A stretch of DNA of 64,000 nt from Gemmatimonas sp. (GTDB taxonomy: Bacteria > Gemmatimonadota > Gemmatimonadetes > Gemmatimonadales > Gemmatimonadaceae). Shown here in pieces: positions 1 through 64,000 of the stretch. Location: contig PNKL01000001.1 in NCBI GenBank assembly GCA_013822425.1, forward strand, positions 1 through 64,000, in the 5' to 3' direction. The stretch's first letter is position 1; every line of letters begins with the position of its first letter. The notes under the pieces are model-generated. The model made no database searches, was not told the origin of the DNA, and saw nothing but the letters and a program-made list of their open reading frames with translations. A program made the position numbers and the translations under genes.

Positions 1-92
1 GGCATAACGACGATTAGACAGTAACTTAGGACTGCACAGCGAGTGATAGGTTGCGAGGTCTCGCCCACCTATCGCTCAGGGTAACGTCCAAT

Positions 93-165
93 ATTCAACG
101 CTTTAGGTCATTGCGCCAGTTGGCGTTGAGGGCTCGGCCTTCGATCAGCCGACGGGGCGTTAGGC
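93..165. other. attC-like recombination site at the 3' end of the integron integrase gene
   Basis: The 73-base stretch is bounded by ATTCAAC (93-99) and GTTAGGC (159-165), which fit the RYYYAAC and GTTRRRY core sites of integron attC elements. Inside it CAACGC (96-101) can pair with GCGTTG (123-128), and CGCC-AGTT-GGCG (114-125) forms a small hairpin. The integrase stop codon (95-97) lies in the site, so its last ~24 residues are encoded by it. A site at the 3' side of intI fits the reversed integron layout known from Treponema denticola. The two outer boxes pair imperfectly, so this could also be a degenerate attC or an attI. Confidence 0.45.
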
Positions 166-1222
166 TGACGGGCGTGGTCAGCCTAGCATGGGTGGCACGC
201 CGAGCATCGGGGGAAGACCCTCCCTCGCCGGAGCCAGCCGCCGCGCCAGCCGCAGCCCCCTCCAATGCGTCCAGCGGACTACGCACCCCGCGGCCGCCGC
301 GATTGAGCACGTGGGTGTAGATCATGGTCGTCTTCACGTCCCGATGCCCCAACAGTTCCTGCACCGTGCGGATGTCGTACCCGGCCTCGAGCAGGTGCGT
401 GGCGAACGAGTGCCGAAACGTATGGCACCCGACGCGCTTGTTCACTGCCGCGACGCGGGCGGCCGCTGCCACCGCGCGCTGAATGACCGTCTGATGCAGA
501 TGGTGGCGAACCCAATGCGCCGTCAACGGATCGCGATAGAAGCGCGAGGCGGGGAAGACCCACTGCCATCGCATGTCACGCGCTGCACTCGGCGCCTTCC
601 GCGTCATCGCGGTCGGCACCATCACGTGGCCGCGCCCGGCCGCCATGTCGCGGCGATGCAGCTCCCGCACGCGCTCCATCTGCAGCCGAAGCGGTTCAAC
701 AAGTGACTCGGGTAGCATCGTGAGGCGATCACGCCCGCCCTTGCCTTGCCGTACCACGAGCTCCCGACGGTCGAGGTCAACGTCCTTGATGCGAAGGGCG
801 CACGCCTCGCTCAATCGCAGCCCGGCGCCGTAAAGCACCTGTGCCACCAGGAGCGGGGCCCCGTGCATCGCCTCCAGCACCCGCCGCGCCTCCTCTCGGC
901 TCAGCACCGTCGGCACCCGCGCCGGTCGCTTGGCGCGCACCATCGTATCGAGCCACCCGACAGTCGTGTCGAGCACCTCGCGATACAAAAATAACAGCGC
1001 CGCCAACGCCTGATTCTGCGTGGACGCCGCTACCCGCCGCTCCGTCGCGAGGTGCGACAGAAAAGCGGTCATCTCCGCCTCGCCCAACTCACGCGGATGG
1101 CGACCCTGGTGATAACGCACGTACCGACGCACCCAGTCGGTGTACGCTTCCACGGTTCGCGGACTGGCATGTCGAAGCGCCAGTCGTTCCGCCATCACGT
1201 CGAGCAGTCGCCGAGGAGACAT
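95..1222 (-). CDS. intI: Integron integrase (IntI-type tyrosine recombinase)
   Basis: Site-specific tyrosine recombinase of 375 residues that would insert and excise gene cassettes at attI/attC sites. An N-terminal SAM-like DNA-binding domain is followed by the catalytic domain, with the first Arg in [13 protein letters not shown] and the [25 protein letters not shown] and Tyr in MIYTHVLN. Between them lies the extra segment that marks IntI proteins ([17 protein letters not shown], then [13 protein letters not shown]), which ordinary XerC/D lack. I chose ATG 1222; an upstream GTG at 1240 adds six residues. The tail after HVLNRGGRG is longer than usual, Ala/Gly-rich, and ends inside an attC-like site. 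Any cassettes on the 3' side would lie beyond the left edge of the window. Confidence 0.9.
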
Positions 1223-1351
1223 GCCCCGACACTGCACCACGGAAGCGACAGCGCGTCACCGATCTCGCGCGGCCGAAAGCGAATCACTGCACAGCAGCCG
1301 CAAGTCGAGGCTCTACTGAGTATCTTCCCGACGTCCTTTTGCCGACTCCCG

Positions 1352-1837
1352 ATGACGAATGCAACCCCGCTCTCCCCCGACCGCGCGCGGCTCCAGATGC
1401 ACCGCGAGCGCGCTGTCCCCGACCAGGCGGCGCAGTTCCTGGCCGACGGCTTTGTCGCCCACGTCGGCATCGCCGACGCCGAAGGGTCGGCGGTCATCCC
1501 GATGACCTACCACTACGACATCGAGGCCCCTGCCACCCTGTACCTGCACGGCGCGCATCACAGCCGCCTCATGCAGACGGTGGCGAGCGGCCAACGGGTC
1601 TGCGTGACCGTCACCATCACCGACGGGCTGGTCTACTCCAAGACGGCCCTCCACCACTCGCTGAACTACCGCTCCGTGGTGGCCTTCTGCCGCGCCTCGG
1701 CGGACCAGCCGTCACTCGAACAGTCGCGCACGCTCCTCCAGGCGATGATCGCCCGGTACTGGGGCGGCCGTGCCGTCGGCGCGGTCCCAACGGCCCCGGC
1801 GACAACGATCCGGCCGTTCCGGGGACCGCCGGAGTGA
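1352..1837 (+). CDS. Pyridoxamine 5'-phosphate oxidase-like FMN-binding protein, C-terminally truncated
   Basis: The first ~130 residues match the flavin-nucleotide-binding PNPOx-like split-barrel family: VAHVGIADAEGSAVIPMTYHY, LYLHGAHHSRLM, CVTVTITDGLVYSKTALHHS and NYRSVV are typical core strands. Such proteins bind FMN and act as small oxidoreductases or heme/nitroimidazole-type reductases; the substrate cannot be read here. Family members are usually about 200 or more residues; this one stops at 161. After MIARYWGGRAVG the sequence no longer resembles the family and runs into a CCGTCTC-type tandem repeat, so the 3' end has probably been lost. It may be a pseudogene. ATG 1352 is the only start near the family N-terminus and has no good ribosome binding site. 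Confidence 0.6.
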   Translation: MTNATPLSPDRARLQMHRERAVPDQAAQFLADGFVAHVGIADAEGSAVIPMTYHYDIEAPATLYLHGAHHSRLMQTVASGQRVCVTVTITDGLVYSKTALHHSLNYRSVVAFCRASADQPSLEQSRTLLQAMIARYWGGRAVGAVPTAPATTIRPFRGPPE

Positions 1838-1891
1838 CGGAACTGCGTCCGGGATACTGAATCCCGGCGTGTGGGACGCCCATCCGCTCGT

Positions 1892-1924
1892 CCGCCGTCT
1901 CCCGTCTCCCGTCTGCCGTCTGCC
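1892..1924. repeat. Tandem 7-base repeat array (CCGTCTC/CCGTCTG)
   Basis: About four head-to-tail copies of a 7-base unit, CCGTCTC or CCGTCTG, lie between the truncated PNPOx gene and glnS. A related single-arm array is present at 47042-47098, and a two-armed relative with a 10-base unit at 46780-46930. Reading these units as protein gives spurious ADGRR-type peptides, so open frames here should be ignored. Confidence 0.75.
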
Positions 1925-1988
1925 ACTCCGCACCGCCCCCCGGTGATGTAACTTTCAAGGCTTCCCAGTCTGACCCCAACACCCAGGT

Positions 1989-3677
1989 GTGTGCGTGAGC
2001 ACGGAAACCCCCCGCCGCGACTTCATTAGAGACATGGTCGCCGCTGACCAGGCGTCCAATAAATTCGGCCGCCCCATCTGCACGCGGTTCCCGCCGGAAC
2101 CGAACGGTTTCCCGCACATCGGACACGCGAAGTCCATCTGCCTCAACTTCGGCCTCGCCAGGGAGTTCGGCGGGCGCATTCACCTGCGCTTCGACGACAC
2201 CAACCCGTTCACCGAAGACATCAGGTTCGTCGAGGCCATCAAGCGCGACATCCGATGGCTGGGCTTCGAGTGGGACGCCGAGTACTACGCCTCCGACTAC
2301 TTCGAGCAGCTCTACGACATCGCCGTCAAGCTCGTCGAGAAGGGCAAGGCGTACGTGGACAGCGAGACCGAGGACGAGGTGCGCGAGCATCGCGGCACGG
2401 TGACCACCCCCGGCACGCCCAGCACGTACCGCGACCGGTCGGTCGTCGAGAACCTCGACCTGCTCGCGCGGATGAAGGCGGGCGAGTTCCCCGACGGCGC
2501 CCACGTCCTGCGCGCGAAGATCGACCTCGCGCACCACAACATGATCATGCGCGATCCGATCCTGATGCGGGTTGCCCACGCCACGCATTACCGGCGCGGC
2601 GACACGTGGTGCCTCTACCCGCTCTACGATTTCGCGCACGGCCTGAGCGACGCCATCGAGGGGATCACGCACTCGCTCTGCACGCTCGAGTTCAAGGACA
2701 ACAAGGAGATCTACGACTGGCTGGTCACCGAGGCGGGTTTCGAGAAGCCGCCCGAGCAGACGGAGTTCGCGCGCCTCGTGCTCGACTACACCGTGGTCAG
2801 CAAGCGCAAGCTGCTCAAGCTCGTGAACGACGGACACGTGTCGGGGTGGGACGATCCGCGCCTGCACACGCTGAGCGGCATCCGCCGCCGCGGCGTCACG
2901 CCGGAGGCGATTCGCGCCTTCTGCGACAGCGTCGGCATCGCCCGCAAGCCGGCCCGCACCGAGATGGCCGCGTACGAGCATGCCGTGCGCAACGACCTCA
3001 ACATGCGCGTGCCGCGCGTGCTCTGTGTTACCAGGCCGCTCAGGGTCGTCATCACCAACTATCCCGAAGGGGAGGTGGACGAGCTCGACGCGTCGTACTA
3101 CCCGCACGATGTCCCGCTCGAGGGGTCGCGCAAGATCCCGTTCTCGCGCGAGCTCTACATCGAGCGCGACGACTTCATGGAAGACCCGCCCAGGAAGTTC
3201 TTCCGCCTGGCGCCGGGACGCGAGGTGCGCCTGCGCTACGGCTACTTCATCACCTGCACCGACGTGGTGAAGGACGCCGCCGGCAACGTCGTCGAGCTGC
3301 ACTGCACCTACGACCCGGCCACGCGCGGCGGCAACGCCCCTGACGGCCGCAAGGTGCAGGGAACCATCCACTGGGTCTCCGCCGCGCACGCGGTAGACTG
3401 CGAGCTGCGCCTCTACGACACGCTCTTCAACGTCCCCGATCCGGACGGACTCCCCGAAGGGCAGGACTTCACGTCGGTGCTCAACCCGAACTCGCTCATC
3501 GTGCTCAAGGGTGCCAAGGTCGAGCCGGGTGTCGCGGCCGATCCGGTGGGCACGCGGTACCAGTTCGAGCGCACCGGCTATTTCATCTCGGACGAGGATT
3601 CACGGCCTGGGGCGCTGGTGTTCAACCGGACGGTGACGCTGCGGGATTCGTGGGCGAAAGAGGCGGCGAAGTCATGA
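1989..3677 (+). CDS. glnS: Glutaminyl-tRNA synthetase
   Basis: Class I aminoacyl-tRNA synthetase that charges tRNA-Gln with glutamine in the cytoplasm. The Rossmann catalytic domain holds the HIGH motif in FPHIGHAKS (residues 42-50), the Gln/Glu-type RFDDTNP, and the KMSKS counterpart VVSKRKLLKLV (about 268). The C-terminal half is the anticodon-binding beta-barrel (YPHDVPLEGSRKIPFSRELY, then LFNVPDPDG). The 562-residue length matches bacterial GlnRS (about 550). The start is GTG at 1989 or GTG 1995, with no strong ribosome binding site. A true GlnRS suggests direct Gln-tRNA charging rather than sole reliance on the GatCAB amidotransferase route. Confidence 0.97.
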   Translation: MCVSTETPRRDFIRDMVAADQASNKFGRPICTRFPPEPNGFPHIGHAKSICLNFGLAREFGGRIHLRFDDTNPFTEDIRFVEAIKRDIRWLGFEWDAEYYASDYFEQLYDIAVKLVEKGKAYVDSETEDEVREHRGTVTTPGTPSTYRDRSVVENLDLLARMKAGEFPDGAHVLRAKIDLAHHNMIMRDPILMRVAHATHYRRGDTWCLYPLYDFAHGLSDAIEGITHSLCTLEFKDNKEIYDWLVTEAGFEKPPEQTEFARLVLDYTVVSKRKLLKLVNDGHVSGWDDPRLHTLSGIRRRGVTPEAIRAFCDSVGIARKPARTEMAAYEHAVRNDLNMRVPRVLCVTRPLRVVITNYPEGEVDELDASYYPHDVPLEGSRKIPFSRELYIERDDFMEDPPRKFFRLAPGREVRLRYGYFITCTDVVKDAAGNVVELHCTYDPATRGGNAPDGRKVQGTIHWVSAAHAVDCELRLYDTLFNVPDPDGLPEGQDFTSVLNPNSLIVLKGAKVEPGVAADPVGTRYQFERTGYFISDEDSRPGALVFNRTVTLRDSWAKEAAKS

Positions 3678-3741
3678 GGGGCAGGGATATAGTGGGGTAC
3701 ACAGGCACGGGCACGGTGGGGTGCATGGACGGGGAGCAGCG

Positions 3742-4506
3742 ATGAATTTTCACATTGGCATCATGGGCAACCTCTTCTCCGGGAAGACGACGCTCATGAA
3801 CGCCCTCGCCGCGCCGCCGTACCGGCGCGAGCTGCAGCAGCTCATCGGCCACGGCGACACGTACGCCTTCAGCGAACGCGTCGAGAAGGGGTCGCTCACC
3901 GACGAGTGCCTGGCGCTGTTCTACCAGGACCGCGTGGCGAACATCTTTCCCACCGAGACGGCCTTCCTGCACATGCGCGTGCTGCAGCAGCGCGAGATTC
4001 GCCACCTGATGACGCGCGAGCAGAAGCAGGGCGTGCTGATCCTCGAGGACCGGCCGTTCCTCGACGGCCCCGAGGTCTTCGTGAAGCGGATGATCGAGGC
4101 CGGCGAGATGCCGCCCGCCCACGCCCGCCTGTACCACACGCTGCTGCACCAGACGATGATCCACGAGCGCATCCGGCTTCCCGACCTCACGGTCTACCTG
4201 CGCACCGAACCGGTCCTCCTCGAGAAGCGCCGCTCCGCCCGCGCCGAGGCGGGCGACGACTACGCCGCCGGCATCACGCGGCAGTATCTCGAGGAGATCC
4301 ACGCCGGCTATGAGCAGCTCTCCGCCACGTGGCGCAGCACGCTCCGCAAGTACATGGAGCTGGCCATCGTGCCCCCCGACGCCGACATCGTCATCCTCCC
4401 CGCCGAGATCGACATGCACGAGCACCCCGACTACGTGCACGTCGCCGCCGGCACCATTCGCGAGAAGGTGCGCCGCATGATCGCGGCGAGGAAGGCCGAA
4501 CCGTGA
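3742..4506 (+). CDS. Deoxynucleoside kinase (dNK family), first of a pair
   Basis: Cytoplasmic P-loop kinase of 254 residues that would phosphorylate deoxynucleosides for dNTP salvage. It starts with MNFHIGIMGNLFSGKTT, a Walker A loop at residues 9-17, and has EDRPFLDG (about 102-109), the place of the DRS-type substrate-site motif, plus LTVYLRTEPVLLEKRR for the LID and P-loop contact region. ATG 3742 is preceded by GGGGAGCAGC. Its stop overlaps the GTG start of the next dNK-like gene (GTGA), so both are co-translated. The nucleoside preference (dA, dG, dC or dT) cannot be assigned by eye. Confidence 0.85.
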   Translation: MNFHIGIMGNLFSGKTTLMNALAAPPYRRELQQLIGHGDTYAFSERVEKGSLTDECLALFYQDRVANIFPTETAFLHMRVLQQREIRHLMTREQKQGVLILEDRPFLDGPEVFVKRMIEAGEMPPAHARLYHTLLHQTMIHERIRLPDLTVYLRTEPVLLEKRRSARAEAGDDYAAGITRQYLEEIHAGYEQLSATWRSTLRKYMELAIVPPDADIVILPAEIDMHEHPDYVHVAAGTIREKVRRMIAARKAEP

Positions 4507-5435
4507 CCGACGTCCCGGGACGCATCCTGCAGGTCGAGGAAGACGCGGGCATCAGGCGCCACGAGATCGCCAGCCGGCTGACCAACGTCGAACGCCGCCT
4601 GCTCACCTACCTCGCGCGGCACCAGACGCTCATCGCGTGCGTCGGAAACATCGGAGCGGGGAAGAGCTCGCTCGTGAAGCTGCTCGCCTACAGCACGGGC
4701 ATGAACGCGCTCTTCGAGTTGCCGGACGAAGGCTTCGAGGATCACGTCGCCAACAACGCCTCCCTCTACCCGCTCCTCGCCACCGCCAAGCACTCGGCCA
4801 AGCGCACGCTCGGCCGGTACTACGGCGCCATCAACGATTTCATCGTCGCGCAGAAGGAGTCGAGGCCCAACAGCCCCGAGTTGCTCGCGGCCCGGCGGCA
4901 CCTGCACCAGGCGGCGCTCGACATCCAGCACGCCTATCTCGACCTGCGCAAGATGCAGCTGCAGGCGATGCCGCACATGCAGGCATCCACGTGTATTGAT
5001 GGCTCACCGCTCGCCGACCGCTACGTGTTCTGCGAGGTGCTGCACCGCGACATGGACGAGCCGTATCTCACCGCCGAGGCGCTGCAGGTGATCGACCAGC
5101 GGCTGGAAGAGGAGTTCCGTCCGCTCGTGCGCCCGGGGCTGCTGGTGATCCTTAAGAGTCCGGTGGAGAACCTGCTGCGCAACATCAGCGACCGGCAGCG
5201 CGACGAGGAAGGCGGCAGCGGCGACGACCTGCCCGAGGGGCTCGTGCGCCTCGTGCGCGCGCTCAACCCGCGCTACGACGAGTTCGTGCCCAACCTCCGC
5301 GCTGGCGGCTGGTACGGCGGCCCCGTGCTCGAGATTGACGTGAGCCGCATCGACTTCGTGTCGAATGTGCGGCACCTCATCGCGGTGTACGAGGGAATCG
5401 AGCAGCTGCTCGTCCCCGCTGACTTCAAGGGGTAG
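4503..5435 (+). CDS. Deoxynucleoside kinase-like protein, second of a pair
   Basis: A 310-residue P-loop kinase overlapping the upstream dNK by four bases (GTGA). It has about 35 extra N-terminal residues before the Walker A loop GNIGAGKSS (48-56). DRYVFCEVLHRDM (about 173) is the counterpart of the dNK DRS motif, and LVILKSPVENLLRNISDRQRD carries the arginine-rich LID. A long insertion after the P-loop (LATAKHSAKRTLGRYYGAINDF) departs from canonical dNKs. The two proteins may form a heterodimer like the dGK/dAK pair of lactobacilli; this is inferred only from gene overlap and shared family. Confidence 0.75.
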   Translation: MTDVPGRILQVEEDAGIRRHEIASRLTNVERRLLTYLARHQTLIACVGNIGAGKSSLVKLLAYSTGMNALFELPDEGFEDHVANNASLYPLLATAKHSAKRTLGRYYGAINDFIVAQKESRPNSPELLAARRHLHQAALDIQHAYLDLRKMQLQAMPHMQASTCIDGSPLADRYVFCEVLHRDMDEPYLTAEALQVIDQRLEEEFRPLVRPGLLVILKSPVENLLRNISDRQRDEEGGSGDDLPEGLVRLVRALNPRYDEFVPNLRAGGWYGGPVLEIDVSRIDFVSNVRHLIAVYEGIEQLLVPADFKG

Positions 5436-5459
5436 AGGGGCCAGCGACGACCGCGCCCC

Positions 5460-6488
5460 CTACCGCATCCCGGCTCTCGGCGACGGCACCTTGTACGCCC
5501 ACGGCTGCGCGGGAAGCTTGCGCTCGCGCGGGTAGACCTCGTTGAGCGTGTTGGCATCGTAGAGTCGACCGTTCACCATCACCTGGCTCAGCGTGTTGGT
5601 GTTCCGGATGTTCGCCAGCGGATCCTGGTCGAGCACAATCAGGTCCGCCAGCTTGCCCGGCTCCAGCGATCCGATATCCTGCGCCAGCCCAATCGCCTCC
5701 GCGCCGACGATCGTCGCCGAGCGCAGGACATCGTGCGTGGAAAGCCCGCCGCCGCGAAGCCGGCCGGTCCGGGTGCGTTGCCCGCGCCGCGACGGCGCAC
5801 CTTGGCATCGAAGTCCACCGGGTGTGTGAAGTGCCGGATCTTGGCGTCGCCCATCAGGTCTTCGGTCTGGAAGAACCACCCCTCGCCAAACGGGCCGCCG
5901 TACTCGACGATCAGCGTCGGCGAATTGGTGGTCTGCGTCGCCTTGTACCACTCGTAGACGTCCTGGTACTTGGGCGTGATGGGCAGCGTGTGCTCGATTT
6001 CCGGGTAGCCGTCAATGCCGTGCGTGAGGTCGAGCTTCTGGTCGAGGCCGCCCTCGGTGGTCGGCATCAGTCCCAGTTCCTGGGCCGCCATGATGATCCA
6101 CTGCCGCTGCTGGCGGTTGCCGCTCATGTACATCTTGAGCGTCTTGGTGTCGTAGTACTTCGCGTAGCGCGACAGCACCTGCCGCGCATGGTCGAGGTCC
6201 TTGATGTTCTCGCCGGCAAAGACGCCAGGACCCGTCGTGTAGATGCGCGGCCCGACCATGTCGCCGGTCTCCACCCGGTCGCCGTACGTCATGAAGTCGG
6301 TCACGGCCGTCTGCGGGTCGCGCGTCGTCGTCGTGCCGTACGCCAGCGTGGTGAGGTACTGCCACGTCTGCGTGTTGTGCACCTGCGGCGTGAGCCACTG
6401 CGGGTGATAGTGCGTATCCACGAAGCCCGGCATGATGACCTTGCCCGACACGTCAATGACCTTGGCCCCCTCTGGCACTGGTACGATA
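5460..6488 (-). pseudogene. Decayed amidohydrolase (N-terminal truncation, internal deletion and frameshift)
   Basis: Minus-strand remnant of a secreted amidohydrolase of the kind that carries N-terminal beta-propeller repeats in soil bacteria. The preserved start of the barrel reads VPEGAKVIDVSGKVIMPGFVDTHYH with the metal-binding HxH, then continues in one frame to THPVDFDAKVRRR (near 5800). The C-terminal part resumes in another frame as STHDVLRSATIVGAEAIGLAQDIGSLEPGKLADLIVLDQDP and ends at TAG 5460-5462. The segment normally between these blocks (rest of the barrel and remaining metal ligands) is missing, and nothing upstream of about 6488 looks like the propeller. It cannot make a working enzyme. 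Confidence 0.8.
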
Positions 6489-6645
6489 GGACATATCGCG
6501 GGGGACAGGGGGGCGAACGGAACGCCGCGCGGGGGCGCGGCGTGGCCATGCCCCAATTATGGCGATCCGAAGGCCCCGGGGGAAGCGCGGCGGCGCCGGC
6601 GGCGCCGAAGCGTCAGACGTTTGCCGGTTGCGTCGTGGCTCGTAA

Positions 6646-6805
6646 TTCACCACAGAGACACAGAGGAGCACGGAGGGCCACAGAGTACCACAACTGATTG
6701 GAGGAACTGCGAACGCCACGCATGCACCTGCGTGGCGTGGTGACTTTACCCCAAGTAGTGGCAGTCCTCCGTGGCCCTCCGTGCTCCTCCGTGTCTCTGT
6801 GATGA
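6646..6805. repeat. Long inverted repeat, CACGGAGG family (copy A)
   Basis: Two ~75-base arms made of CACAGAGACACAGAGGAGCA-type units face each other around a perfect 8-bp central hairpin (GCCACGCA 6715-6722, TGCGTGGC 6729-6736). The same design recurs at 29875-30057 and 62657-62820. It fills most of the 340-base gap between the amidohydrolase remnant and the LytTR regulator; the rest of the gap (6489-6645) shows nothing recognisable beyond GC-rich sequence, and a (CTC)6 run follows at 6811-6828. As a very stable hairpin it may end transcription from either side, although there is no T-tract. Confidence 0.85.
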
Positions 6806-6829
6806 AGAACCTCCTCCTCCTCCTCCTCG

Positions 6830-7591
6830 CTAACGATACCGGCGCCGCAGCAATTGCGTCCCCGCGCGGCTCGCGATCACCTGCGACCCGTCCTTCATGT
6901 GAAGCACCACCCGCGCCGCATCGTGCGGCTCCAGCGACGCCACGTGGTCGAGGTTCACCAGGTGCGACCGGTGCACGCGCACGAAACGCTCGGCGTCCAT
7001 CTCCTGCGCAAGGTCGCCGAGGTTGAGGTAGACCGGATACTGCGCGCCGTGCGCGTGCACGATCACGTAGTCGCCGTCGCTTTCGCAGCGGATGATCTCG
7101 TCGCAGCGCAGCGGGATCACCTCGCCCTCGCGGCGCACGAGAATGCGCGTGCGCGGGCGGGCAGACTCGCCCGCCACCTGCAGCTGCTCGGCGAGTGACG
7201 CACCCGGATGCCGCGGCCAGCGGGCGGCCAGCACCTGCGGCTGGGCCCGCGCGATGGCCCGCATCAGGCGTTCGCGCCCGAAGGGCTTGCGCAGGTAATC
7301 AATGGCGCCCAGCTCGAACGCGGCGACGGCGTAGTCGTCGTGCGCCGTCGTGAAGATCACGCGTACGTCGGCCTGCGTGCGTTCGAGCACCTCGAAACCT
7401 GTCGCCCCCGGCAGGCGGATGTCGAGGAAGACGAGTTCCGGCTGGAGCTTTCGCAAGGCGTCCATCGCCTCGGGGCCGTCCCGCGCCTCGCCGACGAGCC
7501 GCACCGACGGCTCGTGCGCCAGCAGCATGCGCAGCGCACGCCTGGCGAGCGGCTCGTCGTCCACGATCAGGGCGCGAATGGGCGCGATCAC
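6830..7591 (-). CDS. LytTR-family response regulator
   Basis: Response regulator of 253 residues that binds DNA through a LytTR domain. The receiver has VDDEP (D11, D12), the phospho-acceptor D57 in FLDIRLPG, T82 and K102 (YLRKPFG). The LytTR domain spans about 150-250: ILVRREGEVIPLRCDEIIRC, then DGDYVIVHAHG and FVRVHRSHLVNLDHV. The start is GTG 7591 (VIAPIRALIVDDEP), which overlaps the kinase stop codon as GTGA, so the two genes form one transcript with the kinase first. Longer upstream frames run through the kinase and are not real. The targets are unknown; the divergent pilin operon at 9066 is a candidate by position only. Confidence 0.92.
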   Translation of the reverse strand: MIAPIRALIVDDEPLARRALRMLLAHEPSVRLVGEARDGPEAMDALRKLQPELVFLDIRLPGATGFEVLERTQADVRVIFTTAHDDYAVAAFELGAIDYLRKPFGRERLMRAIARAQPQVLAARWPRHPGASLAEQLQVAGESARPRTRILVRREGEVIPLRCDEIIRCESDGDYVIVHAHGAQYPVYLNLGDLAQEMDAERFVRVHRSHLVNLDHVASLEPHDAARVVLHMKDGSQVIASRAGTQLLRRRYR

Positions 7592-8745
7592 GGGCCGGAC
7601 TCGCGCATGGCGCCAATCGGCGCGTCCTCGACCAGGGCCGGCAGGGAGAGCCGCACGCGAAAGCCGGCGCCTCGTGCCGTCGTGACCGACATCTGCACGG
7701 CGTCCGTGCCGAAGATGGCGCACGCACGGCGCACCACGGCGCTGAGCCCGATGCCCGGTGATGCGTCGTCGGGGGCGGACGCGGCGCCCACGCCGTCATC
7801 GGCCACCTCGAGGTGCAGCCGGTCGCCGGTCTGCTCGGCGCGAATGGTCAGCGTGCCGACCGCGTCGCGCGGTGCGAGACCGTGGCGCACCGCGTTCTCC
7901 ACCAGCGGCTGCAGCGTGAACGGCGGCACCTGGCAGGTCAGCGCGTCGTCCTCGAGCGAGGTCTGAACGATGAGACGTTCGCCCAGCCGCATGCGCTCGA
8001 GCCACAGGTAGCTCTGCACGAACTGCCATTCGGCCTCGAGGGATACGGTGCGCGCGCGCACGCGGTCGAGGCGAAGGACGTAGCGCAGCAGGTCGGCGAG
8101 TTTTTCGAGCGCGCGCTCGGCTTGCGCCGGCTCGTCACGCACCAGTTGCATCACGCCGTGCAGCGCGTTGAACAGGAAGTGCGGCTGGAGATGCGCGCGG
8201 AGCGCCTTCAGTTCGGCCTCAACGCGCAGCCGTTCCGCGTCGGCCGCCGCGACGGCGAACTCGCGCACCAGCAGCGCGCCGCGCACCGCGTAGCTCACGC
8301 TCGCAACGACGCCGTAGAGCAGGATGCCGAGAATGCCCTGCCACGGCAGTACATAGCGCCACATGGCCTCATCGGGCGGCCGCACAGGACCGTACGGGCC
8401 GGAGATTATCAGCTCCCATCCCATCCAGGCCCCCACGAACAGCAGCGTGCCCATCGCGTGCACGGCGACAAACCGGAGCGACGGCGGTGACGGAATGGGC
8501 ACGCGCCCCGTGAGCCACCAGACACCGGCGCCGAGGATGGCAGGGCCGACGGTATTGAGCAACGCGCCCACCGTGATGGCGATCACCGACAGCGTGCCGT
8601 CGGTCATCCACGTCAGCACGCCGATGTATGCGACCACAAGCGGCACCCAGCAGGCTGCATAGAGTGCCGCGGATTGCGCGCGCAGCGCGCGACGGCGGGG
8701 CGCAGCCGGTGCGGTCAGGGTGGGCACGAGGTCAAAGTGCCGCAT
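7588..8745 (-). CDS. LytS/YehU-type sensor histidine kinase
   Basis: Inner-membrane sensor kinase of 385 residues. About four membrane segments occupy residues 30-160 (for example VPLVVAYIGVLTWM and GILGILLYGVVASV). The His_kinase domain follows with HLQPHFLFNALHG, where H189 is the likely phosphorylation site, and the N-box VENAVRHGL with the VADDGVG lid region of the ATPase domain. There is no recognisable ligand-binding domain, so the signal is probably sensed in or near the membrane. It is translationally coupled to the LytTR regulator downstream and divergent from the pilin operon across a 320-base spacer. Confidence 0.92.
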   Translation of the reverse strand: MRHFDLVPTLTAPAAPRRRALRAQSAALYAACWVPLVVAYIGVLTWMTDGTLSVIAITVGALLNTVGPAILGAGVWWLTGRVPIPSPPSLRFVAVHAMGTLLFVGAWMGWELIISGPYGPVRPPDEAMWRYVLPWQGILGILLYGVVASVSYAVRGALLVREFAVAAADAERLRVEAELKALRAHLQPHFLFNALHGVMQLVRDEPAQAERALEKLADLLRYVLRLDRVRARTVSLEAEWQFVQSYLWLERMRLGERLIVQTSLEDDALTCQVPPFTLQPLVENAVRHGLAPRDAVGTLTIRAEQTGDRLHLEVADDGVGAASAPDDASPGIGLSAVVRRACAIFGTDAVQMSVTTARGAGFRVRLSLPALVEDAPIGAMRESGP

Positions 8746-9065
8746 TGTGACGCGCGCTACAAGAGAGAGCGACAGCGGGAGCGACGACGCGCGCTCGTAA
8801 GCGGGAACGCTCGCCCAACGCGCGAGTTCACTCGCCCAACGGCCGGCGCGTTGCGCGTCACTCCGCGATGCGGTCTCGGGTCAGGCGCCGGTGGGCAATC
8901 CGTGCGCGCCGCGGCATGCGCAGGCCACACGGCGGCATGGACATTGCCCGTCATATCGGTAGCGGAAGGCGCGACGGCTGCAAAGTAACGGCGCGCTGTC
9001 ACAACGAACAGCGGCACCATCACAACATGGCGCCGCAGCGCTGTGCATGACGACTGGAGTGGACA
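8746..9065. promoter_or_regulatory. 320-base divergent spacer between the sensor kinase and the pilin operon
   Basis: No gene is visible here. The stretch must hold the promoters of the leftward kinase/regulator pair and the rightward pilin operon. CGCCCAACG occurs twice (around 8814 and 8851) beside CGCGCGAG-type sequences, a possible direct-repeat operator in a LytTR-controlled promoter. I could not identify convincing -35/-10 boxes. GGAG lies seven bases before the pilin ATG. Confidence 0.3.
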
Positions 9066-9719
9066 ATGCGTGCAAACCTCGACGAGTGCTCTTGCAACGA
9101 TGCGCGCAGAATGCGGGACAGGCGAGGCCGGCGGCGCGTCCATCGTCCAGCGAGTGCGCGAGGGCACCGGCGCGGCTTCTCCATCATTGAATTGCTGATC
9201 GTGATGGTGTTGATCGCCATCCTCGCGACGATGGCGGTACCGCGCGCGCGCACGACGACGTATCGCGCCGACGCCGCGGCCCTGCTCGCGCGCACGCTGC
9301 TCCAGCATGCCCAGCGCAACGCCATCACGCGGCAGAGCAACGTCATCGTCTCGTTCGACACCGTGTACGCACGGCTGCGGCTCGTCGAGGACTACAACAA
9401 CAACGACACGCTCAACACGACGGATCGCGTCTCGTTCCGTCGCCTCGAGGAGGGCGCCCGCTTTACGCGGCCGCCGATGGGGCGTGTGGGCGGCGCGGCG
9501 GCCAGCGGGGCGGTGGAGGGCACGGCCCTCCGCATCGTGTCGTCGCTTCCCGGCGTGATCTTCCGCCGCGACGGCTCGGCGAGCACCGACCTCGAGCTCT
9601 ACCTGACCATGCGCGCCACGGTCAACACCGACTATCGCGCGCTCATCGTCTCGCCCACCACCGGGCGCGTCGACGTCTACAGATGGGGCGGATCCTCCTG
9701 GATAAGGACGACGCAATGA
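9066..9719 (+). CDS. Type IV/II minor (pseudo)pilin, GspH/FimT type
   Basis: Prepilin-like protein of 217 residues. A long basic leader ends at RRGF, followed by SIIELLIVMVLIAILATMAV: the Gly-Phe prepilin peptidase site, the Glu at +5 and the hydrophobic assembly helix. The globular part resembles the GspH/FimT fold (ADAAALLARTLLQHAQRNAI at the helix exit, LIVSPTTGRVDVYRW near the end). The 37-residue leader is unusually long; an internal start would shorten it, but GGAG before ATG 9066 favours this start. It overlaps the next pilin gene by ATGA, the first link of a four-gene pilin operon. Confidence 0.85.
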   Translation: MRANLDECSCNDARRMRDRRGRRRVHRPASARGHRRGFSIIELLIVMVLIAILATMAVPRARTTTYRADAAALLARTLLQHAQRNAITRQSNVIVSFDTVYARLRLVEDYNNNDTLNTTDRVSFRRLEEGARFTRPPMGRVGGAAASGAVEGTALRIVSSLPGVIFRRDGSASTDLELYLTMRATVNTDYRALIVSPTTGRVDVYRWGGSSWIRTTQ

Positions 9720-10105
9720 TGCGTGCACGCCGCGGGTTCAGCCTGGCCGAGGTCATCGTGGCGATGACCATTCTCACGACGTCGCTGCTCGGCTTCGCCG
9801 CCATCGCCCAGAAGTTCACGCGCGCGAACTCCGATGTCCTGTCGCGCACGCTGGGGAGCGAGATCGCCACCACCCGCATCGAGCAAATCAAGGCGGCGCG
9901 ACCGTACACCACGCTGGTGACGACCTACCACAACGTCAACGAGAGCTGGTCGGGGACGCACGCCTGGTCGGGCTTCTCGCGACACACCCTGGTGACGCGC
10001 ACCGGACCGACGGCCACGGCCGACTATGTGACCGTCACGGTGATCGTTTCGGGACGGGCGCTCAATCCCGTCATCCGTCGCACCACCTCCATCGCCGCCT
10101 TCTGA
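9716..10105 (+). CDS. Minor (pseudo)pilin, PilV/GspI type
   Basis: Short prepilin of 129 residues: MMRARRGFSLAEVIVAMTIL has the Arg-rich leader, the GF processing site, Glu at +5 and the hydrophobic helix. The remainder is a small soluble domain with IEQIKAARPYTTLVTTYHNV. Size and position between a FimT-like and a PilW-like gene suggest a PilV/GspI role as tip initiator of a type IV pilus or type II secretion pseudopilus. It overlaps the gene before (ATGA) and the gene after (TGATG). Confidence 0.82.
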   Translation: MMRARRGFSLAEVIVAMTILTTSLLGFAAIAQKFTRANSDVLSRTLGSEIATTRIEQIKAARPYTTLVTTYHNVNESWSGTHAWSGFSRHTLVTRTGPTATADYVTVTVIVSGRALNPVIRRTTSIAAF

Positions 10106-11235
10106 TGCGCGCCCATCCCGTGCCCCGCCGCCGCGCCGGCGTCACGCTCATCGAGCTCCTGCTCTCGATGGTGATCATGCTCGTCGTCATGGGCGCGGCG
10201 GTGTCGTTCTTCCGCGTGCAGGCTCGCGCCGCGGAAACCGGCGCCGGACGACTCGAGGCGCTGCAGAGCCTCCGTGCCGTGCAGAGCGGCATCGATCGCG
10301 AGCTGCGCCTCGCCGGCGGCCTCACGGGCCAGCCGCTCATCGTCTACGCGAGCGCGACGGCAATCGCCTTCAACGTGGACCTCGTCACCCGCACCGCCGG
10401 CGATCGCAGCGCGGTCTATTTCAATCCGGATGCTGATTCGCTCGCCGCCGGTGCGTGGGACCCGGTGCGTGCACGGATTCTGCCAGGCTCGACGCGGTCG
10501 TACCCCGCAACGCTCTATGTGGACGAGGGAGGCAACCGGTCCACGGCGGAGACCGTCGCCTATTTCCTCAGGCCCGAGGCGTCGGCCGCCCGCAGCGACG
10601 CCTACACGCTCTTTCGCCGGGTCAACGACCGCGACAGCACCATCATCGCGAGGAATCTCATCGTCCCGTCCGACTCGGCGTTCTTCCGTTATTGGCGCAC
10701 CGATGCCAGTGGCGCCCTGACGGCGGTGCCGTCGGCCAGCCTGCCGCTCTACTGGGACAACGCCGCCGGCATCACCGACTCGCTCCGCGTGGTGGACCTG
10801 CGCATCAGCACCTGGTACCGCGACGGGCGCGCGAACCGCGACGTGATCCGCACCATGACGTCGTCGGTCAAGCTGCTCAACGCCGGATTGCTCCGTCAGA
10901 CGACGTGCGGGGCGGCGCCACTGCCGGCGCGCTCGCCGACGGCGACGCTCGTTACGGATGCGGGCGGTGCACCGGTTGCGGTGCATGTGGAGTGGACCAA
11001 CTCGCTCGAGGAAGGCGCCGGCGAGCGGGATGTCACGCTCTACTTCATCCAGCGTCGGCCAAGCACGGGCGGCGACTGGGTCATCCTGGCCAACCAGCCA
11101 GCCACCGGTGCGTCGGGCTACGCATTCGACGACCAGCCCCCCGTGAGCGGGACGTGGCAGTACGCCGTCGTTGCGCAGGATTGTTCGCCCTCCAATTCGA
11201 CCCCGGCGGTTGCCGCTTCGGTGGTCGTCCCCTGA
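10105..11235 (+). CDS. Minor (pseudo)pilin, PilW/GspJ type, with C-terminal fibronectin-like domain
   Basis: A 376-residue prepilin with the leader MRAHPVPRRRAGVTLIELLL: an AG|VTLIE site rather than GF, followed by a hydrophobic helix. A PilW-like globular domain follows, including FLRPEASAARSDAYTLFRRV and DSLRVVDLRISTWYRDG. The last ~90 residues (VAVHVEWTNSLEEGAGERDV, then WVILANQPATGASGYAF and WQYAVVAQDC) look like a fibronectin type III-like beta-sandwich, which would place an adhesive or structural module at the pilus tip. TGATG overlap with the previous gene. Confidence 0.8.
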   Translation: MRAHPVPRRRAGVTLIELLLSMVIMLVVMGAAVSFFRVQARAAETGAGRLEALQSLRAVQSGIDRELRLAGGLTGQPLIVYASATAIAFNVDLVTRTAGDRSAVYFNPDADSLAAGAWDPVRARILPGSTRSYPATLYVDEGGNRSTAETVAYFLRPEASAARSDAYTLFRRVNDRDSTIIARNLIVPSDSAFFRYWRTDASGALTAVPSASLPLYWDNAAGITDSLRVVDLRISTWYRDGRANRDVIRTMTSSVKLLNAGLLRQTTCGAAPLPARSPTATLVTDAGGAPVAVHVEWTNSLEEGAGERDVTLYFIQRRPSTGGDWVILANQPATGASGYAFDDQPPVSGTWQYAVVAQDCSPSNSTPAVAASVVVP

Positions 11236-11237
11236 TC

Positions 11238-13382
11238 ATGAGACGCCTCATGTCCTCCGCATGCCGGCCGGCCCGAACCCGACGAGGGTCGGCGCTGCTC
11301 CTCGTGCTCGTGCTCACCCTCGGCTTCGCGGCGCTCGCGATGTCCGCCATCTATCTCACGTCGAGCGGCGGGATCCTGCTGCGGCTCCATGAGCGCGAGC
11401 GCGACTTCCGCTACGCGGCGGAGCAGGCGCTGCAGCAGGCCAAGTCGCGCGTCAATCGCGACGTGGCGTTCCAGCAGACGATTCCCGAGACAGCGTACGT
11501 GCGCCTCGACTCGGGGCGCGTGCTCACGGACGCCGCGGGGCTCGAGGTGCCCCGGTCCCGCGTGAACACCTACGTGGGGTACACCGGCGACACGGTGGGA
11601 CGCTTCGGCCAGTTCGTCACGATTATCTCGACCGCCTATGACGCCGGCGGCACGCGCAATGTGCGGCGTCTCGACCTGACTGCCGAGTCGTTCTCTCGCT
11701 TCGCAATGTTCACCAACACCTGGCCGAGCGGCCTCGCGTACGGGACGGGCGAATTCATTCGCGGCCGGTCGCACTCCAACGGCAACTGGGCCTCCGCAGG
11801 CTCGCCGGGCCCGACGTACTACGACACCGTCAGCGCCGTCGGCAGCGTCAGCGGCACGGCCAACTACAGCGGCATCACGCCTATGTCCGGCGCGGCGGTC
11901 ATCCCGTTTCCGACGGTGGCCAAGCTCGCGGCGCTCCCGGGTTATGCCACGCAGGGTGGGCTCAACTTCACGCCGGTCAGCGGCAACAGCGCGAGAGCCA
12001 CGGACGGTGCCGGCGCCAACGTGTCCGGCACGACGGCAGCGCAGGCGACACGCGGCTCTCGCGTGGAATTCGTGACACTCGACGCGGCGAATGACGGCGC
12101 GCTGGGTGAAGAGGACGGCTTCATTCGCGTCTTCGACCTCGCGATCGGCATGGACACCGCGCGCCTGCGCGCCGACCTCGTCGGGTCGCCGGTGGCGCTC
12201 ACCGATCCGATCCTGCAGAACCAGTGCGGCGCGATGTTCACCATCGCCGGGCGGCAGGAGTTCTTCCCGATCGCGTCCATGAAACAGGCGTGGGTCAAGT
12301 CGCGCATCCAGACGAGCACGTATCCGACCGTCACGGTGGCGCAGTCCAACACGTATGACGCCAATACGCGGGCGGGCGTGGTCGCCATTGCGAGCCTGCC
12401 GACCGCGCGCTGCTTCCCGGCGGGGTCGCCGTACCTGTTGCTGACCGAGCGACTGGTGGATGCGACGAACTGCGGGCTGACCGCGCCGAATCCCTCGAAT
12501 GGCGCGCCGTACACGTGGGCCGCGGGTCCGCTGTGCGGTGCGGAGACTCGGTACGGCGGCCAGGACTCCACGTTCACGCCGAACCCGCGCACGTGCCTCG
12601 TGATCGTCAGCAACGCTACGGGTCGATGCGGCGGCACCGCGGTGACCCTCGGTGCGTGGCGCGTGGCGCCAACCAGCATCCAGCTGACCGCAGTGCCGGC
12701 GAGCCTGCGGCAGGAGGCGGAGCGCACGTACCTGCATCCGCTGACCAAGCCGTACAACCTCTTGTCCAAGGGCGTCATTCACTTCACGTCGGGTCCCGTC
12801 TTCACCAACGGCACCCTGCGCGGCTTCGTGACGCTCTACGTGCTGGGGCGCGTGGGACTCATCGATGACCTGACGTACGACCAGAACCCCGTCTCCTCGA
12901 TCTGCCGGAACTTCCTCGGGATCATCGGGCGTGACGACATCATGATCACCAACAACGCGATGAACCGCCCCAAGTCCATCAACACATCGGGCGCGGCGTA
13001 CCTGATGGGAACGCCCCACTACACGCTGCACGGCATCACCATGAGCCTGACCGGCACCGTAGGCGTGGAGAGCTATGCCGGCAACCTGCAGACCAGTCCT
13101 TCCATTACCTGCGGCGCCGGGAACACCACCTCGGGCGGCTGCATCAACCAGACGGGCGGCGTGATCGAGCAGGTCATCTCAGCGACCTACGCGGGGTCCG
13201 GCACCGGCCTGCGCGAGAACCGGACGGTGGACCCCTGCCAGAAGACCAACCGCCGGCCGCCGTTCTTCCCGCAAACGGGGCGATTCCTCGACAACAAGTA
13301 CTATGAGCTCGACCCGGTGAACATCGAGACGCCCGAGCAGATTCGCGCGCTGTTCAATTCCCTGCGCGGGCGCAGCGGCTAG
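11238..13382 (+). CDS. Large PilX-like pilus-associated protein
   Basis: A 714-residue protein with a basic leader and one N-terminal hydrophobic helix (RRGSALLLVLVLTLGFAALA) followed by a helix containing RDFRYAAEQALQQAKSRV, as in PilX N-terminal domains. The rest is a large, mainly beta, Ser/Thr/Gly/Asn-rich exported region with paired cysteines (for example NQCGAMF, CRNFLGI, CGAGNTTSGGC). PilX/GspK proteins are usually 150-350 residues, so it resembles the over-long PilX/PilY-like tip proteins of deltaproteobacteria and Gemmatimonadota. It is the last gene of the pilin operon, two bases after the previous stop. Motor, peptidase and secretin genes are not in the window. Confidence 0.7.
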   Translation: MRRLMSSACRPARTRRGSALLLVLVLTLGFAALAMSAIYLTSSGGILLRLHERERDFRYAAEQALQQAKSRVNRDVAFQQTIPETAYVRLDSGRVLTDAAGLEVPRSRVNTYVGYTGDTVGRFGQFVTIISTAYDAGGTRNVRRLDLTAESFSRFAMFTNTWPSGLAYGTGEFIRGRSHSNGNWASAGSPGPTYYDTVSAVGSVSGTANYSGITPMSGAAVIPFPTVAKLAALPGYATQGGLNFTPVSGNSARATDGAGANVSGTTAAQATRGSRVEFVTLDAANDGALGEEDGFIRVFDLAIGMDTARLRADLVGSPVALTDPILQNQCGAMFTIAGRQEFFPIASMKQAWVKSRIQTSTYPTVTVAQSNTYDANTRAGVVAIASLPTARCFPAGSPYLLLTERLVDATNCGLTAPNPSNGAPYTWAAGPLCGAETRYGGQDSTFTPNPRTCLVIVSNATGRCGGTAVTLGAWRVAPTSIQLTAVPASLRQEAERTYLHPLTKPYNLLSKGVIHFTSGPVFTNGTLRGFVTLYVLGRVGLIDDLTYDQNPVSSICRNFLGIIGRDDIMITNNAMNRPKSINTSGAAYLMGTPHYTLHGITMSLTGTVGVESYAGNLQTSPSITCGAGNTTSGGCINQTGGVIEQVISATYAGSGTGLRENRTVDPCQKTNRRPPFFPQTGRFLDNKYYELDPVNIETPEQIRALFNSLRGRSG

Positions 13383-13433
13383 CGGGCGCTTGGGGGACGA
13401 GGCCAACGACGTGCGCGCGAATATAGCGCCAGG

Positions 13434-13487
13434 GAGTGCGTGACCCGGCGCGGTCGGTCCGCACGAGTGCGTGACCCGGCGCGGTCG
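13434..13487 (+). repeat. Two exact 23-base direct repeats, period 31
   Basis: The sequence beginning GAGTGCGTGACCCGGCG occurs at 13434-13456 and, identically over 23 bases, at 13465-13487. The pair sits in the spacer between the converging pilin operon and the secreted-protein gene. With only two copies it is probably a small local duplication; a CRISPR would need more and longer-spaced repeats. Confidence 0.8.
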
Positions 13488-13501
13488 TGGCGCGCAACCT
13501 A

Positions 13502-14068
13502 TCAGAACCGGGAGGGATCCCGGCGCAGCACGACCTGGGCGCGTCGCGACACCTGCCCGTTCCGGTACCAGAACGGCACGTCAATGCGCCCCGCGGCAAA
13601 CGTGCCGTCGAGAATCTCGATCCCCTTGCCCCCGCGCTTCGGGTCGGGAATGAAGCGCAGTGTGTTCCCCTGCGCCACGTACCGGCCGTACACCGTCATC
13701 GACTGGATCGGCTCGCGCCGGATGGCCGTCCCCTTTTCCGCGAGCGACTGCCGGTAGCGCAACGACGCCCGAAACTGGCCCTGCGCGCGGATGGCGAGCA
13801 CCAGCTCGTCGAACTCCACCAGGAACCGCGTGCCGTGCGGGTCCGTCACCTGATCGGTGGACGGCAGTTTGCCGCCGTTCACCGATACCGCGACATAACT
13901 CGCGAGCGTCGGCCCAGCCGGCACGGCTGGCGCCACCGCCGGCGATTGCGGCAACACCGCCGGTGATTGCGCCACCGCCGGTGATTGCGCCACCGCCGCC
14001 GGCGATGGCCGTTGGCCGAACGCGAGACCCGCCGACGCGAGCCCGAGCACCATCAGGAAGAGTCGCAC
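13502..14068 (-). CDS. Small secreted protein of unknown function with QSPAV repeats
   Basis: An exported protein of 188 residues that I do not recognise. The N-terminus (MRLFLMVLGLASAGLAFGQ) is a clear Sec signal peptide. A linker of three QSPAV-type repeats and further Ala/Pro sequence follows, then a compact domain with FLVEFDELVLAIRAQGQFRA, MTVYGRYVAQGNTLRFIPD and IEILDGTFAAGRIDVPFWYR, predicted mostly beta. The start is GTG 14068 because AAGGAG lies nine bases upstream; the TTG at 14098 has no such site and would bury the signal peptide. It is divergent from the korA operon. Confidence 0.65.
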   Translation of the reverse strand: MRLFLMVLGLASAGLAFGQRPSPAAVAQSPAVAQSPAVLPQSPAVAPAVPAGPTLASYVAVSVNGGKLPSTDQVTDPHGTRFLVEFDELVLAIRAQGQFRASLRYRQSLAEKGTAIRREPIQSMTVYGRYVAQGNTLRFIPDPKRGGKGIEILDGTFAAGRIDVPFWYRNGQVSRRAQVVLRRDPSRF

Positions 14069-14382
14069 CCCAGAAGTCTCCTTGAGAACCACTTTCAACG
14101 CAATGGCCTCCCGAGGGTATGAGAGGGAACCGCCGCCGATTCGCCCTCAATCGAGTCAGGAAACCCTTTAGGAAATACCCCACCTCCCCCCGACAGACGG
14201 AGGTGCCACCACTATGGGAATTTGAAATCGCCGAGGTTGGTTTCCACTTTGCCCCGCAAGGGCGGATTTCCCCGACACTTGCCTCGGTTCACAAGAGATC
14301 CGAGCCCGGCGTGTCCGCCACGGCCTTTGCTCCGGCGTGAACGTGCATCCGGTGCCATCCCCCATGAGGTGCCAGCGCGAAC
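14069..14382. promoter_or_regulatory. Divergent spacer upstream of the korAB-rnf operon
   Basis: This 314-base spacer lies between the leftward secreted-protein gene and the long rightward operon, so both promoters should be here. CACCTCC (14181-14187) and GGAGGTG (14199-14205) form a 7-bp hairpin, and CTCGG/CCGAG around 14284-14305 forms a second. I see no gene, tRNA or recognisable riboswitch, and no convincing -35/-10 pair. GAGGTG about 11 bases before ATG 14383 may serve as the ribosome binding site of korA. Confidence 0.3.
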
Positions 14383-16269
14383 ATGTCCGCTTCCGCCACC
14401 GCCGCTCCAGCGCCGCCGAAGGTCCTGCGCGTTCCCGAGCATACCGTTGAAATCGTCTCCGACTCTGGTGAGGGCGCCCAGAAGTGCGGACAGATCTTTG
14501 GGGCCGTGTCGGCCAAGATGGGCAATGGCGTCTGGACCGTGGAACTCATCCCGGCCGAAATCCAGCCGCCGCCGCGCGTTCCCGAGGGGGCGTCGGGCAA
14601 CCGCATCCGCCTCGGCGAGCACACGGTCACCAACTGGGGCGATCGCACCGACCTGGTGGTGGCCTTCAATGAACAGGTGCTCCTCGCCCGGCATCGCGTG
14701 GACGCCCTTGCCGACAACGCCGTTCTGCTCGTTGAGGACTGCTGGGCGCGCAGCGAGGATACGGACATCGTGGCGCAATGGAACGCGGCCCTGAAGGAAC
14801 TGTCCGGCAAGCACTACCGGATCATCCCGGTGGCGATGGAAGACGAGTGCCTCACCATCGTCGACAACCCGAAGAAGGGCAAGAACATGTACGCCCTGGG
14901 CCTGCTGGCCCGCATCTACGGGCGCGACATGGAGCTCATCAAGGCGCAGATCGCTCACGCCTTCCGCAAGAAGAGCGAGGAGGTCTACAAGCAGAACGTC
15001 GCTCTCCTCGAACTCGGCTTCCATTGGGCCGAGGACAACATCGACTTCCGCGTCGAGATCCCGACCCATCCGGCGGAGACGCCGCTGGTCGTGATGAACG
15101 GCAACGAGGCGATCGGCATGGGCGCCATTGCGTCGGGCATGGAACTCTGCGCCATGTATCCGATCACGCCGGCGACCTCGGTGTCGCACTATCTGTCCGA
15201 GGTGTTCGAGAAGTTCGGCGGCATCGTGCACCAGGCCGAGGATGAAATCGCCGCGGCCGGCGTTGCGATCGGCGCCTCGTACTCCGGCAAGGTGGCGTTC
15301 ACTATCACCTCCGGCCCCGGACTCGCGCTGAAGACCGAGATGCTGGGCCTCGCCGTGATGACGGAGACGCCGCTCGTGCTGGTGGACGTGCAACGCGGCG
15401 GCCCGAGCACCGGCCTCCCCACCAAGGTGGAGCAATCGGACCTGCTGGCGGCCATCTACGGCCAGACGGGCGATGCGCCGCATATCGTGATGGCGCCGGC
15501 CACCATTGAGGAGTGCTTCCACGTCATGATCACCGCGCGGCGCCTCGCCGAGACGTTCCGCACGCTGGTGATGGTGCTCACCGACGCCAACCTGGCGACG
15601 GGTGTCTCGCCGTATCCCAAGCCGACGCTCGACGAACAGTGGCAGGCCGCGCCGCTCGATCTCGCGCCGGTGCGCGACGGACAGAAGCCCTACGACTGGA
15701 ACACGGAGACGGGGCTCAGCGAGCGCATTATCCCGGGCCGGTCGGGCGGCATGTTCACCCTGACCGGTCTCTCGCACGACGATCGCTCGAAGGTGGCGTA
15801 CGCCGCCGACATCCACCAGCACTCGTCGGCCATGCGCAGCCGGAAGATCGCGGTGCTGCAGAGCCTGCTGAAGCCGCCCACGGTGTACGGCGACGACAAG
15901 GGCGACCTGCTGGTCGTCGGCTGGGGGAGCACCAAGGGCGCCATCGAGGAAGCGGTGGACCGCGCGCGCAACGAAGGCTTCAAGGTCTCGGCGCTGCACC
16001 TGCGATTCCTCTCGCCGCTCGAGCCCGGGCTGAAGCCGATCTTCAAGAAGTTCAAGAAGGTGATGACCGTCGAGATCAACTACTCCGACGAAATCGGCGA
16101 CCCGTACGTGACCGAGGAGAACCGCCGCCGCGGCCAGCTGTCCATCCTGCTGCGCAATGCGACCCTCGTGGACGTGGACTGCTGGGGGCGCGTGCCGGGC
16201 GAGCCGCTTCGCCCGATGTCGATTCTCGAAGCGATTCGCGGCCGCCTGCCGCGTGGAGGTGCCGCGTGA
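14383..16269 (+). CDS. korA: 2-oxoacid:ferredoxin oxidoreductase, fused gamma-alpha subunit
   Basis: The alpha subunit, with the gamma domain fused at its N-terminus, of a two-subunit OFOR that oxidatively decarboxylates a 2-oxoacid (such as 2-oxoglutarate) to acyl-CoA and reduces ferredoxin. Residues 1-200 are the POR gamma domain (VSDSGEGAQKCGQIFGAVSA). The alpha part carries MYPITPATS, ITSGPGLALKTEMLGLAVMTETPLVLVDVQRGGPSTGLPT in pieces, and the transketolase-like C-terminal domain LLVVGWGSTKGAIEEA. The 628 residues match fused KorA proteins. Its stop overlaps the GTG of korB. The substrate is not fixed by sequence; KorAB-type enzymes are most often 2-oxoglutarate-specific. Confidence 0.9.
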   Translation: MSASATAAPAPPKVLRVPEHTVEIVSDSGEGAQKCGQIFGAVSAKMGNGVWTVELIPAEIQPPPRVPEGASGNRIRLGEHTVTNWGDRTDLVVAFNEQVLLARHRVDALADNAVLLVEDCWARSEDTDIVAQWNAALKELSGKHYRIIPVAMEDECLTIVDNPKKGKNMYALGLLARIYGRDMELIKAQIAHAFRKKSEEVYKQNVALLELGFHWAEDNIDFRVEIPTHPAETPLVVMNGNEAIGMGAIASGMELCAMYPITPATSVSHYLSEVFEKFGGIVHQAEDEIAAAGVAIGASYSGKVAFTITSGPGLALKTEMLGLAVMTETPLVLVDVQRGGPSTGLPTKVEQSDLLAAIYGQTGDAPHIVMAPATIEECFHVMITARRLAETFRTLVMVLTDANLATGVSPYPKPTLDEQWQAAPLDLAPVRDGQKPYDWNTETGLSERIIPGRSGGMFTLTGLSHDDRSKVAYAADIHQHSSAMRSRKIAVLQSLLKPPTVYGDDKGDLLVVGWGSTKGAIEEAVDRARNEGFKVSALHLRFLSPLEPGLKPIFKKFKKVMTVEINYSDEIGDPYVTEENRRRGQLSILLRNATLVDVDCWGRVPGEPLRPMSILEAIRGRLPRGGAA

Positions 16270-17219
16270 GTTATACCTGTGGATTGCTCCCCGTCCTCGA
16301 GCAGGGCGACGACCACCACTACGAGATGTCCGAGTACGAAGGCGCCCGCGCCCGCTGGTGCCCGGGCTGCGGCGACCACTCGGTGCTCACCGCGGTGCAG
16401 CGCCTGCTGGCCGCCGAACAGTTGATCCCCGAACAGACGGTCTTCGTGTCGGGCATCGGCTGCTCCTCGCGCTTCCCGCACTACATGAAGACCTACGGCT
16501 TTCACGGCCTCCACGGCCGTGCGCTGCCCGTGGCAACGGGCATCAAGCTGCATCGCCCCGAGCTCACCGTCTTCGTGGCCATGGGCGACGGCGACTGCAC
16601 GTCCATCGGAGCGGCGCACTGGATCCACGCCATGCGCTACAACGTGGACATGACGGCGATGATGCTCGACAACGGCATCTACGGCCTGACCAAGAACCAG
16701 ACGTCGCCCACGACGCCGCAGGGCTTCAAGAGCAACACGCAGCCTTACGGGTCCTTCCTGCCGGCGCTGAACCCGATCGCGGCATCGCTCGGCGTCACCA
16801 ACGCGTCGTTCGTGGCGCAGACCGCCGAATGGGCGCCGTCGCACCTGTACGCGACGCTGCGCGCCGCGTACAAGCACAAGGGGTTCAGCTTCGTGCGCAT
16901 CCTGCAGCGCTGCCCGGTCTACACGCCGTCCCTCTTTCAGAGAGCGGTGCAGGACCCGGCAAACATCACGCTGCTGGTGCATGACGACGGCGTCGTGACG
17001 CCCGACCTCGAGAAGATCTACCAGTCGCAGACGCACCATGACCCGCGCGACCTCGCCGCCGCGCGCGCCCTTGCCGAGCAGTCCGACCGGATCAACCTCG
17101 GCGTGTTCTTCAAGGACCCGTCCAAGCCCCGTTACGAAGAGACGCGCCGTGTGGCCCCGCGCACCCCGGTCGAACGTGTCGCGCTGCTCGAAAAGGAGTT
17201 CGCCCGCTATGCCGTCTGA
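16266..17219 (+). CDS. korB: 2-oxoacid:ferredoxin oxidoreductase, beta (thiamine diphosphate) subunit
   Basis: Beta subunit of the same OFOR, 317 residues. It binds thiamine diphosphate through GDGDCTSIGAAHWIHAMRYN and the following MMLDNGIYGLTKNQTSP. RWCPGCGDHSVL near the N-terminus and GIGCSSRFPHYM supply cysteines of the [4Fe-4S] cluster found in KorB proteins. The GTG start at 16266 overlaps the korA stop (GTGA). A C-terminal tail (RVAPRTPVERVALLEKEFAR) is typical of this family. The next gene starts 11 bases before its end, so translation is coupled. Confidence 0.92.
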   Translation: MSYTCGLLPVLEQGDDHHYEMSEYEGARARWCPGCGDHSVLTAVQRLLAAEQLIPEQTVFVSGIGCSSRFPHYMKTYGFHGLHGRALPVATGIKLHRPELTVFVAMGDGDCTSIGAAHWIHAMRYNVDMTAMMLDNGIYGLTKNQTSPTTPQGFKSNTQPYGSFLPALNPIAASLGVTNASFVAQTAEWAPSHLYATLRAAYKHKGFSFVRILQRCPVYTPSLFQRAVQDPANITLLVHDDGVVTPDLEKIYQSQTHHDPRDLAAARALAEQSDRINLGVFFKDPSKPRYEETRRVAPRTPVERVALLEKEFARYAV

Positions 17220-18210
17220 TCCGCGCGTTGCCCAGGCGCTGGCCGCGCTGGCGCAACCCATTGCCGAGTTCCGCGCCGCGGTGCAGGGCGCGCTGGCGCA
17301 GGCCGACGCCTTCCTGGCCGCCCAGACCGCCGACGCCGCGTCGCAGGCAGTGCGCGCCGCCACCGAGCTGGGCGTCTTCGGCGGCGCGCACGTGGACGCC
17401 GCCAGGTTCGCCGCCATGTTCCCGGCCGTCGCCAAGGCCGACAAGACCTCGCTGGCCGCGCTGGAGAAGGCCGCCGGGATCCTGCGCCGCGTCGCGGGGC
17501 AGGGTGACGAGATGGCGGTCGCGCTCGTGACCGATGGCGTGAAGCTCGGCGCCACCATTGACGCGGCGCTCGCCGGCGCCGGGCAGGCCTTCGGCGCCAT
17601 CATCATCACCGAGCTTGTGCGCGGCGGCCGGTTCAAGAAGGCCGAGCACGAGAAACTGCTCGACCCCGCCGAGTTCCGCGCCTGGAACAACGCCGAGCGC
17701 CGGTTCGCGCCGCCGCTCGTCGTCGAGGTGGACGGCGCCGACCTGCATGCGGGCGCGCTGCTCGACTTCGCCGATGGCCGCGAGAAGATCGTGCTCGTCG
17801 TGCGCGGCAACGCGCCCCCCGCGGCGCTGGTGCGTTGCATCACGCCAGGGACGTTCGTCCTGCAAACCGTGGACGGCACCGGACTCGACCGGCTCGCGGG
17901 CTACGAAGGGCCGGCCATCGCCGCGTTGCTTCCCGAGGGAGCGGCCACGTTCATGCACGACCCGAACGCCGGCAAGGAACCCTGGCAGCGGCTCACCGTG
18001 CCCTTCCTCCCCACCGGGCCGTTCAAGGCGGTGGGCGGGTTCAGCGCGTGGCAAATGGAGCAGGACGTGACGATGCTGGCCGAACTGGCCCGCACGCCGT
18101 TCGTCGTGCCGAGCGCGCCCGGCGGCAAGGGCGCTCCGGCCATCGGCGCCGGCGAGGCCGTCGACCGCATCGCCTCCTGGCTGCTCGATACATCGGGTCT
18201 CAAGGCGTAA
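17209..18210 (+). CDS. Uncharacterised protein of the OFOR-Rnf operon
   Basis: A 333-residue, Ala-rich, soluble-looking protein that I do not recognise. There is no signal peptide, membrane segment or Fe-S motif; I see a single Cys (VRCITPG). The N-terminal ~110 residues look helical (ALAALAQPIAEFRAAVQGAL, then AALEKAAGILRRVAGQ) and the C-terminal part mixed (ADLHAGALLDFADGREKIVL, EPWQRLTVPFLPTGPFKAVG). It overlaps korB by 11 bases and precedes rnfB by 14 bases. That position argues for a role in OFOR-to-Rnf electron transfer, assembly or regulation, by guilt of association only. Confidence 0.6.
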   Translation: MPSDPRVAQALAALAQPIAEFRAAVQGALAQADAFLAAQTADAASQAVRAATELGVFGGAHVDAARFAAMFPAVAKADKTSLAALEKAAGILRRVAGQGDEMAVALVTDGVKLGATIDAALAGAGQAFGAIIITELVRGGRFKKAEHEKLLDPAEFRAWNNAERRFAPPLVVEVDGADLHAGALLDFADGREKIVLVVRGNAPPAALVRCITPGTFVLQTVDGTGLDRLAGYEGPAIAALLPEGAATFMHDPNAGKEPWQRLTVPFLPTGPFKAVGGFSAWQMEQDVTMLAELARTPFVVPSAPGGKGAPAIGAGEAVDRIASWLLDTSGLKA

Positions 18211-18224
18211 GGCCCGGAGACGCG

Positions 18225-19067
18225 ATGATCATCCTGCAGGCAGTCCTGATTCTCGGCGGCACCGCCCTGGTGTTCGCCATCTTCATCGCCGCCGCCAACA
18301 AGAAGCTGAAGGTCTGGGAAGACCCGCGCATTGACGTGGTGTCGGCCATGCTGCCGAACGCCAACTGCGGCGCGTGCGGACTCCCGGGATGCCGTGCGTT
18401 CGCCGAGAAGGCGGTCGCGGGCGGCATCCAGGTTTCCAAGTGCACCGTGTCGAACGCCGAGCGCATCGGCGAGATCGCGCACTTCCTCGGCGTTGACGCG
18501 GGTCAGGCCGTGAAGGTCGTCGCGCGCCTCCAGTGCGCCGGCGGCTCCAACGTGGCCGTCCAGCGCGCCGAATACCGCGGCCTCGGCACCTGCGAGGCGG
18601 CGGCGGCGGTGGCCGGCGGCGGCAAGGGGTGCGCCTGGGGTTGCCTCGGCCTCGCCGATTGCGAGCGCGCCTGCACCTTCGGCGCCATCACGATGAACCC
18701 GGAAGGGCTTCCCGTCGTGGACGTGGAGAAGTGCACCGCGTGCAACGACTGCGTGGTGGCGTGCCCCAAGGACCTGTTCGTGCTCCAGCAGCTGGATCAC
18801 CAGCTGCTCGTGCAGTGCAAGAACCTGGTGCAGGGCGACGTGGTGCTGGAGCAGTGCACCGTGGCCTGCACGACGTGCGGCAAGTGCGTGCTGGACGCCG
18901 CGCCCGGCTTGATCAGCGTGGCGAGTGGAGTGGCAGTCATCGACTACAGCAAGATCGCCGAGGCCGAGGAAAGCGCCGTGGAGCGCTGCCCGACCAACGC
19001 CATCGTCTGGCTGCGCGGCGCGCAATTCGCGCGCCAGCCGGCCCTGAGCAGTGCGGAGGCAGCATGA
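18225..19067 (+). CDS. rnfB: Rnf complex electron-transfer subunit B (polyferredoxin)
   Basis: Membrane-anchored polyferredoxin (280 residues) that accepts electrons from reduced ferredoxin in the Rnf complex. One N-terminal membrane helix (MIILQAVLILGGTALVFAIF) precedes the Fe-S domain NCGACGLPGC with a later Cys (SKC). Further cluster motifs follow: GCAWGCLGLADCERAC, CTACNDCVVACP, and CTVACTTCGKCV with a closing CPTNAI. This long multi-cluster form resembles RnfB of anaerobes such as clostridia and Bacteroidota. It is separated from the other rnf genes by the PFOR gene, which overlaps its stop as ATGA. Confidence 0.9.
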   Translation: MIILQAVLILGGTALVFAIFIAAANKKLKVWEDPRIDVVSAMLPNANCGACGLPGCRAFAEKAVAGGIQVSKCTVSNAERIGEIAHFLGVDAGQAVKVVARLQCAGGSNVAVQRAEYRGLGTCEAAAAVAGGGKGCAWGCLGLADCERACTFGAITMNPEGLPVVDVEKCTACNDCVVACPKDLFVLQQLDHQLLVQCKNLVQGDVVLEQCTVACTTCGKCVLDAAPGLISVASGVAVIDYSKIAEAEESAVERCPTNAIVWLRGAQFARQPALSSAEAA

Positions 19068-22000
19068 GTGCGACGAAGACCGGCGATGCCGGCAAAGCCA
19101 AGTACCCCGGTTCACGTCAGGCGCTTGATGGCTCGTACGCCGTCGTCGCGATGGAGACGGCGAGCAGCGAAGCGGCAGGCGCGTATCCCATCACGCCGTC
19201 CACCCAGATGGGCGAAGGCTGGGCGCAGGCCGTGGCCGAGGGCAAGGAAAACGTCAACGGCCGCCGGCTGTTGTTCTTTGAGCCGGAAGGCGAGCATGCG
19301 GCCGCGGCGGTGACCGCCGGCATGAGCATGGCCGGGCTGCGCTCGACGAACTTCTCGAGCGGGCAGGGCATCGCCTACATGCACGAGTCGCTCTACGCCG
19401 CCGTCGGCAAGCGCCTCACCTACGTGCTCAACGTCGCGGCGCGCGCCATGACCAAGCACGCGCTCAACGTGCACGCCGGCCACGATGACTATCACGCGGT
19501 GGATGACACGGGTTTTTTCCAGATCTTTGCCAAGGACGTGCAGGAAACGGCCGACCTCAACGTGATTGCGCACCGGATCGCCGAGCTGTCGCTGAACCCG
19601 GGCCTCATCGCGCAGGACGGCTTCCTCACGAGTCATGTCATCGAGTCGATGCAGCTGCCGGAGCGCGAGCTGATCAAGGAGTACCTCGGCGATCCGGCCG
19701 ACATGATCGAAAGCCCCACGCCGGCCCAGCGCCTTGTCTTCGGCGCCAGGCGGCGCCGCATTCCGGAGATGTTCGACCTCGACTACCCGGCCATGCTGGG
19801 CGTCGTGCAGAACCAGGACAGCTACGCGCAGGGTGTCGCTGCGCAGCGCCCGTTCTACTTTGACCACATCGCCGACCTCGCCGACCAGGCGTTCGCCGAG
19901 TATGCGGCGCTCACCGGGCGCCAGTACGCCCGCGTGACGGGCTACCGGCTCGACGACGCGGAGTGGGTGATCGCGGGGCAGGGCTCGGTGGTGAGCAACG
20001 CCGAGGCGGTGGTGGATCACCTGCGCGAGACGCGCGGCCTCAAGGTGGGCGTGCTCAACCTCACGATGTTCCGCCCGTTCCCGTCCGATCTCATCACGAA
20101 GATGCTCGCCGGCAAGAAAGGCGTCGTGGTCATGGAGCGCACCGACCAGCCGCTGGCGGTGGACCCGCCGATGCTGCGCGAGATGCGCGCCGCGATGTCG
20201 AAGGGCGTGGAGAACTTCCGCAACGCCAATGTGCACGAGGGACTGGCGGCGCTGCGCCCCGAGCAGATCCCCAACTTCTTCTCGGCCTGCTTTGGACTCG
20301 GCAGCCGCGACCTGCAGCCCGGCGACATCATTGCCGCGGTGGACAACATGCTGCCGGGCGGCTCCGGACGCCGGCAGGTCTACCTGGGCATCGACTTCAT
20401 CCGTGAAGGCACCAGGCTGCCCAAGCTGCAGATCTGGCAGGAGACGCTGGAAGACGAGTATCCGAACCTGCACACGCTCACGCTGCCGGCATCCACCAGC
20501 GTGAACCTGCTGCCGAAGGGCGCCACCGCGCTGCGCATCCACTCGGTGGGCGGCTGGGGCGCCATCACGATGGGCAAGAACCTGTCAATGACGGCCTTCG
20601 AGCTCTTCGATATGCACATCAAGGCGAACCCGAAGTACGGCTCGGAGAAGAAGGGCCAGCCGACGACGTTCTACGCGGTGATGGCGCACGAGCCCATCCG
20701 GCTCAACTGCGAACTCAAGAACGTGGACGTGGTGCTCTCGCCCGATCCGAACGTCTTCCGCCACAGCGACCCGCTCGACGGGCTGGCCGAGGGCGGGGTG
20801 TTCGTCATCCAGTCCGACCTGCCGCCCGAAGCGTTCTGGCAGACCCTGCCGGCGCCGGCACGGCGCACGATCATTGACCGCAAGATCAGGATCTACTGCC
20901 TCGACGCGTTCGCCATCGCCATGGCGGAGGCCTCGGATGCCGACTTGCGCTATCGCATGCAAGGGGCGGCGTTCATGGGCGCGTTCTTCCGCACGTCGCC
21001 GATTCTCGAGCGCGAGAAGCAGACCGAAGAGGCGCTGTTCAAGGGCATCGGCAAGCAGCTGCAGAAGAAGTTCGGCGGGCGCGGCGCCAGCGTGGTGGAA
21101 GACAACGTGCGCGTCATTCGCCGCGGCTACGACGAAGTCAGGGAAGTGACACCGGTGGGCGGCGACTTCGGCGCCGAGCAGGGCGACGTGCCGCACATGC
21201 CGGTCCTGATGGAGGCGGAGAACCAGCAGCAGGGCATCGGGCACGAGGGGCGCTTCTGGGAGCAGGTCTGCGCGATGTGCAAGGTCGGGCAGGACGGCAT
21301 CGCCGATCCGTTCGCCGCCATCAGCGCCATTCCGGCCGCCACCAGCGCCATCCGCGACATGAGCGGCTTGCGCATGGAGGTGCCGGACTTCATCGCCGAG
21401 AAGTGCACGGGGTGCGCGCAGTGCTGGATCCAGTGCCCCGACTCGGCCATTCCCGGCCTCGTCAGCAGCTTCGACGACGTGCTGAACGCCGCCATTGACG
21501 TGTCGACGAATGGGAGCCGGATGGAACGCATCCGGCCGATGGTGAAGAACTGGGCCAGGGAAGCGCAGAAGATCCTGCAGAAGGATCCCGCCACGAAGGT
21601 GCCGGACGCGTTCGCCAAGGCGTACGAGAATGTCGCGAACAAGATGGGATGGGACGCGGAGCGCCGCGCGGCCACCGACGTGGAGTTCCACGCCGTGCAG
21701 TCGCGCATCGCCAACTTCCCGCTCGCGCGCACCAAGCCGTTCTTCGACGCGCTCGAGGGGAAGAGCAAGGGGTCGGGCGGACTCCTCTCGGTGACGGTCA
21801 ACCCCGAGGCGTGCAAGGGGTGCAACCTGTGCGTCGAGGTCTGTCCCGACGGCGCGCTCGTGACCATCAAGCAGGACGAGCCGGGGCTGGTGAAGCTCCG
21901 CAGCAACTGGGAGATGTGGAACAGGCTCCCCGACACCGACGACCGCTTCATCAACGTCAGTGACGTCGACGAGGGAATCGGCGTGCTCTCGTCGTTGCTG

Positions 22001-24091
22001 CTCAAGAAGACGACGTACCGCGCCATGGTGGGCGGCGACGGCGCCTGCATGGGGTGCGGCGAGAAGACCGCCGTGCACCTCATCCTCTCGGCCATCTTCG
22101 CGCAGATGGCGCCGAAGGTCGCCAGGCAGGTGACCAAGCTCGAGGCGCTGATCCAGGCGCTCGAGGACAAGGCGCGCGAGATCGTGGGTTCCACCACGGA
22201 CCTGGCCGCCGCGCTGAGCGGCAAGGGCGAGGCGGTGAAGCTGGACGCCGCGCACCGGCACCAGCTCGAACTCATCGGCAAGGCGATCACCGAACTGAAA
22301 GACCTGCGGTGGCGCTATGTCGAGGGCCCGAGCGGCAAGGGGCGCGCCATGGTCGGCATGTCGAACTCCACCGGCTGCTCCTCGGTGTGGGGCTCGACCT
22401 ATCCGTACAACCCGTATCCGTTCCCGTGGGTCAACCACCTCTTCCAGGACTCCACGTCCATCGCCATCGGCCTCTTCGACGCGCACATGCGCAAGATGGG
22501 TGACGGCTTCGTGGCCGTGCGACGCGCCGAGAAGCTGGTGGATGGCACGTACGACCACGTCGCTGACGAAGCAGCCTTCAAGGCGTTCACGTGGATGGAT
22601 TTCACCGACGAGGAGTTCTTCCTCTGCCCGCCGATCATCGCCATGGGCGGCGACGGCGCGATGCTCGACATCGGGTTCCAGAACCTCTCGCGCCTGCTCG
22701 CCTCGGGCAAGCCGGTACGCGTGGTGGTGCTCGATACGCAGGTCTACTCGAACACCGGCGGCCAGGCCTGCACCAGCGGCTACACGGGGCAGGTGGCCGA
22801 CATGTCGGGTTTCGGCAAGGCGCAGCACGGCAAGACCGAGACACGCAAGGAACTGGGCCTGCTCGGCATCGCCCACCGCGGCACCTTCGTGCACCAGTCG
22901 TCGCAGGCAGCGGCGTCGCACCTCATCGCCGGCGTGCTCAAGGGCATGCACAAGCGGCGTCCGGTGCTTCTCAACATCTACACGCCGTGTCCGGTGGAAC
23001 ACGGGCTCGCGGATGACTGGTCGCAGGAAGCGGCCCGCTTTGCGCTCGAGAGCCGCGCCTTCCCGTTCCTGACGTACGATCCGGATGCCGGCCCGACGTT
23101 CGCCGACTGCCTGTCGCTCGAGGGCAATCCGTCGCCCGACGCCGACTGGCCGACGTACGAGATTCGCTATCTGGACGATGCGGGTGCCGAACAGACGCTC
23201 GAAGTCCCGCTGACCGTCGCCGACTGGGCCGCCACCGAGGCACGCTTCAAGCAGCACTTCTCCGAACTGCCCAAGGACCTGTACGACTACGCCATTCCGT
23301 TTGACGAGTATCTCAAGCTGTCGAAGGAAGCGCGCGCCACCAGGACGCCCTTCATCCATGCCGTCAACAAGCAGCGTCACCTGCGCCGGCTGAAGGTCTC
23401 GCCGGAAATGGGACTGCTGGCGGACGAGCGCCTGCAGCACTGGTCGCAGCTACGCCAGCTGGCCGGCCTCGTCGTGTCGGACACGGCGCGCAACACGGTG
23501 TCGGGCGAGATCGAGGCCGCGTTCGAGGTCAAGGTGGCCGCGCTGCGTGCCGAGTACGAGGCCAAGATCGCGCAGCTCAAGAAGGAGTTCCCGCAGCAGA
23601 TCGCGCGCCGCCTGGCCGAAGGGCTCATGCGCCACGGTGGCGGCGGCGCGCTGAATGAACTGCTGGCCACGCTCCCGGCGGTGGAACCGTCGGGTGGCAA
23701 TGGCGCGGCGGCTCCGTCTGCCGTGACGGTCGCCGCCCCGGCCGCGCCGGTGCCGGTGCCAGCGCCGGCTCCCGCGACGGCTGCCGTGGCCGTGGCCGAC
23801 GTGGCTCCCGCCGCCGCGCCAGCCGAGGAAGACGAGTCCCTCGCTCTCGAGGCGTACATCGACTCGGCGCGGTGCACGACCTGCAACGAGTGCACCAACC
23901 TGAACAAGAAGATGTTCGTCTACAACGCCGCCAAGCAGGCGGAAATCAAGGATGTCACGGCCGGCACGTTCCAGCAGCTCGTGCTGGCCGCCGAGCGCTG
24001 CCCCGTCTCGATCATCCATCCAGGGACACCGCTCAACCCGAAGGAGAAGGACCTGGAGAAGTGGGTGAAGCGCGCCGCGAGGTTCAACTGA
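19064..24091 (+). CDS. nifJ: Giant pyruvate:ferredoxin oxidoreductase with C-terminal ferredoxin extension
   Basis: Single-chain PFOR of 1,675 residues, about 500 longer than typical NifJ (near 1,170). It would convert pyruvate and CoA to acetyl-CoA, CO2 and reduced ferredoxin. Order: N-terminal PP domain (AYPITPSTQMGEGW), transketolase-like domain II, gamma-like domain (VGGWGAITMGKNLSMTAFEL), a two-cluster ferredoxin (CTGCAQCWIQCPDSAIP near 780, CKGCNLCVEVCPDGAL near 916), the CMGCGEK proximal-cluster segment (about 994) and the TPP site GDGAMLDIG (about 1196). An extension follows: a coiled-coil-like stretch, an Ala/Pro linker, and a ferredoxin-like tail CTTCNEC...CPVSIIHPG (about 1603-1650). 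ATGA overlap with rnfB, TGATG overlap with rnfC. Confidence 0.93.
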   Translation: MSATKTGDAGKAKYPGSRQALDGSYAVVAMETASSEAAGAYPITPSTQMGEGWAQAVAEGKENVNGRRLLFFEPEGEHAAAAVTAGMSMAGLRSTNFSSGQGIAYMHESLYAAVGKRLTYVLNVAARAMTKHALNVHAGHDDYHAVDDTGFFQIFAKDVQETADLNVIAHRIAELSLNPGLIAQDGFLTSHVIESMQLPERELIKEYLGDPADMIESPTPAQRLVFGARRRRIPEMFDLDYPAMLGVVQNQDSYAQGVAAQRPFYFDHIADLADQAFAEYAALTGRQYARVTGYRLDDAEWVIAGQGSVVSNAEAVVDHLRETRGLKVGVLNLTMFRPFPSDLITKMLAGKKGVVVMERTDQPLAVDPPMLREMRAAMSKGVENFRNANVHEGLAALRPEQIPNFFSACFGLGSRDLQPGDIIAAVDNMLPGGSGRRQVYLGIDFIREGTRLPKLQIWQETLEDEYPNLHTLTLPASTSVNLLPKGATALRIHSVGGWGAITMGKNLSMTAFELFDMHIKANPKYGSEKKGQPTTFYAVMAHEPIRLNCELKNVDVVLSPDPNVFRHSDPLDGLAEGGVFVIQSDLPPEAFWQTLPAPARRTIIDRKIRIYCLDAFAIAMAEASDADLRYRMQGAAFMGAFFRTSPILEREKQTEEALFKGIGKQLQKKFGGRGASVVEDNVRVIRRGYDEVREVTPVGGDFGAEQGDVPHMPVLMEAENQQQGIGHEGRFWEQVCAMCKVGQDGIADPFAAISAIPAATSAIRDMSGLRMEVPDFIAEKCTGCAQCWIQCPDSAIPGLVSSFDDVLNAAIDVSTNGSRMERIRPMVKNWAREAQKILQKDPATKVPDAFAKAYENVANKMGWDAERRAATDVEFHAVQSRIANFPLARTKPFFDALEGKSKGSGGLLSVTVNPEACKGCNLCVEVCPDGALVTIKQDEPGLVKLRSNWEMWNRLPDTDDRFINVSDVDEGIGVLSSLLLKKTTYRAMVGGDGACMGCGEKTAVHLILSAIFAQMAPKVARQVTKLEALIQALEDKAREIVGSTTDLAAALSGKGEAVKLDAAHRHQLELIGKAITELKDLRWRYVEGPSGKGRAMVGMSNSTGCSSVWGSTYPYNPYPFPWVNHLFQDSTSIAIGLFDAHMRKMGDGFVAVRRAEKLVDGTYDHVADEAAFKAFTWMDFTDEEFFLCPPIIAMGGDGAMLDIGFQNLSRLLASGKPVRVVVLDTQVYSNTGGQACTSGYTGQVADMSGFGKAQHGKTETRKELGLLGIAHRGTFVHQSSQAAASHLIAGVLKGMHKRRPVLLNIYTPCPVEHGLADDWSQEAARFALESRAFPFLTYDPDAGPTFADCLSLEGNPSPDADWPTYEIRYLDDAGAEQTLEVPLTVADWAATEARFKQHFSELPKDLYDYAIPFDEYLKLSKEARATRTPFIHAVNKQRHLRRLKVSPEMGLLADERLQHWSQLRQLAGLVVSDTARNTVSGEIEAAFEVKVAALRAEYEAKIAQLKKEFPQQIARRLAEGLMRHGGGGALNELLATLPAVEPSGGNGAAAPSAVTVAAPAAPVPVPAPAPATAAVAVADVAPAAAPAEEDESLALEAYIDSARCTTCNECTNLNKKMFVYNAAKQAEIKDVTAGTFQQLVLAAERCPVSIIHPGTPLNPKEKDLEKWVKRAARFN

Positions 24092-25419
24092 TGGCTTTCT
24101 TCGGCTTTGCACACGGCGTGCATCCGCCCGAGGAGAAGGGGCTCACCAGCGGGCTCCCCATCCGTCGCATGCCGTATCCCGAGGAGATCGTGCTTCCCCT
24201 GCGCCAGCACGCCGGCAAACCGGCGAAGCTCTGCGTACGGGTGGGCGATCACGTCGAGCGCGGTGATCCCGTTGGCCTGGCCGACGGCTACATGTCGGTG
24301 CCCATCCATGCGTCGGCGGCGGGGACGATCTCCGCCATCGACTTGTGGCCGCACCCCGACGGCAGCTACGCGCAGACGGTGCACATCAAGGTTGACAAGT
24401 ACGCGGTGCAGTTGCCGCGTCCGCGCCTCGTGCCGCGCTGGGAAGGGCTCACGGTGGACCAGGTGGTGAAGGCCGTGCAGGACGCCGGTGTCGTCGGACT
24501 CGGCGGCGCCGCCTTCCCCACGCACGTCAAGCTGGCGCCGCCCAAGGACTACAAGGTCCACACGCTGATCATCAACGGCGCGGAATGCGAGCCGTACCTC
24601 ACCTCGGACCACCGCACCATGGTGGAGTATCCGGAGCGCGTGCACTTCGGCTGCCGCGTGATGATGCACACGTTGGGCGTGAGCAAGGCGGTGATCGGCG
24701 TCGAGAAGAACAAGCCCGACGCCATCGCAGCGCTCGAACGCACCAGGCCCAAGGACCTCGACATCACCATCCTCCCGCTCACGGTGAAATATCCGCAGGG
24801 CGCCGAGAAGATGCTCATCCACGCGGTGACCGGCGTGGAAGTGCCGTCGGGCAAGCTGCCGGTGACGGTGGGCGTGGTCGTGCAGAACGTCGGCTCGCTC
24901 GCCGCGATCGCCGAGGTGTTCGACACCGGCCTGCCGCTGATCGAGCGTATCGTGACGGTCACCGGGCACGGACTCACGCGCCCGGCGAATCTCATCGTCC
25001 CGGTGGGGACCAAGCTCAAGGACCTGCTTGCCTACTGCGACGGCGTCACCCCGGACGCCCGCGAAGTCATCAATGGCGGGCCGATGATGGGCATGGCGGT
25101 GTCGAACCTCGACGCTCCGGTGCTCAAGGGGACCACGGGCATCGTGGTGCTCACGTCGGACGAGGTGCGCGCGGAGAAGATCTACCCCTGCATCCACTGC
25201 GGGCGCTGCCTCGACGCCTGCCCGGTCTTCCTGAATCCCTCGTGGCTCGGTGACCTGGCGCGCGTGAAGCGCTACCAGGAGATGGCGGACCATCACCTGG
25301 CCGACTGCATGCTGTGCGGCTCGTGTTCGTACGTGTGCCCCTCCAACATTCCGTTGTCGCAGCTCTTCCAGGCCAGCAAGGCGGCACTGCGCCGCGTCCA
25401 GACGGCGGGGGCCGCATGA
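24091..25419 (+). CDS. rnfC: Rnf complex subunit C (NAD/FMN and Fe-S subunit)
   Basis: Peripheral Rnf subunit of 442 residues that exchanges electrons with NAD(H). It has the N-terminal barrel-sandwich/SLBB-type region (GDHVERGDPVGLADGYMSVP), the NADH-FMN-binding Rossmann portion (GLGGAAFPTHVKL, IINGAECEPYLTSDHR) and two [4Fe-4S] motifs, CIHCGRCLDACP (about 367) and CMLCGSCSYVCPSNIP (about 406). Length and motifs agree with RnfC of other bacteria. It starts on the base that ends the PFOR stop codon, a tight coupling of PFOR and Rnf synthesis. It ends in ATGA overlap with rnfD. Confidence 0.95.
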   Translation: MAFFGFAHGVHPPEEKGLTSGLPIRRMPYPEEIVLPLRQHAGKPAKLCVRVGDHVERGDPVGLADGYMSVPIHASAAGTISAIDLWPHPDGSYAQTVHIKVDKYAVQLPRPRLVPRWEGLTVDQVVKAVQDAGVVGLGGAAFPTHVKLAPPKDYKVHTLIINGAECEPYLTSDHRTMVEYPERVHFGCRVMMHTLGVSKAVIGVEKNKPDAIAALERTRPKDLDITILPLTVKYPQGAEKMLIHAVTGVEVPSGKLPVTVGVVVQNVGSLAAIAEVFDTGLPLIERIVTVTGHGLTRPANLIVPVGTKLKDLLAYCDGVTPDAREVINGGPMMGMAVSNLDAPVLKGTTGIVVLTSDEVRAEKIYPCIHCGRCLDACPVFLNPSWLGDLARVKRYQEMADHHLADCMLCGSCSYVCPSNIPLSQLFQASKAALRRVQTAGAA

Positions 25420-26414
25420 CCGCACCCAACCTGATCGTCACCGCGTCGCCGCACCTGAAGGACCGCGACACGACGCCGCGCATCATGTGGACGGTGGCGG
25501 CGAGCCTCGTGCCGGTGGTGCTCTCGTCGGCCTTCTTCTTCGGCATCAGCGCCATTCTGGTGATTCTCGCGGCGATGCTTGGCGCGCTGCTCACCGAGCG
25601 CGCGCTCGCCAAGCCCGGCACGCTGCAGGATGGATCGGCGATGATCACCGGCCTCCTGCTCGGTCTCAGCCTGCCGCCCGGCATCCCGTTGTGGATGGCG
25701 GCGCTCGGCGGCGTCTTCGGCATCGGCTTCGGCAAGGTGATCTGGGGCGGACTCGGCCAGAACGCGTTCAATCCCGCGCTCATCGGCCGTGCCTTCCTGC
25801 AGACGGCGTTCCCGGTGGCCATCACCACGTGGCCCACGCCCGGCGGCGACTTCTTTGCGCTCAAGGGCGACCTCTTCGCCTTCCCGTTCATGCATCCGGT
25901 GTCGGATGTCGTGACGTCCGCGACACCGCTCGGCCTGTTCAAGTTCGAGCAGAAGCTCACGTCGGTCGTGGACCTCGTGCTCGGCACGACGGGCGGGTCG
26001 GTGGGCGAGACGTCGGCACTCGTGATCCTGATCTGCGGCGCCTACCTCGCCTGGAAGGGCTACCTCAACTGGCGCTCGCCCGTCTCGATTCTCCTCACCG
26101 TCTTCGTGGCGAGTCAGTTGCTGCACTGGTTCAACGGCAAGTATCCGGACGGCCTGTTCATGGTCTTCTCGGGCGGCCTGATGCTTGGCGCCGTGTACAT
26201 GGCCACCGACATGGTGACCGTGCCGACGACCAACAAGGGACGCTGGGTCTTTGGCGTCTGCACCGGGTTGATCGTGGTGATCATCCGTGTCTTCGGCGGC
26301 CTGCCGGAAGGCGTGATGTACGCCATCCTGATCATGAACGCCTTCACGCCGTTCATTAACCGCGCCACGCAGCCCGTCGTCTTCGGCACGCGCACGCTGA
26401 AGGAGGCCAAATGA
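25416..26414 (+). CDS. rnfD: Rnf complex membrane subunit D (flavoprotein)
   Basis: Integral membrane Rnf subunit of 332 residues with eight to nine hydrophobic helices (for example IMWTVAASLVPVVLSSAFFF and VFGVCTGLIVVIIRVFGGLP). The conserved LGGVFGIGFGKVIWGGLGQN and NPALIGRAFLQ blocks are typical of RnfD/NqrB. The covalent FMN threonine should be T170 in TSATPLG, the site modified by ApbE in this family. It overlaps rnfC and rnfG by ATGA. RnfD is thought to help form the ion-translocation path. Confidence 0.95.
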   Translation: MTAPNLIVTASPHLKDRDTTPRIMWTVAASLVPVVLSSAFFFGISAILVILAAMLGALLTERALAKPGTLQDGSAMITGLLLGLSLPPGIPLWMAALGGVFGIGFGKVIWGGLGQNAFNPALIGRAFLQTAFPVAITTWPTPGGDFFALKGDLFAFPFMHPVSDVVTSATPLGLFKFEQKLTSVVDLVLGTTGGSVGETSALVILICGAYLAWKGYLNWRSPVSILLTVFVASQLLHWFNGKYPDGLFMVFSGGLMLGAVYMATDMVTVPTTNKGRWVFGVCTGLIVVIIRVFGGLPEGVMYAILIMNAFTPFINRATQPVVFGTRTLKEAK

Positions 26415-27085
26415 CCGGCCATGCGCATGGGCACGGGGCGCCACCAGCCCCGACGCCGGATGCCGGCAGCTCGTCGCTGCGGCTGACGGTGACGCTGGCG
26501 CTGTTTGGCGCCCTCGCCGGCGCCGTGCTGGCGTACACGTACCAGAAGACGCTCCCGCCCATCCGGAAGTTCGCGGCAGAGCGCGTCGAAGTGGCGGTGA
26601 AGGAAGTGCTCGGCTCGCCGGCGAAGCTCGACACGCTGTTCCTCGTCGGCGACAGGCTGAGCAAGACGCCGCCCGCCGGGGTGGACGCGCTGGAAGCCGT
26701 CAAGCTCTTCATCGGATCCAACGCCAGCGGCGAGCCGACCGGAGTGGCCGTGGAAGAAGGATCGCCCGGCTTCTCCGGCGAGGTGCGCCTGCTGGTGGGG
26801 TTCCACCCCGTCACGGGGGCGCTCACCGGGTTCAAGGTGCTGGCGCAGAAGGAGACGCCCGGGCTCGGCGACAAGATCATCAAGGATTCGAGCTTCGCCC
26901 GGCAGTTCATCGGCAAGCTGGCGAATCCGCTCAAGGGTGACAAGAACCCGACGACGGATCCCAGCACCGTGCAGACCATCACCGGTGCGACCATCACGTC
27001 GAAGACCGTCATCAAGGTGATCAACAAGGCCGTGGAGACGTGGAAGCCGCGTCTCGAGGCCTATGCGAAGGGAGGTGGCCAGTGA
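26411..27085 (+). CDS. rnfG: Rnf complex subunit G (covalently flavinylated)
   Basis: Rnf subunit of 224 residues with a short His/Pro-rich cytoplasmic head, one membrane helix (LTVTLALFGALAGAVLAYTY) and an extracytoplasmic FMN-binding domain. The FMN attachment motif TGATITS is present; T194 is the predicted acceptor of FMN from ApbE. GFKVLAQKETPGLGDKI is the conserved block of the FMN_bind domain. ATGA overlap with rnfD and GTGA overlap with rnfE. Confidence 0.95.
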   Translation: MTGHAHGHGAPPAPTPDAGSSSLRLTVTLALFGALAGAVLAYTYQKTLPPIRKFAAERVEVAVKEVLGSPAKLDTLFLVGDRLSKTPPAGVDALEAVKLFIGSNASGEPTGVAVEEGSPGFSGEVRLLVGFHPVTGALTGFKVLAQKETPGLGDKIIKDSSFARQFIGKLANPLKGDKNPTTDPSTVQTITGATITSKTVIKVINKAVETWKPRLEAYAKGGGQ

Positions 27086-27765
27086 CCACCGACATTGCCA
27101 CGGCCGCTGAAGCGGCCGAGCCGATCGTCCCGGGCGCCCCGCCGCCACAGCCGCTGCGACTGGATTTCTGGCGCGGCATCGCCGACGACAATCCGGTGAT
27201 GATCCAGATGCTGGGCCTCTGCCCGGCGATGGCGGTCAGCAACTCGCTCGAGAACGGCATTGGCATGAGCGCCGCCGTGATCTTCGTCCTGTTCTGCTCG
27301 AGCCTGCTGGTCTCGTCGCTGCGCAAGATCATCCCCGGCGAGGTGCGCCTCGCCAGCTACATCCTGATCATCGCGACGTTCGTCACGATCTCGGATCTCG
27401 TGATGCAGGCCTACTTCCCGCTGCTCTCCAGGACCCTTGGCCCCTTCGTGCCGCTCATCGTGGTAAACTGCATCATCCTCGGCCGCGCCGAGGCGTTTGC
27501 CGGCAAGGTCAAGCCGATGCGCGCCGCCGCCGATGCGCTGGGCATGGGCCTCGGCTTCACGCTGGCGCTGTGCACCATCAGCGCCTTCCGCGAGATCGTC
27601 GGCAACGGCACGTTGCTCGGGTTCCACCTGTTCGGCCCGCACTATGAACCGTGGGTCTTCATGATCATGCCGCCCGGTGGCTTCCTGACCATGGGACTCA
27701 TGTTCCTGGTGATGGGCTGGTGGGGCGAGCGCAAGAAGGCGAAGCTCACGGAGGTGGCCGCATGA
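27082..27765 (+). CDS. rnfE: Rnf complex membrane subunit E
   Basis: Six-helix membrane subunit of 227 residues, paralogue of RnfA. DNPVMIQMLGLCPAMAVSNSLENG carries the first conserved Cys, and PLIVVNCIILGRAEAFA the second; in the Rnf/NQR family these cysteines of the A/E (NqrE/D) pair hold an iron or [2Fe-2S] centre in the membrane. The GTG start at 27082 has GGAGGTGG just upstream. The ~30-residue soluble N-terminal tail is longer than in most RnfE proteins. ATGA overlap with rnfA. Confidence 0.94.
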   Translation: MTTDIATAAEAAEPIVPGAPPPQPLRLDFWRGIADDNPVMIQMLGLCPAMAVSNSLENGIGMSAAVIFVLFCSSLLVSSLRKIIPGEVRLASYILIIATFVTISDLVMQAYFPLLSRTLGPFVPLIVVNCIILGRAEAFAGKVKPMRAAADALGMGLGFTLALCTISAFREIVGNGTLLGFHLFGPHYEPWVFMIMPPGGFLTMGLMFLVMGWWGERKKAKLTEVAA

Positions 27766-28340
27766 TCTCCAACCTCGCGTGGATCTTCTTCTCCACCTTG
27801 CTCATCAACAACTTCACGCTGGCCATGTTCCTGGGGCTGTGCCCGTTCTTCGGCGTGACAAGCAAGGTGGACACCGGCTGGCGCCTCGGGGTGGCCAACA
27901 CGTTCGTGCTGGTCATCGTGTCGGTGAGCGCCTGGGCGCTGAACACCTACGTGCTGACGAATGCGCCCTACCTGCGCACCATCGCCTTCATCGTGGTCAT
28001 CGCCTCGATGGTGCAGATCGTCGAGATGATCATCAAGAAGTCCCTGCCGACGCTCTTCCGCGAGCTGGGCATCTACCTGCCGCTGATCACGACCAACTGT
28101 GCCATCCTCGGCCTCGCGCTGTTCCAGACGACGCGCAAGTACAGCCTGCTCGAGGGCATCTTCTTCGCCTTCGGCGCGGGACTCGGCCTCACGCTGGCGC
28201 TCTCGCTGATGGCTTCCATCCGTGAGCGGATGGACCTGGCTGACGTCCCGGTCGTGGCCAAGCGGATGGGCCTCGTGATGGTCATCGCGTCGTGCCTGTC
28301 CATGGCCTTCATGGGCTTCGCCGGCATGGGGAGCGGCTAG
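27762..28340 (+). CDS. rnfA: Rnf complex membrane subunit A
   Basis: Six-helix membrane protein of 192 residues. NNFTLAMFLGLCPFFGVT contains the first conserved Cys and LPLITTNCAILGLALF the second, the ligands of the RnfA/RnfE intramembrane iron centre. Length and pattern match RnfA/NqrE. The stop TAG is followed immediately by the ATG of a 47-residue Cys-rich peptide, so the two should be translated together. With B, C, D, G and E this completes a full Rnf set in the window. Confidence 0.95.
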   Translation: MISNLAWIFFSTLLINNFTLAMFLGLCPFFGVTSKVDTGWRLGVANTFVLVIVSVSAWALNTYVLTNAPYLRTIAFIVVIASMVQIVEMIIKKSLPTLFRELGIYLPLITTNCAILGLALFQTTRKYSLLEGIFFAFGAGLGLTLALSLMASIRERMDLADVPVVAKRMGLVMVIASCLSMAFMGFAGMGSG

Positions 28341-28484
28341 ATGATGGACGGACTGTTCGGCATCGCGATCGGCGCGCTGCTTTTCGCGCTCTACGGCCTC
28401 GTGCGCATCAGAAGCTGCGCCGGCCACTGCACTGGTTGCTCCAATTCTTGTGATCGCCACGAGAGGCATGCCCACAATGACTGA
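28341..28484 (+). CDS. 47-residue Cys-rich single-helix membrane peptide (possible NqrM-like iron-delivery factor)
   Basis: A very small frame: MMDGLFGIAIGALLFALYGL, then VRIRSCAGHCTGCSNSCDRH and a short His-rich tail. It has one membrane helix followed by four cysteines (C26, C30, C33, C37) in C-x3-C-x2-C-x3-C spacing plus several His. It starts directly after the rnfA stop and overlaps the apbE start. In the Na+-NQR system the small Cys-rich membrane protein NqrM is needed to insert the iron centre between NqrD and NqrE, the homologues of RnfE/RnfA. A similar role here is my inference; sequence homology to NqrM is not evident. FeoB-associated Cys-rich peptides have a similar look. Confidence 0.7.
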   Translation: MMDGLFGIAIGALLFALYGLVRIRSCAGHCTGCSNSCDRHERHAHND

Positions 28485-29469
28485 CCAATCCCTTCCACGG
28501 CCGTTCGGCCGCCGCGAGTTCATCGCCATCGGCACCGGCGCGTTGGCGCTGGCGGCGCTCCCCATCGCACTGCGCCGCCACGTGGCCATCGCGCGGCGCA
28601 CCGTGCCGGTGATGGGCACCATCGCCGAACTGACGGTCGTGCACCGCGACGAGGCGGTGGCGCAGGAGGCCCTCGAGGCCGCCCTCGCCGAGCTGCGCTG
28701 GGTGGAGACGACGATGACGCGCTTCAGCGCGACCTCGGACATCGGCCGCGCCAACGCTGCCGCCGCGCGCGAGGGCGTGACGGTGCGTCCCGAGACGGCG
28801 CGCCTGGTCGAGACGGCACTGCGCTGGTCGTCGGCCAGCGACGGCCGCTTCGACCCGGCGCTCGGCGCCGCGTCCGAGCTGTGGGACGTGACCAACCGCC
28901 ACGAGCCGCCGCCGTCGGAGCAGGTGGCGCGCCTCGCCAACCGGTCGTTCTGGCGCCACGTGGACCTCTCGGTCGGCGCGGGGCAGGGCGTCCTGCGCTA
29001 CGGCGACCGTGACCTGCACCTCGACCTCGGCGGCATCGGCAAGGGGTATGCCATTGACCGCGCCGTGCAGGCCCTGCGCAACCGCGGCATCGAGCACGCC
29101 ATCGTGAACCTCGGCGGCGATCTCTACGCCATCGGCGAGTCGCCCGAGGGCGGCGCGTGGCGCGTCGGCATCCGGTCGCCCGACGACCTGCGCGCGGTGG
29201 CGCGCACGCTCGAGGTGAGCAACCGCGCGGTGGCCACGTCCGGCGACTACGAGCGCTTCTTCCGGTATCGCGGGACGCGCTATCACCACCTGATGGACCC
29301 CGCCACCGCCGCGCCGCGGCAAACGTCGGTGCGCAGCGTGACCGTGCTCGCCGACAAGTGCGTGGACGCCGAGCCCTGTGCGGTGTCAGTGTTTGGCTTG
29401 TCGGAGGACCGTGCGCTCGCGTTTGCGCGCACGCAGATTCCCGGCGTTGACGTCCTTACGATCGCCTGA
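28477..29469 (+). CDS. apbE: FAD:protein FMN transferase
   Basis: ApbE-family enzyme of 330 residues that attaches FMN from FAD to Thr in (S/T)GAT-type motifs, here most likely RnfD T170 and RnfG T194. The N-terminus has a twin-arginine-like signal (GRREFIAIGTGALALAALP), so it acts outside the cytoplasm. Family blocks are VMGTIAELTVV, WVETTMTRFSATSDIGRAN, DLGGIGKGYAIDRAV, NLGGDLYAIGESPEG and the metal-binding region around HHLMDPATAAP. I chose ATG 28477, with GAGAGG ten bases upstream; ATG 28468 lies one base from it. It overlaps the Cys-rich peptide by eight bases. Confidence 0.95.
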   Translation: MTDQSLPRPFGRREFIAIGTGALALAALPIALRRHVAIARRTVPVMGTIAELTVVHRDEAVAQEALEAALAELRWVETTMTRFSATSDIGRANAAAAREGVTVRPETARLVETALRWSSASDGRFDPALGAASELWDVTNRHEPPPSEQVARLANRSFWRHVDLSVGAGQGVLRYGDRDLHLDLGGIGKGYAIDRAVQALRNRGIEHAIVNLGGDLYAIGESPEGGAWRVGIRSPDDLRAVARTLEVSNRAVATSGDYERFFRYRGTRYHHLMDPATAAPRQTSVRSVTVLADKCVDAEPCAVSVFGLSEDRALAFARTQIPGVDVLTIA

Positions 29470-29514
29470 TCTCCCCGTCCAGAACCTGCTGGCGACACCC
29501 CACGAGGAGCTTTT

Positions 29515-29868
29515 ATGAAGCAGAGTCAACTGTTCTGCAGCGCGTGCGACCGGCAGGTGCGCGTGATGATCTCGGAGGCGCCACTTGGCGAACACCAGGC
29601 CACGGTACACGACGACGAGCTGATCTGCCTGGAGATCGGCGAGCACTGCACGGGCAACCTCTGCCCGCTGGGGGCCGCCGAGCCCAACGCCATGGTGTCG
29701 CGGCTCATCCACGAGGGCCTCTCGACGGACGGCCTGCGCAAGGTGAAGGCCACCTGCCCGAGCTGCGGCATCGAGGCCGAGTTCGTGCTCTACGGCAAGG
29801 GACGGGCCTCGTGCACCGTGTGTGGTACCGCGGCCAAGTGGGAAGCGTCGCACGTCGAGCCGCTGTAG
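29515..29868 (+). CDS. Small zinc-ribbon protein of unknown function
   Basis: A 117-residue cytosolic protein with MKQSQLFCSACDRQVRVMIS at the N-terminus (C8, C11), two more cysteines in HCTGNLCPLG, and a second CxxC pair set in CPSCGIEAEF and SCTVCG near the C-terminus. The pattern suggests one or two zinc ribbons or a rubredoxin-like knuckle; I cannot name a family. It follows apbE by 45 bases with CGAGGAGC before its ATG and ends before a long inverted repeat, so it is probably the last gene of the korAB-rnf operon. Confidence 0.7.
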   Translation: MKQSQLFCSACDRQVRVMISEAPLGEHQATVHDDELICLEIGEHCTGNLCPLGAAEPNAMVSRLIHEGLSTDGLRKVKATCPSCGIEAEFVLYGKGRASCTVCGTAAKWEASHVEPL

Positions 29869-29874
29869 GGCTGC

Positions 29875-30057
29875 ACTGCAACTTCATACCACGGATGACA
29901 CGGAAGTAGGCGGAAGGCCACGGATAACTGCAACTGCCACTTCTTGTGAGAACAGCGTGCGCCACGCAGAAGCCTGCGTGGCGCACTGCCGTTACTTCAA
30001 GCAGGTGCAGTTATCCGTGGCCTTCCCTCCGTTTCCATGTTATCCGTGGTATGCAGT
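29875..30057. repeat. Long inverted repeat, CACGGAGG family (copy B)
   Basis: Arms of about 60 bases (left with ACCACGGATGACACGG, right with its near reverse complement) enclose a perfect 12-bp central hairpin: GTGCGCCACGCA 29957-29968 and TGCGTGGCGCAC 29975-29986, loop GAAGCC. The centre shares GCCACGCA-N6-TGCGTGGC with copy A at 6646-6805. It separates the rnf operon from the S9 peptidase gene and is a strong candidate for a transcription-ending or mRNA-stabilising hairpin. Confidence 0.88.
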
Positions 30058-30140
30058 TCACCGGGCGCACCGAACCACGCCCCGCTGACGAAACCTGAAA
30101 GCCTCGTGTAGTTTCTTGGCGACCCCCACCGGAGCTTGCT

Positions 30141-32159
30141 TTGAGGCACCTGATTCGCCGCGGCGCCCTCGCCGTTGCCTTCGTCACCTCGGCCGTCGGC
30201 GCAGCGGCCCAGGGGCGCCCCACCACGCTGCAGTTGCAGGACTACCTCGACTGGGAAGACGTCCAGTCGCCGCAGCTCTCGCCCGACGGCACGCGCATCA
30301 CCTTCACGCGCCGCTGGATCGACAAGACCAATGACAAGTGGGAGTCGTCGATCTGGATGATGAAGGCCGACGGCTCGCAGGCGCGGTTCCTTGTGAACGG
30401 AAGCGGTGCGCAGTGGAGCCCGGACGGCACCCGCATCGCGTATGTGGCCCGGGGTGAGCCAACGGGGTCACAGATCTTCGTCCGCTACATGGACGCCGAG
30501 GGCGCCGTCACGCAGATCTCGCGGCTCACCGAGTCGCCCTCGAACATCGAGTGGTCGCCGGATGGCACGAAGATCTCGTTTTCCATGAACGTGCCCGCCA
30601 GGCGTGACGACCTCTTTGCGCGCGCCGCGCTGCCGGCGCCGCCGAAGGGAGCCAAGTGGACGGACGCCCCGAAGGTGGTCACGCGGCTCGACTACCGGCA
30701 GGACCGCGTCGGCTTCGTGGACGAGGCGTGGAACCACGTCTTCGTGATTGACGCCGCCGGCGGCACGCCGCGCCAGGTGACCAACGGCGACTGGAACCAC
30801 GGCGCCGCGAGCTGGCTCGACGGCAGCACGCTGCTCTTCACCGGCAAGCGCGTGCCGAACGCCGAGCACATCTGGCGCGACTCCGAGATCTACGCCGCCG
30901 ACCTCACGAGCGGCGCGATTCGCGAACTCACCCGCCGCAAGGGCCCGGACGGCGCGCCGGCACCGTCACCCGACGGCAGGAAGATCGCCTACGTCGGGTT
31001 CGACTCGACCGACGCCACCTGGAAGGACGCCGCGCTCTACGTGATGGATGCCGACGGCAGCAATCCGCGCGCGCTCACCGCGGCCATGGACCGCTCGCCA
31101 TCGGGCCTGACCTGGTCGGAGGACGGCGCGACCATCTACTTCACCGCCGAGAACGAGGGAAGCCGCCACCTGTACGCGACCACGCTCACGGGGCAGGTGA
31201 GGCAGATCACCACGGGCGCCCAGTTGGTGAGCGTCTCCGACATCCGCAACGGCACCGCCGTCGGCGTCCGCACCGCGCCGCAGCTGCCGCCCGATGTCGT
31301 GAGGTTCTCGGTGAAGGCACCCACGACGCTGACGCAACTGACGTCGGTGAATGCCGACATCCTCGAGGGGAAGCAGCTCGGCGCGGTGGAGGAGGTCTGG
31401 TACAAGTCCAAGGACGGGCTGCGCATCCAGGGCTGGATCGTGAAGCCCCCGGACTTCAGCGGCTCGCGCAAGTACCCGCTCATGCTGAGCATCCACGGCG
31501 GCCCGCATTCGATGTACAACGTCGGGTTCAACTTCGCCTTCCAGGAGCACGCGTCCAACGGCTTCGTGACGCTGTACGTCAATCCGCGCGGTTCCACGGG
31601 CTACGGCTCGGCGTTCGGCAACGCCATCAAGAACGCGTACCCGGGCAAGGACTTCGACGATCTCATGGCGGGTGTGGACACGGTGATCGGCCGCGGCTAC
31701 GTCGACACCCGGCGGCTGTTCGTGTACGGCTGCTCGGGCGGCGGCGTGCTCACGGCGTGGACGGTGGGGCACACCGATCGCTTCGCGGCCGCCTCGTCCA
31801 ACTGCCCGGTGACCAACTGGATGAGCTTCGTCGGCACCACCGACGGGCCAAGCTGGTACCGCAACTTCGAGCGCCCGTTCTGGGAGGACCCGAGCGAGTA
31901 CCTGAAGCGCTCGCCGATCATGTATGTGGGGAACGTCAAGACGCCGACGATGCTGATGACCGGCGTGCTCGACCTGCGCACGCCGATGCCGCAGACCGAG
32001 GAGTACTACGAGGCGCTGCGCTTCCGCGGCGTGCCCACGGCGATGATCCGCTTCAACAATGAGTGGCACGGCACGTCGTCCACGCCGTCGAACTTCCTGC
32101 GCACGCAGGCGTACCTCCGTGCCTGGTTCGACCGGTACGGTCCGCCGGTGACGCCGTAG
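30141..32159 (+). CDS. Secreted S9-family peptidase (prolyl oligopeptidase/acylaminoacyl-peptidase type)
   Basis: Exported serine peptidase of 672 residues. A signal peptide (LAVAFVTSAVGAAAQ) is followed by a beta-propeller with TolB/PD40-like blades (SPQLSPDGTRITFTRRWID, WSPDGTRIAYVARGE, WSPDGTKISFS) and an alpha/beta-hydrolase domain from about residue 410. The nucleophile is S532 in YGCSGGGVLT, a variant of the usual GxSxGG, with Asp in GVLDLRTPMPQTEEYY and His in NEWHGTS. The start is TTG 30141 with GGAG upstream. Such enzymes degrade oligopeptides in the periplasm or outside the cell. The gene stands alone between two repeat-bearing spacers. Confidence 0.92.
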   Translation: MRHLIRRGALAVAFVTSAVGAAAQGRPTTLQLQDYLDWEDVQSPQLSPDGTRITFTRRWIDKTNDKWESSIWMMKADGSQARFLVNGSGAQWSPDGTRIAYVARGEPTGSQIFVRYMDAEGAVTQISRLTESPSNIEWSPDGTKISFSMNVPARRDDLFARAALPAPPKGAKWTDAPKVVTRLDYRQDRVGFVDEAWNHVFVIDAAGGTPRQVTNGDWNHGAASWLDGSTLLFTGKRVPNAEHIWRDSEIYAADLTSGAIRELTRRKGPDGAPAPSPDGRKIAYVGFDSTDATWKDAALYVMDADGSNPRALTAAMDRSPSGLTWSEDGATIYFTAENEGSRHLYATTLTGQVRQITTGAQLVSVSDIRNGTAVGVRTAPQLPPDVVRFSVKAPTTLTQLTSVNADILEGKQLGAVEEVWYKSKDGLRIQGWIVKPPDFSGSRKYPLMLSIHGGPHSMYNVGFNFAFQEHASNGFVTLYVNPRGSTGYGSAFGNAIKNAYPGKDFDDLMAGVDTVIGRGYVDTRRLFVYGCSGGGVLTAWTVGHTDRFAAASSNCPVTNWMSFVGTTDGPSWYRNFERPFWEDPSEYLKRSPIMYVGNVKTPTMLMTGVLDLRTPMPQTEEYYEALRFRGVPTAMIRFNNEWHGTSSTPSNFLRTQAYLRAWFDRYGPPVTP

Positions 32160-32303
32160 GGAGGCCGCGACGCGGGGCGGCGCCGTGTGGCCGCCCTGCC
32201 ATGTACGGGCGGAAATGCGCCGATTGGCAATGAAACGATGGCAGTCGGGGACGGGGGCAGGGGTATGCTGCCTCCGTCGTCGTTTTGGCCCCATTGACGC
32301 CTA

Positions 32304-32337
32304 TGGACTAATAGACTAGACTAATCTAGTCATATAG
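32304..32337. promoter_or_regulatory. Palindromic operator candidate upstream of the toxin-antitoxin pair
   Basis: GACTAG (32314-32319), spacer ACTAAT, CTAGTC (32326-32331) form a perfect 6-bp inverted repeat, and the wider sequence repeats GACTAA twice in an AT-rich patch inside high-GC surroundings. It lies 21 bases before the antitoxin ATG. Phd/YefM antitoxins autoregulate by binding such palindromes, so this is the expected operator and probably overlaps the promoter. Confidence 0.65.
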
Positions 32338-32351
32338 CCCGAGGCACTACC

Positions 32352-32588
32352 ATGAAGGTGTTCACCGTGCATGCCGCCAAGACCCAGTTCTCCAAGCTCA
32401 TCGCCTGGGCGCAGGCCGGGGAGGAGATCGTGATTGCCAAGGGGAGCACCCCCGTGGTGAAGCTCGTCGCGCTGCAGGGGGGTACCGCGCCGGCGCGGGT
32501 GTTCGGGGCGATGAAGGGGAAGGCCAAGGTCACCAAGACGTTCTTTGAGCCGCTCCCCGAGAGCGAGCTCAAGGGGTGGGAGGGTTGA
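32352..32588 (+). CDS. Type II antitoxin, Phd/YefM family
   Basis: A 78-residue antitoxin. MKVFTVHAAKTQFSKLIAWA and AGEEIVIAKGSTPVVKLVAL are the classic Phd/YefM fold that binds operator DNA as a dimer. The C-terminal tail (TKTFFEPLPESELKGWEG) is the toxin-neutralising segment. GAGG precedes the ATG. The stop TGA shares its last base with the toxin ATG, giving coupled translation with antitoxin first. Confidence 0.93.
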   Translation: MKVFTVHAAKTQFSKLIAWAQAGEEIVIAKGSTPVVKLVALQGGTAPARVFGAMKGKAKVTKTFFEPLPESELKGWEG

Positions 32589-32974
32589 TGCGACTTCTCC
32601 TCGACACGCACGCCCTGCTCTGGTGGCTCGATGGCGACGCGCGGCTGAGCAAGCGTGCGCGCGCCGCCATCGGCGACCCGCGCACGACGTGCCTCGTGAG
32701 CGCGGCCTCGGCGTGGGAGATCACCACCAAGGCGCGGTTGGGCAAGCTGCCGGGGGCACGCGAGGTCGCGGCCGATGTCGTGGGCTGTCTGCGCGCGCAG
32801 CTCTTCACGCCGCTCGACATCACCGTGGGTCACGCTCAGCGCGCCGGCTCGCTCCCCGGCGCGCACCGCGATCCGTTCGACCGCATGCTCATCGCGCAGG
32901 CGCAAGCCGAGAACCTGCCGCTGGTGAGCAATGATGAGGTATTCGACGGGTACGGGGTGGTGCGAATCTGGTAG
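32588..32974 (+). CDS. Type II toxin, PIN-domain ribonuclease (VapC-like)
   Basis: PIN-domain RNase of 128 residues. MRLLLDTHALLWWLDGD supplies the first acidic residue (D6), SAASAWEITTKARLGKL the Glu, and HRDPFDRMLIAQAQAENLPL the later Asp residues that bind Mg2+. This is the PIN subgroup with the LLDTHALLWW opening that commonly pairs with Phd-type antitoxins. It would cleave tRNA or rRNA when free of antitoxin. It is the right size and looks intact. Confidence 0.93.
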   Translation: MRLLLDTHALLWWLDGDARLSKRARAAIGDPRTTCLVSAASAWEITTKARLGKLPGAREVAADVVGCLRAQLFTPLDITVGHAQRAGSLPGAHRDPFDRMLIAQAQAENLPLVSNDEVFDGYGVVRIW

Positions 32975-33337
32975 CGGCGGGGCAGGCGCGCTGTAGTTTT
33001 CAGCGCATCACCCCGTGTCGCCGCCGCGCAGGAAGGCGAAGCGCTCATCCGGAAGGCGGGGGCGTTCACGCCTATCCCGAACCCGGGCTTCGCGATGGTA
33101 GAGCGGATGCGGCCACCTGCGCGCGACTAGACGCGCTCCCGGTGATAGCCGCCTTTCGAGAACGTTACAATGCCTTCGCGTTCTATCGTACGCCGACCGG
33201 CTTCGTAGTCGCCGCGGCAGATACGTCCGATCTAAGCCGTAACCGCCGTCGCCTCTCGAGAGCGGTTCTACTCGACAGCAGGTTCCGAGTGACCGCGATC
33301 ATTCCGCGATAGCAGCGGGCTTGCTACTGGAGGGCTT
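32975..33337. other. 363-base spacer with degraded coding remnants
   Basis: No intact larger gene is visible. One closed stretch in frame (33025-33130) reads GEALIRKAGAFTPIPNPGFA before a stop and could be a tail of a lost gene. A 56-codon frame (33142-33312) is listed separately. From here to about 35.5 kb the DNA is visibly less GC-rich, with more ATA, CGA and CGT codons than the surroundings, which suggests acquired or decaying material. Confidence 0.4.
33142..33312 (+). CDS. Possible small protein or remnant, unknown
   Basis: A 56-residue frame from GTG 33142 to TAG 33310-33312 reading MIAAFRERYNAFAFYRTPTG, then FVVAAADTSDLSRNRRRLSR and a short tail ending TAIIPR. It has a protein-like composition but I do not recognise it, and there is no strong ribosome binding site. 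It could be the 3' fragment of a longer lost gene in the decayed stretch. Codon use (ATA, CGT, CGA, GTA) is unlike the housekeeping genes nearby. Confidence 0.25.
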   Translation: MIAAFRERYNAFAFYRTPTGFVVAAADTSDLSRNRRRLSRAVLLDSRFRVTAIIPR

Positions 33338-33997
33338 GTGCGCTTTGTAGCACCTATTCTACGCCAGGAAGGCACTCGGCGGAATCGACATGCGACCTGT
33401 GTCGCCGCGTGCATCGCTGCCTTGTGTGCGTGCGATAGAGGAGAGAGTCACACGCTCGGGAGCGTGCTCCCGGCGTCCCTGATTCCAGAGGGTCTCGCGG
33501 CGTTGGGACCGGGCCAGGAGATCGGGAGCGTGATGCGCGTGCGAGATCGCATTCGCGGACTGCCGTACACGGGCGCGATCGAACGACTGCCGAATGGTTG
33601 GGTCATCTATCTTGTCGAGCCCGTGCCAGTCGATGAGCGACCGGAGGCCTTGCCTGGCAGCGAGGCGGAGGTTGTCGAGATCAGCATTGGCGACGAACTG
33701 GAAACAGTCGAAGCGGCCGACTCCGCGTTCGCCCACAAGCTTGCCTTGGTACGCGAGATGCTCGGACCGCCAGCGATTTGCATGGGCGATTCAGTCTCGA
33801 CAGGGGGACGCATCATGTCCTGGACGCTTCCGGAGGTGGTCGTCCGACTCGCGCGGATGAAGTCGGAGCAGCGTCTGCCAGTCGATGTTCAACGTGCGCC
33901 AGGCCCGCTGGTGTCCCTGGCGGTGTCAGCTGACCTCGCGTCTGGCAAGATCGTCGGCAGTGCGTTTGGTCAACGCGACTGCCCGAAGACGGATTAG
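33338..33997 (+). CDS. Putative lipoprotein of unknown function
   Basis: A 219-residue protein starting at GTG 33338 with GGAGGG four bases upstream. The N-terminal region RNRHATCVAACIAALCACDR contains a short hydrophobic stretch and a lipobox-like LCAC, so it is probably a lipoprotein. The mature part has no family I recognise: IGSVMRVRDRIRGLPYTGAI, GWVIYLVEPVPVDERPEALP and MGDSVSTGGRIMSWTLPEVV. It lies in the lower-GC accessory stretch. Confidence 0.6.
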   Translation: MRFVAPILRQEGTRRNRHATCVAACIAALCACDRGESHTLGSVLPASLIPEGLAALGPGQEIGSVMRVRDRIRGLPYTGAIERLPNGWVIYLVEPVPVDERPEALPGSEAEVVEISIGDELETVEAADSAFAHKLALVREMLGPPAICMGDSVSTGGRIMSWTLPEVVVRLARMKSEQRLPVDVQRAPGPLVSLAVSADLASGKIVGSAFGQRDCPKTD

Positions 33998-34188
33998 CAC
34001 TCCTTCGCCAGCTCACTCTGAAGCGCGGCGGAGAATCGGACGAGTTGTACGGCAGCATTCTCCACATGCACCTGAATCGCGTGTTCGGTCCGGTTGATCG
34101 ACTGAACGAACTGCTGGTGTATGAGATCTTGGCACGTTACTACCAGGGCCGCCTGAAGAGGTCAGAGCAGGAGAGCTGCGCCTCTTAA
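33994..34188 (+). pseudogene. Remnant of a lantibiotic dehydratase-type protein (SpaB/thiopeptide C-terminal domain)
   Basis: Overlapping the end of the lipoprotein gene in another frame is a 64-codon closed stretch with no good start. It contains LALLRQLTLKRGGES, then YGSILHMHLNRVFGPVDRLN and ELLVYEILARYYQGRLKR before TAA 34186-34188. The S-hLHMH-NR-hG signature and the helix after it are typical of the C-terminal domain of lantibiotic dehydratases and thiopeptide-type bacteriocin biosynthesis proteins, which act on RiPP precursors. The rest of that ~800-1000-residue protein is absent, so this is the scar of a lost RiPP cluster. Confidence 0.55.
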
Positions 34189-34245
34189 GAAAGCACAACT
34201 GCCAAGCGCGAGCGACCTCGCGCAGGGCGATCCAAAGGAGAACGC

Positions 34246-35178
34246 GTGAGGGCAACGAAGATCAAGCTGGCCGCACTGCTAGTCGCGTACGGCTTACTGG
34301 CGGAGGGCCTCGCGGCTCAGTCGGATGATGCGTTGCCAGGTCGAGGCCGCACGGTTTCTGTTCGTCAGCTCACGGTACCGGGACGACCGTCGATTTTCGC
34401 AGAAACGGTGGGCGACAAGGGTCGGATGATGGTCATGATCCACGGCGGCGCGGGAGTAAGCCACGATTACTTGAGACCTGAGTGGGACCTGCTAGCTGAC
34501 TCAATGCGTATTGTCTACTACGACCAGCGAGGGTGTGGTCGAAGCGAGCGCCAGTTGCCTTACTCGTGGCGCGCGCACCTGGATGACCTTGGGCGCGTTG
34601 TGACGGCTGCCAGGGAACGGCGAGAGAAGGTGGTGCTCGCCGGCAGTTCCTGGGGCACACGCCTCGCGATTCTCTACGCTGCCGAACACCCAGAGCAGGT
34701 GTCGGCAGTCGTGCTCGTTGGGACTCCTCGCTGGCCGGACGCCGAGAGCCGACGTTGGCGCGAGCAACTTCCTGCACCAATCGCGTGGCGGCTCGATTCA
34801 CTCGAGAAAGGTGTGCTTCTTCGTGAGGCGACGATTCACGATTCACTGACGTTCGCCTCGATGAATCTGCACATACCGCCAGCGCTGGCAGGCCGTTTGG
34901 CGACATCGGGATTGTGCGATGACGTTCTACTCGCGACGACAGCGAGTCTTGGCAACCTCCCGAAGCTTCGCGAGTTCAGACTCGGCATGCCAGTGCTGGT
35001 CGCCAGCGAGGTCTCGGACGGCACGAACGCCGGATCTGACCTCGTCTGGAACGAGCTTCAGGCGAGCCTGTCGCAGGGCCAGCGGCTGGAGATACCCGGC
35101 GGCGGACACGATCCGTGGTTCACGCGGTCAAAGGACTTCTTCCCGGCGCTTATGCGGTTCTTGAAGGCTGTGCCATAG
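34246..35178 (+). CDS. Secreted alpha/beta hydrolase (proline iminopeptidase-like)
   Basis: Exported alpha/beta-hydrolase of 310 residues. The signal peptide KLAALLVAYGLLAEGLAAQ is followed by the oxyanion-hole motif IHGGAGVSHDYL, YYDQRGCGRS, the nucleophile elbow GSSWGTRLA and the catalytic His in PGGGHDPWF. HGG...DQRG...GxSWG is the pattern of S33 proline iminopeptidases and related esterases. The start is GTG 34246 with AAAGGAG upstream. It lies in the lower-GC accessory segment, so it may have been part of the same acquired cluster as the dehydratase remnant. The substrate is unknown. Confidence 0.8.
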   Translation: MRATKIKLAALLVAYGLLAEGLAAQSDDALPGRGRTVSVRQLTVPGRPSIFAETVGDKGRMMVMIHGGAGVSHDYLRPEWDLLADSMRIVYYDQRGCGRSERQLPYSWRAHLDDLGRVVTAARERREKVVLAGSSWGTRLAILYAAEHPEQVSAVVLVGTPRWPDAESRRWREQLPAPIAWRLDSLEKGVLLREATIHDSLTFASMNLHIPPALAGRLATSGLCDDVLLATTASLGNLPKLREFRLGMPVLVASEVSDGTNAGSDLVWNELQASLSQGQRLEIPGGGHDPWFTRSKDFFPALMRFLKAVP

Positions 35179-35537
35179 CGGCGGGCGGATTTGGACTCCC
35201 ACCTCTTCCTGCGGTCGACGCTCCTTGCGCCGTTCGCCCAACCGACTCACCGCCTGAGTGGCTGCGCTTCGGGGAGGACTTCATACCTACCGACGCTATC
35301 AACGCCGTACGAAGATCGGTAACGGAAGTCCGAAGGACGCTCGCGATTGGTGGTCGTGGGCTGTGGATCGCCGATGGTCAAACGAAACAAAGACATCGAC
35401 TTCAACCAGGCCCAGTCCCCCGCCGCGAGCTGCGCGGCGGGAGGAGAACTCTGCGCGTGGCGACCGGATGCGTTCGTTCGACGATGCCCGCGTCATCGAG
35501 ATGATGGTCGGCGACTCCGGCCGATGTAGCATGCGGC
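35179..35537. other. 359-base spacer, no recognisable gene
   Basis: No gene with a credible start is visible. CCCGCCGCG (35419-35427) and CGCGGCGGG (35433-35441) form a perfect 9-bp hairpin with a 5-base loop, without a T-tract; it may serve as a terminator-like structure between the hydrolase and comM. Short frames give no family I know, so the rest is read as decayed accessory DNA. Confidence 0.4.
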
Positions 35538-37100
35538 ATGCTCGCCGCCGTCCAATCTGCCTCTGTTGTGGGAGTCGACGCACATCCAGTGCTTGTGGAA
35601 GTCGACGTCGCCCGCGGCCTCCCCGCCTGGTCCATCGTCGGGCTGGCGAGCAACGCGGTCAAGGAAGCCCGCGAACGCGTCGCGTCGGCGCTGGTCAACT
35701 CGGGCTTTGAGGTCCCGGGGCGCAGGGTGACGGTGCTCTTATCACCCGCAGACCAGGTGAAGACCGGCACCGCCTTCGACCTCCCCATCGCACTGGCCGT
35801 GCTCGCCGCCAGCGGCCAGCTCCCCGCCGAGTGCGTCGAGGGGCTGTGCGTGGCAGGGGAGCTTGGGCTCGACGGCAGCGTGCGTCCCATCCGTGGCGCG
35901 CTCTCGATGGCTCGGCTCGTGCACGCGCGTGGCTACCGCGCGCTGGTGCTCCCCGAGACGAATGGCGGCGAGGCGTCGCTCATGGGCGGCGCACGGCTCG
36001 CCGGCGCCTCGACGCTGGCTGCGCTGGTGGAGCAGTTGCGTTCCGGCCAGCTCCTGGCTCCGGCAACGATGGCACAGGTGAGTTCGCTGCTCGACGATGG
36101 CCTCGACCTCGCCGACGTGGCAGGGCAGGGAATGGCCAAGCGGGCGCTGGAGATTGCCGCCGCCGGCGCGCACAACCTGCTGCTCGAAGGGCCGCCCGGT
36201 GCCGGCAAGACGATGCTCGCGCGCCGCCTCCCCACCATCCTGCCACCACTCACGGACGAGGAGCATCTGGAGGTGGTCGCCATTCATTCAATTGGCGGCG
36301 CGCTTCCAGCGGGGGCGATTCCGCCCCGCCTGCCGCCCTTTCGCGCGCCGCACCACACGATCTCGCAGGCGGGGCTCATCGGCGGTGGGAGCGGCCCGCG
36401 TCCCGGCGAGGTCAGTCTGGCGCATCGCGGCGTGCTGTTCCTCGACGAGCTCCTCGAACTCCCGCGCTACGTGCTCGACGCCATGCGGCAGCCGCTCGAG
36501 GACGGTCGAGTGGTGATTGCACGCGCGGCGCATGCGGTGGCATTCCCGGCGCGCTTCATGCTCGTGGCGGCCACCAACCCGTGTCCCTGCGGGCGGTTGG
36601 GCTTCGATCGACCGCCTGTGATCGACGGCAGGCTACCGGTTGCGAGCGTGCGCGAGGACGGAGGGGGCGACTGTCGCTGCAGCGCCACCGACATTGCCCG
36701 GTATCGTGCGCGGCTCTCCGGGCCGCTGGCCGACCGCATGGACCTGCGCGTCACGGTGGCTCCGGTCGCGCTCTCCGCCATGCACGGCGGGGGCGACGAG
36801 ACGTCGGAACAGGTGCGCACGCGCATCATCGCTGCTCGCGAGCGGCAGCACGCTCGTTACGCCGGGCAGCGTGGGGTCAACGCCAACGCGCAGGCCCCTG
36901 CGCGCGCCTTGCGTGGCGCACACGGCCCCACCGCCGAGGCGCACGCCTGGCTGGTCTCCGCCGCCGACCGTCTTCGGCTCAGTGCCCGGGGCTACGCTCG
37001 AGTCCTGCGCGTGTCGCGCACCATTGCCGACCTCGACGGCGCCGAGCATGTGAGTCGCGATGCGGTGGCAGAGGCGCTAGGATTTCGCGGTGTGGGGTGA
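35538..37100 (+). CDS. comM: YifB/ComM-family AAA+ ATPase (Mg-chelatase-like)
   Basis: AAA+ helicase of 520 residues; ComM promotes branch migration during natural transformation and integration of foreign DNA. The N-terminal ChlI-like domain begins with VGVDAHPVLVEVDVARGLPA and includes ARERVASALVNSGFEVPGRR. The AAA+ core has Walker A GPPGAGKT (218-225), Walker B VLFLDELLELP, the sensor region VAATNPCPCG and a Cys-rich insert (GGGDCRCSATDIARYRAR). The C-terminal Mg_chelatase_C helix bundle reads RLSARGYARVLRVSRTIADL. The length matches ComM (about 510). Competence for DNA uptake would be consistent with the pilin operon upstream, though the link is inferential. Confidence 0.95.
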   Translation: MLAAVQSASVVGVDAHPVLVEVDVARGLPAWSIVGLASNAVKEARERVASALVNSGFEVPGRRVTVLLSPADQVKTGTAFDLPIALAVLAASGQLPAECVEGLCVAGELGLDGSVRPIRGALSMARLVHARGYRALVLPETNGGEASLMGGARLAGASTLAALVEQLRSGQLLAPATMAQVSSLLDDGLDLADVAGQGMAKRALEIAAAGAHNLLLEGPPGAGKTMLARRLPTILPPLTDEEHLEVVAIHSIGGALPAGAIPPRLPPFRAPHHTISQAGLIGGGSGPRPGEVSLAHRGVLFLDELLELPRYVLDAMRQPLEDGRVVIARAAHAVAFPARFMLVAATNPCPCGRLGFDRPPVIDGRLPVASVREDGGGDCRCSATDIARYRARLSGPLADRMDLRVTVAPVALSAMHGGGDETSEQVRTRIIAARERQHARYAGQRGVNANAQAPARALRGAHGPTAEAHAWLVSAADRLRLSARGYARVLRVSRTIADLDGAEHVSRDAVAEALGFRGVG

Positions 37101-37223
37101 ACCCCCACAGCGACGTGCGCTCTTTCCCGAAGGAATTCCGCCCATCTCGCGCACATCTTTCGCGTCGCATTATCGCACCGCCGCAGGTCGCGTCGCGTGG
37201 CCTGCCCCCTCTCCGAGGAATTC

Positions 37224-38564
37224 ATGCGTTCATTGGGTATCGGCGCGCTCCTGCTCGCGGCCCTGCCGGCCACGGCGGCCGCCGCCGCGCTGGGGTTTTC
37301 AGGCCCCAGCATCGGTCTCGTGCCGGTGGAGTTCATGCTGTTCGGCCTGGTGTTGGGCGGCGTGGCCATCTTCCACCACCACACGCTGAAGATCGCGCTC
37401 ACCGGCGTCACCGTCATCGCGCTCTACAAGATGTTCCTGTCGCCGTTCCGTGAGGGCGCAGGCCCGCTCGGTTTCGTCCGGCACGTCGAGCACGAGTGGG
37501 TGATCCTGGTGAACCTGCTCCTGCTCCTCGTCGGCTTTGCACTGCTCGCCAACCACTTCGAGGAGAGCAAGGTGCCGGCGATGCTGCCGCGCTTCCTCCC
37601 CGATGACTGGAAGGGCGGACTGATTCTCCTCGCCCTGGTCTTCATCCTCTCCGCCTTCCTCGACAACATCGCCGCAGCGCTGATCGGCGGCGCGGTGGCG
37701 CACACGGTTTTCCGCGGCAAGGTGCACGTGGGCTACCTCGCCGGCATCATCGCCGCCTCGAACGCCGGCGGCGCCGGCAGCGTCATCGGCGATACGACCA
37801 CGACCATGATGTGGATCGCGGGCGTCGGGCCGCTGGAGGTGGCCGAGGCCACCATCGGCTCGGCGACGGCCTTCCTGATCTTCGCCATCCCGCTCTCGAT
37901 CATGCAGCAGAAGTACGCGCCCATCGAGGCGAATCCGGACAAGGATACCCAGGTGGACTGGGCGCGGGTCTTCGTCGTCCTGTGCGTGCTTTTGCTCGCG
38001 GTCACCGTGAACGTGGTGATGAACACGCAGTTTAACGAAGTGTCGAACCGCGCGCCGTTCCTCGGTCTGGCGGTCTGGGTGGCGCTGCTCGGAACCGCGT
38101 GGCTTCGCAAGCCGCACTGGTCGCTGGTGCCCGAGTCGTTCAAGGGGTCCATCTTCCTGCTCTCGCTGGTGCTCTGTGCGAGCATGATGCCGGTGGAGAA
38201 GCTCCCCGTCGCGTCGTGGCAGACGGCGTTCGGACTCGGCTTCATCTCCTCCATCTTCGACAACATCCCGCTCACGGCGCTGGCGCTCAATCAGGGCGGC
38301 TACGACTGGGGCTTCCTCGCCTACGCGGTGGGCTTCGGCGGCTCGATGATCTGGTTTGGCTCGTCGGCGGGCGTTGCGCTCACGAGCATGTATCCGTACG
38401 CGCGCGACTCGAAGCTCTATCTCGCCAAGGGGTTCTGGGTGGCGCTCGCCTACGTGGTTGGCTTCTTCACGATGTTGCAGGTGATCGGCTTCCACCCCGG
38501 CAGCACGCCGCGCACGGTGCAGACCGTCGGGGCGCCGGCAGGAGTCGAGGCACCAGTCCACTAG
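37224..38564 (+). CDS. NhaD/ArsB-superfamily ion transporter, tandem copy 1
   Basis: Membrane transporter of 446 residues with a cleavable-signal-like N-terminus (GALLLAALPATAAAAALGFS) and about ten helices. FLDNIAAALIGGAVAH and ASNAGGAGSVIGDTTTTMMW form the first half signature; IFDNIPLTALALNQGGY and GFGGSMIWFGSSAGVALTSM the second, inverted-topology half. The GDTTTTMMWI and GGSMIWFGSSAG blocks resemble NhaD Na+/H+ antiporters and citrate/SLC13-type permeases, so the cargo is probably Na+ or a carboxylate. ATG 37224 follows CGAGGAA. A close paralogue follows 66 bases downstream. Confidence 0.8.
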   Translation: MRSLGIGALLLAALPATAAAAALGFSGPSIGLVPVEFMLFGLVLGGVAIFHHHTLKIALTGVTVIALYKMFLSPFREGAGPLGFVRHVEHEWVILVNLLLLLVGFALLANHFEESKVPAMLPRFLPDDWKGGLILLALVFILSAFLDNIAAALIGGAVAHTVFRGKVHVGYLAGIIAASNAGGAGSVIGDTTTTMMWIAGVGPLEVAEATIGSATAFLIFAIPLSIMQQKYAPIEANPDKDTQVDWARVFVVLCVLLLAVTVNVVMNTQFNEVSNRAPFLGLAVWVALLGTAWLRKPHWSLVPESFKGSIFLLSLVLCASMMPVEKLPVASWQTAFGLGFISSIFDNIPLTALALNQGGYDWGFLAYAVGFGGSMIWFGSSAGVALTSMYPYARDSKLYLAKGFWVALAYVVGFFTMLQVIGFHPGSTPRTVQTVGAPAGVEAPVH

Positions 38565-38630
38565 CGTCAAATCCCTCACCCACTCCTCGCTGCAGGTCGC
38601 CGTGAAGCCGGCGGCGCGATAGAGAACACC

Positions 38631-40007
38631 ATGCGCTCTTTGACCATTGCCGCTCTCCTGCTCGCCGCACTGCCGGCTACGGCCGCCGCTGCAGCGCTGG
38701 GCTTTTCCGGCCCCAGCGTCGGCCCCGTGCCGGTGGAGTTCATCATGTTCGGCATCGTGCTGGCCGGTGTCGGCATCTTCCATCATCACACGTTCAAGAT
38801 CGCGGTCACCGGCGCCACCGTCATCGCGCTCTACAAGATCTTCGCCTCGCCATTCCGCACCGGCGCCGGGGTCGTGGGTTTCGCCCTGCACGTCGAGCAC
38901 GAGTGGGTGATCTTGGCCAATCTGTTTTGCCTGCTGATGGGCTTCGCGCTGCTGGCGAGGCACTTCGAGGAAAGCGGTGTTCCGGCCTCGCTGCCCAAGT
39001 ACCTGCCGAACGACTGGAAGGGGGCGTGGATCCTCCTCCTCCTCATCGCCTTCATCTCGTCGTTCCTCGACAACATCGCGGCCGCGCTCATCGGCGGCGC
39101 GGTGGCGCACAAAGTGTTCAAGGGCAAGGTGCACATCGGCTACATCGCCGGCATCGTGGCCGCCTCCAACGCCGGCGGCGCCTTCTCGGTAGTGGGTGAC
39201 ACGACGACGACGATGATGTGGATCGCCGGCGTCGGCCCGCAGGAGGTCTTCGAGGCGATCATCGGCACCCTGGTTGCCATGGTCGTGCTGATTCCGCTGG
39301 CGGTGACACAACAGAAATACTCGCCGCTCCACGTGCCGGAAGCGGACGAGGCCAGGATCGACTGGCCGCGCGTCGCTGTGGTGATGAGCATCCTCGCGCT
39401 CGCCGTCATCGTCAACGTGGTGATGAACACCAGGTTCTACGAACTGTCCGACAAGGGACCGTTCCTCGGTCTCGCGGTCTGGGTGGCGATTCTCGCCACC
39501 GCCGGCCTGCGCAAGCCCGAATGGTCACTGCTCCCCGAGAACCTCAAGGGGACCATCTTCCTGCTCTCGCTGGTGCTCTGCGCCAGCATGATGCCAGTCG
39601 AGAAACTCCCCACCGCCTCGTGGCAGACGGCGTTCGGACTCGGCTTCACGTCGGCCGTCTTCGACAACATCCCGCTCACCGCGCTCGCCCTTGCCCAGGG
39701 GGGCTACGACTGGGGCTTCCTCGCCTTCGCCGTCGGCTTCGGCGGCTCGATGATCTGGTTCGGCTCGTCGGCCGGCGTCGCGCTGAGCAACATGTATCCG
39801 GAGGCGAAGAACACGAAGAACTACCTGCGGCACGGCTACTGGGTGTCCATCGCCTACGTGCTCGCGTTCTTCACCATGTTGCAGGTGCTTGGGTTCCACC
39901 CCGGCAGCACGCCGCGGACGGTGCAGACGGTCGAGACGCCCGCCGCGGTCGAGGCGCCGGCGGTTCCGCCGATCATGGATCGACACGCCGCCCCCGCCAC
40001 GTCCTGA
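38631..40007 (+). CDS. NhaD/ArsB-superfamily ion transporter, tandem copy 2
   Basis: Paralogue of the preceding gene (458 residues), with long stretches nearly identical, including FLDNIAAALIGGAVAH, GDTTTTMMWIAGVGPQEV, VLCASMMPVEKLP and GFGGSMIWFGSSAGVALSNM. Differences cluster in loops and the middle region (PLHVPEADEARIDWPRVAVV versus PIEANPDKDTQVDWARVFVV), and the C-terminal tail is longer. The pair is an in-place duplication. The two may differ in ion or expression, or act as a heterodimer; the sequence does not decide. The spacer before it is 66 bases. Confidence 0.8.
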   Translation: MRSLTIAALLLAALPATAAAAALGFSGPSVGPVPVEFIMFGIVLAGVGIFHHHTFKIAVTGATVIALYKIFASPFRTGAGVVGFALHVEHEWVILANLFCLLMGFALLARHFEESGVPASLPKYLPNDWKGAWILLLLIAFISSFLDNIAAALIGGAVAHKVFKGKVHIGYIAGIVAASNAGGAFSVVGDTTTTMMWIAGVGPQEVFEAIIGTLVAMVVLIPLAVTQQKYSPLHVPEADEARIDWPRVAVVMSILALAVIVNVVMNTRFYELSDKGPFLGLAVWVAILATAGLRKPEWSLLPENLKGTIFLLSLVLCASMMPVEKLPTASWQTAFGLGFTSAVFDNIPLTALALAQGGYDWGFLAFAVGFGGSMIWFGSSAGVALSNMYPEAKNTKNYLRHGYWVSIAYVLAFFTMLQVLGFHPGSTPRTVQTVETPAAVEAPAVPPIMDRHAAPATS

Positions 40008-40019
40008 TCACCGCCTCCG

Positions 40020-40904
40020 ATGACCGCGCTCCCCTACGGGCTCCCGCCCACCACCTACCGACTCCCCGACGCCACGCGGCTCGGGAAGGCGCACCTGCAA
40101 GTCACCGACCTCGAGCGATCACTCGACTTCTATACGAGGGTGCTGGGCCTCCACGTGCTGTCGCAGGAGGAAGGCGCGGGTGCACTCGGAGTCGTCGGCG
40201 ATGGTCGTGCGATCCTCGAACTCCGCGGAGGTGCCTCACAGCCGGTGCCGCGCGGCGGACGTCAGGGCCTGTTCCACGTTGCCATCCTGCTCCCCGATCG
40301 CGCGTCGCTCGGGCGATTCCTCGTGCATCTCCGCGATATCGGCGAGCGGGCGGGCGCGTCGGATCATCTCGTGAGCGAAGCCATCTATCTGAGCGACCCG
40401 GACGGCCTCGGCATCGAGGTGTACGCTGACCGTCCGCGAGCGACGTGGCGCCACGAAGGGCGCGAACTCAGCATGGCGACCATCCCCCTCGACGCACGTT
40501 CCCTTGCCGACGCTGCGGGCGGTGAGCCGTGGAACGGGATGCCGGCCGGCACGACGCTAGGCCACATGCACCTGCACGTTGGCTTGCTCGAGGAGGCGCG
40601 CGCGTTCTACCAAGACGCCCTCGGCCTGGACTTGATCGTCTGGTCGTACCCTGGCGCGCTCTTCTTCTCCGCGGGCGGGTATCACCATCACCTCGGCACC
40701 AATACCTGGGCCAAGGGGCAGCCGAGCGCGGCGCCAGACGAGGCGCGGCTGCTCGACTGGGAGCTCATGCTGCCGGACGCGGCGTCGGTGGATGCGGCGC
40801 GCGGGAATCTGGAAGCCCACGGACACGTGGCAGCGCGCACCGAGCACGGCTGGTCATTCAGCGACCCGTGGGGGACGCGGTTGTCGCTCGTGCCGGCCGA
40901 TTAG
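40020..40904 (+). CDS. VOC-superfamily dioxygenase (catechol 2,3-dioxygenase/CatE-like)
   Basis: A 294-residue protein of two vicinal-oxygen-chelate modules. Module 1 has LGKAHLQVTDLERSLDFYTR, GRQGLFHVAILLPDR and DPDGLGIEVYADRPRATW; module 2 has LGHMHLHVGLLEEARAFYQD, GGYHHHLGTNTWAKG and SDPWGTRLSL. The His-His-Glu type metal ligands fit an Fe or Mn extradiol dioxygenase of the CatE/YfiE group, which opens catechol rings or acts on related diols or quinones. Family length is about 280-320. It sits alone, 12 bases after the transporter pair. Confidence 0.85.
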   Translation: MTALPYGLPPTTYRLPDATRLGKAHLQVTDLERSLDFYTRVLGLHVLSQEEGAGALGVVGDGRAILELRGGASQPVPRGGRQGLFHVAILLPDRASLGRFLVHLRDIGERAGASDHLVSEAIYLSDPDGLGIEVYADRPRATWRHEGRELSMATIPLDARSLADAAGGEPWNGMPAGTTLGHMHLHVGLLEEARAFYQDALGLDLIVWSYPGALFFSAGGYHHHLGTNTWAKGQPSAAPDEARLLDWELMLPDAASVDAARGNLEAHGHVAARTEHGWSFSDPWGTRLSLVPAD

Positions 40905-40913
40905 GCGAACGGC

Positions 40914-40972
40914 CACCGCGAAGTGCGACGGGCACGAAGGGGCTCCTCTTCGCGCCCTTCGTGTCCTTCGCC
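40914..40972. repeat. Hairpin of the CACGAAGGG type
   Basis: GGGCACGAAGGG and CCCTTCGTGTCC (about 40929-40968) form a 12-bp stem with one mismatch and a 13-base loop. It resembles the other tandem-unit inverted repeats of this window in design, with a different unit (CACGAAGGG). It may act as the terminator of the dioxygenase gene, although there is no T-tract. Confidence 0.6.
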
Positions 40973-41002
40973 GTCATGGTTGTCGGTGATTACATTTTCC
41001 GC

Positions 41003-41491
41003 ATGGCCCACGCATCTCCCTACCGTCAACTCGCCCCCGCGCGGCGCGTGGAGCTCGTCGCGCGCGCCATCAAGAGCAGCAAGGACATGCGTGCCCTGAT
41101 GGTCACGCGCATGGTGTCGCGCGGCGGCGGGTTCCGCCCGGCGACGCTGCTGCAGTGGCCGGCGGACAAGCTCGCGCGCGAGGTCGTGCGGCTGGGCGCC
41201 GAGAACGCCGACGACGAGCTCAACCTGCTCAATATGCTGTACGTGGAGTTCGAGCCGCAGATCCAGGCGGCCTTCCTCGACGCGGCCGGCGTGAAGCACG
41301 CGAACGGCCAGATGCCCGAGGAACTCGAACCCCCGTTCGCCAGCGCCGAGGCGGTGGCCAAGGGCGCGGCGGCGGTGGTCGAGAAGTTCGGCGAGGATGG
41401 GCGCTTGTATCTCGTGACGATCGCCAAGTACAACGGCGATGGGTGGCCGGGACTTGATGCGGTGATCGCGGGGATGCGCGCGGCGGTGTAG
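41003..41491 (+). CDS. Conserved hypothetical protein
   Basis: A soluble, largely helical 162-residue protein that I do not recognise: MAHASPYRQLAPARRVELVA, RAIKSSKDMRALMVTRMVSR, LLQWPADKLAREVVRLGAEN, NMLYVEFEPQIQAAFLDAAG and VVEKFGEDGRLYLVTIAKYN. There is no signal peptide or membrane helix. ATG 41003 is preferred; ATG 40976 would add nine residues. Its codon use is typical of the neighbourhood, so it is a real gene. It stands between two repeat-bearing spacers with no informative neighbours. Confidence 0.65.
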   Translation: MAHASPYRQLAPARRVELVARAIKSSKDMRALMVTRMVSRGGGFRPATLLQWPADKLAREVVRLGAENADDELNLLNMLYVEFEPQIQAAFLDAAGVKHANGQMPEELEPPFASAEAVAKGAAAVVEKFGEDGRLYLVTIAKYNGDGWPGLDAVIAGMRAAV

Positions 41492-41511
41492 CGTCGCCGC
41501 ACCGGCGCATT

Positions 41512-41553
41512 GGACCATCACTGCGGGACCATCGCTGCGGGACCATCGCGGCG
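41512..41553 (+). repeat. Tandem 14-base repeat, three copies
   Basis: The unit GGACCATCNCTGCG (third copy GGACCATCGCGGCG) occurs three times head to tail at 41512-41525, 41526-41539 and 41540-41553, in the spacer before the D-aminoacylase-like gene. This short tandem array could vary by slippage. No partner arm is visible. Confidence 0.8.
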
Positions 41554-41623
41554 GGCACCGTCACGGAGGCGGCACGAGGGACGGCGCGGTACATTCTCGC
41601 GGTCCCTATTCGCGAGTCGCCGC

Positions 41624-43330
41624 ATGCGCACATTCCGCCACATCCCTCTTCTGCTCGCCCTCGCCGCCTGCGCTCCGCGCGGCGGCGTTGTCACTGGCGC
41701 CCCTGGCCCTGGCCGTGGTTACGACGTGGTCATCGAGAATGGCCGCGTGGTTGACGGTACCGGCGCCGCCTGGTTCTACGGCGACGTGGCGCTCCGCGGC
41801 GATCGCATTGCCGCCATGGGACCGCGCGGCGCATTCGCGCGCGCCGGCGCCGCGCAGCGCGTGAACGCCGCGGGCCACGTGGTCGCGCCCGGCTTCATCG
41901 ACATCCAGGCCCAGTCGTACGGCAACTTCATGTCGGGCGACGGCAAGGCCATCTCCATGGTGACGCAGGGCATTACCACGGCGATCCTCGGCGAGGGCGA
42001 CACGCCGGCGCCGGTGAACGACAACATCCTCGCGCTCGAGTCCGACACGGCGATCCGCGCACTGGCGCAGCGCTTCACGGGTCCCCGCGGCTTCAGCGAC
42101 TGGCTCGAATACATGATCGGGCGCGGTGCCTCGCAGAACATCGGCTCGTTCGTCGGCAACGGCACGGTGCGCGTGTACGGCAAGGGCGGCGGCATGGGTC
42201 CCGCGACCCGCGTGGAACTCGACACCATGCAGGCGATGGTACGGCGCGCGATGGAAGACGGCGCATTCGGCATCGCGAGCGCGCTGATCTACCCGCCGAA
42301 CGTCTATGCGAGCCCGGCGGAACTGACCGAGATCAACAAGGCGGCCGCGCCGTACGGCGGCGTGTACATCACGCACATGCGGAGCGAGGGGGACAAGTTC
42401 CTCGAGGGGATCGACGAGGCGATCAAGGTCGGGCAGGGTGCAGGGGTGTCTGTTGAAATCTACCATCTCAAGGCCGCGGGCGTACGCAACTGGCCCAAGA
42501 TGGACGTCGCCATCGCCAAGATCGACAGCGCGCGCGCGGCGGGGCTCGACGTGCAGGCCGACATGTACCTGTATCCGGCCGGCGGCAACTCGTTTGCGAG
42601 TTGCATTCCGCCCAAGTACGCCGAGAACGGCAAGCTGCTCGAGAACCTCAAGAACCCGGCGCTGCGCGCGACGATGATCGCGGAGATCCACGCCCGCGAT
42701 GCGGGCTACGAGAATCTCTGCGAGGCCGCGACGCCCGAGAATGTGATGGTCATGGGCTTCCGGAAGGACGAATACAGGAAGTTCGAGGGGATGCGGCTCA
42801 GCGAGATCGCCACGGCGATGAACAAGGACTGGGCCGAGGTGATCATCGACCTCAACGTCGCGGAGGAGCTGGGGCTGAGCGAGATCCTCTTCCTGATGAG
42901 CGAAGAGAACATCCAGAAGCAGATCCGACTGCCGTGGATGAAGTTCGGCACTGACGCCGGCACGCGCGACCCGGCGACGGCGCGCGGCATGGTGCACCCG
43001 CGCGCGTACGGCAACTTTCCGCGCCTGTTCGGCAAGTACGTACGCAACGAGCGCATCACGCCGCTGGAGGACGCCGTGCGCAAGGCGTCGTCGGCGGTCG
43101 CCACGCGCCTCTCCATTCACGACCGCGGCATCCTCAAGCCAGGACTCAAGGCGGATATCGTGGTCTTCGACCCGAACACGATCATCGACAATGCGACGTT
43201 CGAGAAGCCGCACCAGCTCTCGACCGGCGTGCGTGATGTCTTCGTGAACGGGGTGGCGGTGCTGCGGGACGGGCAGCATACGGGGGCGAAGCCGGGGCAA
43301 GTCGTGCGGGGGCCAGGTTATCGACGCTGA
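41624..43330 (+). CDS. D-aminoacylase-like amidohydrolase lipoprotein
   Basis: A 568-residue lipoprotein (LLLALAACAP lipobox) of the N-acyl-D-amino-acid deacylase group. YDVVIENGRVVDGTGAAWFY and VVAPGFIDIQAQS open the composite domain, SALIYPPNVYASPAELTEIN and GVYITHMRSEGD the barrel with a metal-ligand His, and KFGTDAGTRDPATARGMVHP with YGNFPRLFGKYVR the C-terminal Asp and family signature. The HxH of classical amidohydrolases is replaced by QAQ (near residue 94), a substitution also typical of a subgroup with a reduced metal site, so it should use one zinc or none. ATG 41624 begins the signal peptide. It acts outside the cytoplasm, perhaps on D-amino acid conjugates from cell walls. Confidence 0.85.
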   Translation: MRTFRHIPLLLALAACAPRGGVVTGAPGPGRGYDVVIENGRVVDGTGAAWFYGDVALRGDRIAAMGPRGAFARAGAAQRVNAAGHVVAPGFIDIQAQSYGNFMSGDGKAISMVTQGITTAILGEGDTPAPVNDNILALESDTAIRALAQRFTGPRGFSDWLEYMIGRGASQNIGSFVGNGTVRVYGKGGGMGPATRVELDTMQAMVRRAMEDGAFGIASALIYPPNVYASPAELTEINKAAAPYGGVYITHMRSEGDKFLEGIDEAIKVGQGAGVSVEIYHLKAAGVRNWPKMDVAIAKIDSARAAGLDVQADMYLYPAGGNSFASCIPPKYAENGKLLENLKNPALRATMIAEIHARDAGYENLCEAATPENVMVMGFRKDEYRKFEGMRLSEIATAMNKDWAEVIIDLNVAEELGLSEILFLMSEENIQKQIRLPWMKFGTDAGTRDPATARGMVHPRAYGNFPRLFGKYVRNERITPLEDAVRKASSAVATRLSIHDRGILKPGLKADIVVFDPNTIIDNATFEKPHQLSTGVRDVFVNGVAVLRDGQHTGAKPGQVVRGPGYRR

Positions 43331-43332
43331 GG

Positions 43333-43372
43333 GACGAGGAAACGCCTCTACCCCCTCCTCGTTCCGAGGTTC
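43333..43372. repeat. Single arm of the GAACGAGGAGG repeat family
   Basis: A 25-base stretch at 43342-43366 (beginning ACGCCTCTACCCCC) is the exact reverse complement of 48609-48633, the left arm of the large palindrome at 48609-48748. GAGGGACGAGG also recurs in both. It lies in the 94-base gap between the D-aminoacylase-like gene and larE, as if half of an element had been retained. Confidence 0.85.
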
Positions 43373-43424
43373 TTGGCACTTTCCCCGGTACCGTCCGTAT
43401 TAGTGGACACTACCTTTCATTACC

Positions 43425-44318
43425 ATGACCCCCGACCTCGCCGCTCCGGACGTCCTGCGGGCCCAGCTCCTCGACAAGGAGTCAGCGCTCGTGGCGTGGC
43501 TTCGGGACCATGGGTCGGTGCTCATCGGGTTCTCCGGCGGCGTCGACTCGGCGTACCTGGCGTGCGTGGCGCTCGAGGCGGTCGGGGGGGCGAACATGCT
43601 CGCGGTCATCGGGCGCAGCGCGTCGTATCCGCTGGAGCAATGGACGACGGCGCGCGAGGTGGCCGACCGGTTCGGCGTGCCGGTGCTGGAGATTGACACC
43701 GACGAGATGAGCGACCCGCGTTATGCCGCCAATCCCGTGAACCGCTGCTACTTCTGCAAGACGGAGTTGTGGAGCAGGCTGGTCCCGATCGCGCGCGAGC
43801 GCGGTCTTGCCGTGGTGGTGGACGGCACCAACCACGACGACCTGGCGGACTTCCGGCCCGGTGCGCAGGCGGCGCGCGAGGCCGGCGTACAGTCGCCCCT
43901 CGCCGAGCTGCGCTTCAGCAAGGACGACATCCGGGCGCTGTCGCGCGCGCGCGGCATCCCCACCTGGTCGCAGCCGTCGTCGCCCTGTCTTTCCTCGCGC
44001 CTGCCGCACGGCACCGAGGTGACGCCTCTGCGCCTGCGTAAGGTGGAGAACGCGGAGCGCGCGCTGCGCGCGCTGGGCATCACCGGCAACCTGCGGGTGC
44101 GCTATCACGGCGAGACGGCGCGCATCGAGATGGATCACGATCAGATCGAGCGATGGAGCGCGGTCGCGCAGCGCCCGGCGCTGCGGGCGGCCGTGACGAT
44201 GGCGGGCTTTGCCCGTGTGGAACTCGACCTGCGCGCATTCCGCAGCGGATCACTCAATGCGCTGGTGCGTGAAGCGCGCGCCGACGCGCGCGTGCTCGAC
44301 CTTATGGAGAGCGACTGA
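43425..44318 (+). CDS. larE: ATP-dependent sacrificial sulfur transferase LarE
   Basis: PP-loop enzyme of 297 residues. LarE adenylates the biosynthetic nicotinate-derived intermediate and donates sulfur for the nickel-pincer nucleotide cofactor of lactate racemase-type enzymes. The PP-loop SGGVDS is at 37-42, RCYFCKTELW gives C108 and C111, and the sulfur-donor Cys is C188 in SSPCLSSRLPHG; with three cysteines it could also be the cluster-dependent LarE type, where a [4Fe-4S] carries extra sulfide. larB, larC and larA are not in the window. TGATG overlap with the next gene. Confidence 0.9.
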   Translation: MTPDLAAPDVLRAQLLDKESALVAWLRDHGSVLIGFSGGVDSAYLACVALEAVGGANMLAVIGRSASYPLEQWTTAREVADRFGVPVLEIDTDEMSDPRYAANPVNRCYFCKTELWSRLVPIARERGLAVVVDGTNHDDLADFRPGAQAAREAGVQSPLAELRFSKDDIRALSRARGIPTWSQPSSPCLSSRLPHGTEVTPLRLRKVENAERALRALGITGNLRVRYHGETARIEMDHDQIERWSAVAQRPALRAAVTMAGFARVELDLRAFRSGSLNALVREARADARVLDLMESD

Positions 44319-44974
44319 TGTTCGGCTGTCTCGGGCGTCTCGGATGTCTGGTGATGGTGGCCGTGCTCGCCGTTGGCGGGTGGTACACCCAGGCGTGGTG
44401 GTATCCGCGCGTGCGGGCCCTGGTGGTCGCGACGCCGCCGGCGGACACGATTGCGTGGACCCCAATCACGCCCGAAGCGGCGGCGGCGGGAACGCGGGCC
44501 GCCGGGCGCTTGGCGGCGAAGAACGGACCGGTCTATGCGAGCCTGACGCCCGCGGAGTTCGTGGCGTGGCAGCTGACGCCCGCCATGAAGATTCTCGGCA
44601 CCGCTGCGGCCAAGCCGGAAGCGTCGGTGCAGGGCGAGGTGCTGCTCGTCCGCACCAGCATCGCCGTGACCGAGCTGGGCGATCCCGGGTCGTTGGGTCC
44701 GCTCGGGAGCATGCTTGACGGGCGCCAGCCGGTGCTCATTGGCGGGCGGCTGTCGATGCTGCACCCGGGCCTGCTGGGGCTGCACGTGACGCACATGACG
44801 GTGAACGAACTGCGCCTGCCGTCCGCGCTCATCGACCGCATCGTGCGCCGCATCAGCGTGAAACAGCGGACCGACAGCCTCGCCCCTGACGTGATTGCGA
44901 TGCCGGTGCCGGAGGCGGTGGCCGATGTGAGAATCACCAAGGGCAGGATCGTGCTGTACAAGGCGGTGCCATGA
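44318..44974 (+). CDS. Membrane-anchored protein of unknown function
   Basis: A 218-residue protein with one N-terminal membrane anchor (GRLGCLVMVAVLAVGGWYTQ) and an extracytoplasmic domain. Recognisable stretches are YASLTPAEFVAWQLTPAMKI, VQGEVLLVRTSIAVTELGDP, MLHPGLLGLHVTHMTVNELR and LPSALIDRIVRRISVKQRTD; together they suggest a lipid- or membrane-associated beta domain but no named family. It is wedged between larE (TGATG overlap) and the NtrC-type regulator (4-base overlap), so the three are co-translated. Confidence 0.65.
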   Translation: MFGCLGRLGCLVMVAVLAVGGWYTQAWWYPRVRALVVATPPADTIAWTPITPEAAAAGTRAAGRLAAKNGPVYASLTPAEFVAWQLTPAMKILGTAAAKPEASVQGEVLLVRTSIAVTELGDPGSLGPLGSMLDGRQPVLIGGRLSMLHPGLLGLHVTHMTVNELRLPSALIDRIVRRISVKQRTDSLAPDVIAMPVPEAVADVRITKGRIVLYKAVP

Positions 44975-46335
44975 GCCGGCGCGTCCTCGTCGTAGACGAC
45001 GAACAGGGGATCTGCGACGCGCTCTCGCAGCTCCTCGAGTACGAAGGCTATGAGGTGCGCACGGAGTCGTCAGGCGCGGCCGCGCTTGCGGCGTACGAGC
45101 AATTCCGCCCGCAGCTCACCTTCCTCGATGTCAAGATGGCCGGAATGGACGGGCTCGAGACGCTGCGCAAGCTGCGCGCGTTCGACCCCGCGGCCATCGT
45201 CGTGATGATCAGCGGGCACGCCACCATCCAGAATGCGGTGGAGGCCACGCAGGGCGGCGCCTACGACATCATGGAGAAGCCGCTCGACACCGACCGCATC
45301 CTCGTGACGCTGCGCAACGCCATCGGACACCTGGCGCTGCGCGAGGAGAACGCGCGATTGCGCGAGGTGGTGGAGCAGACGTACGAAATCGTCGGACGGT
45401 CGCACGCCATCCGCGCGCTCATCGAGACGATCGACCGCGTGGCAGCCACCGATGCGCGCGTCCTGATCACCGGCGAGAACGGCACGGGCAAGGAACTCGT
45501 CGCGCGCGCATTGCACCGGCAGTCGCGGCGCGCGTCGGGGCCATTCGTCGAGGTCAACTGCGCGGCGATTCCCGGCGAGTTGATCGAGAGCGAGCTGTTC
45601 GGGCACATGAAGGGGTCGTTCACCGGCGCGGTGCAGGACCGGACCGGCAAGTTCGAGCAGTCCGACGGTGGCACGCTCTTCCTCGACGAGGTCGGCGACA
45701 TGTCGCTCGCCGCGCAGGCCAAGGTGCTGCGCGTGCTGCAGGACGGCGAGGTGACGCGCATCGGCGGCGCGAAGCCGCGCACGGTGGACGTGCGCGTGCT
45801 CGCGGCGACGAACAAGCGGCTCGAGGATGAGATCGCCGCCGGCCGCTTTCGCGAAGACCTCTACTATCGGCTCAACGTGGTGCCCGTCGTGGTGCCGCCG
45901 CTGCGGGAACGCCGCGATGACATTCCGGTGCTCATCCAGCATTTTCTCGACCAGTTTGCACCGACGGGTGCCATGGCGCGCGGCATGGAGCAGGCCGCGG
46001 CCGATCGGCTGGCGGCGCTTGACTGGCCGGGCAATGTGCGCGAGCTCCGCAATACGATCGAGCGCCTGCTCATCCTGTCGCGCGGACCGCAGGTGACCGT
46101 CGCCGATGTGGAGCGGCTCGTCGGCGCGCGCGCCACCGAGGGCTCCTCGCTCGGCGCGCTCGATGCGTGCCGCACGTTCGAGGAGTTCAAGCTGGCCGCC
46201 GAACGCGCCTTCCTCTTGGTCAAGCTGCGCGAGCACGACTGGAACGTGGCGGAGACGGCGCGTCTGCTCGACATGCCCCGGTCGAATCTCTACAAGAAGA
46301 TCGAGCGCCACGGCCTGGCGCGGGAGCAGGGATGA
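44971..46335 (+). CDS. NtrC-family sigma-54-dependent response regulator
   Basis: Transcription activator of 454 residues: receiver (D9, D10, acceptor D53 in [21 protein letters not shown]), AAA+ domain with Walker A GENGTGKE (168-175), GSFTGA (215-220) and [12 protein letters not shown], then a Fis-type helix-turn-helix ([20 protein letters not shown]). The sigma-54 contact loop reads GSFTGA where most have GAFTGA. No histidine kinase is adjacent, although the overlapping downstream membrane protein could be part of a signalling unit. It overlaps the previous gene by ATGA. Target promoters would need sigma-54, which is not encoded here. Confidence 0.94.
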
Positions 46336-46778
46336 CGGAGCGCAACTGGGACGCTGAGCTGAAGAAGATCGACCGCCAGCTTGAGTCGGTGAGCGATGAG
46401 GCGATGTTTCCTGTAAAGGCGGCGCAGGGGACACAGGCACGGGCACAGGTGGCCGACGTGCAGAAGGTCACCTCGACGTGGGGCGTCTTCCTTCGGCTCT
46501 CGCTCACCGTTGCGCTCGGCGCGGGCATGGTCTTCTGGCCGTACAGCGCGCGCTGCGGGATCGGCCTCACGGGATACCTCGGCGCCGTCTCGGCGCTGGT
46601 CATCAGCGGCATCTGGTCGTCGGTCTGGACATTCCGGCATCGGACGGCCAGGGCGCACACGCTGTCGCTGCTCCTGGTGCTGTGGGGGCTCGTGCTGGCG
46701 TCCGTTGAGGTGCTGCCGCGGACGGGGTACGCCACGCCGTCGGCGGCGCATCCGGCGAACTGGAGTTGCGCGAAGTAG
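46332..46778 (+). CDS. Small membrane protein of unknown function
   Basis: A 148-residue protein with a soluble N-terminal head ([20 protein letters not shown]) and three membrane helices (VFLRLSLTVALGAGMVFWPY, IGLTGYLGAVSALVISGIWS, TLSLLLVLWGLVLASVEVLP). I do not recognise a family. It overlaps the NtrC-type regulator by ATGA, so it is the last gene of the larE-unknown-regulator transcript and may take part in that regulator's signalling. The next base pairs form a large repeat palindrome. Confidence 0.65.
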   Translation: MTERNWDAELKKIDRQLESVSDEAMFPVKAAQGTQARAQVADVQKVTSTWGVFLRLSLTVALGAGMVFWPYSARCGIGLTGYLGAVSALVISGIWSSVWTFRHRTARAHTLSLLLVLWGLVLASVEVLPRTGYATPSAAHPANWSCAK

Positions 46779-46779
46779 G

Positions 46780-46930
46780 AGACGGCGGATAGCAGGCGGA
46801 GAACGGCAGAGAACGGCAGAGAACGGCAGAGAACGGCAGTGGACGGCGGAGGCGCCGGAGTGAGCCCGAGCCCTCGTCGTGCGTCCTCTGCCGTTCTCTG
46901 CCGTTCTCCGCCGTTCTCCGCCGTCTTCTG
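46780..46930. repeat. Inverted pair of 10-base tandem arrays (GAACGGCAGA)
   Basis: Four perfect copies of GAACGGCAGA occur at 46801-46839, then ~45 bases with GGCGCC, then four near-copies of the reverse complement (CTCTGCCGTT/CTCCGCCGTT) at 46886-46925. This makes a long cruciform-prone palindrome between the membrane protein and the aldehyde dehydrogenase. A related 7-base array lies nearby at 47042. Protein readings of this stretch are spurious. Confidence 0.85.
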
Positions 46931-47041
46931 CTTCTTCGCCCTGTCATCTGATCGCTGACACCGAATGTCAGCATTCTGCGACGAGCGGGTGGATGTGGGC
47001 AAGGGTTAGATTTCGAAGGGTTAGCTTTCAAAGCGGCACGA

Positions 47042-47098
47042 CGTCCGTCGTCTGCCGTCCGCCGTCCGCCGTCCGCCGTCTGCCCTCTGCCGTCCGCC
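47042..47098. repeat. Tandem 7-base repeat array (CCGTCCG/CCGTCTG)
   Basis: About seven head-to-tail variants of CCGTCCG or CCGTCTG occupy the 57 bases just upstream of the aldehyde dehydrogenase gene. It matches the array at 1892-1924 in unit and orientation and lacks a facing arm of its own. The ribosome binding site of the next gene is not obvious because this array fills the leader. Confidence 0.8.
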
Positions 47099-47120
47099 TT
47101 CCCCTACATCAGCACTCCAT

Positions 47121-48602
<1,482 letters not shown>

Positions 48603-48608
48603 CCCCGA

Positions 48609-48748
48609 CGGAACGAGGAGGGGGTAGAGGCGTAGAATAGAGGGACGAGGGGTGGAACGAGGAGGGATATCTTGGGCGCGCCTTCGATCTCCCTCCTCGT
48701 TCCGCACCCCGTCCCTCCTCGCGAAGCCTCTACCTCCTCCTCGTTCCG
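48609..48748. repeat. Long inverted repeat, GAACGAGGAGG family
   Basis: Two 62-base arms (48609-48670 and 48687-48748), both beginning CGGAACGAGGAGG when read inward on their own strand, are about 87 percent complementary and enclose a 16-base loop containing GGCGCGCC. It fills the spacer between the aldehyde dehydrogenase and lepB. Half of the left arm recurs exactly (25 bases, reverse complement) at 43342-43366. Confidence 0.9.
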
Positions 48749-48814
48749 AGAGCTGTAGCCCCTGGTTCCGACCTTGATTAGCCTGTCGCCTCCGGCTATC
48801 TCCCACGGGTACCC

Positions 48815-49594
48815 ATGACTGACACCCCCTTCCCTCCGAGCACGCCCGAACCGCCCCTGGTCAGCGGCGACACGGCGCACGCCCCGACGCCGCGGCGCAG
48901 CCGCTGGCGTCCGCTGCACGTGCTCTGGGAATGGACCAAGTCCATGACCACGGCGCTGCTGCTTTTCTTCGTGGTGCGCTCGTTCCTCGTGGAGGCGTTC
49001 AAGATCCCGAGCGGTTCCATGGAAGGGACGTTGCTCGTGGGCGACTTCCTGCTGGTGAACAAGCTCGTCTACGGCGCCGAGGTGCCCTTCACGGCTGCGC
49101 GCCTGCCGGCGGTGCGTGCGCCACAGCACGAGGACGTAATCGTCTTCCGGTGGCCGCAGGATCCGACCAAGGACTTCGTGAAGCGCGTGGCGGGGCTGCC
49201 CGGGGACACGCTCGGCATGGTGGATGGCGTGCTCCAGCGCAACGGGCAGGCCCTGCGGGAGCGCTACTCGTCGCACACCGAACCGGGGTCCGATCCGGCC
49301 GGCGAGGAGTTCCGATGGCAGCGGCAGTACCTGGTGGGCCGCGCGCGCGCCGGCAGGTCGTACCATCCCTCGCGCAACAACTGGGGCCCGCTCGTCGTTC
49401 CCCCGGCGCACCTCTTCGTCCTCGGCGACAACCGCGACAATTCGCTCGACAGCCGCTACTGGGGCTTCGTCCCAGACTCGCTGGTGAAGGGACGCCCCAT
49501 GCTGGTCTACTTCAGCTACGCGCCCGACAGCGCCTCGCCCGTCCCCTTCTTGACAAAGGTCCGGTGGCAGCGACTGGGCACGCGCATCCGCTGA
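48815..49594 (+). CDS. lepB: Signal peptidase I
   Basis: Membrane serine protease of 259 residues that removes signal peptides from exported proteins. A Pro-rich cytoplasmic tail and one membrane anchor (MTTALLLFFVVRSFLVEAFK) precede the catalytic Ser68 in IPSGSMEG. The general-base Lys is in DFVKRVAGLPGD and the conserved box is GDNRDNSLDSRYWG. Length and box order match Gram-negative-like signal peptidase I with one anchor. It should process the many signal-peptide proteins in this window, though not the prepilins or lipoproteins. Confidence 0.96.
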   Translation: MTDTPFPPSTPEPPLVSGDTAHAPTPRRSRWRPLHVLWEWTKSMTTALLLFFVVRSFLVEAFKIPSGSMEGTLLVGDFLLVNKLVYGAEVPFTAARLPAVRAPQHEDVIVFRWPQDPTKDFVKRVAGLPGDTLGMVDGVLQRNGQALRERYSSHTEPGSDPAGEEFRWQRQYLVGRARAGRSYHPSRNNWGPLVVPPAHLFVLGDNRDNSLDSRYWGFVPDSLVKGRPMLVYFSYAPDSASPVPFLTKVRWQRLGTRIR

Positions 49595-49642
49595 CGGGGT
49601 GCACTTCCGGACGGTCGCGTCGCGCACCACATTCCGCACCGT

Positions 49643-50536
49643 ATGATTGATCCATCAGAGCGCACGACGCGTGCTCGCGGTCCGGGCCACCGGAAGAAGC
49701 ATCAGGCCGAGGAAGGCTCGCTCGACCAGTACTTGCGCGACATCAGTGTCTTTCCGCTGATCACGCGCGAGGACGAGGTGGACCTCGCCCAGCGCATCCG
49801 CTCCGGGGATCAGGAAGCGCTCGACAAGCTCGTGCGCTCGAACCTCCGCTTCGTGGTCTCGGTCGCCAAGAAGTACCAGAATCAGGGCGTGTCGCTCAGC
49901 GACCTGATCAACGAGGGCAACCTCGGCCTGATCCGCGCCGCCCACAAGTTCGACGAGACGAAGGGGATCAAGTTCATTTCCTACGCCGTCTGGTGGATCC
50001 GGCAGGCCATCCTCCAGGCGCTCGCCGAGCAGTCCCGCATCGTGCGCGTGCCGCTCAACCGCGCCGGGACGCTGCACCGCATCGGGAAGCGCGCCAGCGC
50101 CTTGCTTCAGGAACTCGGGCGCGAGGCGACGCACGCCGAGATTGCCGACGGGATGGACATTACCGAGGAGGAAGTCGCGCGGACGATGCTCATCTCGCAG
50201 ACGCACCTCTCCCTCGATGCGCCGATGTCGCCGGGCGAGGACAACCGCCTGCTCGACTACCTCCCGGACACCGAGAGCCGGACGCCAGACGAGGAGACGT
50301 TCGAGAAGGCGCTGACCGAGTCGATCCATGACGCGTTGCGCGGGCTCAAGGAGCGCGAGGCCAAGATCCTGCGCCTGTACTTCGGCCTCGACGGCGCCGA
50401 GCCGATGACGCTCGAGGAGATCGGCGAGGTGCTGAACATCACCAGGGAACGAGTGCGGCAAATCAAAGAGAAAGCCCTCAGTCGCTTGCGGCACATTAGT
50501 CGGGCGAAGGCGCTGGAGTCTTATCTGGGGAGTTAG
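49643..50536 (+). CDS. rpoD: RpoD-type primary sigma factor (short form)
   Basis: Sigma-70 family factor of 297 residues. It has region 1.2 (SLDQYLRDISVFPLITREDE), region 2 (LVRSNLRFVVSVAKKYQNQG, then DLINEGNLGLIRAAHKFDET and ISYAVWWIRQAI), region 3 (GREATHAEIADGMDITEEEV) and region 4 with the helix-turn-helix LEEIGEVLNITRERVRQIKE. It lacks region 1.1 and the non-conserved insert, as in the short RpoD of Bacteroidota and Gemmatimonadota, so it may be the housekeeping factor or a close group 2 paralogue. It is followed by a clear terminator. Confidence 0.93.
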   Translation: MIDPSERTTRARGPGHRKKHQAEEGSLDQYLRDISVFPLITREDEVDLAQRIRSGDQEALDKLVRSNLRFVVSVAKKYQNQGVSLSDLINEGNLGLIRAAHKFDETKGIKFISYAVWWIRQAILQALAEQSRIVRVPLNRAGTLHRIGKRASALLQELGREATHAEIADGMDITEEEVARTMLISQTHLSLDAPMSPGEDNRLLDYLPDTESRTPDEETFEKALTESIHDALRGLKEREAKILRLYFGLDGAEPMTLEEIGEVLNITRERVRQIKEKALSRLRHISRAKALESYLGS

Positions 50537-50589
50537 AGAGACAACAGAGAAACAACAGAAATACAACAGAGGGACAACAGAGGGACAAC
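50535..50589 (+). repeat. Tandem 11-base repeat (AGAGNNACAAC), five copies
   Basis: Five head-to-tail 11-base units, each ending ACAAC (AGAGAGACAAC, AGAGAAACAAC, AGAAATACAAC, AGAGGGACAAC twice), start inside the sigma-factor stop codon and run into the terminator. Such an A-rich, structure-poor run just before a terminator may serve as a loading or spacing segment, or may simply be slippage-expanded. Confidence 0.85.
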
Positions 50590-50592
50590 AGA

Positions 50593-50623
50593 GGCGCGGA
50601 CGGGGTTCCGCGCCTTCCTTTTT
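50593..50623 (+). terminator. Rho-independent terminator after the sigma factor
   Basis: GGCGCGGA (50593-50600) and TCCGCGCC (50607-50614) form a perfect 8-bp GC stem with loop CGGGGT, followed directly by a T-rich tract (TTCCTTTTT, 50615-50623). This is the clearest intrinsic terminator in the window. Confidence 0.9.
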
Positions 50624-50671
50624 GCCCCCCGGAGGTTTCGATTTCTAGGATCGCCAGTCGCAGTCCGTAGT

Positions 50672-50709
50672 CGGAATCCTCAATCGCAATCCGGATTCCA
50701 AATCCTCAA
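50672..50709. repeat. Interspersed CCTCAATC/ATCCGGATTCC repeat, copy 1
   Basis: A 22-base stretch at 50678-50699, CCTCAATCGCAATCCGGATT plus two bases, is the reverse complement of 58804-58825 with one mismatch. AATCCTCAATC is repeated again just after it. The copy lies in the spacer between the sigma factor terminator and yajQ, the other between hyuB and the M20 peptidase. Confidence 0.8.
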
Positions 50710-50721
50710 TCAGCATGTATA

Positions 50722-51225
50722 ATGGCCTCTGCATTCAGCTTTGATGTCACCACCGGCGTCGACCTCCAGGAGGTCGACAACGCGGTCAACCAGGCGCAGA
50801 AGGAGTCGGCCCAGCGCTACGACTTCAAGGACGCCAGGGTGCTGAGCATCGAGTTCGCGCGCGCCGAGGGCGTGATTCGCCTGCACACCGACCATGACAT
50901 GCGCATGCGGGCGCTCTTCGACATCGTCCAGTCCAGGCTGATCAAGCGCGGCGTGCCGGTGAAGAACCTCGAGGTCGGCGACAACGTCCCCGCGGGGAAT
51001 GACACCCTGAAGAAGGAGATCAAGCTCAAGCAGGCGCTCGACACCGAGACGGCCAAGAAGGTCGCGGCCGCCATCAAGGAGGCGAAGCTCAAGAAGATCC
51101 AGGCGTCCATCCAGGGCGACCAGGTGCGCATCAGCGGCACGGACAAGGACACCCTGCAGGAGGCCATGGCCCTGCTGCGGCGCGGCGACTACGGCGTCGA
51201 GCTCAAGTTCGGGAACTATCGGTGA
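50722..51225 (+). CDS. yajQ: YajQ-family cyclic-di-GMP/nucleotide-binding protein
   Basis: A 167-residue protein of the UPF0234/YajQ family. MASAFSFDVTTGVDLQEVDN and NQAQKESAQRYDFKDARVLS are the family opening; KKEIKLKQALDTETAKKVAA and KIQASIQGDQVRISGTDKDT follow, with DLQ/ELKFGNYR at the end. It has two ferredoxin-like domains; some members bind c-di-GMP and partner transcription factors. It precedes rimO with a 4-base overlap (GTGA), an operon link I cannot explain functionally. A GGDEF cyclase is encoded 10 kb away. Confidence 0.93.
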   Translation: MASAFSFDVTTGVDLQEVDNAVNQAQKESAQRYDFKDARVLSIEFARAEGVIRLHTDHDMRMRALFDIVQSRLIKRGVPVKNLEVGDNVPAGNDTLKKEIKLKQALDTETAKKVAAAIKEAKLKKIQASIQGDQVRISGTDKDTLQEAMALLRRGDYGVELKFGNYR

Positions 51226-52610
51226 AGTTTGCCGTCGTCACCCTTGGCTGCGACAAGAACACCGTCGACAGCGAGCGCTACGTGGCGGAGCTGCGCGCGC
51301 ACGGCGGCGAGCCGGTGGAAGCGCTCGTCGAGGCGGAGCTGATCGTCGTCAACACCTGCGGGTTCATTGACGCAGCCAAGAAGGAGTCGCTCGACGCCAT
51401 CATCGAGGCCGCGCAACGCAAAGGCGACGGCGCCTGCCAGACCGTGGTGGCCGTGGGGTGCATGGTGGAACGTCACAAGGCCGAGATGCAGGCTGCGCTC
51501 CCCGAGGTGGACCTCTTCCTCGGCGCGTCGGAGACCGACCGGCTGGCCGTGGAACTGCACGCGCGCGGCCTGATCGGGGACCCGGAGACGCTGCATCCCG
51601 GCGTGCGCCTGTACACGGGCGACACGCCATGGGTGCGGTACCTCAAGCTGAGCGAAGGGTGCGACCACGGCTGCGCCTTCTGTGCCATTCCGCTGATGCG
51701 CGGCCGGCACCGGTCGTTCGCGCTGGACGACATCGTCCGTGAGGCGCAGCTGCTGGAGATGCAGGGGGCGCGCGAGGTGAACCTCGTGGCGCAGGACCTG
51801 GCGCACTACGGGCGCGACCGGCGCGACGGCGTGCGGCTGCCGGAAGTCCTGCGCGCATTGGTGCGCGAGACCTCGATTCCGTGGATCCGCAACATGTACC
51901 TCTATTCGGCCGGCATCACGCCGCAGCTGCTGGAGGTCATTGCCAACGAGCCGCGCATCGTGCGCTACCTCGACATGCCCATCCAGCACGCCTCCGATGC
52001 CGTGCTCGAGCGCATGCGCCGACCGGAGCGGCAGAAGAGCATCCGTGAAAGAGTGGCGCGCTTCCGCGACGCCGTGCCGGGGGTGGCCATCCGCACCACG
52101 TGCATCGTCGGGTTCCCGGGTGAGACCGACGCCGACTTCGTCCAGCTGCTCGACTTCCTCACCGAGCTCGAGTTCGAGCGCGTGGGCATCTTCTCCTACT
52201 CGCCGCAGGAGGGGACGCGTGCGGCACAGATGGCAGACGATGTGCCGGACGGCGTGAAACGCGAACGGATGGAGCGCGTACAAGAACTCCAGCGGCACAT
52301 CACGGCGGGGCGCTACGAATCCCGCATCGGCGCGCGGGCGCCCCTGCTGGTGACGCATGCACCGGCCGAGGGGCGACTGTCCGGCGGCCGGCTGCCGTGG
52401 CAAGCCGATGACATCGACGGGCTGACGTGGCTCAACAGGGAAGTCCCGACTGGCTTCATGACTGAAGTCGAAGTGGTTGAGGTGGTGGATGACTACGACT
52501 TCCGCGCAAACCTCCTGGGAGTCACATCCAAGTGCGCGCCGCGCGAGGTGTACCGCGACGGCCGTGCCCTCCCCGTGATGCCGTCGAGCGTCGGGAGCTA
52601 CGGCCGCTGA
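51222..52610 (+). CDS. rimO: Ribosomal protein S12 methylthiotransferase RimO
   Basis: Radical-SAM methylthiotransferase of 462 residues that adds a methylthio group to an Asp of ribosomal protein S12. The N-terminal MTTase domain has the cluster cysteines in VTLGCDKN, VNTCGFID and AVGCMVERHK; the radical-SAM triad is C147, C151 and C154 (CDHGCAFCAIP); a C-terminal TRAM domain follows. VTLGCDKNTVDSE and FCAIPLMRGRHRS favour RimO over MiaB. It starts at GTG 51222 inside the yajQ stop and shares one base with the ATG of the following gene. Confidence 0.95.
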   Translation: MKFAVVTLGCDKNTVDSERYVAELRAHGGEPVEALVEAELIVVNTCGFIDAAKKESLDAIIEAAQRKGDGACQTVVAVGCMVERHKAEMQAALPEVDLFLGASETDRLAVELHARGLIGDPETLHPGVRLYTGDTPWVRYLKLSEGCDHGCAFCAIPLMRGRHRSFALDDIVREAQLLEMQGAREVNLVAQDLAHYGRDRRDGVRLPEVLRALVRETSIPWIRNMYLYSAGITPQLLEVIANEPRIVRYLDMPIQHASDAVLERMRRPERQKSIRERVARFRDAVPGVAIRTTCIVGFPGETDADFVQLLDFLTELEFERVGIFSYSPQEGTRAAQMADDVPDGVKRERMERVQELQRHITAGRYESRIGARAPLLVTHAPAEGRLSGGRLPWQADDIDGLTWLNREVPTGFMTEVEVVEVVDDYDFRANLLGVTSKCAPREVYRDGRALPVMPSSVGSYGR

Positions 52611-53980
52611 TGTGGCGCCGGATGGCGGCCGCGGCCGCGCTCGTGCTCATCGGTGCCTGCGTCACGACGCGGCTCGGCGTTCCCGTGGAGGAGCCCATTC
52701 GCGTCGTCGGCCTGCCGCCCGCCAAGTCCGACACCGTACCGGTCCCGGCGGCGCGACCGGAGGAGATGCCGCGGGACAAGGCGCCGGAGTTCCGCCGGGA
52801 GGGCGATCGCGACGTTCGCGTCGCACTCGCCACCGCGGTGGAGTTTCCGGGTATCGCCGCCACGGGCGCTTGGCGACTGTTCGATGACCGCGAGAGCGTG
52901 CTGGTGCGCGGCCGCCCAGGGGAGGGATGGACGCTGGAGCAGAGCGATCGCCAGCTGCGTGCGGTCCGCACCGACGGATTTGCGACGGCGTGGCGTCCCG
53001 CGCCGCTCGTGCTGCGCGCCGACCGCGCCGATGACCTCGTGCTATTCGGCGGCAAGCGCTACCGCGGCGTGCTGCGCTTGCACGCGGCCGACGATGGCGT
53101 GCGCGTCATGGTGGTGAACGTGCTGGGCGTGGAGCAGTATCTGCGTGGCGTCGTACCACTCGAGATTGGCGGACGCACGGCGGCGGAGGCCGCGGCCGTG
53201 GAGGCGCAGACCGTGGCGGCGCGCTCGTACACGTACGTGCGCCTTGCCGCAGCCGGCGGGCGCGCGGCGCGCCACGCCAATTACGACCTTGTGGCCGGCA
53301 CGTCGGACCAGGTGTACGGCGGGGTGGACGCTGAACGTGCATTCGGCGACGCGGCCGTCGCGCGCACCGCCGGGCTCGTGCTCAAGTACGGCGGACGCAC
53401 GGTGGACGCGCCGTACTCGGCGTCCTGCGGCGGCGAGACCGCGAGCGCCGACGAGGTCTGGCGTACCGGTGCCCAAGCCTACCTGCGGCGCGTGAGCGAC
53501 CGCATTCCCGGCACCCAGCGCTACTACTGCGATCCGGCGCCGCGCTTCGCCTGGACGCGCACCCTCGAATCGGCCGAGCTCGACGCCGCGCTGCACCAGT
53601 ACCTGCGCACCTACGTGAGCGTCCCCGCGGCCGGGCCCGGCCATGCCACGAGCGTGACGGTCGACGCGCGGACACCCACGGGGCGCGTCGGGGTCATGCG
53701 AATCGAGACGGAGACGGGCCGCTACACCCTGCGCGGCAACGACGTGCGCTACGTGCTGCGGCCGCCCGGTGGCGAGATCCTGAACAGCACCTATTTTTCG
53801 CTCGAACCTGAGAACGGCCCGGGCGGCACCCTGCGTCGGCTCGTCATTCGCGGCAATGGATGGGGGCACGGCATCGGCATGTGCCAGTGGGGAGCGATCG
53901 GCCGCGCGCGCGCCGGGCAGGATTTCCGCACGATTCTGCGCACCTACTACCCGGGCACCGACGTCGGTCCAGCCAGTTGA
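52610..53980 (+). CDS. SpoIID/LytB-domain lipoprotein
   Basis: A 456-residue lipoprotein (LVLIGAC lipobox) whose C-terminal ~300 residues form the SpoIID domain: YRGVLRLHAADDGVRVMVVN, VLGVEQYLRGVVPLEIGG, AVEAQTVAARSYTYVRLAAA, YSASCGGETASADEVW and RGNGWGHGIGMCQWGAIGRA. SpoIID proteins are peptidoglycan lytic transglycosylases that act on denuded glycan; outside spore formers the family is widespread and acts in envelope remodelling or amidase activation. TGATG overlap with rimO, then eight bases to the DUF4105 gene, so it belongs to the same transcript. Confidence 0.9.
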   Translation: MWRRMAAAAALVLIGACVTTRLGVPVEEPIRVVGLPPAKSDTVPVPAARPEEMPRDKAPEFRREGDRDVRVALATAVEFPGIAATGAWRLFDDRESVLVRGRPGEGWTLEQSDRQLRAVRTDGFATAWRPAPLVLRADRADDLVLFGGKRYRGVLRLHAADDGVRVMVVNVLGVEQYLRGVVPLEIGGRTAAEAAAVEAQTVAARSYTYVRLAAAGGRAARHANYDLVAGTSDQVYGGVDAERAFGDAAVARTAGLVLKYGGRTVDAPYSASCGGETASADEVWRTGAQAYLRRVSDRIPGTQRYYCDPAPRFAWTRTLESAELDAALHQYLRTYVSVPAAGPGHATSVTVDARTPTGRVGVMRIETETGRYTLRGNDVRYVLRPPGGEILNSTYFSLEPENGPGGTLRRLVIRGNGWGHGIGMCQWGAIGRARAGQDFRTILRTYYPGTDVGPAS

Positions 53981-53988
53981 TTTCGCCC

Positions 53989-55335
53989 ATGAGTTCGAGA
54001 CATCCATTGAACGCCACGCGCGCCGCTTTCGTCCCGCTTCTCGCCATCGCCTTGGCAGTGTCGTCGCACGCGCAGCCGTCGCACGCGCAGCCGTCGCACG
54101 CGCAGCCGTCGCCGGCGCCGCCGGCGGAGCGCCGCGACACGCTGGCCGCGCAGCGCCTGCAGGTATCACTGCTGACGTTCGGGCAGGGCGCGCCCGTCTT
54201 CGAGCGGTTCGGGCACAACGCCATCCGCATCGCCGATCCGATCACCGGACTCGACACCAGCTGGAACTGGGGAATGTTCTCGTTCGACGAGCCCAACTTC
54301 CTCGGTCGGTTTCTCAGCGGCACGTCGCGCTACTGGGTGCAGGCTTTCGAGACGGTGCCGCTGCTCGCGTACTATCAGGAGAACGACCGCCATACGGTGG
54401 AGCAAGTGCTGAACCTCAGCGGCGCGCAGAAGCTGGCGTTGTTGCGGTTCGTGCGCTGGAACGAGCTCGAGGAGAACAAGTACTATCCGTACGACTATTT
54501 CCTGGACAACTGCTCCACCCGCGTGCGTGACGCGCTCGACCGCGTGCTCGGCGGCGCCCTCAAGCGCGCCTGGGCCGACTCGCTGAGCGCGCATTCGTTT
54601 CGCAGCGAGGCGCTGCGACTCACCGAAGGCACGCCTTTCAGCCGCCTGGGCATCGACATCGCGCTCGGACCGCCAGCCGACCGGCGCATGACGGCATGGG
54701 AAGAGATGTACGTCCCGATGCGCCTGCGCGACCGCATCCGCGGCATCATGGTGCCGGGTCCGGACGGCGTGCCCGTCTCGCTCGTCAAGAACGAGCGGGT
54801 GGTCTTCACTTCGATGCGCGACCCTGAATCTGCGGTGCCGATCGTCCTGCCCGGCCTGTACGTGGCCGTCGCGCTGGGCGCGCTCGCGCCGCTGGCGCTG
54901 TTCGGCGGCCTGGCCTTCCTGAGCGCGCTGCGCGGCCGCTGGCCGGGCGCGCAGCGGGCGTCGCGCCTCGTGCTTGCCGTGCTCGCCGCCGTGTGGTACG
55001 CGGGTACCGGCCTCATGGGCCTGGCCTTGGCCTTCATGGAGCTCTTCTCCACGCACGTCTTCTGGTACGGCAACTGGAACGTGCTCCTGCTCTCCCCGCT
55101 GGGGCTCGCGGCCGCGTGGTTCGTGCCGCGGGCGATCGTCGGCGGACGCGGTGCGCGCGTGGCGCGCTGGCTGAGTGGGTTCTGCGGAGCGAGCGCGCTC
55201 ATTGCGCTCGCGATCTCGATCTCCGGGGCCATCAGCCAGTCTACTGGGGCGGTGGTCATCGCGTTCGCGCCGGCAATGATGTACCTCGCCCTGCTGGTGC
55301 CCGCACTGACGCTCATCAGGCCGGACCGGAAGTGA
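53989..55335 (+). CDS. DUF4105 (Lnb-like) membrane protein
   Basis: A 448-residue protein with a signal peptide (FVPLLAIALAVSSHAQ), three tandem SHAQP repeats from a 15-base DNA repeat (about 54066-54110), then a DUF4105 domain: LLTFGQGAPVFERFGHNAIR, NWGMFSFDEPNFLGRFLSGT and YPYDYFLDNCSTRVRDALDR, with conserved His and Cys, followed by five membrane helices. DUF4105 includes Lnb, the lipoprotein N-acylation enzyme described in Bacteroides, so lipoprotein maturation is a plausible role. It lies beside the SpoIID lipoprotein and overlaps hyuA by GTGA. The function is inferred, not shown. Confidence 0.8.
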   Translation: MSSRHPLNATRAAFVPLLAIALAVSSHAQPSHAQPSHAQPSPAPPAERRDTLAAQRLQVSLLTFGQGAPVFERFGHNAIRIADPITGLDTSWNWGMFSFDEPNFLGRFLSGTSRYWVQAFETVPLLAYYQENDRHTVEQVLNLSGAQKLALLRFVRWNELEENKYYPYDYFLDNCSTRVRDALDRVLGGALKRAWADSLSAHSFRSEALRLTEGTPFSRLGIDIALGPPADRRMTAWEEMYVPMRLRDRIRGIMVPGPDGVPVSLVKNERVVFTSMRDPESAVPIVLPGLYVAVALGALAPLALFGGLAFLSALRGRWPGAQRASRLVLAVLAAVWYAGTGLMGLALAFMELFSTHVFWYGNWNVLLLSPLGLAAAWFVPRAIVGGRGARVARWLSGFCGASALIALAISISGAISQSTGAVVIAFAPAMMYLALLVPALTLIRPDRK

Positions 55336-57248
55336 CGCACGCCGTCGGCATAGACGTCGGCGGCACCTTCACCGACCTGGCCGCGATCACGGACGACGGG
55401 CGCGTGGTGGCTCGCAAGGTGCTCAGCACGCCCGCCGACCAGAGCGAGGGAGTCGCCGCCGCGCTCGACGCGTTTGCGGCGCCCGGCGCCATCGCGCGCA
55501 TCGCACACGGGACGACGGTGGTCACCAACCTCCTGCTCGAGCGGCGTGGAGCGCACGTGGTGCTCTGCGCCACCGAGGGGGCAACCGACCTCCTGGAACT
55601 CCGCCGACAGGACCGCGCCTCGCTGTATGACCTCTCGGCGCATCATCCCGAGCCGCTCGTGGCGCCCACGGACGTCGTGGCCGTGCGCGAACGCCGCGAA
55701 CCCGAGGGCGTTCGCCTCGCGCTCACTGACGCCGAAGTCGCGCGCGTCGTCGGCGAAGTGACGGCGCGCGCCCCGCAGGTGGTGGTGGTCGCGCTGTTGC
55801 ACGCCTACGCGGACGGCACGCACGAGTTGCGGCTCGCGAAGGCGCTGGCGGACGCGCTGCCCGGGATGGAGATCATCTGCGCCCATCAGGTGCTCCCGGA
55901 AATTCGCGAATACGAGCGAACGGCGACCGCCGTGGCCGAGGGCTACGCCCGGCCGGCAGTCGCCACGTACCTCGCGCGCCTCGGCACGGCCGTGGGGGCA
56001 CGCGGCCACCCGGCACCGAGCGTCATGACGTCGGGCGGCGGCATGCGCACCGCCGCTGAAGCAGCCCGTGCGGCGGCGTCGTTGGCCCTCTCCGGGCCGG
56101 CCGGCGGCGTGGTGGGCGCGGCCGCGGTGCTGCGCGCCGCCGGCTTTGACCGGGCGCTCACCATTGACATCGGCGGCACGAGCGCCGACGCGGGGCTCAT
56201 CCTCGACAGCGAGCCGCTCGTCGAGTCGGGCGGCGATGTCGCGGGCGTGCCGATTGCGCTGCCGCGCGTGCTTGTGGACACGGTCTCCGCAGGCGGTGGC
56301 TCCATCGGGTGGATGGACGACGGCGGCGCGCTGCGCGTGGGGCCGCGCAGCGCGGGCGCCGTGCCCGGTCCCGCCGCCTTCGGTCGCGGCGGTACGCAGC
56401 CCACGGTCACCGACGCGAATCTCGTCCTCGGCCGCATCGTGGCGCATCGCATGAGCGGCGGCGTCCGACTGGACGTGGAGGCCGCGCGCCGTGCTGTAGC
56501 GGCGCTGGGCGAACGCCTCGGGGCGCCGGTCGCGCGCACGGCCCAGGCGATGGTGGACATCGCCGACGCCGAGATGGCGCGCGCCCTGCGGCGCGTGAGC
56601 GTGGATCGCGGGGTAGATCCGCGGAGCTGCGTGCTGATGGGGTTCGGCGGCGGCGGGCCGCTCCACGCCTGCGCTCTCGCCGATCTCGTCGGCGCCGCGC
56701 GCGTGCTCGTGCCGCCGCACGCGGGGGTGCTCAGCGCCCTCGGCCTGGCCATGGCCCCTGAGCGTCGCGAAGCCGCCGCGAGCGTGATGGAGCACACCCC
56801 ACGGCTCGACGCGGCGCGCGTGCGCGTGCTGGCGGAGTCGCTGGCCGCGGAGGTGCAGGGCGCGGTGCGCGCGTGGACGGCGCGTACGCGCTACGTGGGG
56901 CAGGGCTACGAACTCGATGTGCCGTGCGGGCCGGGTGACGACGGTACGGCGATTGCAGCGCGCTTTGTCGAGCGACACCAGGTGCGCTACGGCTTCGTGC
57001 TCGACCGCGACGTGGAGGTGGTGTCCATGCGCCATACCGCGAGTTCGCAGGCAGAGACGGTGCGCTTCGCGCGGCAGGGTGCGCCCACGTGGAGCGCCAG
57101 CGATCTCGTGGACGACGGTTCGTCGTGCACCGCGGTGGTGCCGGGCGAGGCCGTGGTCACGCTGCCGGACGCCACGCTGTACGTCGCCCCGGGGTGGACG
57201 GCGCGCGCGCTGGCCATCGGCGGATGGCTCATGGAGCGTGCCTCATGA
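55332..57248 (+). CDS. hyuA: Hydantoinase/oxoprolinase family protein, A subunit
   Basis: ATP-dependent hydantoinase A/oxoprolinase-type enzyme of 638 residues. VGIDVGGTFTDLAAITDDGR and IAHGTTVVTNLLLERRGAHV are the actin-like ATP-binding start; SGPAGGVVGAAAVLRAAGFD and TIDIGGTSADAGLI form the second phosphate loop; DTVSAGGGSIGWMDDGG and MGFGGGGPLHACALADLVGA follow. It hydrolyses a cyclic amide (5-oxoproline or hydantoin-like) coupled to ATP. The start is GTG 55332 inside the DUF4105 stop codon. hyuB follows 22 bases downstream. Confidence 0.93.
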   Translation: MTHAVGIDVGGTFTDLAAITDDGRVVARKVLSTPADQSEGVAAALDAFAAPGAIARIAHGTTVVTNLLLERRGAHVVLCATEGATDLLELRRQDRASLYDLSAHHPEPLVAPTDVVAVRERREPEGVRLALTDAEVARVVGEVTARAPQVVVVALLHAYADGTHELRLAKALADALPGMEIICAHQVLPEIREYERTATAVAEGYARPAVATYLARLGTAVGARGHPAPSVMTSGGGMRTAAEAARAAASLALSGPAGGVVGAAAVLRAAGFDRALTIDIGGTSADAGLILDSEPLVESGGDVAGVPIALPRVLVDTVSAGGGSIGWMDDGGALRVGPRSAGAVPGPAAFGRGGTQPTVTDANLVLGRIVAHRMSGGVRLDVEAARRAVAALGERLGAPVARTAQAMVDIADAEMARALRRVSVDRGVDPRSCVLMGFGGGGPLHACALADLVGAARVLVPPHAGVLSALGLAMAPERREAAASVMEHTPRLDAARVRVLAESLAAEVQGAVRAWTARTRYVGQGYELDVPCGPGDDGTAIAARFVERHQVRYGFVLDRDVEVVSMRHTASSQAETVRFARQGAPTWSASDLVDDGSSCTAVVPGEAVVTLPDATLYVAPGWTARALAIGGWLMERAS

Positions 57249-57270
57249 CCGGCGGTCGAGTGGAGGCCCG

Positions 57271-58797
57271 ATGAGCGGCTTCGATCCGCTGGCCATTCGC
57301 GTCTTCGCGTCGAGCGTCGCGATGATCGCCGAGGAAATGGGTGCGGTGCTGACGCGCGGTTCGCTGTCGCCCAATATCCGCGAGCGGCGCGACGCCTCGT
57401 GCGCGCTCTTTGACGCCGATGGCCGCATGATCGCGCAGGCCGCACACATCCCCGTGCATTTGGGGGCGATGCCTGAGGCGGTGCGCGCCGTGCGCGATCG
57501 CGGCCCCGCCGCCGGCGATGTCTGGCTGCTCAACGATCCGTATCACGGCGGCTCGCACCTGCCCGACCTCACAATGGTCGAGGCAATCGCGGACGACGGA
57601 CGCATCGTGGGCTATGCGGCCGTGCGGGCCCATCACGCCGACGTCGGCGGCATGAGCCCCGGCTCGATGCCGTTCGGCGCCACGGAACTCGTGCAGGAAG
57701 GCATCGTGCTGCCGCCCGTGCGGCTCGTGGCCGGCGGCGTACTCGATGCGTCGCTGCTCGCGCTCGTGCTGGCCAACGTGCGCACGCCATCGGAGCGCCG
57801 CGGCGACCTCGCGGCGCAGCAGTCGGCCTGCCACGCGGGGGCGGCCGGGTGGCGCGCCCTGCGCGCGCGCGCCGGCGTCGCGCACGTCGAAGCCGGTGCG
57901 TCGGCCCTGCTCGACTACGCCGAGCGCCGCGCCGTCGCGCGCCTGCGCGAACTGGGCGACCTGGAAGCCGAGGCCGAGGATTTCCTGGAGGGTGACGGCG
58001 TGACCGACGATCTCGTGCCGGTGCGCGTGAAGCTGCGCGTGCACGACGGACGTCTCACGCTCGATTTCCTCGGCACCAGCCCGCGCGTGCGCGGCAACAT
58101 CAACTGTCCCGTGGCGGTGACGCGTGCCGCCGCCCTCTTCGTGCTCCGGTCACTGCTCGACGATGACGTGCCGACGAACGATGGGATCGCGAGGCCCATC
58201 GAGATCATTACGCCCGACGACTGCCTGATCGCCGCGCGCTGGCCGAGTGCCGTGGCCGCCGGGAACGTGGAGACGTCGCAGCGCATCACCGACCTCCTGT
58301 TCTCGGCCCTCGCCAACGCCGGCGTGGCCGCACCGGCGCAGGGGCAGGGGACGATGAACAACATCACCTTCGGCGGCGCCGGCTGGACGTTCTATGAGAC
58401 GCTGGGCGGCGGGCAGGGCGCGAGTGATCGCGGCCCCGGGCCGAGTGCGGTGCATGTGGGGATGAGCAACACCCGCAACACGCCCATCGAGGCGCTGGAG
58501 CAGGCATACCCCATTCGCATCGACGAGTACAGCGTGCGGCGAGGGTCGGGGGGCAGCGGCACGCACACTGGTGGCGACGGCGTGGTGCGGCGCTACCGCG
58601 TGCTCGAGCACTGTACGGTGACGCTGCTCTCCGAGCGCCGCGTGCGCGCGCCGCGCGGGTCGCACGGCGGCGGCGACGGTGCGCCGGGGCGCAACCTGCT
58701 CAATGGCGAGGCCCTGCCCGCGAAGTGCCGCCGGGACTTGCAGCCGGGCGACGTGCTGACCATCGAGACGCCGGGCGGCGGGGGATACGGCAATTGA
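57271..58797 (+). CDS. hyuB: Hydantoinase family protein, B subunit
   Basis: Partner subunit of 508 residues. [60 protein letters not shown] and [13 protein letters not shown] are the HyuB signatures (metal-site residues among the His/Asp). [20 protein letters not shown] and [19 protein letters not shown] lie later, and a Gly-rich end ([11 protein letters not shown]) closes the protein. It works with HyuA on the same substrate. ATG 57271 follows TGGAGGCC. Its spacer to the next gene holds the second CCTCAATC repeat. Confidence 0.93.
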
Positions 58798-58803
58798 GGA
58801 TGC

Positions 58804-58825
58804 GGAATCCGGATCGCGATTGAGG
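58804..58825. repeat. Interspersed CCTCAATC/ATCCGGATTCC repeat, copy 2
   Basis: GGAATCCGGATCGCGATTGA plus two bases is the reverse complement of 50678-50699 with one mismatch. Its centre ATCCGGAT is itself palindromic. It lies in the 40-base gap between hyuB and the M20 peptidase. Confidence 0.8.
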
Positions 58826-58837
58826 TAATATTCCGGA

Positions 58838-60313
58838 ATGAAGAAACTCACGCTCGGCCTCGTCGGTCTCGTCGTCGCGCTCGTTGTCGCGGTTGCCGGC
58901 AACACCGCCCGCCTGACCCGTGGCGCCGCGATTCCCGCGGTGGCGCCCGTCGTCGTCGCCGTGGACTCGGCGGGTGCCATTGCGCGCCTTGCGAGCGCCG
59001 TGCGGTTCCCCACGGTCTCCTACGAAGAGGGAACGCGGGTGCCGGACAGCGCGGCGTTCCGCGCGCTCCACGAGCACCTGCGCGTAGGCTTTCCGCTCGT
59101 GCATGAGCGCCTCACGCGCGAGACCATTGCCGGGCTTTCGCTGCTTTACACATGGCGCGGCGCCGACACGTCGCTCGCCCCCGTGGTCCTGATGGGGCAC
59201 TTCGATGTCGTCCCGGTAGTTCCGGGTACGGAATCGCACTGGACCCAGCCGCCGTTCGGTGGTGTGGTGGCCGATGATCACATCTGGGGGCGCGGCACTC
59301 TCGACGACAAGGTATCGGTGATGGCCGCGCTCGAGGGAGCCGAAGGGGCGCTGCGGGCAGGCTTCCAGCCGAAGCGCACCATCTACTTCGCGTTCGGGCA
59401 TGACGAGGAGGTGGGCGGGAGCGGCGCGCGCGCCCTCAAGGCGGCGTTGATCGCGCGAGGCATCAAGCCGCCGGCACTCGTCCTCGACGAGGGCGGGGCG
59501 ATCCTGCCAGGCGAGGTCGTGGGAGCCCGGGGGACTGTGGCGCTCGTGGGCGTCTCCGAGAAGGGCTTTCTCTCGCTGCAACTGAGCGTCAGAGCCGTAG
59601 GGGGCCACTCCTCCACACCGCCGCCGCATACGGCGATCGGCCGACTTGCTGCGGCGATCACGAGGCTCGAAGCGTCCCCGTTTCCGCTGGTGCTCGAAGG
59701 CCCGACCCTTGAGATGATGATGCGCCTGCGGGGCACGCTGCCGCTGGCGCAGCGGGTGGCGCTCAGCAATTTGTGGCTGTTCGAGCCATTGGTGATCAAG
59801 GGAATGGCCGCCAAGCCGGCCGGTGCGGCCGTGCTGCGGACGACCATTGCGGTGACCCTGGTGAGCGGCGGGGTGAAGGCGAACGTGCTGCCGATCGAGG
59901 CCAGCGCGACGGTGAATCTCCGCATAAGGCCCGGCGAGAGCATGGCCAGCGTGACAGCATACGTCGAGCGCACCATCGCAGATACCGGCGTGACCGTCAG
60001 GGCAGTGGGATTCCGCACCGAGCCGTCCCCGGTGAGCGACGCGAAGGGCCTCGGGTTCGCCGTGATCGAGAGATCGCTGCGCGAGGTCTACTCGGCGCCC
60101 GGGCTCGTCGTAACTCCCTACATGGGGACCGGGGGTACCGATGCGCGCATCTGGTCGAACATCTCCACGCAGACATTCCGGTTCCTTGCGGTGCCCATGC
60201 CGGCCGATGCACTCTCTCGCGCACACGGCTCGAATGAGCGCCTCAGCGTCGGTGGCTACCTCACCGCCGTGCGCTTCTACGATCGTTTGCTGAGGAACAC
60301 CGACGCGCTCTGA
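58838..60313 (+). CDS. Secreted M20-family metallopeptidase (carboxypeptidase S/PM20D1-like)
   Basis: A zinc aminoacylase/carboxypeptidase of 491 residues with an N-terminal signal/anchor ([20 protein letters not shown]). Metal ligands: H in [12 protein letters not shown], the bridging D in [10 protein letters not shown] residues in FGHDEEVGG (general base and ligand), and the later LDEGGAI and [13 protein letters not shown] blocks. The dimerisation domain starts at [16 protein letters not shown]. The arrangement matches yeast CPS1/human PM20D1-type M20 enzymes, which cleave or form N-acyl amino acids. It is preceded by the hyuAB pair and followed by decayed DNA. Confidence 0.92.
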
Positions 60314-60910
60314 CCAGCGGGCCGTGTTCGTGCCGAGGTGTCAGTGCGCCGAATGCGCCGCGCTCGCCCGCTTCCTCGCCTCGGTCAGGTACCCGGGCGC
60401 GACGTCGAGCAGGTTGGCGATCTTGTGCAGCAGCATCGACAAGCTCCACCGACCTGCGTTGGCGGATGAACTGGCGCAGCGGGCCTATCATGACGTACGT
60501 CTGACGACCAACCCGCGCCGAGGGTCTCGGGCTACTTATGCGTCAGCGTCCGGACATAGGCGGCGACGGCCTGCACGTGCGGATCCGTCAGGTTCATCGG
60601 GCCGCCGCGCGCGCATCCGAAACTGGTGCGCGGGGTCCTTGATGTCAGTCTGTGGCCTCAGGTAATGCCGCAGTTCCAGGTAGGGTATTTCCCGCCATAC
60701 GCTAGCCTATTGCCTTACGAGCCAGAAACAACCAACTTTGTTCCATAAGAGAAGGATGTCGTCCCGGGCCCCAGCATCGTTCGCGCAGCGACACGATGTC
60801 GGCGACGACCGTCCACATGCGGAGCGGTAGGCAAGAGGGGTCGGCCGCCACTTGGCGTCCAGCCCCTCCCGTATCCCTGCCATGCCTCGGCGGCGGCGCG
60901 CCGAACCGGT
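60314..60910. other. 597-base spacer with gene debris
   Basis: No intact gene is visible. On the minus strand 60347-60450 reads SMLLHKIANLLDVAPGYLTE with a Lys/Ala-rich end, apparently the tail of an unknown protein, and 60532-60609 is a cytochrome c tail (listed separately). The rest (60610-60910) shows no family I recognise and contains short AT-rich patches. The stretch looks like the remains of one or more deleted genes. Confidence 0.45.
60532..60609 (-). pseudogene. C-terminal fragment of a c-type cytochrome
   Basis: The minus strand encodes PMNLTDPHVQAVAAYVRTLT plus HK and a stop (TAG, 60532-60534). This fits the end of a class I cytochrome c domain, where the axial Met region is followed by the last helix (hxAVAAYVRTL). 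The CxxCH heme site and upstream helices are absent, so only a scar of the gene remains. Confidence 0.5.
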
Positions 60911-62554
60911 CTACCGCCGACCCCGCTGCTCCCGCGCGCCCTTCTTGTGATAGAGCGCCTCGTCCGCGCGCTCCATCGCCTCGGCGAGCGGCAATGCGCC
61001 GTCGATCATGGAAACGCCGAGGCTGGCCGTCACCGCGAATGGGAGGCCGGCGGGGCGCAGCGCGGCGATCGCTCCGGTGAGGCGCGCGCCCATATGGCCG
61101 GCCGCCGCCTCGCCGCCCTCTCCGATGAGCGCCACGAACTCGTCGCCGCCCCAGCGCGCCACAATGTCCGATTCGCGCAGGATGCTCTTGAACGCCTGCG
61201 CGACGAGCCGGATGGCTTGGTCGCCCGCCGCATGTCCGTGCGCGTCGTTGATTTGCTTAAGTCCATCAATGTCGGCAAAGACCACGACGGGGGTCTGCTG
61301 CTCGCGGCGCGCACGCGCCACCTCGGCCTCGGCGAAGAACGCAAAGCCGCGGCGATTCGCCAGCCCGGTGAGCTCGTCCACAAGCGCCAGCGCTTGCAGG
61401 TCGCGCTCGTAGCGCAGCTGCTGCGTGATGTCGCGCGCCAGCAGCACGACCGCCGGCTGGTCAAGGTACAGGCACGGGCCCACGGTCAATTCCACGTCCG
61501 TCAGGCGCCCGGTCTGGCTGCGCAACTGGCCGCGCAGCCGTGTTGCCTGCGTGCCATCACGCGACGCGGGTGACGTCAGCAGCGCCTCGCGCAGCTCCAG
61601 CGGCACGAAGTCGTGCATGGACAGCCCGCGCAGGGCGTGCTCATGCTCGACGCCGAGCAGCCGCGCGGCCGCGATATTGGCGAACCGCACCTCGCCCCCC
61701 GCATGGACGATCACGGCATCCGGCGACAGCGCGAGCAGCTGATGATAGCGCGCTTCGGTCTCGCGCAGCGCCCGGACCTGGGCATGTGCGCGATAGCGTC
61801 CCGAGTACAGCCATGCCGCTGCCGCGAGCGACAGGGCCAGCGTGGGGTAGAGCCACTCCACGGGCACGCCGCGTCGTCCCTGCGGCACGCGGATGTCGTC
61901 GCGCGTACGGGGCACGATCTGCCAGATCAGCGGGTCGTCCACGTTGTCGCGATACGAGGAGATGACGCCCGCCACCGTGACGCTGTCCTCGTACTGGACG
62001 CGCGACAGGTCGATCGGTTCGCCGTGGTTCGAGGGGACCCAGATGGTGAGCGTGCCGGTCGCGTCGGGGTTGAGGTCGCGCAGTCGCAGGTACTGGCCGC
62101 CCTCGCTGGTGCCGAACCCGGCGACCCGACCGCGGACGCGCACCAGGCGCCCCGAGTAGGTCGGCAGCAGTTCGTGGTCCACGGCGATCGGTTTTGGGGA
62201 CATGATGGTGCGGGGCACCGGCACGACCTCGAACCGGGTGCCCGCGATTTCCACCATGCCGCGATACGTCTTTACCACGCCCGTGGCGACGACGCTATCG
62301 CCCACGCGGACGGCCGCCTCTAGCGTGCGCGAGAAAACGCGGATTCCACCGCTGGAGTCCTCGACGGCGACGTCGAACACCGTGGACTGCAGCTGGCCGG
62401 TTCCCGATGTGGCGCGGCCCGCCACCGTGACGGTGTCACCGCTGTCGAGGGTGCGGATCGCCTGCGCGATCGGGATGGCGGGACGCGGTTTCTGCGCGAT
62501 GGCCAAGGCAGGCCATGCTGCAGCCGAGAGAAGGAGCAGGAGTGTCCGGCGCAT
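60911..62554 (-). CDS. PAS-GGDEF diguanylate cyclase with periplasmic OB-like domains
   Basis: A 547-residue membrane enzyme that makes c-di-GMP. A signal peptide (LLLLLSAAAWPALAIAQ) is followed by a ~220-residue exported region with two OB-fold-like halves (GDTVTVAGRATSGTGQLQST and VRVRGRVAGFGTSEGGQYLR), a membrane helix (VEWLYPTLALSLAAAAWLYS), a PAS domain (YHQLLALSPDAVIVHAGGEV) and GGDEF (DELTGLANRRGFAFFAEAEV, FADIDGLKQINDAHGHAAGD). The active site reads RWGGDEF and the inhibitory I-site RESD five residues before it. ATG 62554 begins the signal peptide. YajQ, encoded 10 kb away, is a possible c-di-GMP receptor. Confidence 0.93.
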   Translation of the reverse strand: MRRTLLLLLSAAAWPALAIAQKPRPAIPIAQAIRTLDSGDTVTVAGRATSGTGQLQSTVFDVAVEDSSGGIRVFSRTLEAAVRVGDSVVATGVVKTYRGMVEIAGTRFEVVPVPRTIMSPKPIAVDHELLPTYSGRLVRVRGRVAGFGTSEGGQYLRLRDLNPDATGTLTIWVPSNHGEPIDLSRVQYEDSVTVAGVISSYRDNVDDPLIWQIVPRTRDDIRVPQGRRGVPVEWLYPTLALSLAAAAWLYSGRYRAHAQVRALRETEARYHQLLALSPDAVIVHAGGEVRFANIAAARLLGVEHEHALRGLSMHDFVPLELREALLTSPASRDGTQATRLRGQLRSQTGRLTDVELTVGPCLYLDQPAVVLLARDITQQLRYERDLQALALVDELTGLANRRGFAFFAEAEVARARREQQTPVVVFADIDGLKQINDAHGHAAGDQAIRLVAQAFKSILRESDIVARWGGDEFVALIGEGGEAAAGHMGARLTGAIAALRPAGLPFAVTASLGVSMIDGALPLAEAMERADEALYHKKGAREQRGRR

Positions 62555-62656
62555 TCGAGGCTGGATGCGGGGAGCTGTCGGACCACGTATCTCGCGGCCG
62601 CGCACAATGTAGTGTCGAAGCACGCGTTCGACCACGGTTTGTCCGCCACGCCGGCC

Positions 62657-62820
62657 TTCATCACCACGGAGCGCACGGAGGAAAGGCCGAGGGCCACGGA
62701 GTACTACAAAGCTGGGGTTCAAGACCTCGCGCCGAGCAGGTATTGGCGCGACAGTCGCAGTCCCTCCAGGAAATTGCCGTGCTCCGTGGCCCTCCGTTCG
62801 CTCCGTGTCCTCCGTGGTGA
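62657..62820. repeat. Long inverted repeat, CACGGAGG family (copy C)
   Basis: The arms begin CACCACGGAGCGCACGG and, in reverse complement, CACCACGGAGGACACGG; both carry GGGCCACGGAG. The centre has TCGCGCC (62727-62733) and GGCGCGA (62745-62751), a 7-bp stem of different sequence from copies A and B. It occupies the 408-base spacer (62555-62962) between the cyclase and the M14-type gene; the remainder of that spacer shows no gene. Confidence 0.85.
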
Positions 62821-62962
62821 AAGAGGCCCAGGTGGCGTGCGTCGGTGCGCTCCTTGACGCAGCGTGTTCGGAGGCGGAGCACGTCGAGTCAATGTGAGAA
62901 GCATGAAAAGCAAAGCGGCCCACGCCGCGAGGAGTGGGCCGTCGGTGCTGCGTCGCCGCTGG

Positions 62963-64000
62963 CTACCGCTTGCCGGCGTCGAGGTCGTTCCAGTTCATGA
63001 TGGCGTTGAAGCCGAACGAGTACGTCCCCTGCGTCTGCCAGCGCCAGAAGGGGCGAATGGCAAACATCACCACGTGGCCCTTGCCCACCGGCGCGTCCAC
63101 CAGTTGCGCGCGCCCGCTGAGCGCCTGCCCATTGAGCAGCGTGCCCGACAGCAACATGTCATTGGGATTGGTGGGGAACGCGAGGACGACACGTGGGCGC
63201 TCGCCGCCGGCGGCCGCTCCCATCCCGCCGAAACCACCACCTCCGCCACCACCCGCACCGCGGCCGCCCGGTCCCGTCGGCGCCGCCTCAGCGGCCGGAG
63301 CCGCCGCATCCCACGGCGACAGCCGAAGCGGGTTCGCCATCGGCGTCACGTTCTGGCTCTGTGCCGACCCGCGGCCGAACCCGCCGAACCCGCCGCCGGC
63401 GATGCCGCCGGCGTTGAGCACCGGCGACGTGTTGAAGTAGACCGGTACTTGGTTGCCGGGATAGCCGTAGGTGAGCGGACTCTTCTTGTCGGCGATGATG
63501 CCGCGCAGGATCGAGCCGCGCACGAACAGGTCGGTGGGGGTCTCCACGGTCACGCCCGGCGTGAGATTGTACTCGGGGAAGATCGTGGCGGTGGCACCCT
63601 CGGTGATGAGCGTGCCGCCCTCCTGCACGAACTTGTACAGGTTCATCAGGCCGTCGAGCCCCATCCCGCCGCGGATGTCATCGCTCTCATCGGGCGAGCC
63701 GAGGTTCGGGGTGGCCGCCGACTTCTTGTAGGGCAGCGGCTGGGTGCCCGTGTTGGCCATGCCGGCCACCATGGACTGCGCCGTGCCGCCAACGTGCGGA
63801 TAGATGATGACGTCATACTGCGAGCGCAGGTTTGACGCCGTGCGCAGCTTCTGGTCGGCGAAGTACATGTAGGGCACGCCGAAGTTGTCGAGCGCGGCGC
63901 GCACCCATCCTTCATCCTGCGTGCGGGTCCAGCTGTGCACGTACCCGATGCGCGGCACGTCGAGGTCATGCGACTTCACGGGCGGTACGCTTGCCACGGC
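62963..64000 (-). CDS. C-terminal part of a large M14-type zinc carboxypeptidase (cut by the window end)
   Basis: The last ~345 residues of a minus-strand gene that continues beyond the window. DVPRIGYVHSWTRTQDEGWV, RAALDNFGVPYMYFADQKLR, YDVIIYPHVGGTAQSMV and YKFVQEGGTLITEGATATIF are typical of the non-catalytic C-terminal domain found after the zinc peptidase domain in ~900-residue M14-family proteins of soil bacteria. A long Gly-rich linker (GGRGAGGGGGGGFGGMGAAA) interrupts it. The His-Glu-His zinc site would lie upstream, outside the window, so the assignment rests on the C-terminal domain only. Confidence 0.7.
   Translation of the reverse strand, partial: AVASVPPVKSHDLDVPRIGYVHSWTRTQDEGWVRAALDNFGVPYMYFADQKLRTASNLRSQYDVIIYPHVGGTAQSMVAGMANTGTQPLPYKKSAATPNLGSPDESDDIRGGMGLDGLMNLYKFVQEGGTLITEGATATIFPEYNLTPGVTVETPTDLFVRGSILRGIIADKKSPLTYGYPGNQVPVYFNTSPVLNAGGIAGGGFGGFGRGSAQSQNVTPMANPLRLSPWDAAAPAAEAAPTGPGGRGAGGGGGGGFGGMGAAAGGERPRVVLAFPTNPNDMLLSGTLLNGQALSGRAQLVDAPVGKGHVVMFAIRPFWRWQTQGTYSFGFNAIMNWNDLDAGKR

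Follow-up and report, generated by a model that had tools for sequence, protein, structure and literature searches.

The closest described systems to the locus studied here are the RnfABCDGE complexes of Clostridium, Azotobacter and Thermotoga, the homodimeric PFORs of Desulfovibrio africanus (1b0p) and Moorella thermoacetica (6cin), and the two-subunit KorAB of Mycobacterium tuberculosis, which is air-stable and functions in an aerobe (PMC2773412). In the passages covered on tubeworm symbionts, dimeric KorAB is colocalised with TCA genes, and "PFOR-like" genes and Rnf are present in the same genomes (PMC6315080, PMC11636981). The locus described below brings enzymes of these three types together in one gene run. 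The operon and pyruvate passages of a 2025 RNF review (PMC12174285) contain no comparable arrangement, and no published account of the layout was found in the open-access papers searched.

Gene content and order of the locus

The window, a stretch of 64,000 nucleotides from Gemmatimonas sp., was analysed for open reading frames and with domain and family profiles. Thirteen genes, all on the + strand within 14383-29868, follow the order korA-korB-unk333-rnfB-PFOR-rnfC-D-G-E-A-Cys-rich peptide-apbE-zinc ribbon, in agreement with the single direction reported in the first-pass annotation. Its description of nearly all genes as joined by overlaps of four bases or fewer was slightly generous: such overlaps occur at 7 of the 12 junctions (four bases at korA/korB, rnfB/PFOR, rnfC/D, D/G, G/E and E/A, one base at PFOR/rnfC), and rnfA and the Cys-rich peptide gene abut with neither gap nor overlap. 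The remaining junctions are an 11-base overlap (korB/unk333), gaps of 14 bases (unk333/rnfB) and 45 bases (apbE/zinc ribbon), and an overlap of at least 8 bases between the peptide gene and apbE, the size of which is set by the choice of the apbE start codon. The PFOR gene does share bases with both rnfB and rnfC, as had been stated. Across relatives (40-61 loci per junction), the median distance is -4 at korA-korB, rnfB-PFOR, rnfC-D, D-G and G-E, and -11 at korB-unk333. Judged by these sequences, the module is co-inherited and probably co-transcribed.

All six Rnf subunits are encoded. RnfC (442 aa, 24091..25419; TIGR01945 519.9 bits, cut-off 245.95), RnfD (332 aa, 25416..26414; TIGR01946 300 bits, cut-off 207), RnfG (224 aa, 26411..27085; TIGR01947 114.8 bits, cut-off 102) and RnfE (227 aa with a GTG start, 27082..27765; PRK12405 236 bits, cut-off 184) exceed the NCBIfam cut-offs, and the top matches of RnfA and RnfB lie slightly under subfamily cut-offs. 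RnfA (192 aa, 27762..28340) scores 217.9 bits with TIGR01943 (cut-off 229.3); RnfB (280 aa, 18225..19067), with a transmembrane segment and ferredoxin-type clusters (20 Cys), scores 213.8 bits with PRK07118.1-3 and 66.2 with TIGR01944 (cut-off 68.7). This rnfC is the only one found in the window's genome. Covalent FMN is indicated by the flavin-attachment motif TGATITS in RnfG ([ST]GAT is conserved in 62 of 63 sequences) together with apbE (28477..29469, alternative starts 28450 and 28468; PF02424 258 bits), the predicted FMN transferase for RnfG/RnfD.

A 47-aa membrane peptide with a Cys-rich tail (28341..28484) follows rnfA and is a probable Rnf Fe-S maturation factor. A short transmembrane, Cys-rich peptide occupies this position in most of 40 loci, with a scored candidate in 35, of which a few are possibly chance frames. 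NqrM, the maturation factor of Na+-NQR, is Cys-rich and likewise a small membrane protein; its gene follows those of the pump and adjoins apbE. Unlike NqrM, the window peptide has no match to Pfam NqrM; nor does it match FeoB_associated (PF12669), the nearest family, with which the peptides of relatives score 21-25 bits, below the gathering score of 27. By gene content, ApbE and the NqrM-like peptide complete a predicted Rnf assembly kit. The run ends with a 117-aa zinc-ribbon-like protein with paired Cys motifs (29515..29868), which has no significant family match and follows apbE in many relatives. The six subunits and apbE are shared with the RnfABCDGE systems of Clostridium, Azotobacter and Thermotoga, but here the rnf operon is split by PFOR after rnfB, the Cys-rich peptide follows rnfA, and the carriers have haem-copper oxidases.

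KorAB and the relic between korB and rnfB

KorA (628 aa, 14383..16269) is an alpha subunit of 2-oxoacid:acceptor oxidoreductase with the gamma domain fused (TIGR03710 534 bits, cut-off 482.75; Pfam POR_N and POR). The beta subunit KorB (317 aa with a GTG start, 16266..17219) scores slightly below its cut-off with TIGR02177 (247.5 against 261.9 bits), and its motifs CxxCG, GCS, GDG and NxxYGxTxxQxSPT are conserved in 86-89 of 89 relatives. A fused gamma-alpha subunit and a beta subunit carrying TPP and one Fe-S cluster identify a two-subunit oxidoreductase of the M. tuberculosis type, the substrate of which would most likely be 2-oxoglutarate, the evidence for this being indirect, from sucCD near korAB in the layout C loci. 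Unlike the M. tuberculosis enzyme (PMC2773412), this KorAB is linked with PFOR and Rnf, and a TPP-domain relic lies in between.

This relic, unk333 (333 aa, 17209..18210), has no Pfam family and no significant NCBIfam family. With hhalign it aligned to residues 1139-1358 of PFOR (E 4.6e-5, score 49.8, shuffle maximum 35.8) and to the syntenic half-PFOR of the layout C loci described below (probability 94.8, E 5e-8, 255 columns, score 67.8, shuffle maximum 24.3), and its HMM matches the giant PFOR of G215. These profile comparisons indicate that unk333 is homologous to PFOR domain VI, the TPP domain, and is a remnant of the layout C half-PFOR; since it lacks the GDG/NTGG loop among the TPP-binding residues, it is a relic and not an enzyme. 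That it is instead an unrelated new protein resembling a TPP domain by chance is very improbable: a Foldseek search with its model, which is weakly like TPP enzymes, returned no structure match with E <0.001, as that explanation would have it, but both profile comparisons far exceed their shuffles, the HMM match onto a PFOR is separate from them, and the synteny with the half-PFOR is exact.

The giant PFOR and its tethered ferredoxin

The PFOR gene (19064..24091) encodes 1675 aa, with a catalytic core at about residues 1-1400 (POR_N, PFOR_II, POR, Fer4 and TPP domains). It shares with the homodimeric PFORs (1b0p, 6cin) the order of domains I-VI and the catalytic, TPP-site and three [4Fe-4S] cluster residues; unlike them, it is encoded inside rnf and is about 440-500 residues longer, the extra parts being helical inserts, a beta domain, a long helix, a linker and a tethered ferredoxin. 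In the AF2 model of the tail, residues 1473-1523 (23480..23632) form one long helix of high pLDDT (model helix 129-179), followed by an Ala/Pro-rich flexible linker at about residues 1544-1592 (23693..23839), of pLDDT mostly <60 and variable length in the alignment, and by a C-terminal [4Fe-4S] ferredoxin at about residues 1595-1675 (23846..24088; Fer4_15/Fer4_13, Cys 1604, 1607, 1610 and 1646, pLDDT >95). The giant size is thus explained by a ferredoxin hanging on a flexible linker. Its top Foldseek match is ferredoxin I of D. africanus (1fxr_A; TM-score 0.84 by target, rmsd 0.9), and such a ferredoxin is the partner that PFOR normally reduces.

Catalytic sites are kept in 70-73 of the 73 layout A PFORs (layout A being the arrangement of the window), and the core Cys in all 73. 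In layouts A and B, all complete PFORs embedded in rnf have the tail, and the four tail Cys were found wherever the tail was covered (69/73 in layout A, 14/14 in layout B); the tail is missing in four related PFORs that have no rnf gene in the sequence stretch examined. The score of 408 bits with the PFOR equivalog TIGR02176 lies far under the cut-off of 911, so the protein is called PFOR-type and not a proven PFOR, and pyruvate as its substrate is uncertain. Pyruvate is nevertheless most likely from sequence: the top overall matches are PFORs of known structure, and Thr44, Glu77 and Arg127 are kept.

Distribution and further layouts

The gene order is kept in 36 of 36 relatives of the phylum, barring small shuffles and interruptions by contig ends or N runs; the PFORs of loci L038 and L043, which appeared to be cut, end at N runs and are not real breaks. 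The closest matches to the window locus are MAGs labelled Gemmatimonadota, and the order also occurs in loci or MAGs labelled Planctomycetota, Rokubacteria, Deltaproteobacteria and Gammaproteobacteria. The presence of PFOR within rnf in relatives, on which the idea of a module had been made to depend, thus extends to at least five named bacterial groups; the outside-phylum carriers are a lower bound, taken from the best 80 of 148 matches in a search of genome contigs, nearly all of them MAGs. Because the order is conserved in relatives and in other phyla, a chance origin of the run is excluded. Other uses of Rnf within the sampled class were also rejected, since none of the 56 non-carriers from this class has rnfC. 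For the six proteins compared, the pairwise distances are correlated between proteins (r 0.67-0.87; 0/999 permutations).

Gammaproteobacteria have two further layouts. Layout B consists of rnfB-PFOR-rnfCDGEA alone, its PFOR keeping the catalytic and three-cluster residues (14/14); closed or near-closed gammaproteobacterial genomes, G344 and G468 among them, have this layout. Layout C reads korAB-half-PFOR-rnfB-PFOR-rnfCDGEA; its half-PFOR is TPP-dead and carries a ferredoxin, and in several loci sucCD stands before rnfC, close to korAB. In 6 of 6 layout C loci the PFOR has lost the catalytic Glu, the TPP loop and each of the four Cys of the proximal cluster, retaining eight Fe-S Cys and the slot after rnfB, and KorB is intact; by these residues, only KorAB looks catalytic. 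The layout C PFORs are long-branched, and their descent from an active rnf-linked PFOR is therefore argued from synteny and 25-30% identity. Two genomes have layouts B and C together. The tubeworm-symbiont dimeric korAB and "PFOR-like" genes resemble layout C as far as the passages covered go; these passages do not mention the korAB-half-PFOR-rnfB-PFOR-rnfC order, a PFOR that has lost catalysis, or either of layouts A and B (PMC6315080, PMC11636981).

Haem-copper oxidase genes were found in all 37 phylum carriers and in 20 of 20 other carriers tested, which bears out the remark that organisms of this type are often considered aerobic. ATP-citrate lyase (ACL) is absent from 36 of the 37 carriers, and an ACL-type reductive TCA cycle was rejected. 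Since PDH-type E1 genes and a second PorA-type enzyme are likewise encoded in the window's genome, the module is not the sole route.

Proposed function and alternatives

By gene order and conservation, layout A agrees with the proposal in the first-pass annotation that a pair of 2-oxoacid oxidoreductases supplies a single Rnf pump within a dedicated module. Gene content and order, conservation, kept and lost catalytic residues, tail architecture, unk333 homology and co-occurrence make it reasonably probable that the locus encodes a module in which 2-oxoacid:ferredoxin oxidoreductases and Rnf are physically coupled, and which links the oxidation of pyruvate and 2-oxoglutarate to NAD+ reduction and ion pumping. 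Acyl-CoA and CO2 would be the products of substrate oxidation by KorAB and the giant PFOR, and the three internal [4Fe-4S] clusters of PFOR would pass electrons to its own ferredoxin, which, on a linker of about 50 residues, would swing to RnfB, making free ferredoxin unnecessary. RnfB-A/E-G-D-C would then reduce NAD+ and pump Na+ or H+, the NADH being consumed by respiration with O2 at low tension. Encoded beside korB, unk333 is likely an adaptor that would dock KorAB to PFOR/RnfB.

Co-regulation alone, with joint expression of the enzymes for growth at low oxygen and electron transfer through soluble ferredoxin but no physical coupling, is rather unlikely: operons often bring together enzymes of a pathway that form no complex, and shared ancestry also predicts the correlated protein distances, but this reading leaves unexplained the strict position of PFOR between rnfB and rnfC across several phyla, its private ferredoxin tail and the fact that a PFOR devoid of catalysis has been retained in the rnf slot. 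We also consider it unlikely that the module runs in reverse, with Rnf reducing the tethered ferredoxin at the expense of NADH and the ion gradient, and PFOR and KorAB acting as carboxylases, either for reductive assimilation or in an oxidative TCA cycle run backwards (roTCA). OFORs are reversible, as is Rnf, which runs backwards in Azotobacter according to the review passages covered (PMC12174285), and in the tubeworm-symbiont passages Rnf is placed beside rTCA genes, with the roTCA cycle left as a possibility (PMC6315080, PMC11636981). Against this stand the haem-copper oxidases of all carriers tested and the occurrence of ATP-citrate lyase in 1 of 37 carriers, an argument that does not cover a roTCA cycle without ACL; moreover, in the covered passages on the E. 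laminata symbiont, dimeric korAB lies beside TCA genes that are well expressed, citrate synthase among them, a possible sign of an oxidative cycle (PMC6315080). The PFOR score below the equivalog cut-off would suit another 2-oxoacid (e.g., 2-oxoisovalerate or indolepyruvate) and a role in amino-acid breakdown, a reading that the matches to PFORs of known structure and the three kept residues render distinctly unlikely.

Within the preferred reading of a coupled, substrate-oxidising module, a catalytically dead PFOR kept in the block suggests that PFOR serves also as an electron wire. More tentatively, a membrane-bound OFOR-Rnf supercomplex is possible, in which PFOR, with its swinging ferredoxin, is mainly an electron wire and docking scaffold. 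The layout A PFOR would then combine catalysis with wiring, KorAB being attached by way of the TPP-domain relic, and the layout C PFOR, its catalysis lost, would do no more than connect KorAB with Rnf as a wire; the result would be an ion pump driven by 2-oxoglutarate, beside succinyl-CoA synthetase. A dead PFOR that keeps its slot would be one of the rare cases in which lost catalysis exposes a structural role. If the coupled module is real, some respiring bacteria feed the oxidation of pyruvate and 2-oxoglutarate straight into an ion pump, the TCA cycle gains a coupling site that NAD-linked dehydrogenases lack, and the presence of Rnf in oxidase-bearing lineages is accounted for; such natural substrate-to-pump wiring without free ferredoxin could also bear on oxygen tolerance.

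The ferredoxin tail of PFOR, the identity of unk333, layouts B and C and the dead PFOR of layout C are additional to the earlier reading of this DNA. Missing from both Pfam and NCBIfam, unk333 can be used as a marker to find the module.

Gene order, conservation and spread of the module

All thirteen same-direction genes of the first-pass annotation were found on the forward strand at 14383-29868. Domain searches named KorA, KorB, RnfB, a giant PFOR-type protein (1675 aa), RnfC, D, G, E, A and ApbE, and assigned neither a Pfam family nor a significant NCBIfam family to the 333-aa protein (unk333) encoded between korB and rnfB. The PFOR gene does lie between rnfB and rnfC and overlaps both (4 bases and 1 base, respectively). 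The tight joining described for nearly the whole run holds in part: overlaps of at most 4 bases occur at 7 of the 12 junctions and one further junction abuts. Short ccgccggcgattgcgcc-rich repeats lie just 5' of the run (13900-14030).

With unk333 as query against 200 genomes of the phylum, 37 carriers were identified, the window's own genome among them. The order korA-korB-unk333-rnfB-PFOR-rnfC-D-G-E-A was kept in all 36 others, barring minor rearrangements and places where a contig ends or runs into Ns, with apbE next in most, and distances of the six module proteins tested were strongly correlated. In same-class genomes that lack the module, rnfC was absent (0 of 56); it was present in four members of a distant family. 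A PFOR alignment was also scanned against public genomes, and among the best 80 of 148 relatives the module order was found in records labelled Gemmatimonadota, Planctomycetota, Rokubacteria, and Delta- and Gammaproteobacteria (labels are the depositors', nearly all records are MAGs, and isolated odd labels may reflect misbinning). The Planctomycetota sequences were scattered over several places in the PFOR tree, which suggests horizontal transfer. Single loci showed rnfC separated from PFOR by an insertion of about 7.6 kb (L119:9405-17039) or rnfG from rnfD by one of 1.4 kb (L068:15305-16740), the module being otherwise in order, or an extra rnfB-rnfC pair immediately 3' of a complete module (L086:19436-21128).

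In most loci across the labelled phyla, rnfA is followed by a short peptide (28341-28484 in the window) that has a single membrane helix and a Cys-rich tail and is near FeoB_associated; it is probably a factor for Fe-S maturation of Rnf, comparable in this putative role to NqrM. A small protein with paired Cys motifs (29515-29868) is kept 3' of apbE in several loci, with two consecutive matches in a few (L085, L108, L128).

Three layouts of PFOR-rnf loci

PFOR-rnf loci came in three gene orders: that of the window (layout A) and two from Gammaproteobacteria, rnfB-giant PFOR-rnfCDGEA with no korAB or unk333 counterpart 5' of it (layout B) and korA-korB-half-PFOR-rnfB-PFOR-rnfC (layout C). In the core of the giant PFOR, none of the twelve cluster cysteines is missing, and Thr44, Glu77, Arg127 and the TPP motifs are likewise retained. 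In the model of its additional C-terminal part, a beta domain is followed by a helix of 50 residues, then by a disordered linker (about 50 residues) and finally by a ferredoxin, the latter folded with high confidence and with D. africanus ferredoxin I as its closest structure (TM-score 0.84, rmsd 0.9). Four related PFORs with no rnf genes in the surrounding sequence are two-gene enzymes without this tail, so the tail appears to go with Rnf linkage, as far as a control of four can indicate. A canonical-type PFOR stands immediately 5' of a two-gene PFOR (677 + 541 aa) in two gammaproteobacterial loci (L174:4-3396 and L180).

It is the half-PFOR, rather than the PFOR, that carries the ferredoxin tail in layout C. 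In 6/6 C-type PFOR sequences the catalytic Glu, the TPP loop and the whole set of four proximal-cluster Cys are lost, but the eight Cys that belong to the remaining two clusters are still there. The half-PFOR no longer has its TPP residues, and KorB is intact in 6/6. In four loci (L169, L172, L173, L175), sequence reading places sucCD after PFOR and before rnfC, and in L172 a family search bears this out. Genes for a fumarate reductase/succinate dehydrogenase-like flavoprotein and for a NuoF-like protein lie 5' of korA in L169-L175 (e.g., L172:2609-6131). With sucCD inside the rnf run, they form a TCA segment around Rnf.

The unk333 profile aligned with the PFOR TPP region (E 4.6e-5; score 49.8 against 35.8 for the best of 60 column shuffles) and far better with the syntenic half-PFOR (probability 94.8, E 5e-8, 255 columns; score 67.8, shuffles at most 24.3); independently, its HMM matched the giant PFOR of another genome (G215). 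The TPP motifs are gone from unk333, and the ferredoxin of layout A sits on the PFOR itself. On this homology, unk333 is best read as a half-PFOR relic that lost its ferredoxin. With its ferredoxin tether, its half-PFOR relic and a layout whose PFOR is dead, the module is of more interest than in the first proposal.

Proposed electron path and direction

The comparative evidence supports the earlier reading of two 2-oxoacid oxidoreductases coupled to one Rnf pump. Electrons from PFOR would pass through the tethered ferredoxin to RnfB, and RnfC would reduce NAD+ while ions are pumped; KorAB would feed the same line via unk333. The strongest argument for such a physical wire is the PFOR that, though catalytically dead, stays between rnfB and rnfC with its Fe-S ligands intact. 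Layout A may place pyruvate and 2-oxoglutarate on one pump, whereas in the two genomes in which layouts B and C occur together each may have its own.

The main rival to this oxidative scheme is reverse flow through the same module. ATP-citrate lyase was missing in 36 of the 37 carriers and haem-copper oxidase genes were present in all carriers tested (the family takes in nitric oxide reductases; most best matches were full-length, near 500 bits), which together favour the oxidative direction. In M. tuberculosis, an aerobe, a KorAB of this type is functional (PMC2773412). PDH-type E1 genes are also present in the window's genome, and a second, PorA-type 2-oxoacid oxidoreductase adjoins NADP-glutamate dehydrogenase (G000, contig C2, 3500-5500; L060:2654-5523); given these enzymes, the module is probably conditional, serving at low oxygen.

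The passages searched of a 2025 RNF review held nothing similar. Two papers on tubeworm symbionts (PMC6315080, PMC11636981) report a 'PFOR-like' gene and a dimeric korAB found with TCA genes, which are probably related to layout C; the portions consulted describe neither that layout nor layouts A and B, and mention no dead PFOR and no ferredoxin on a tether.
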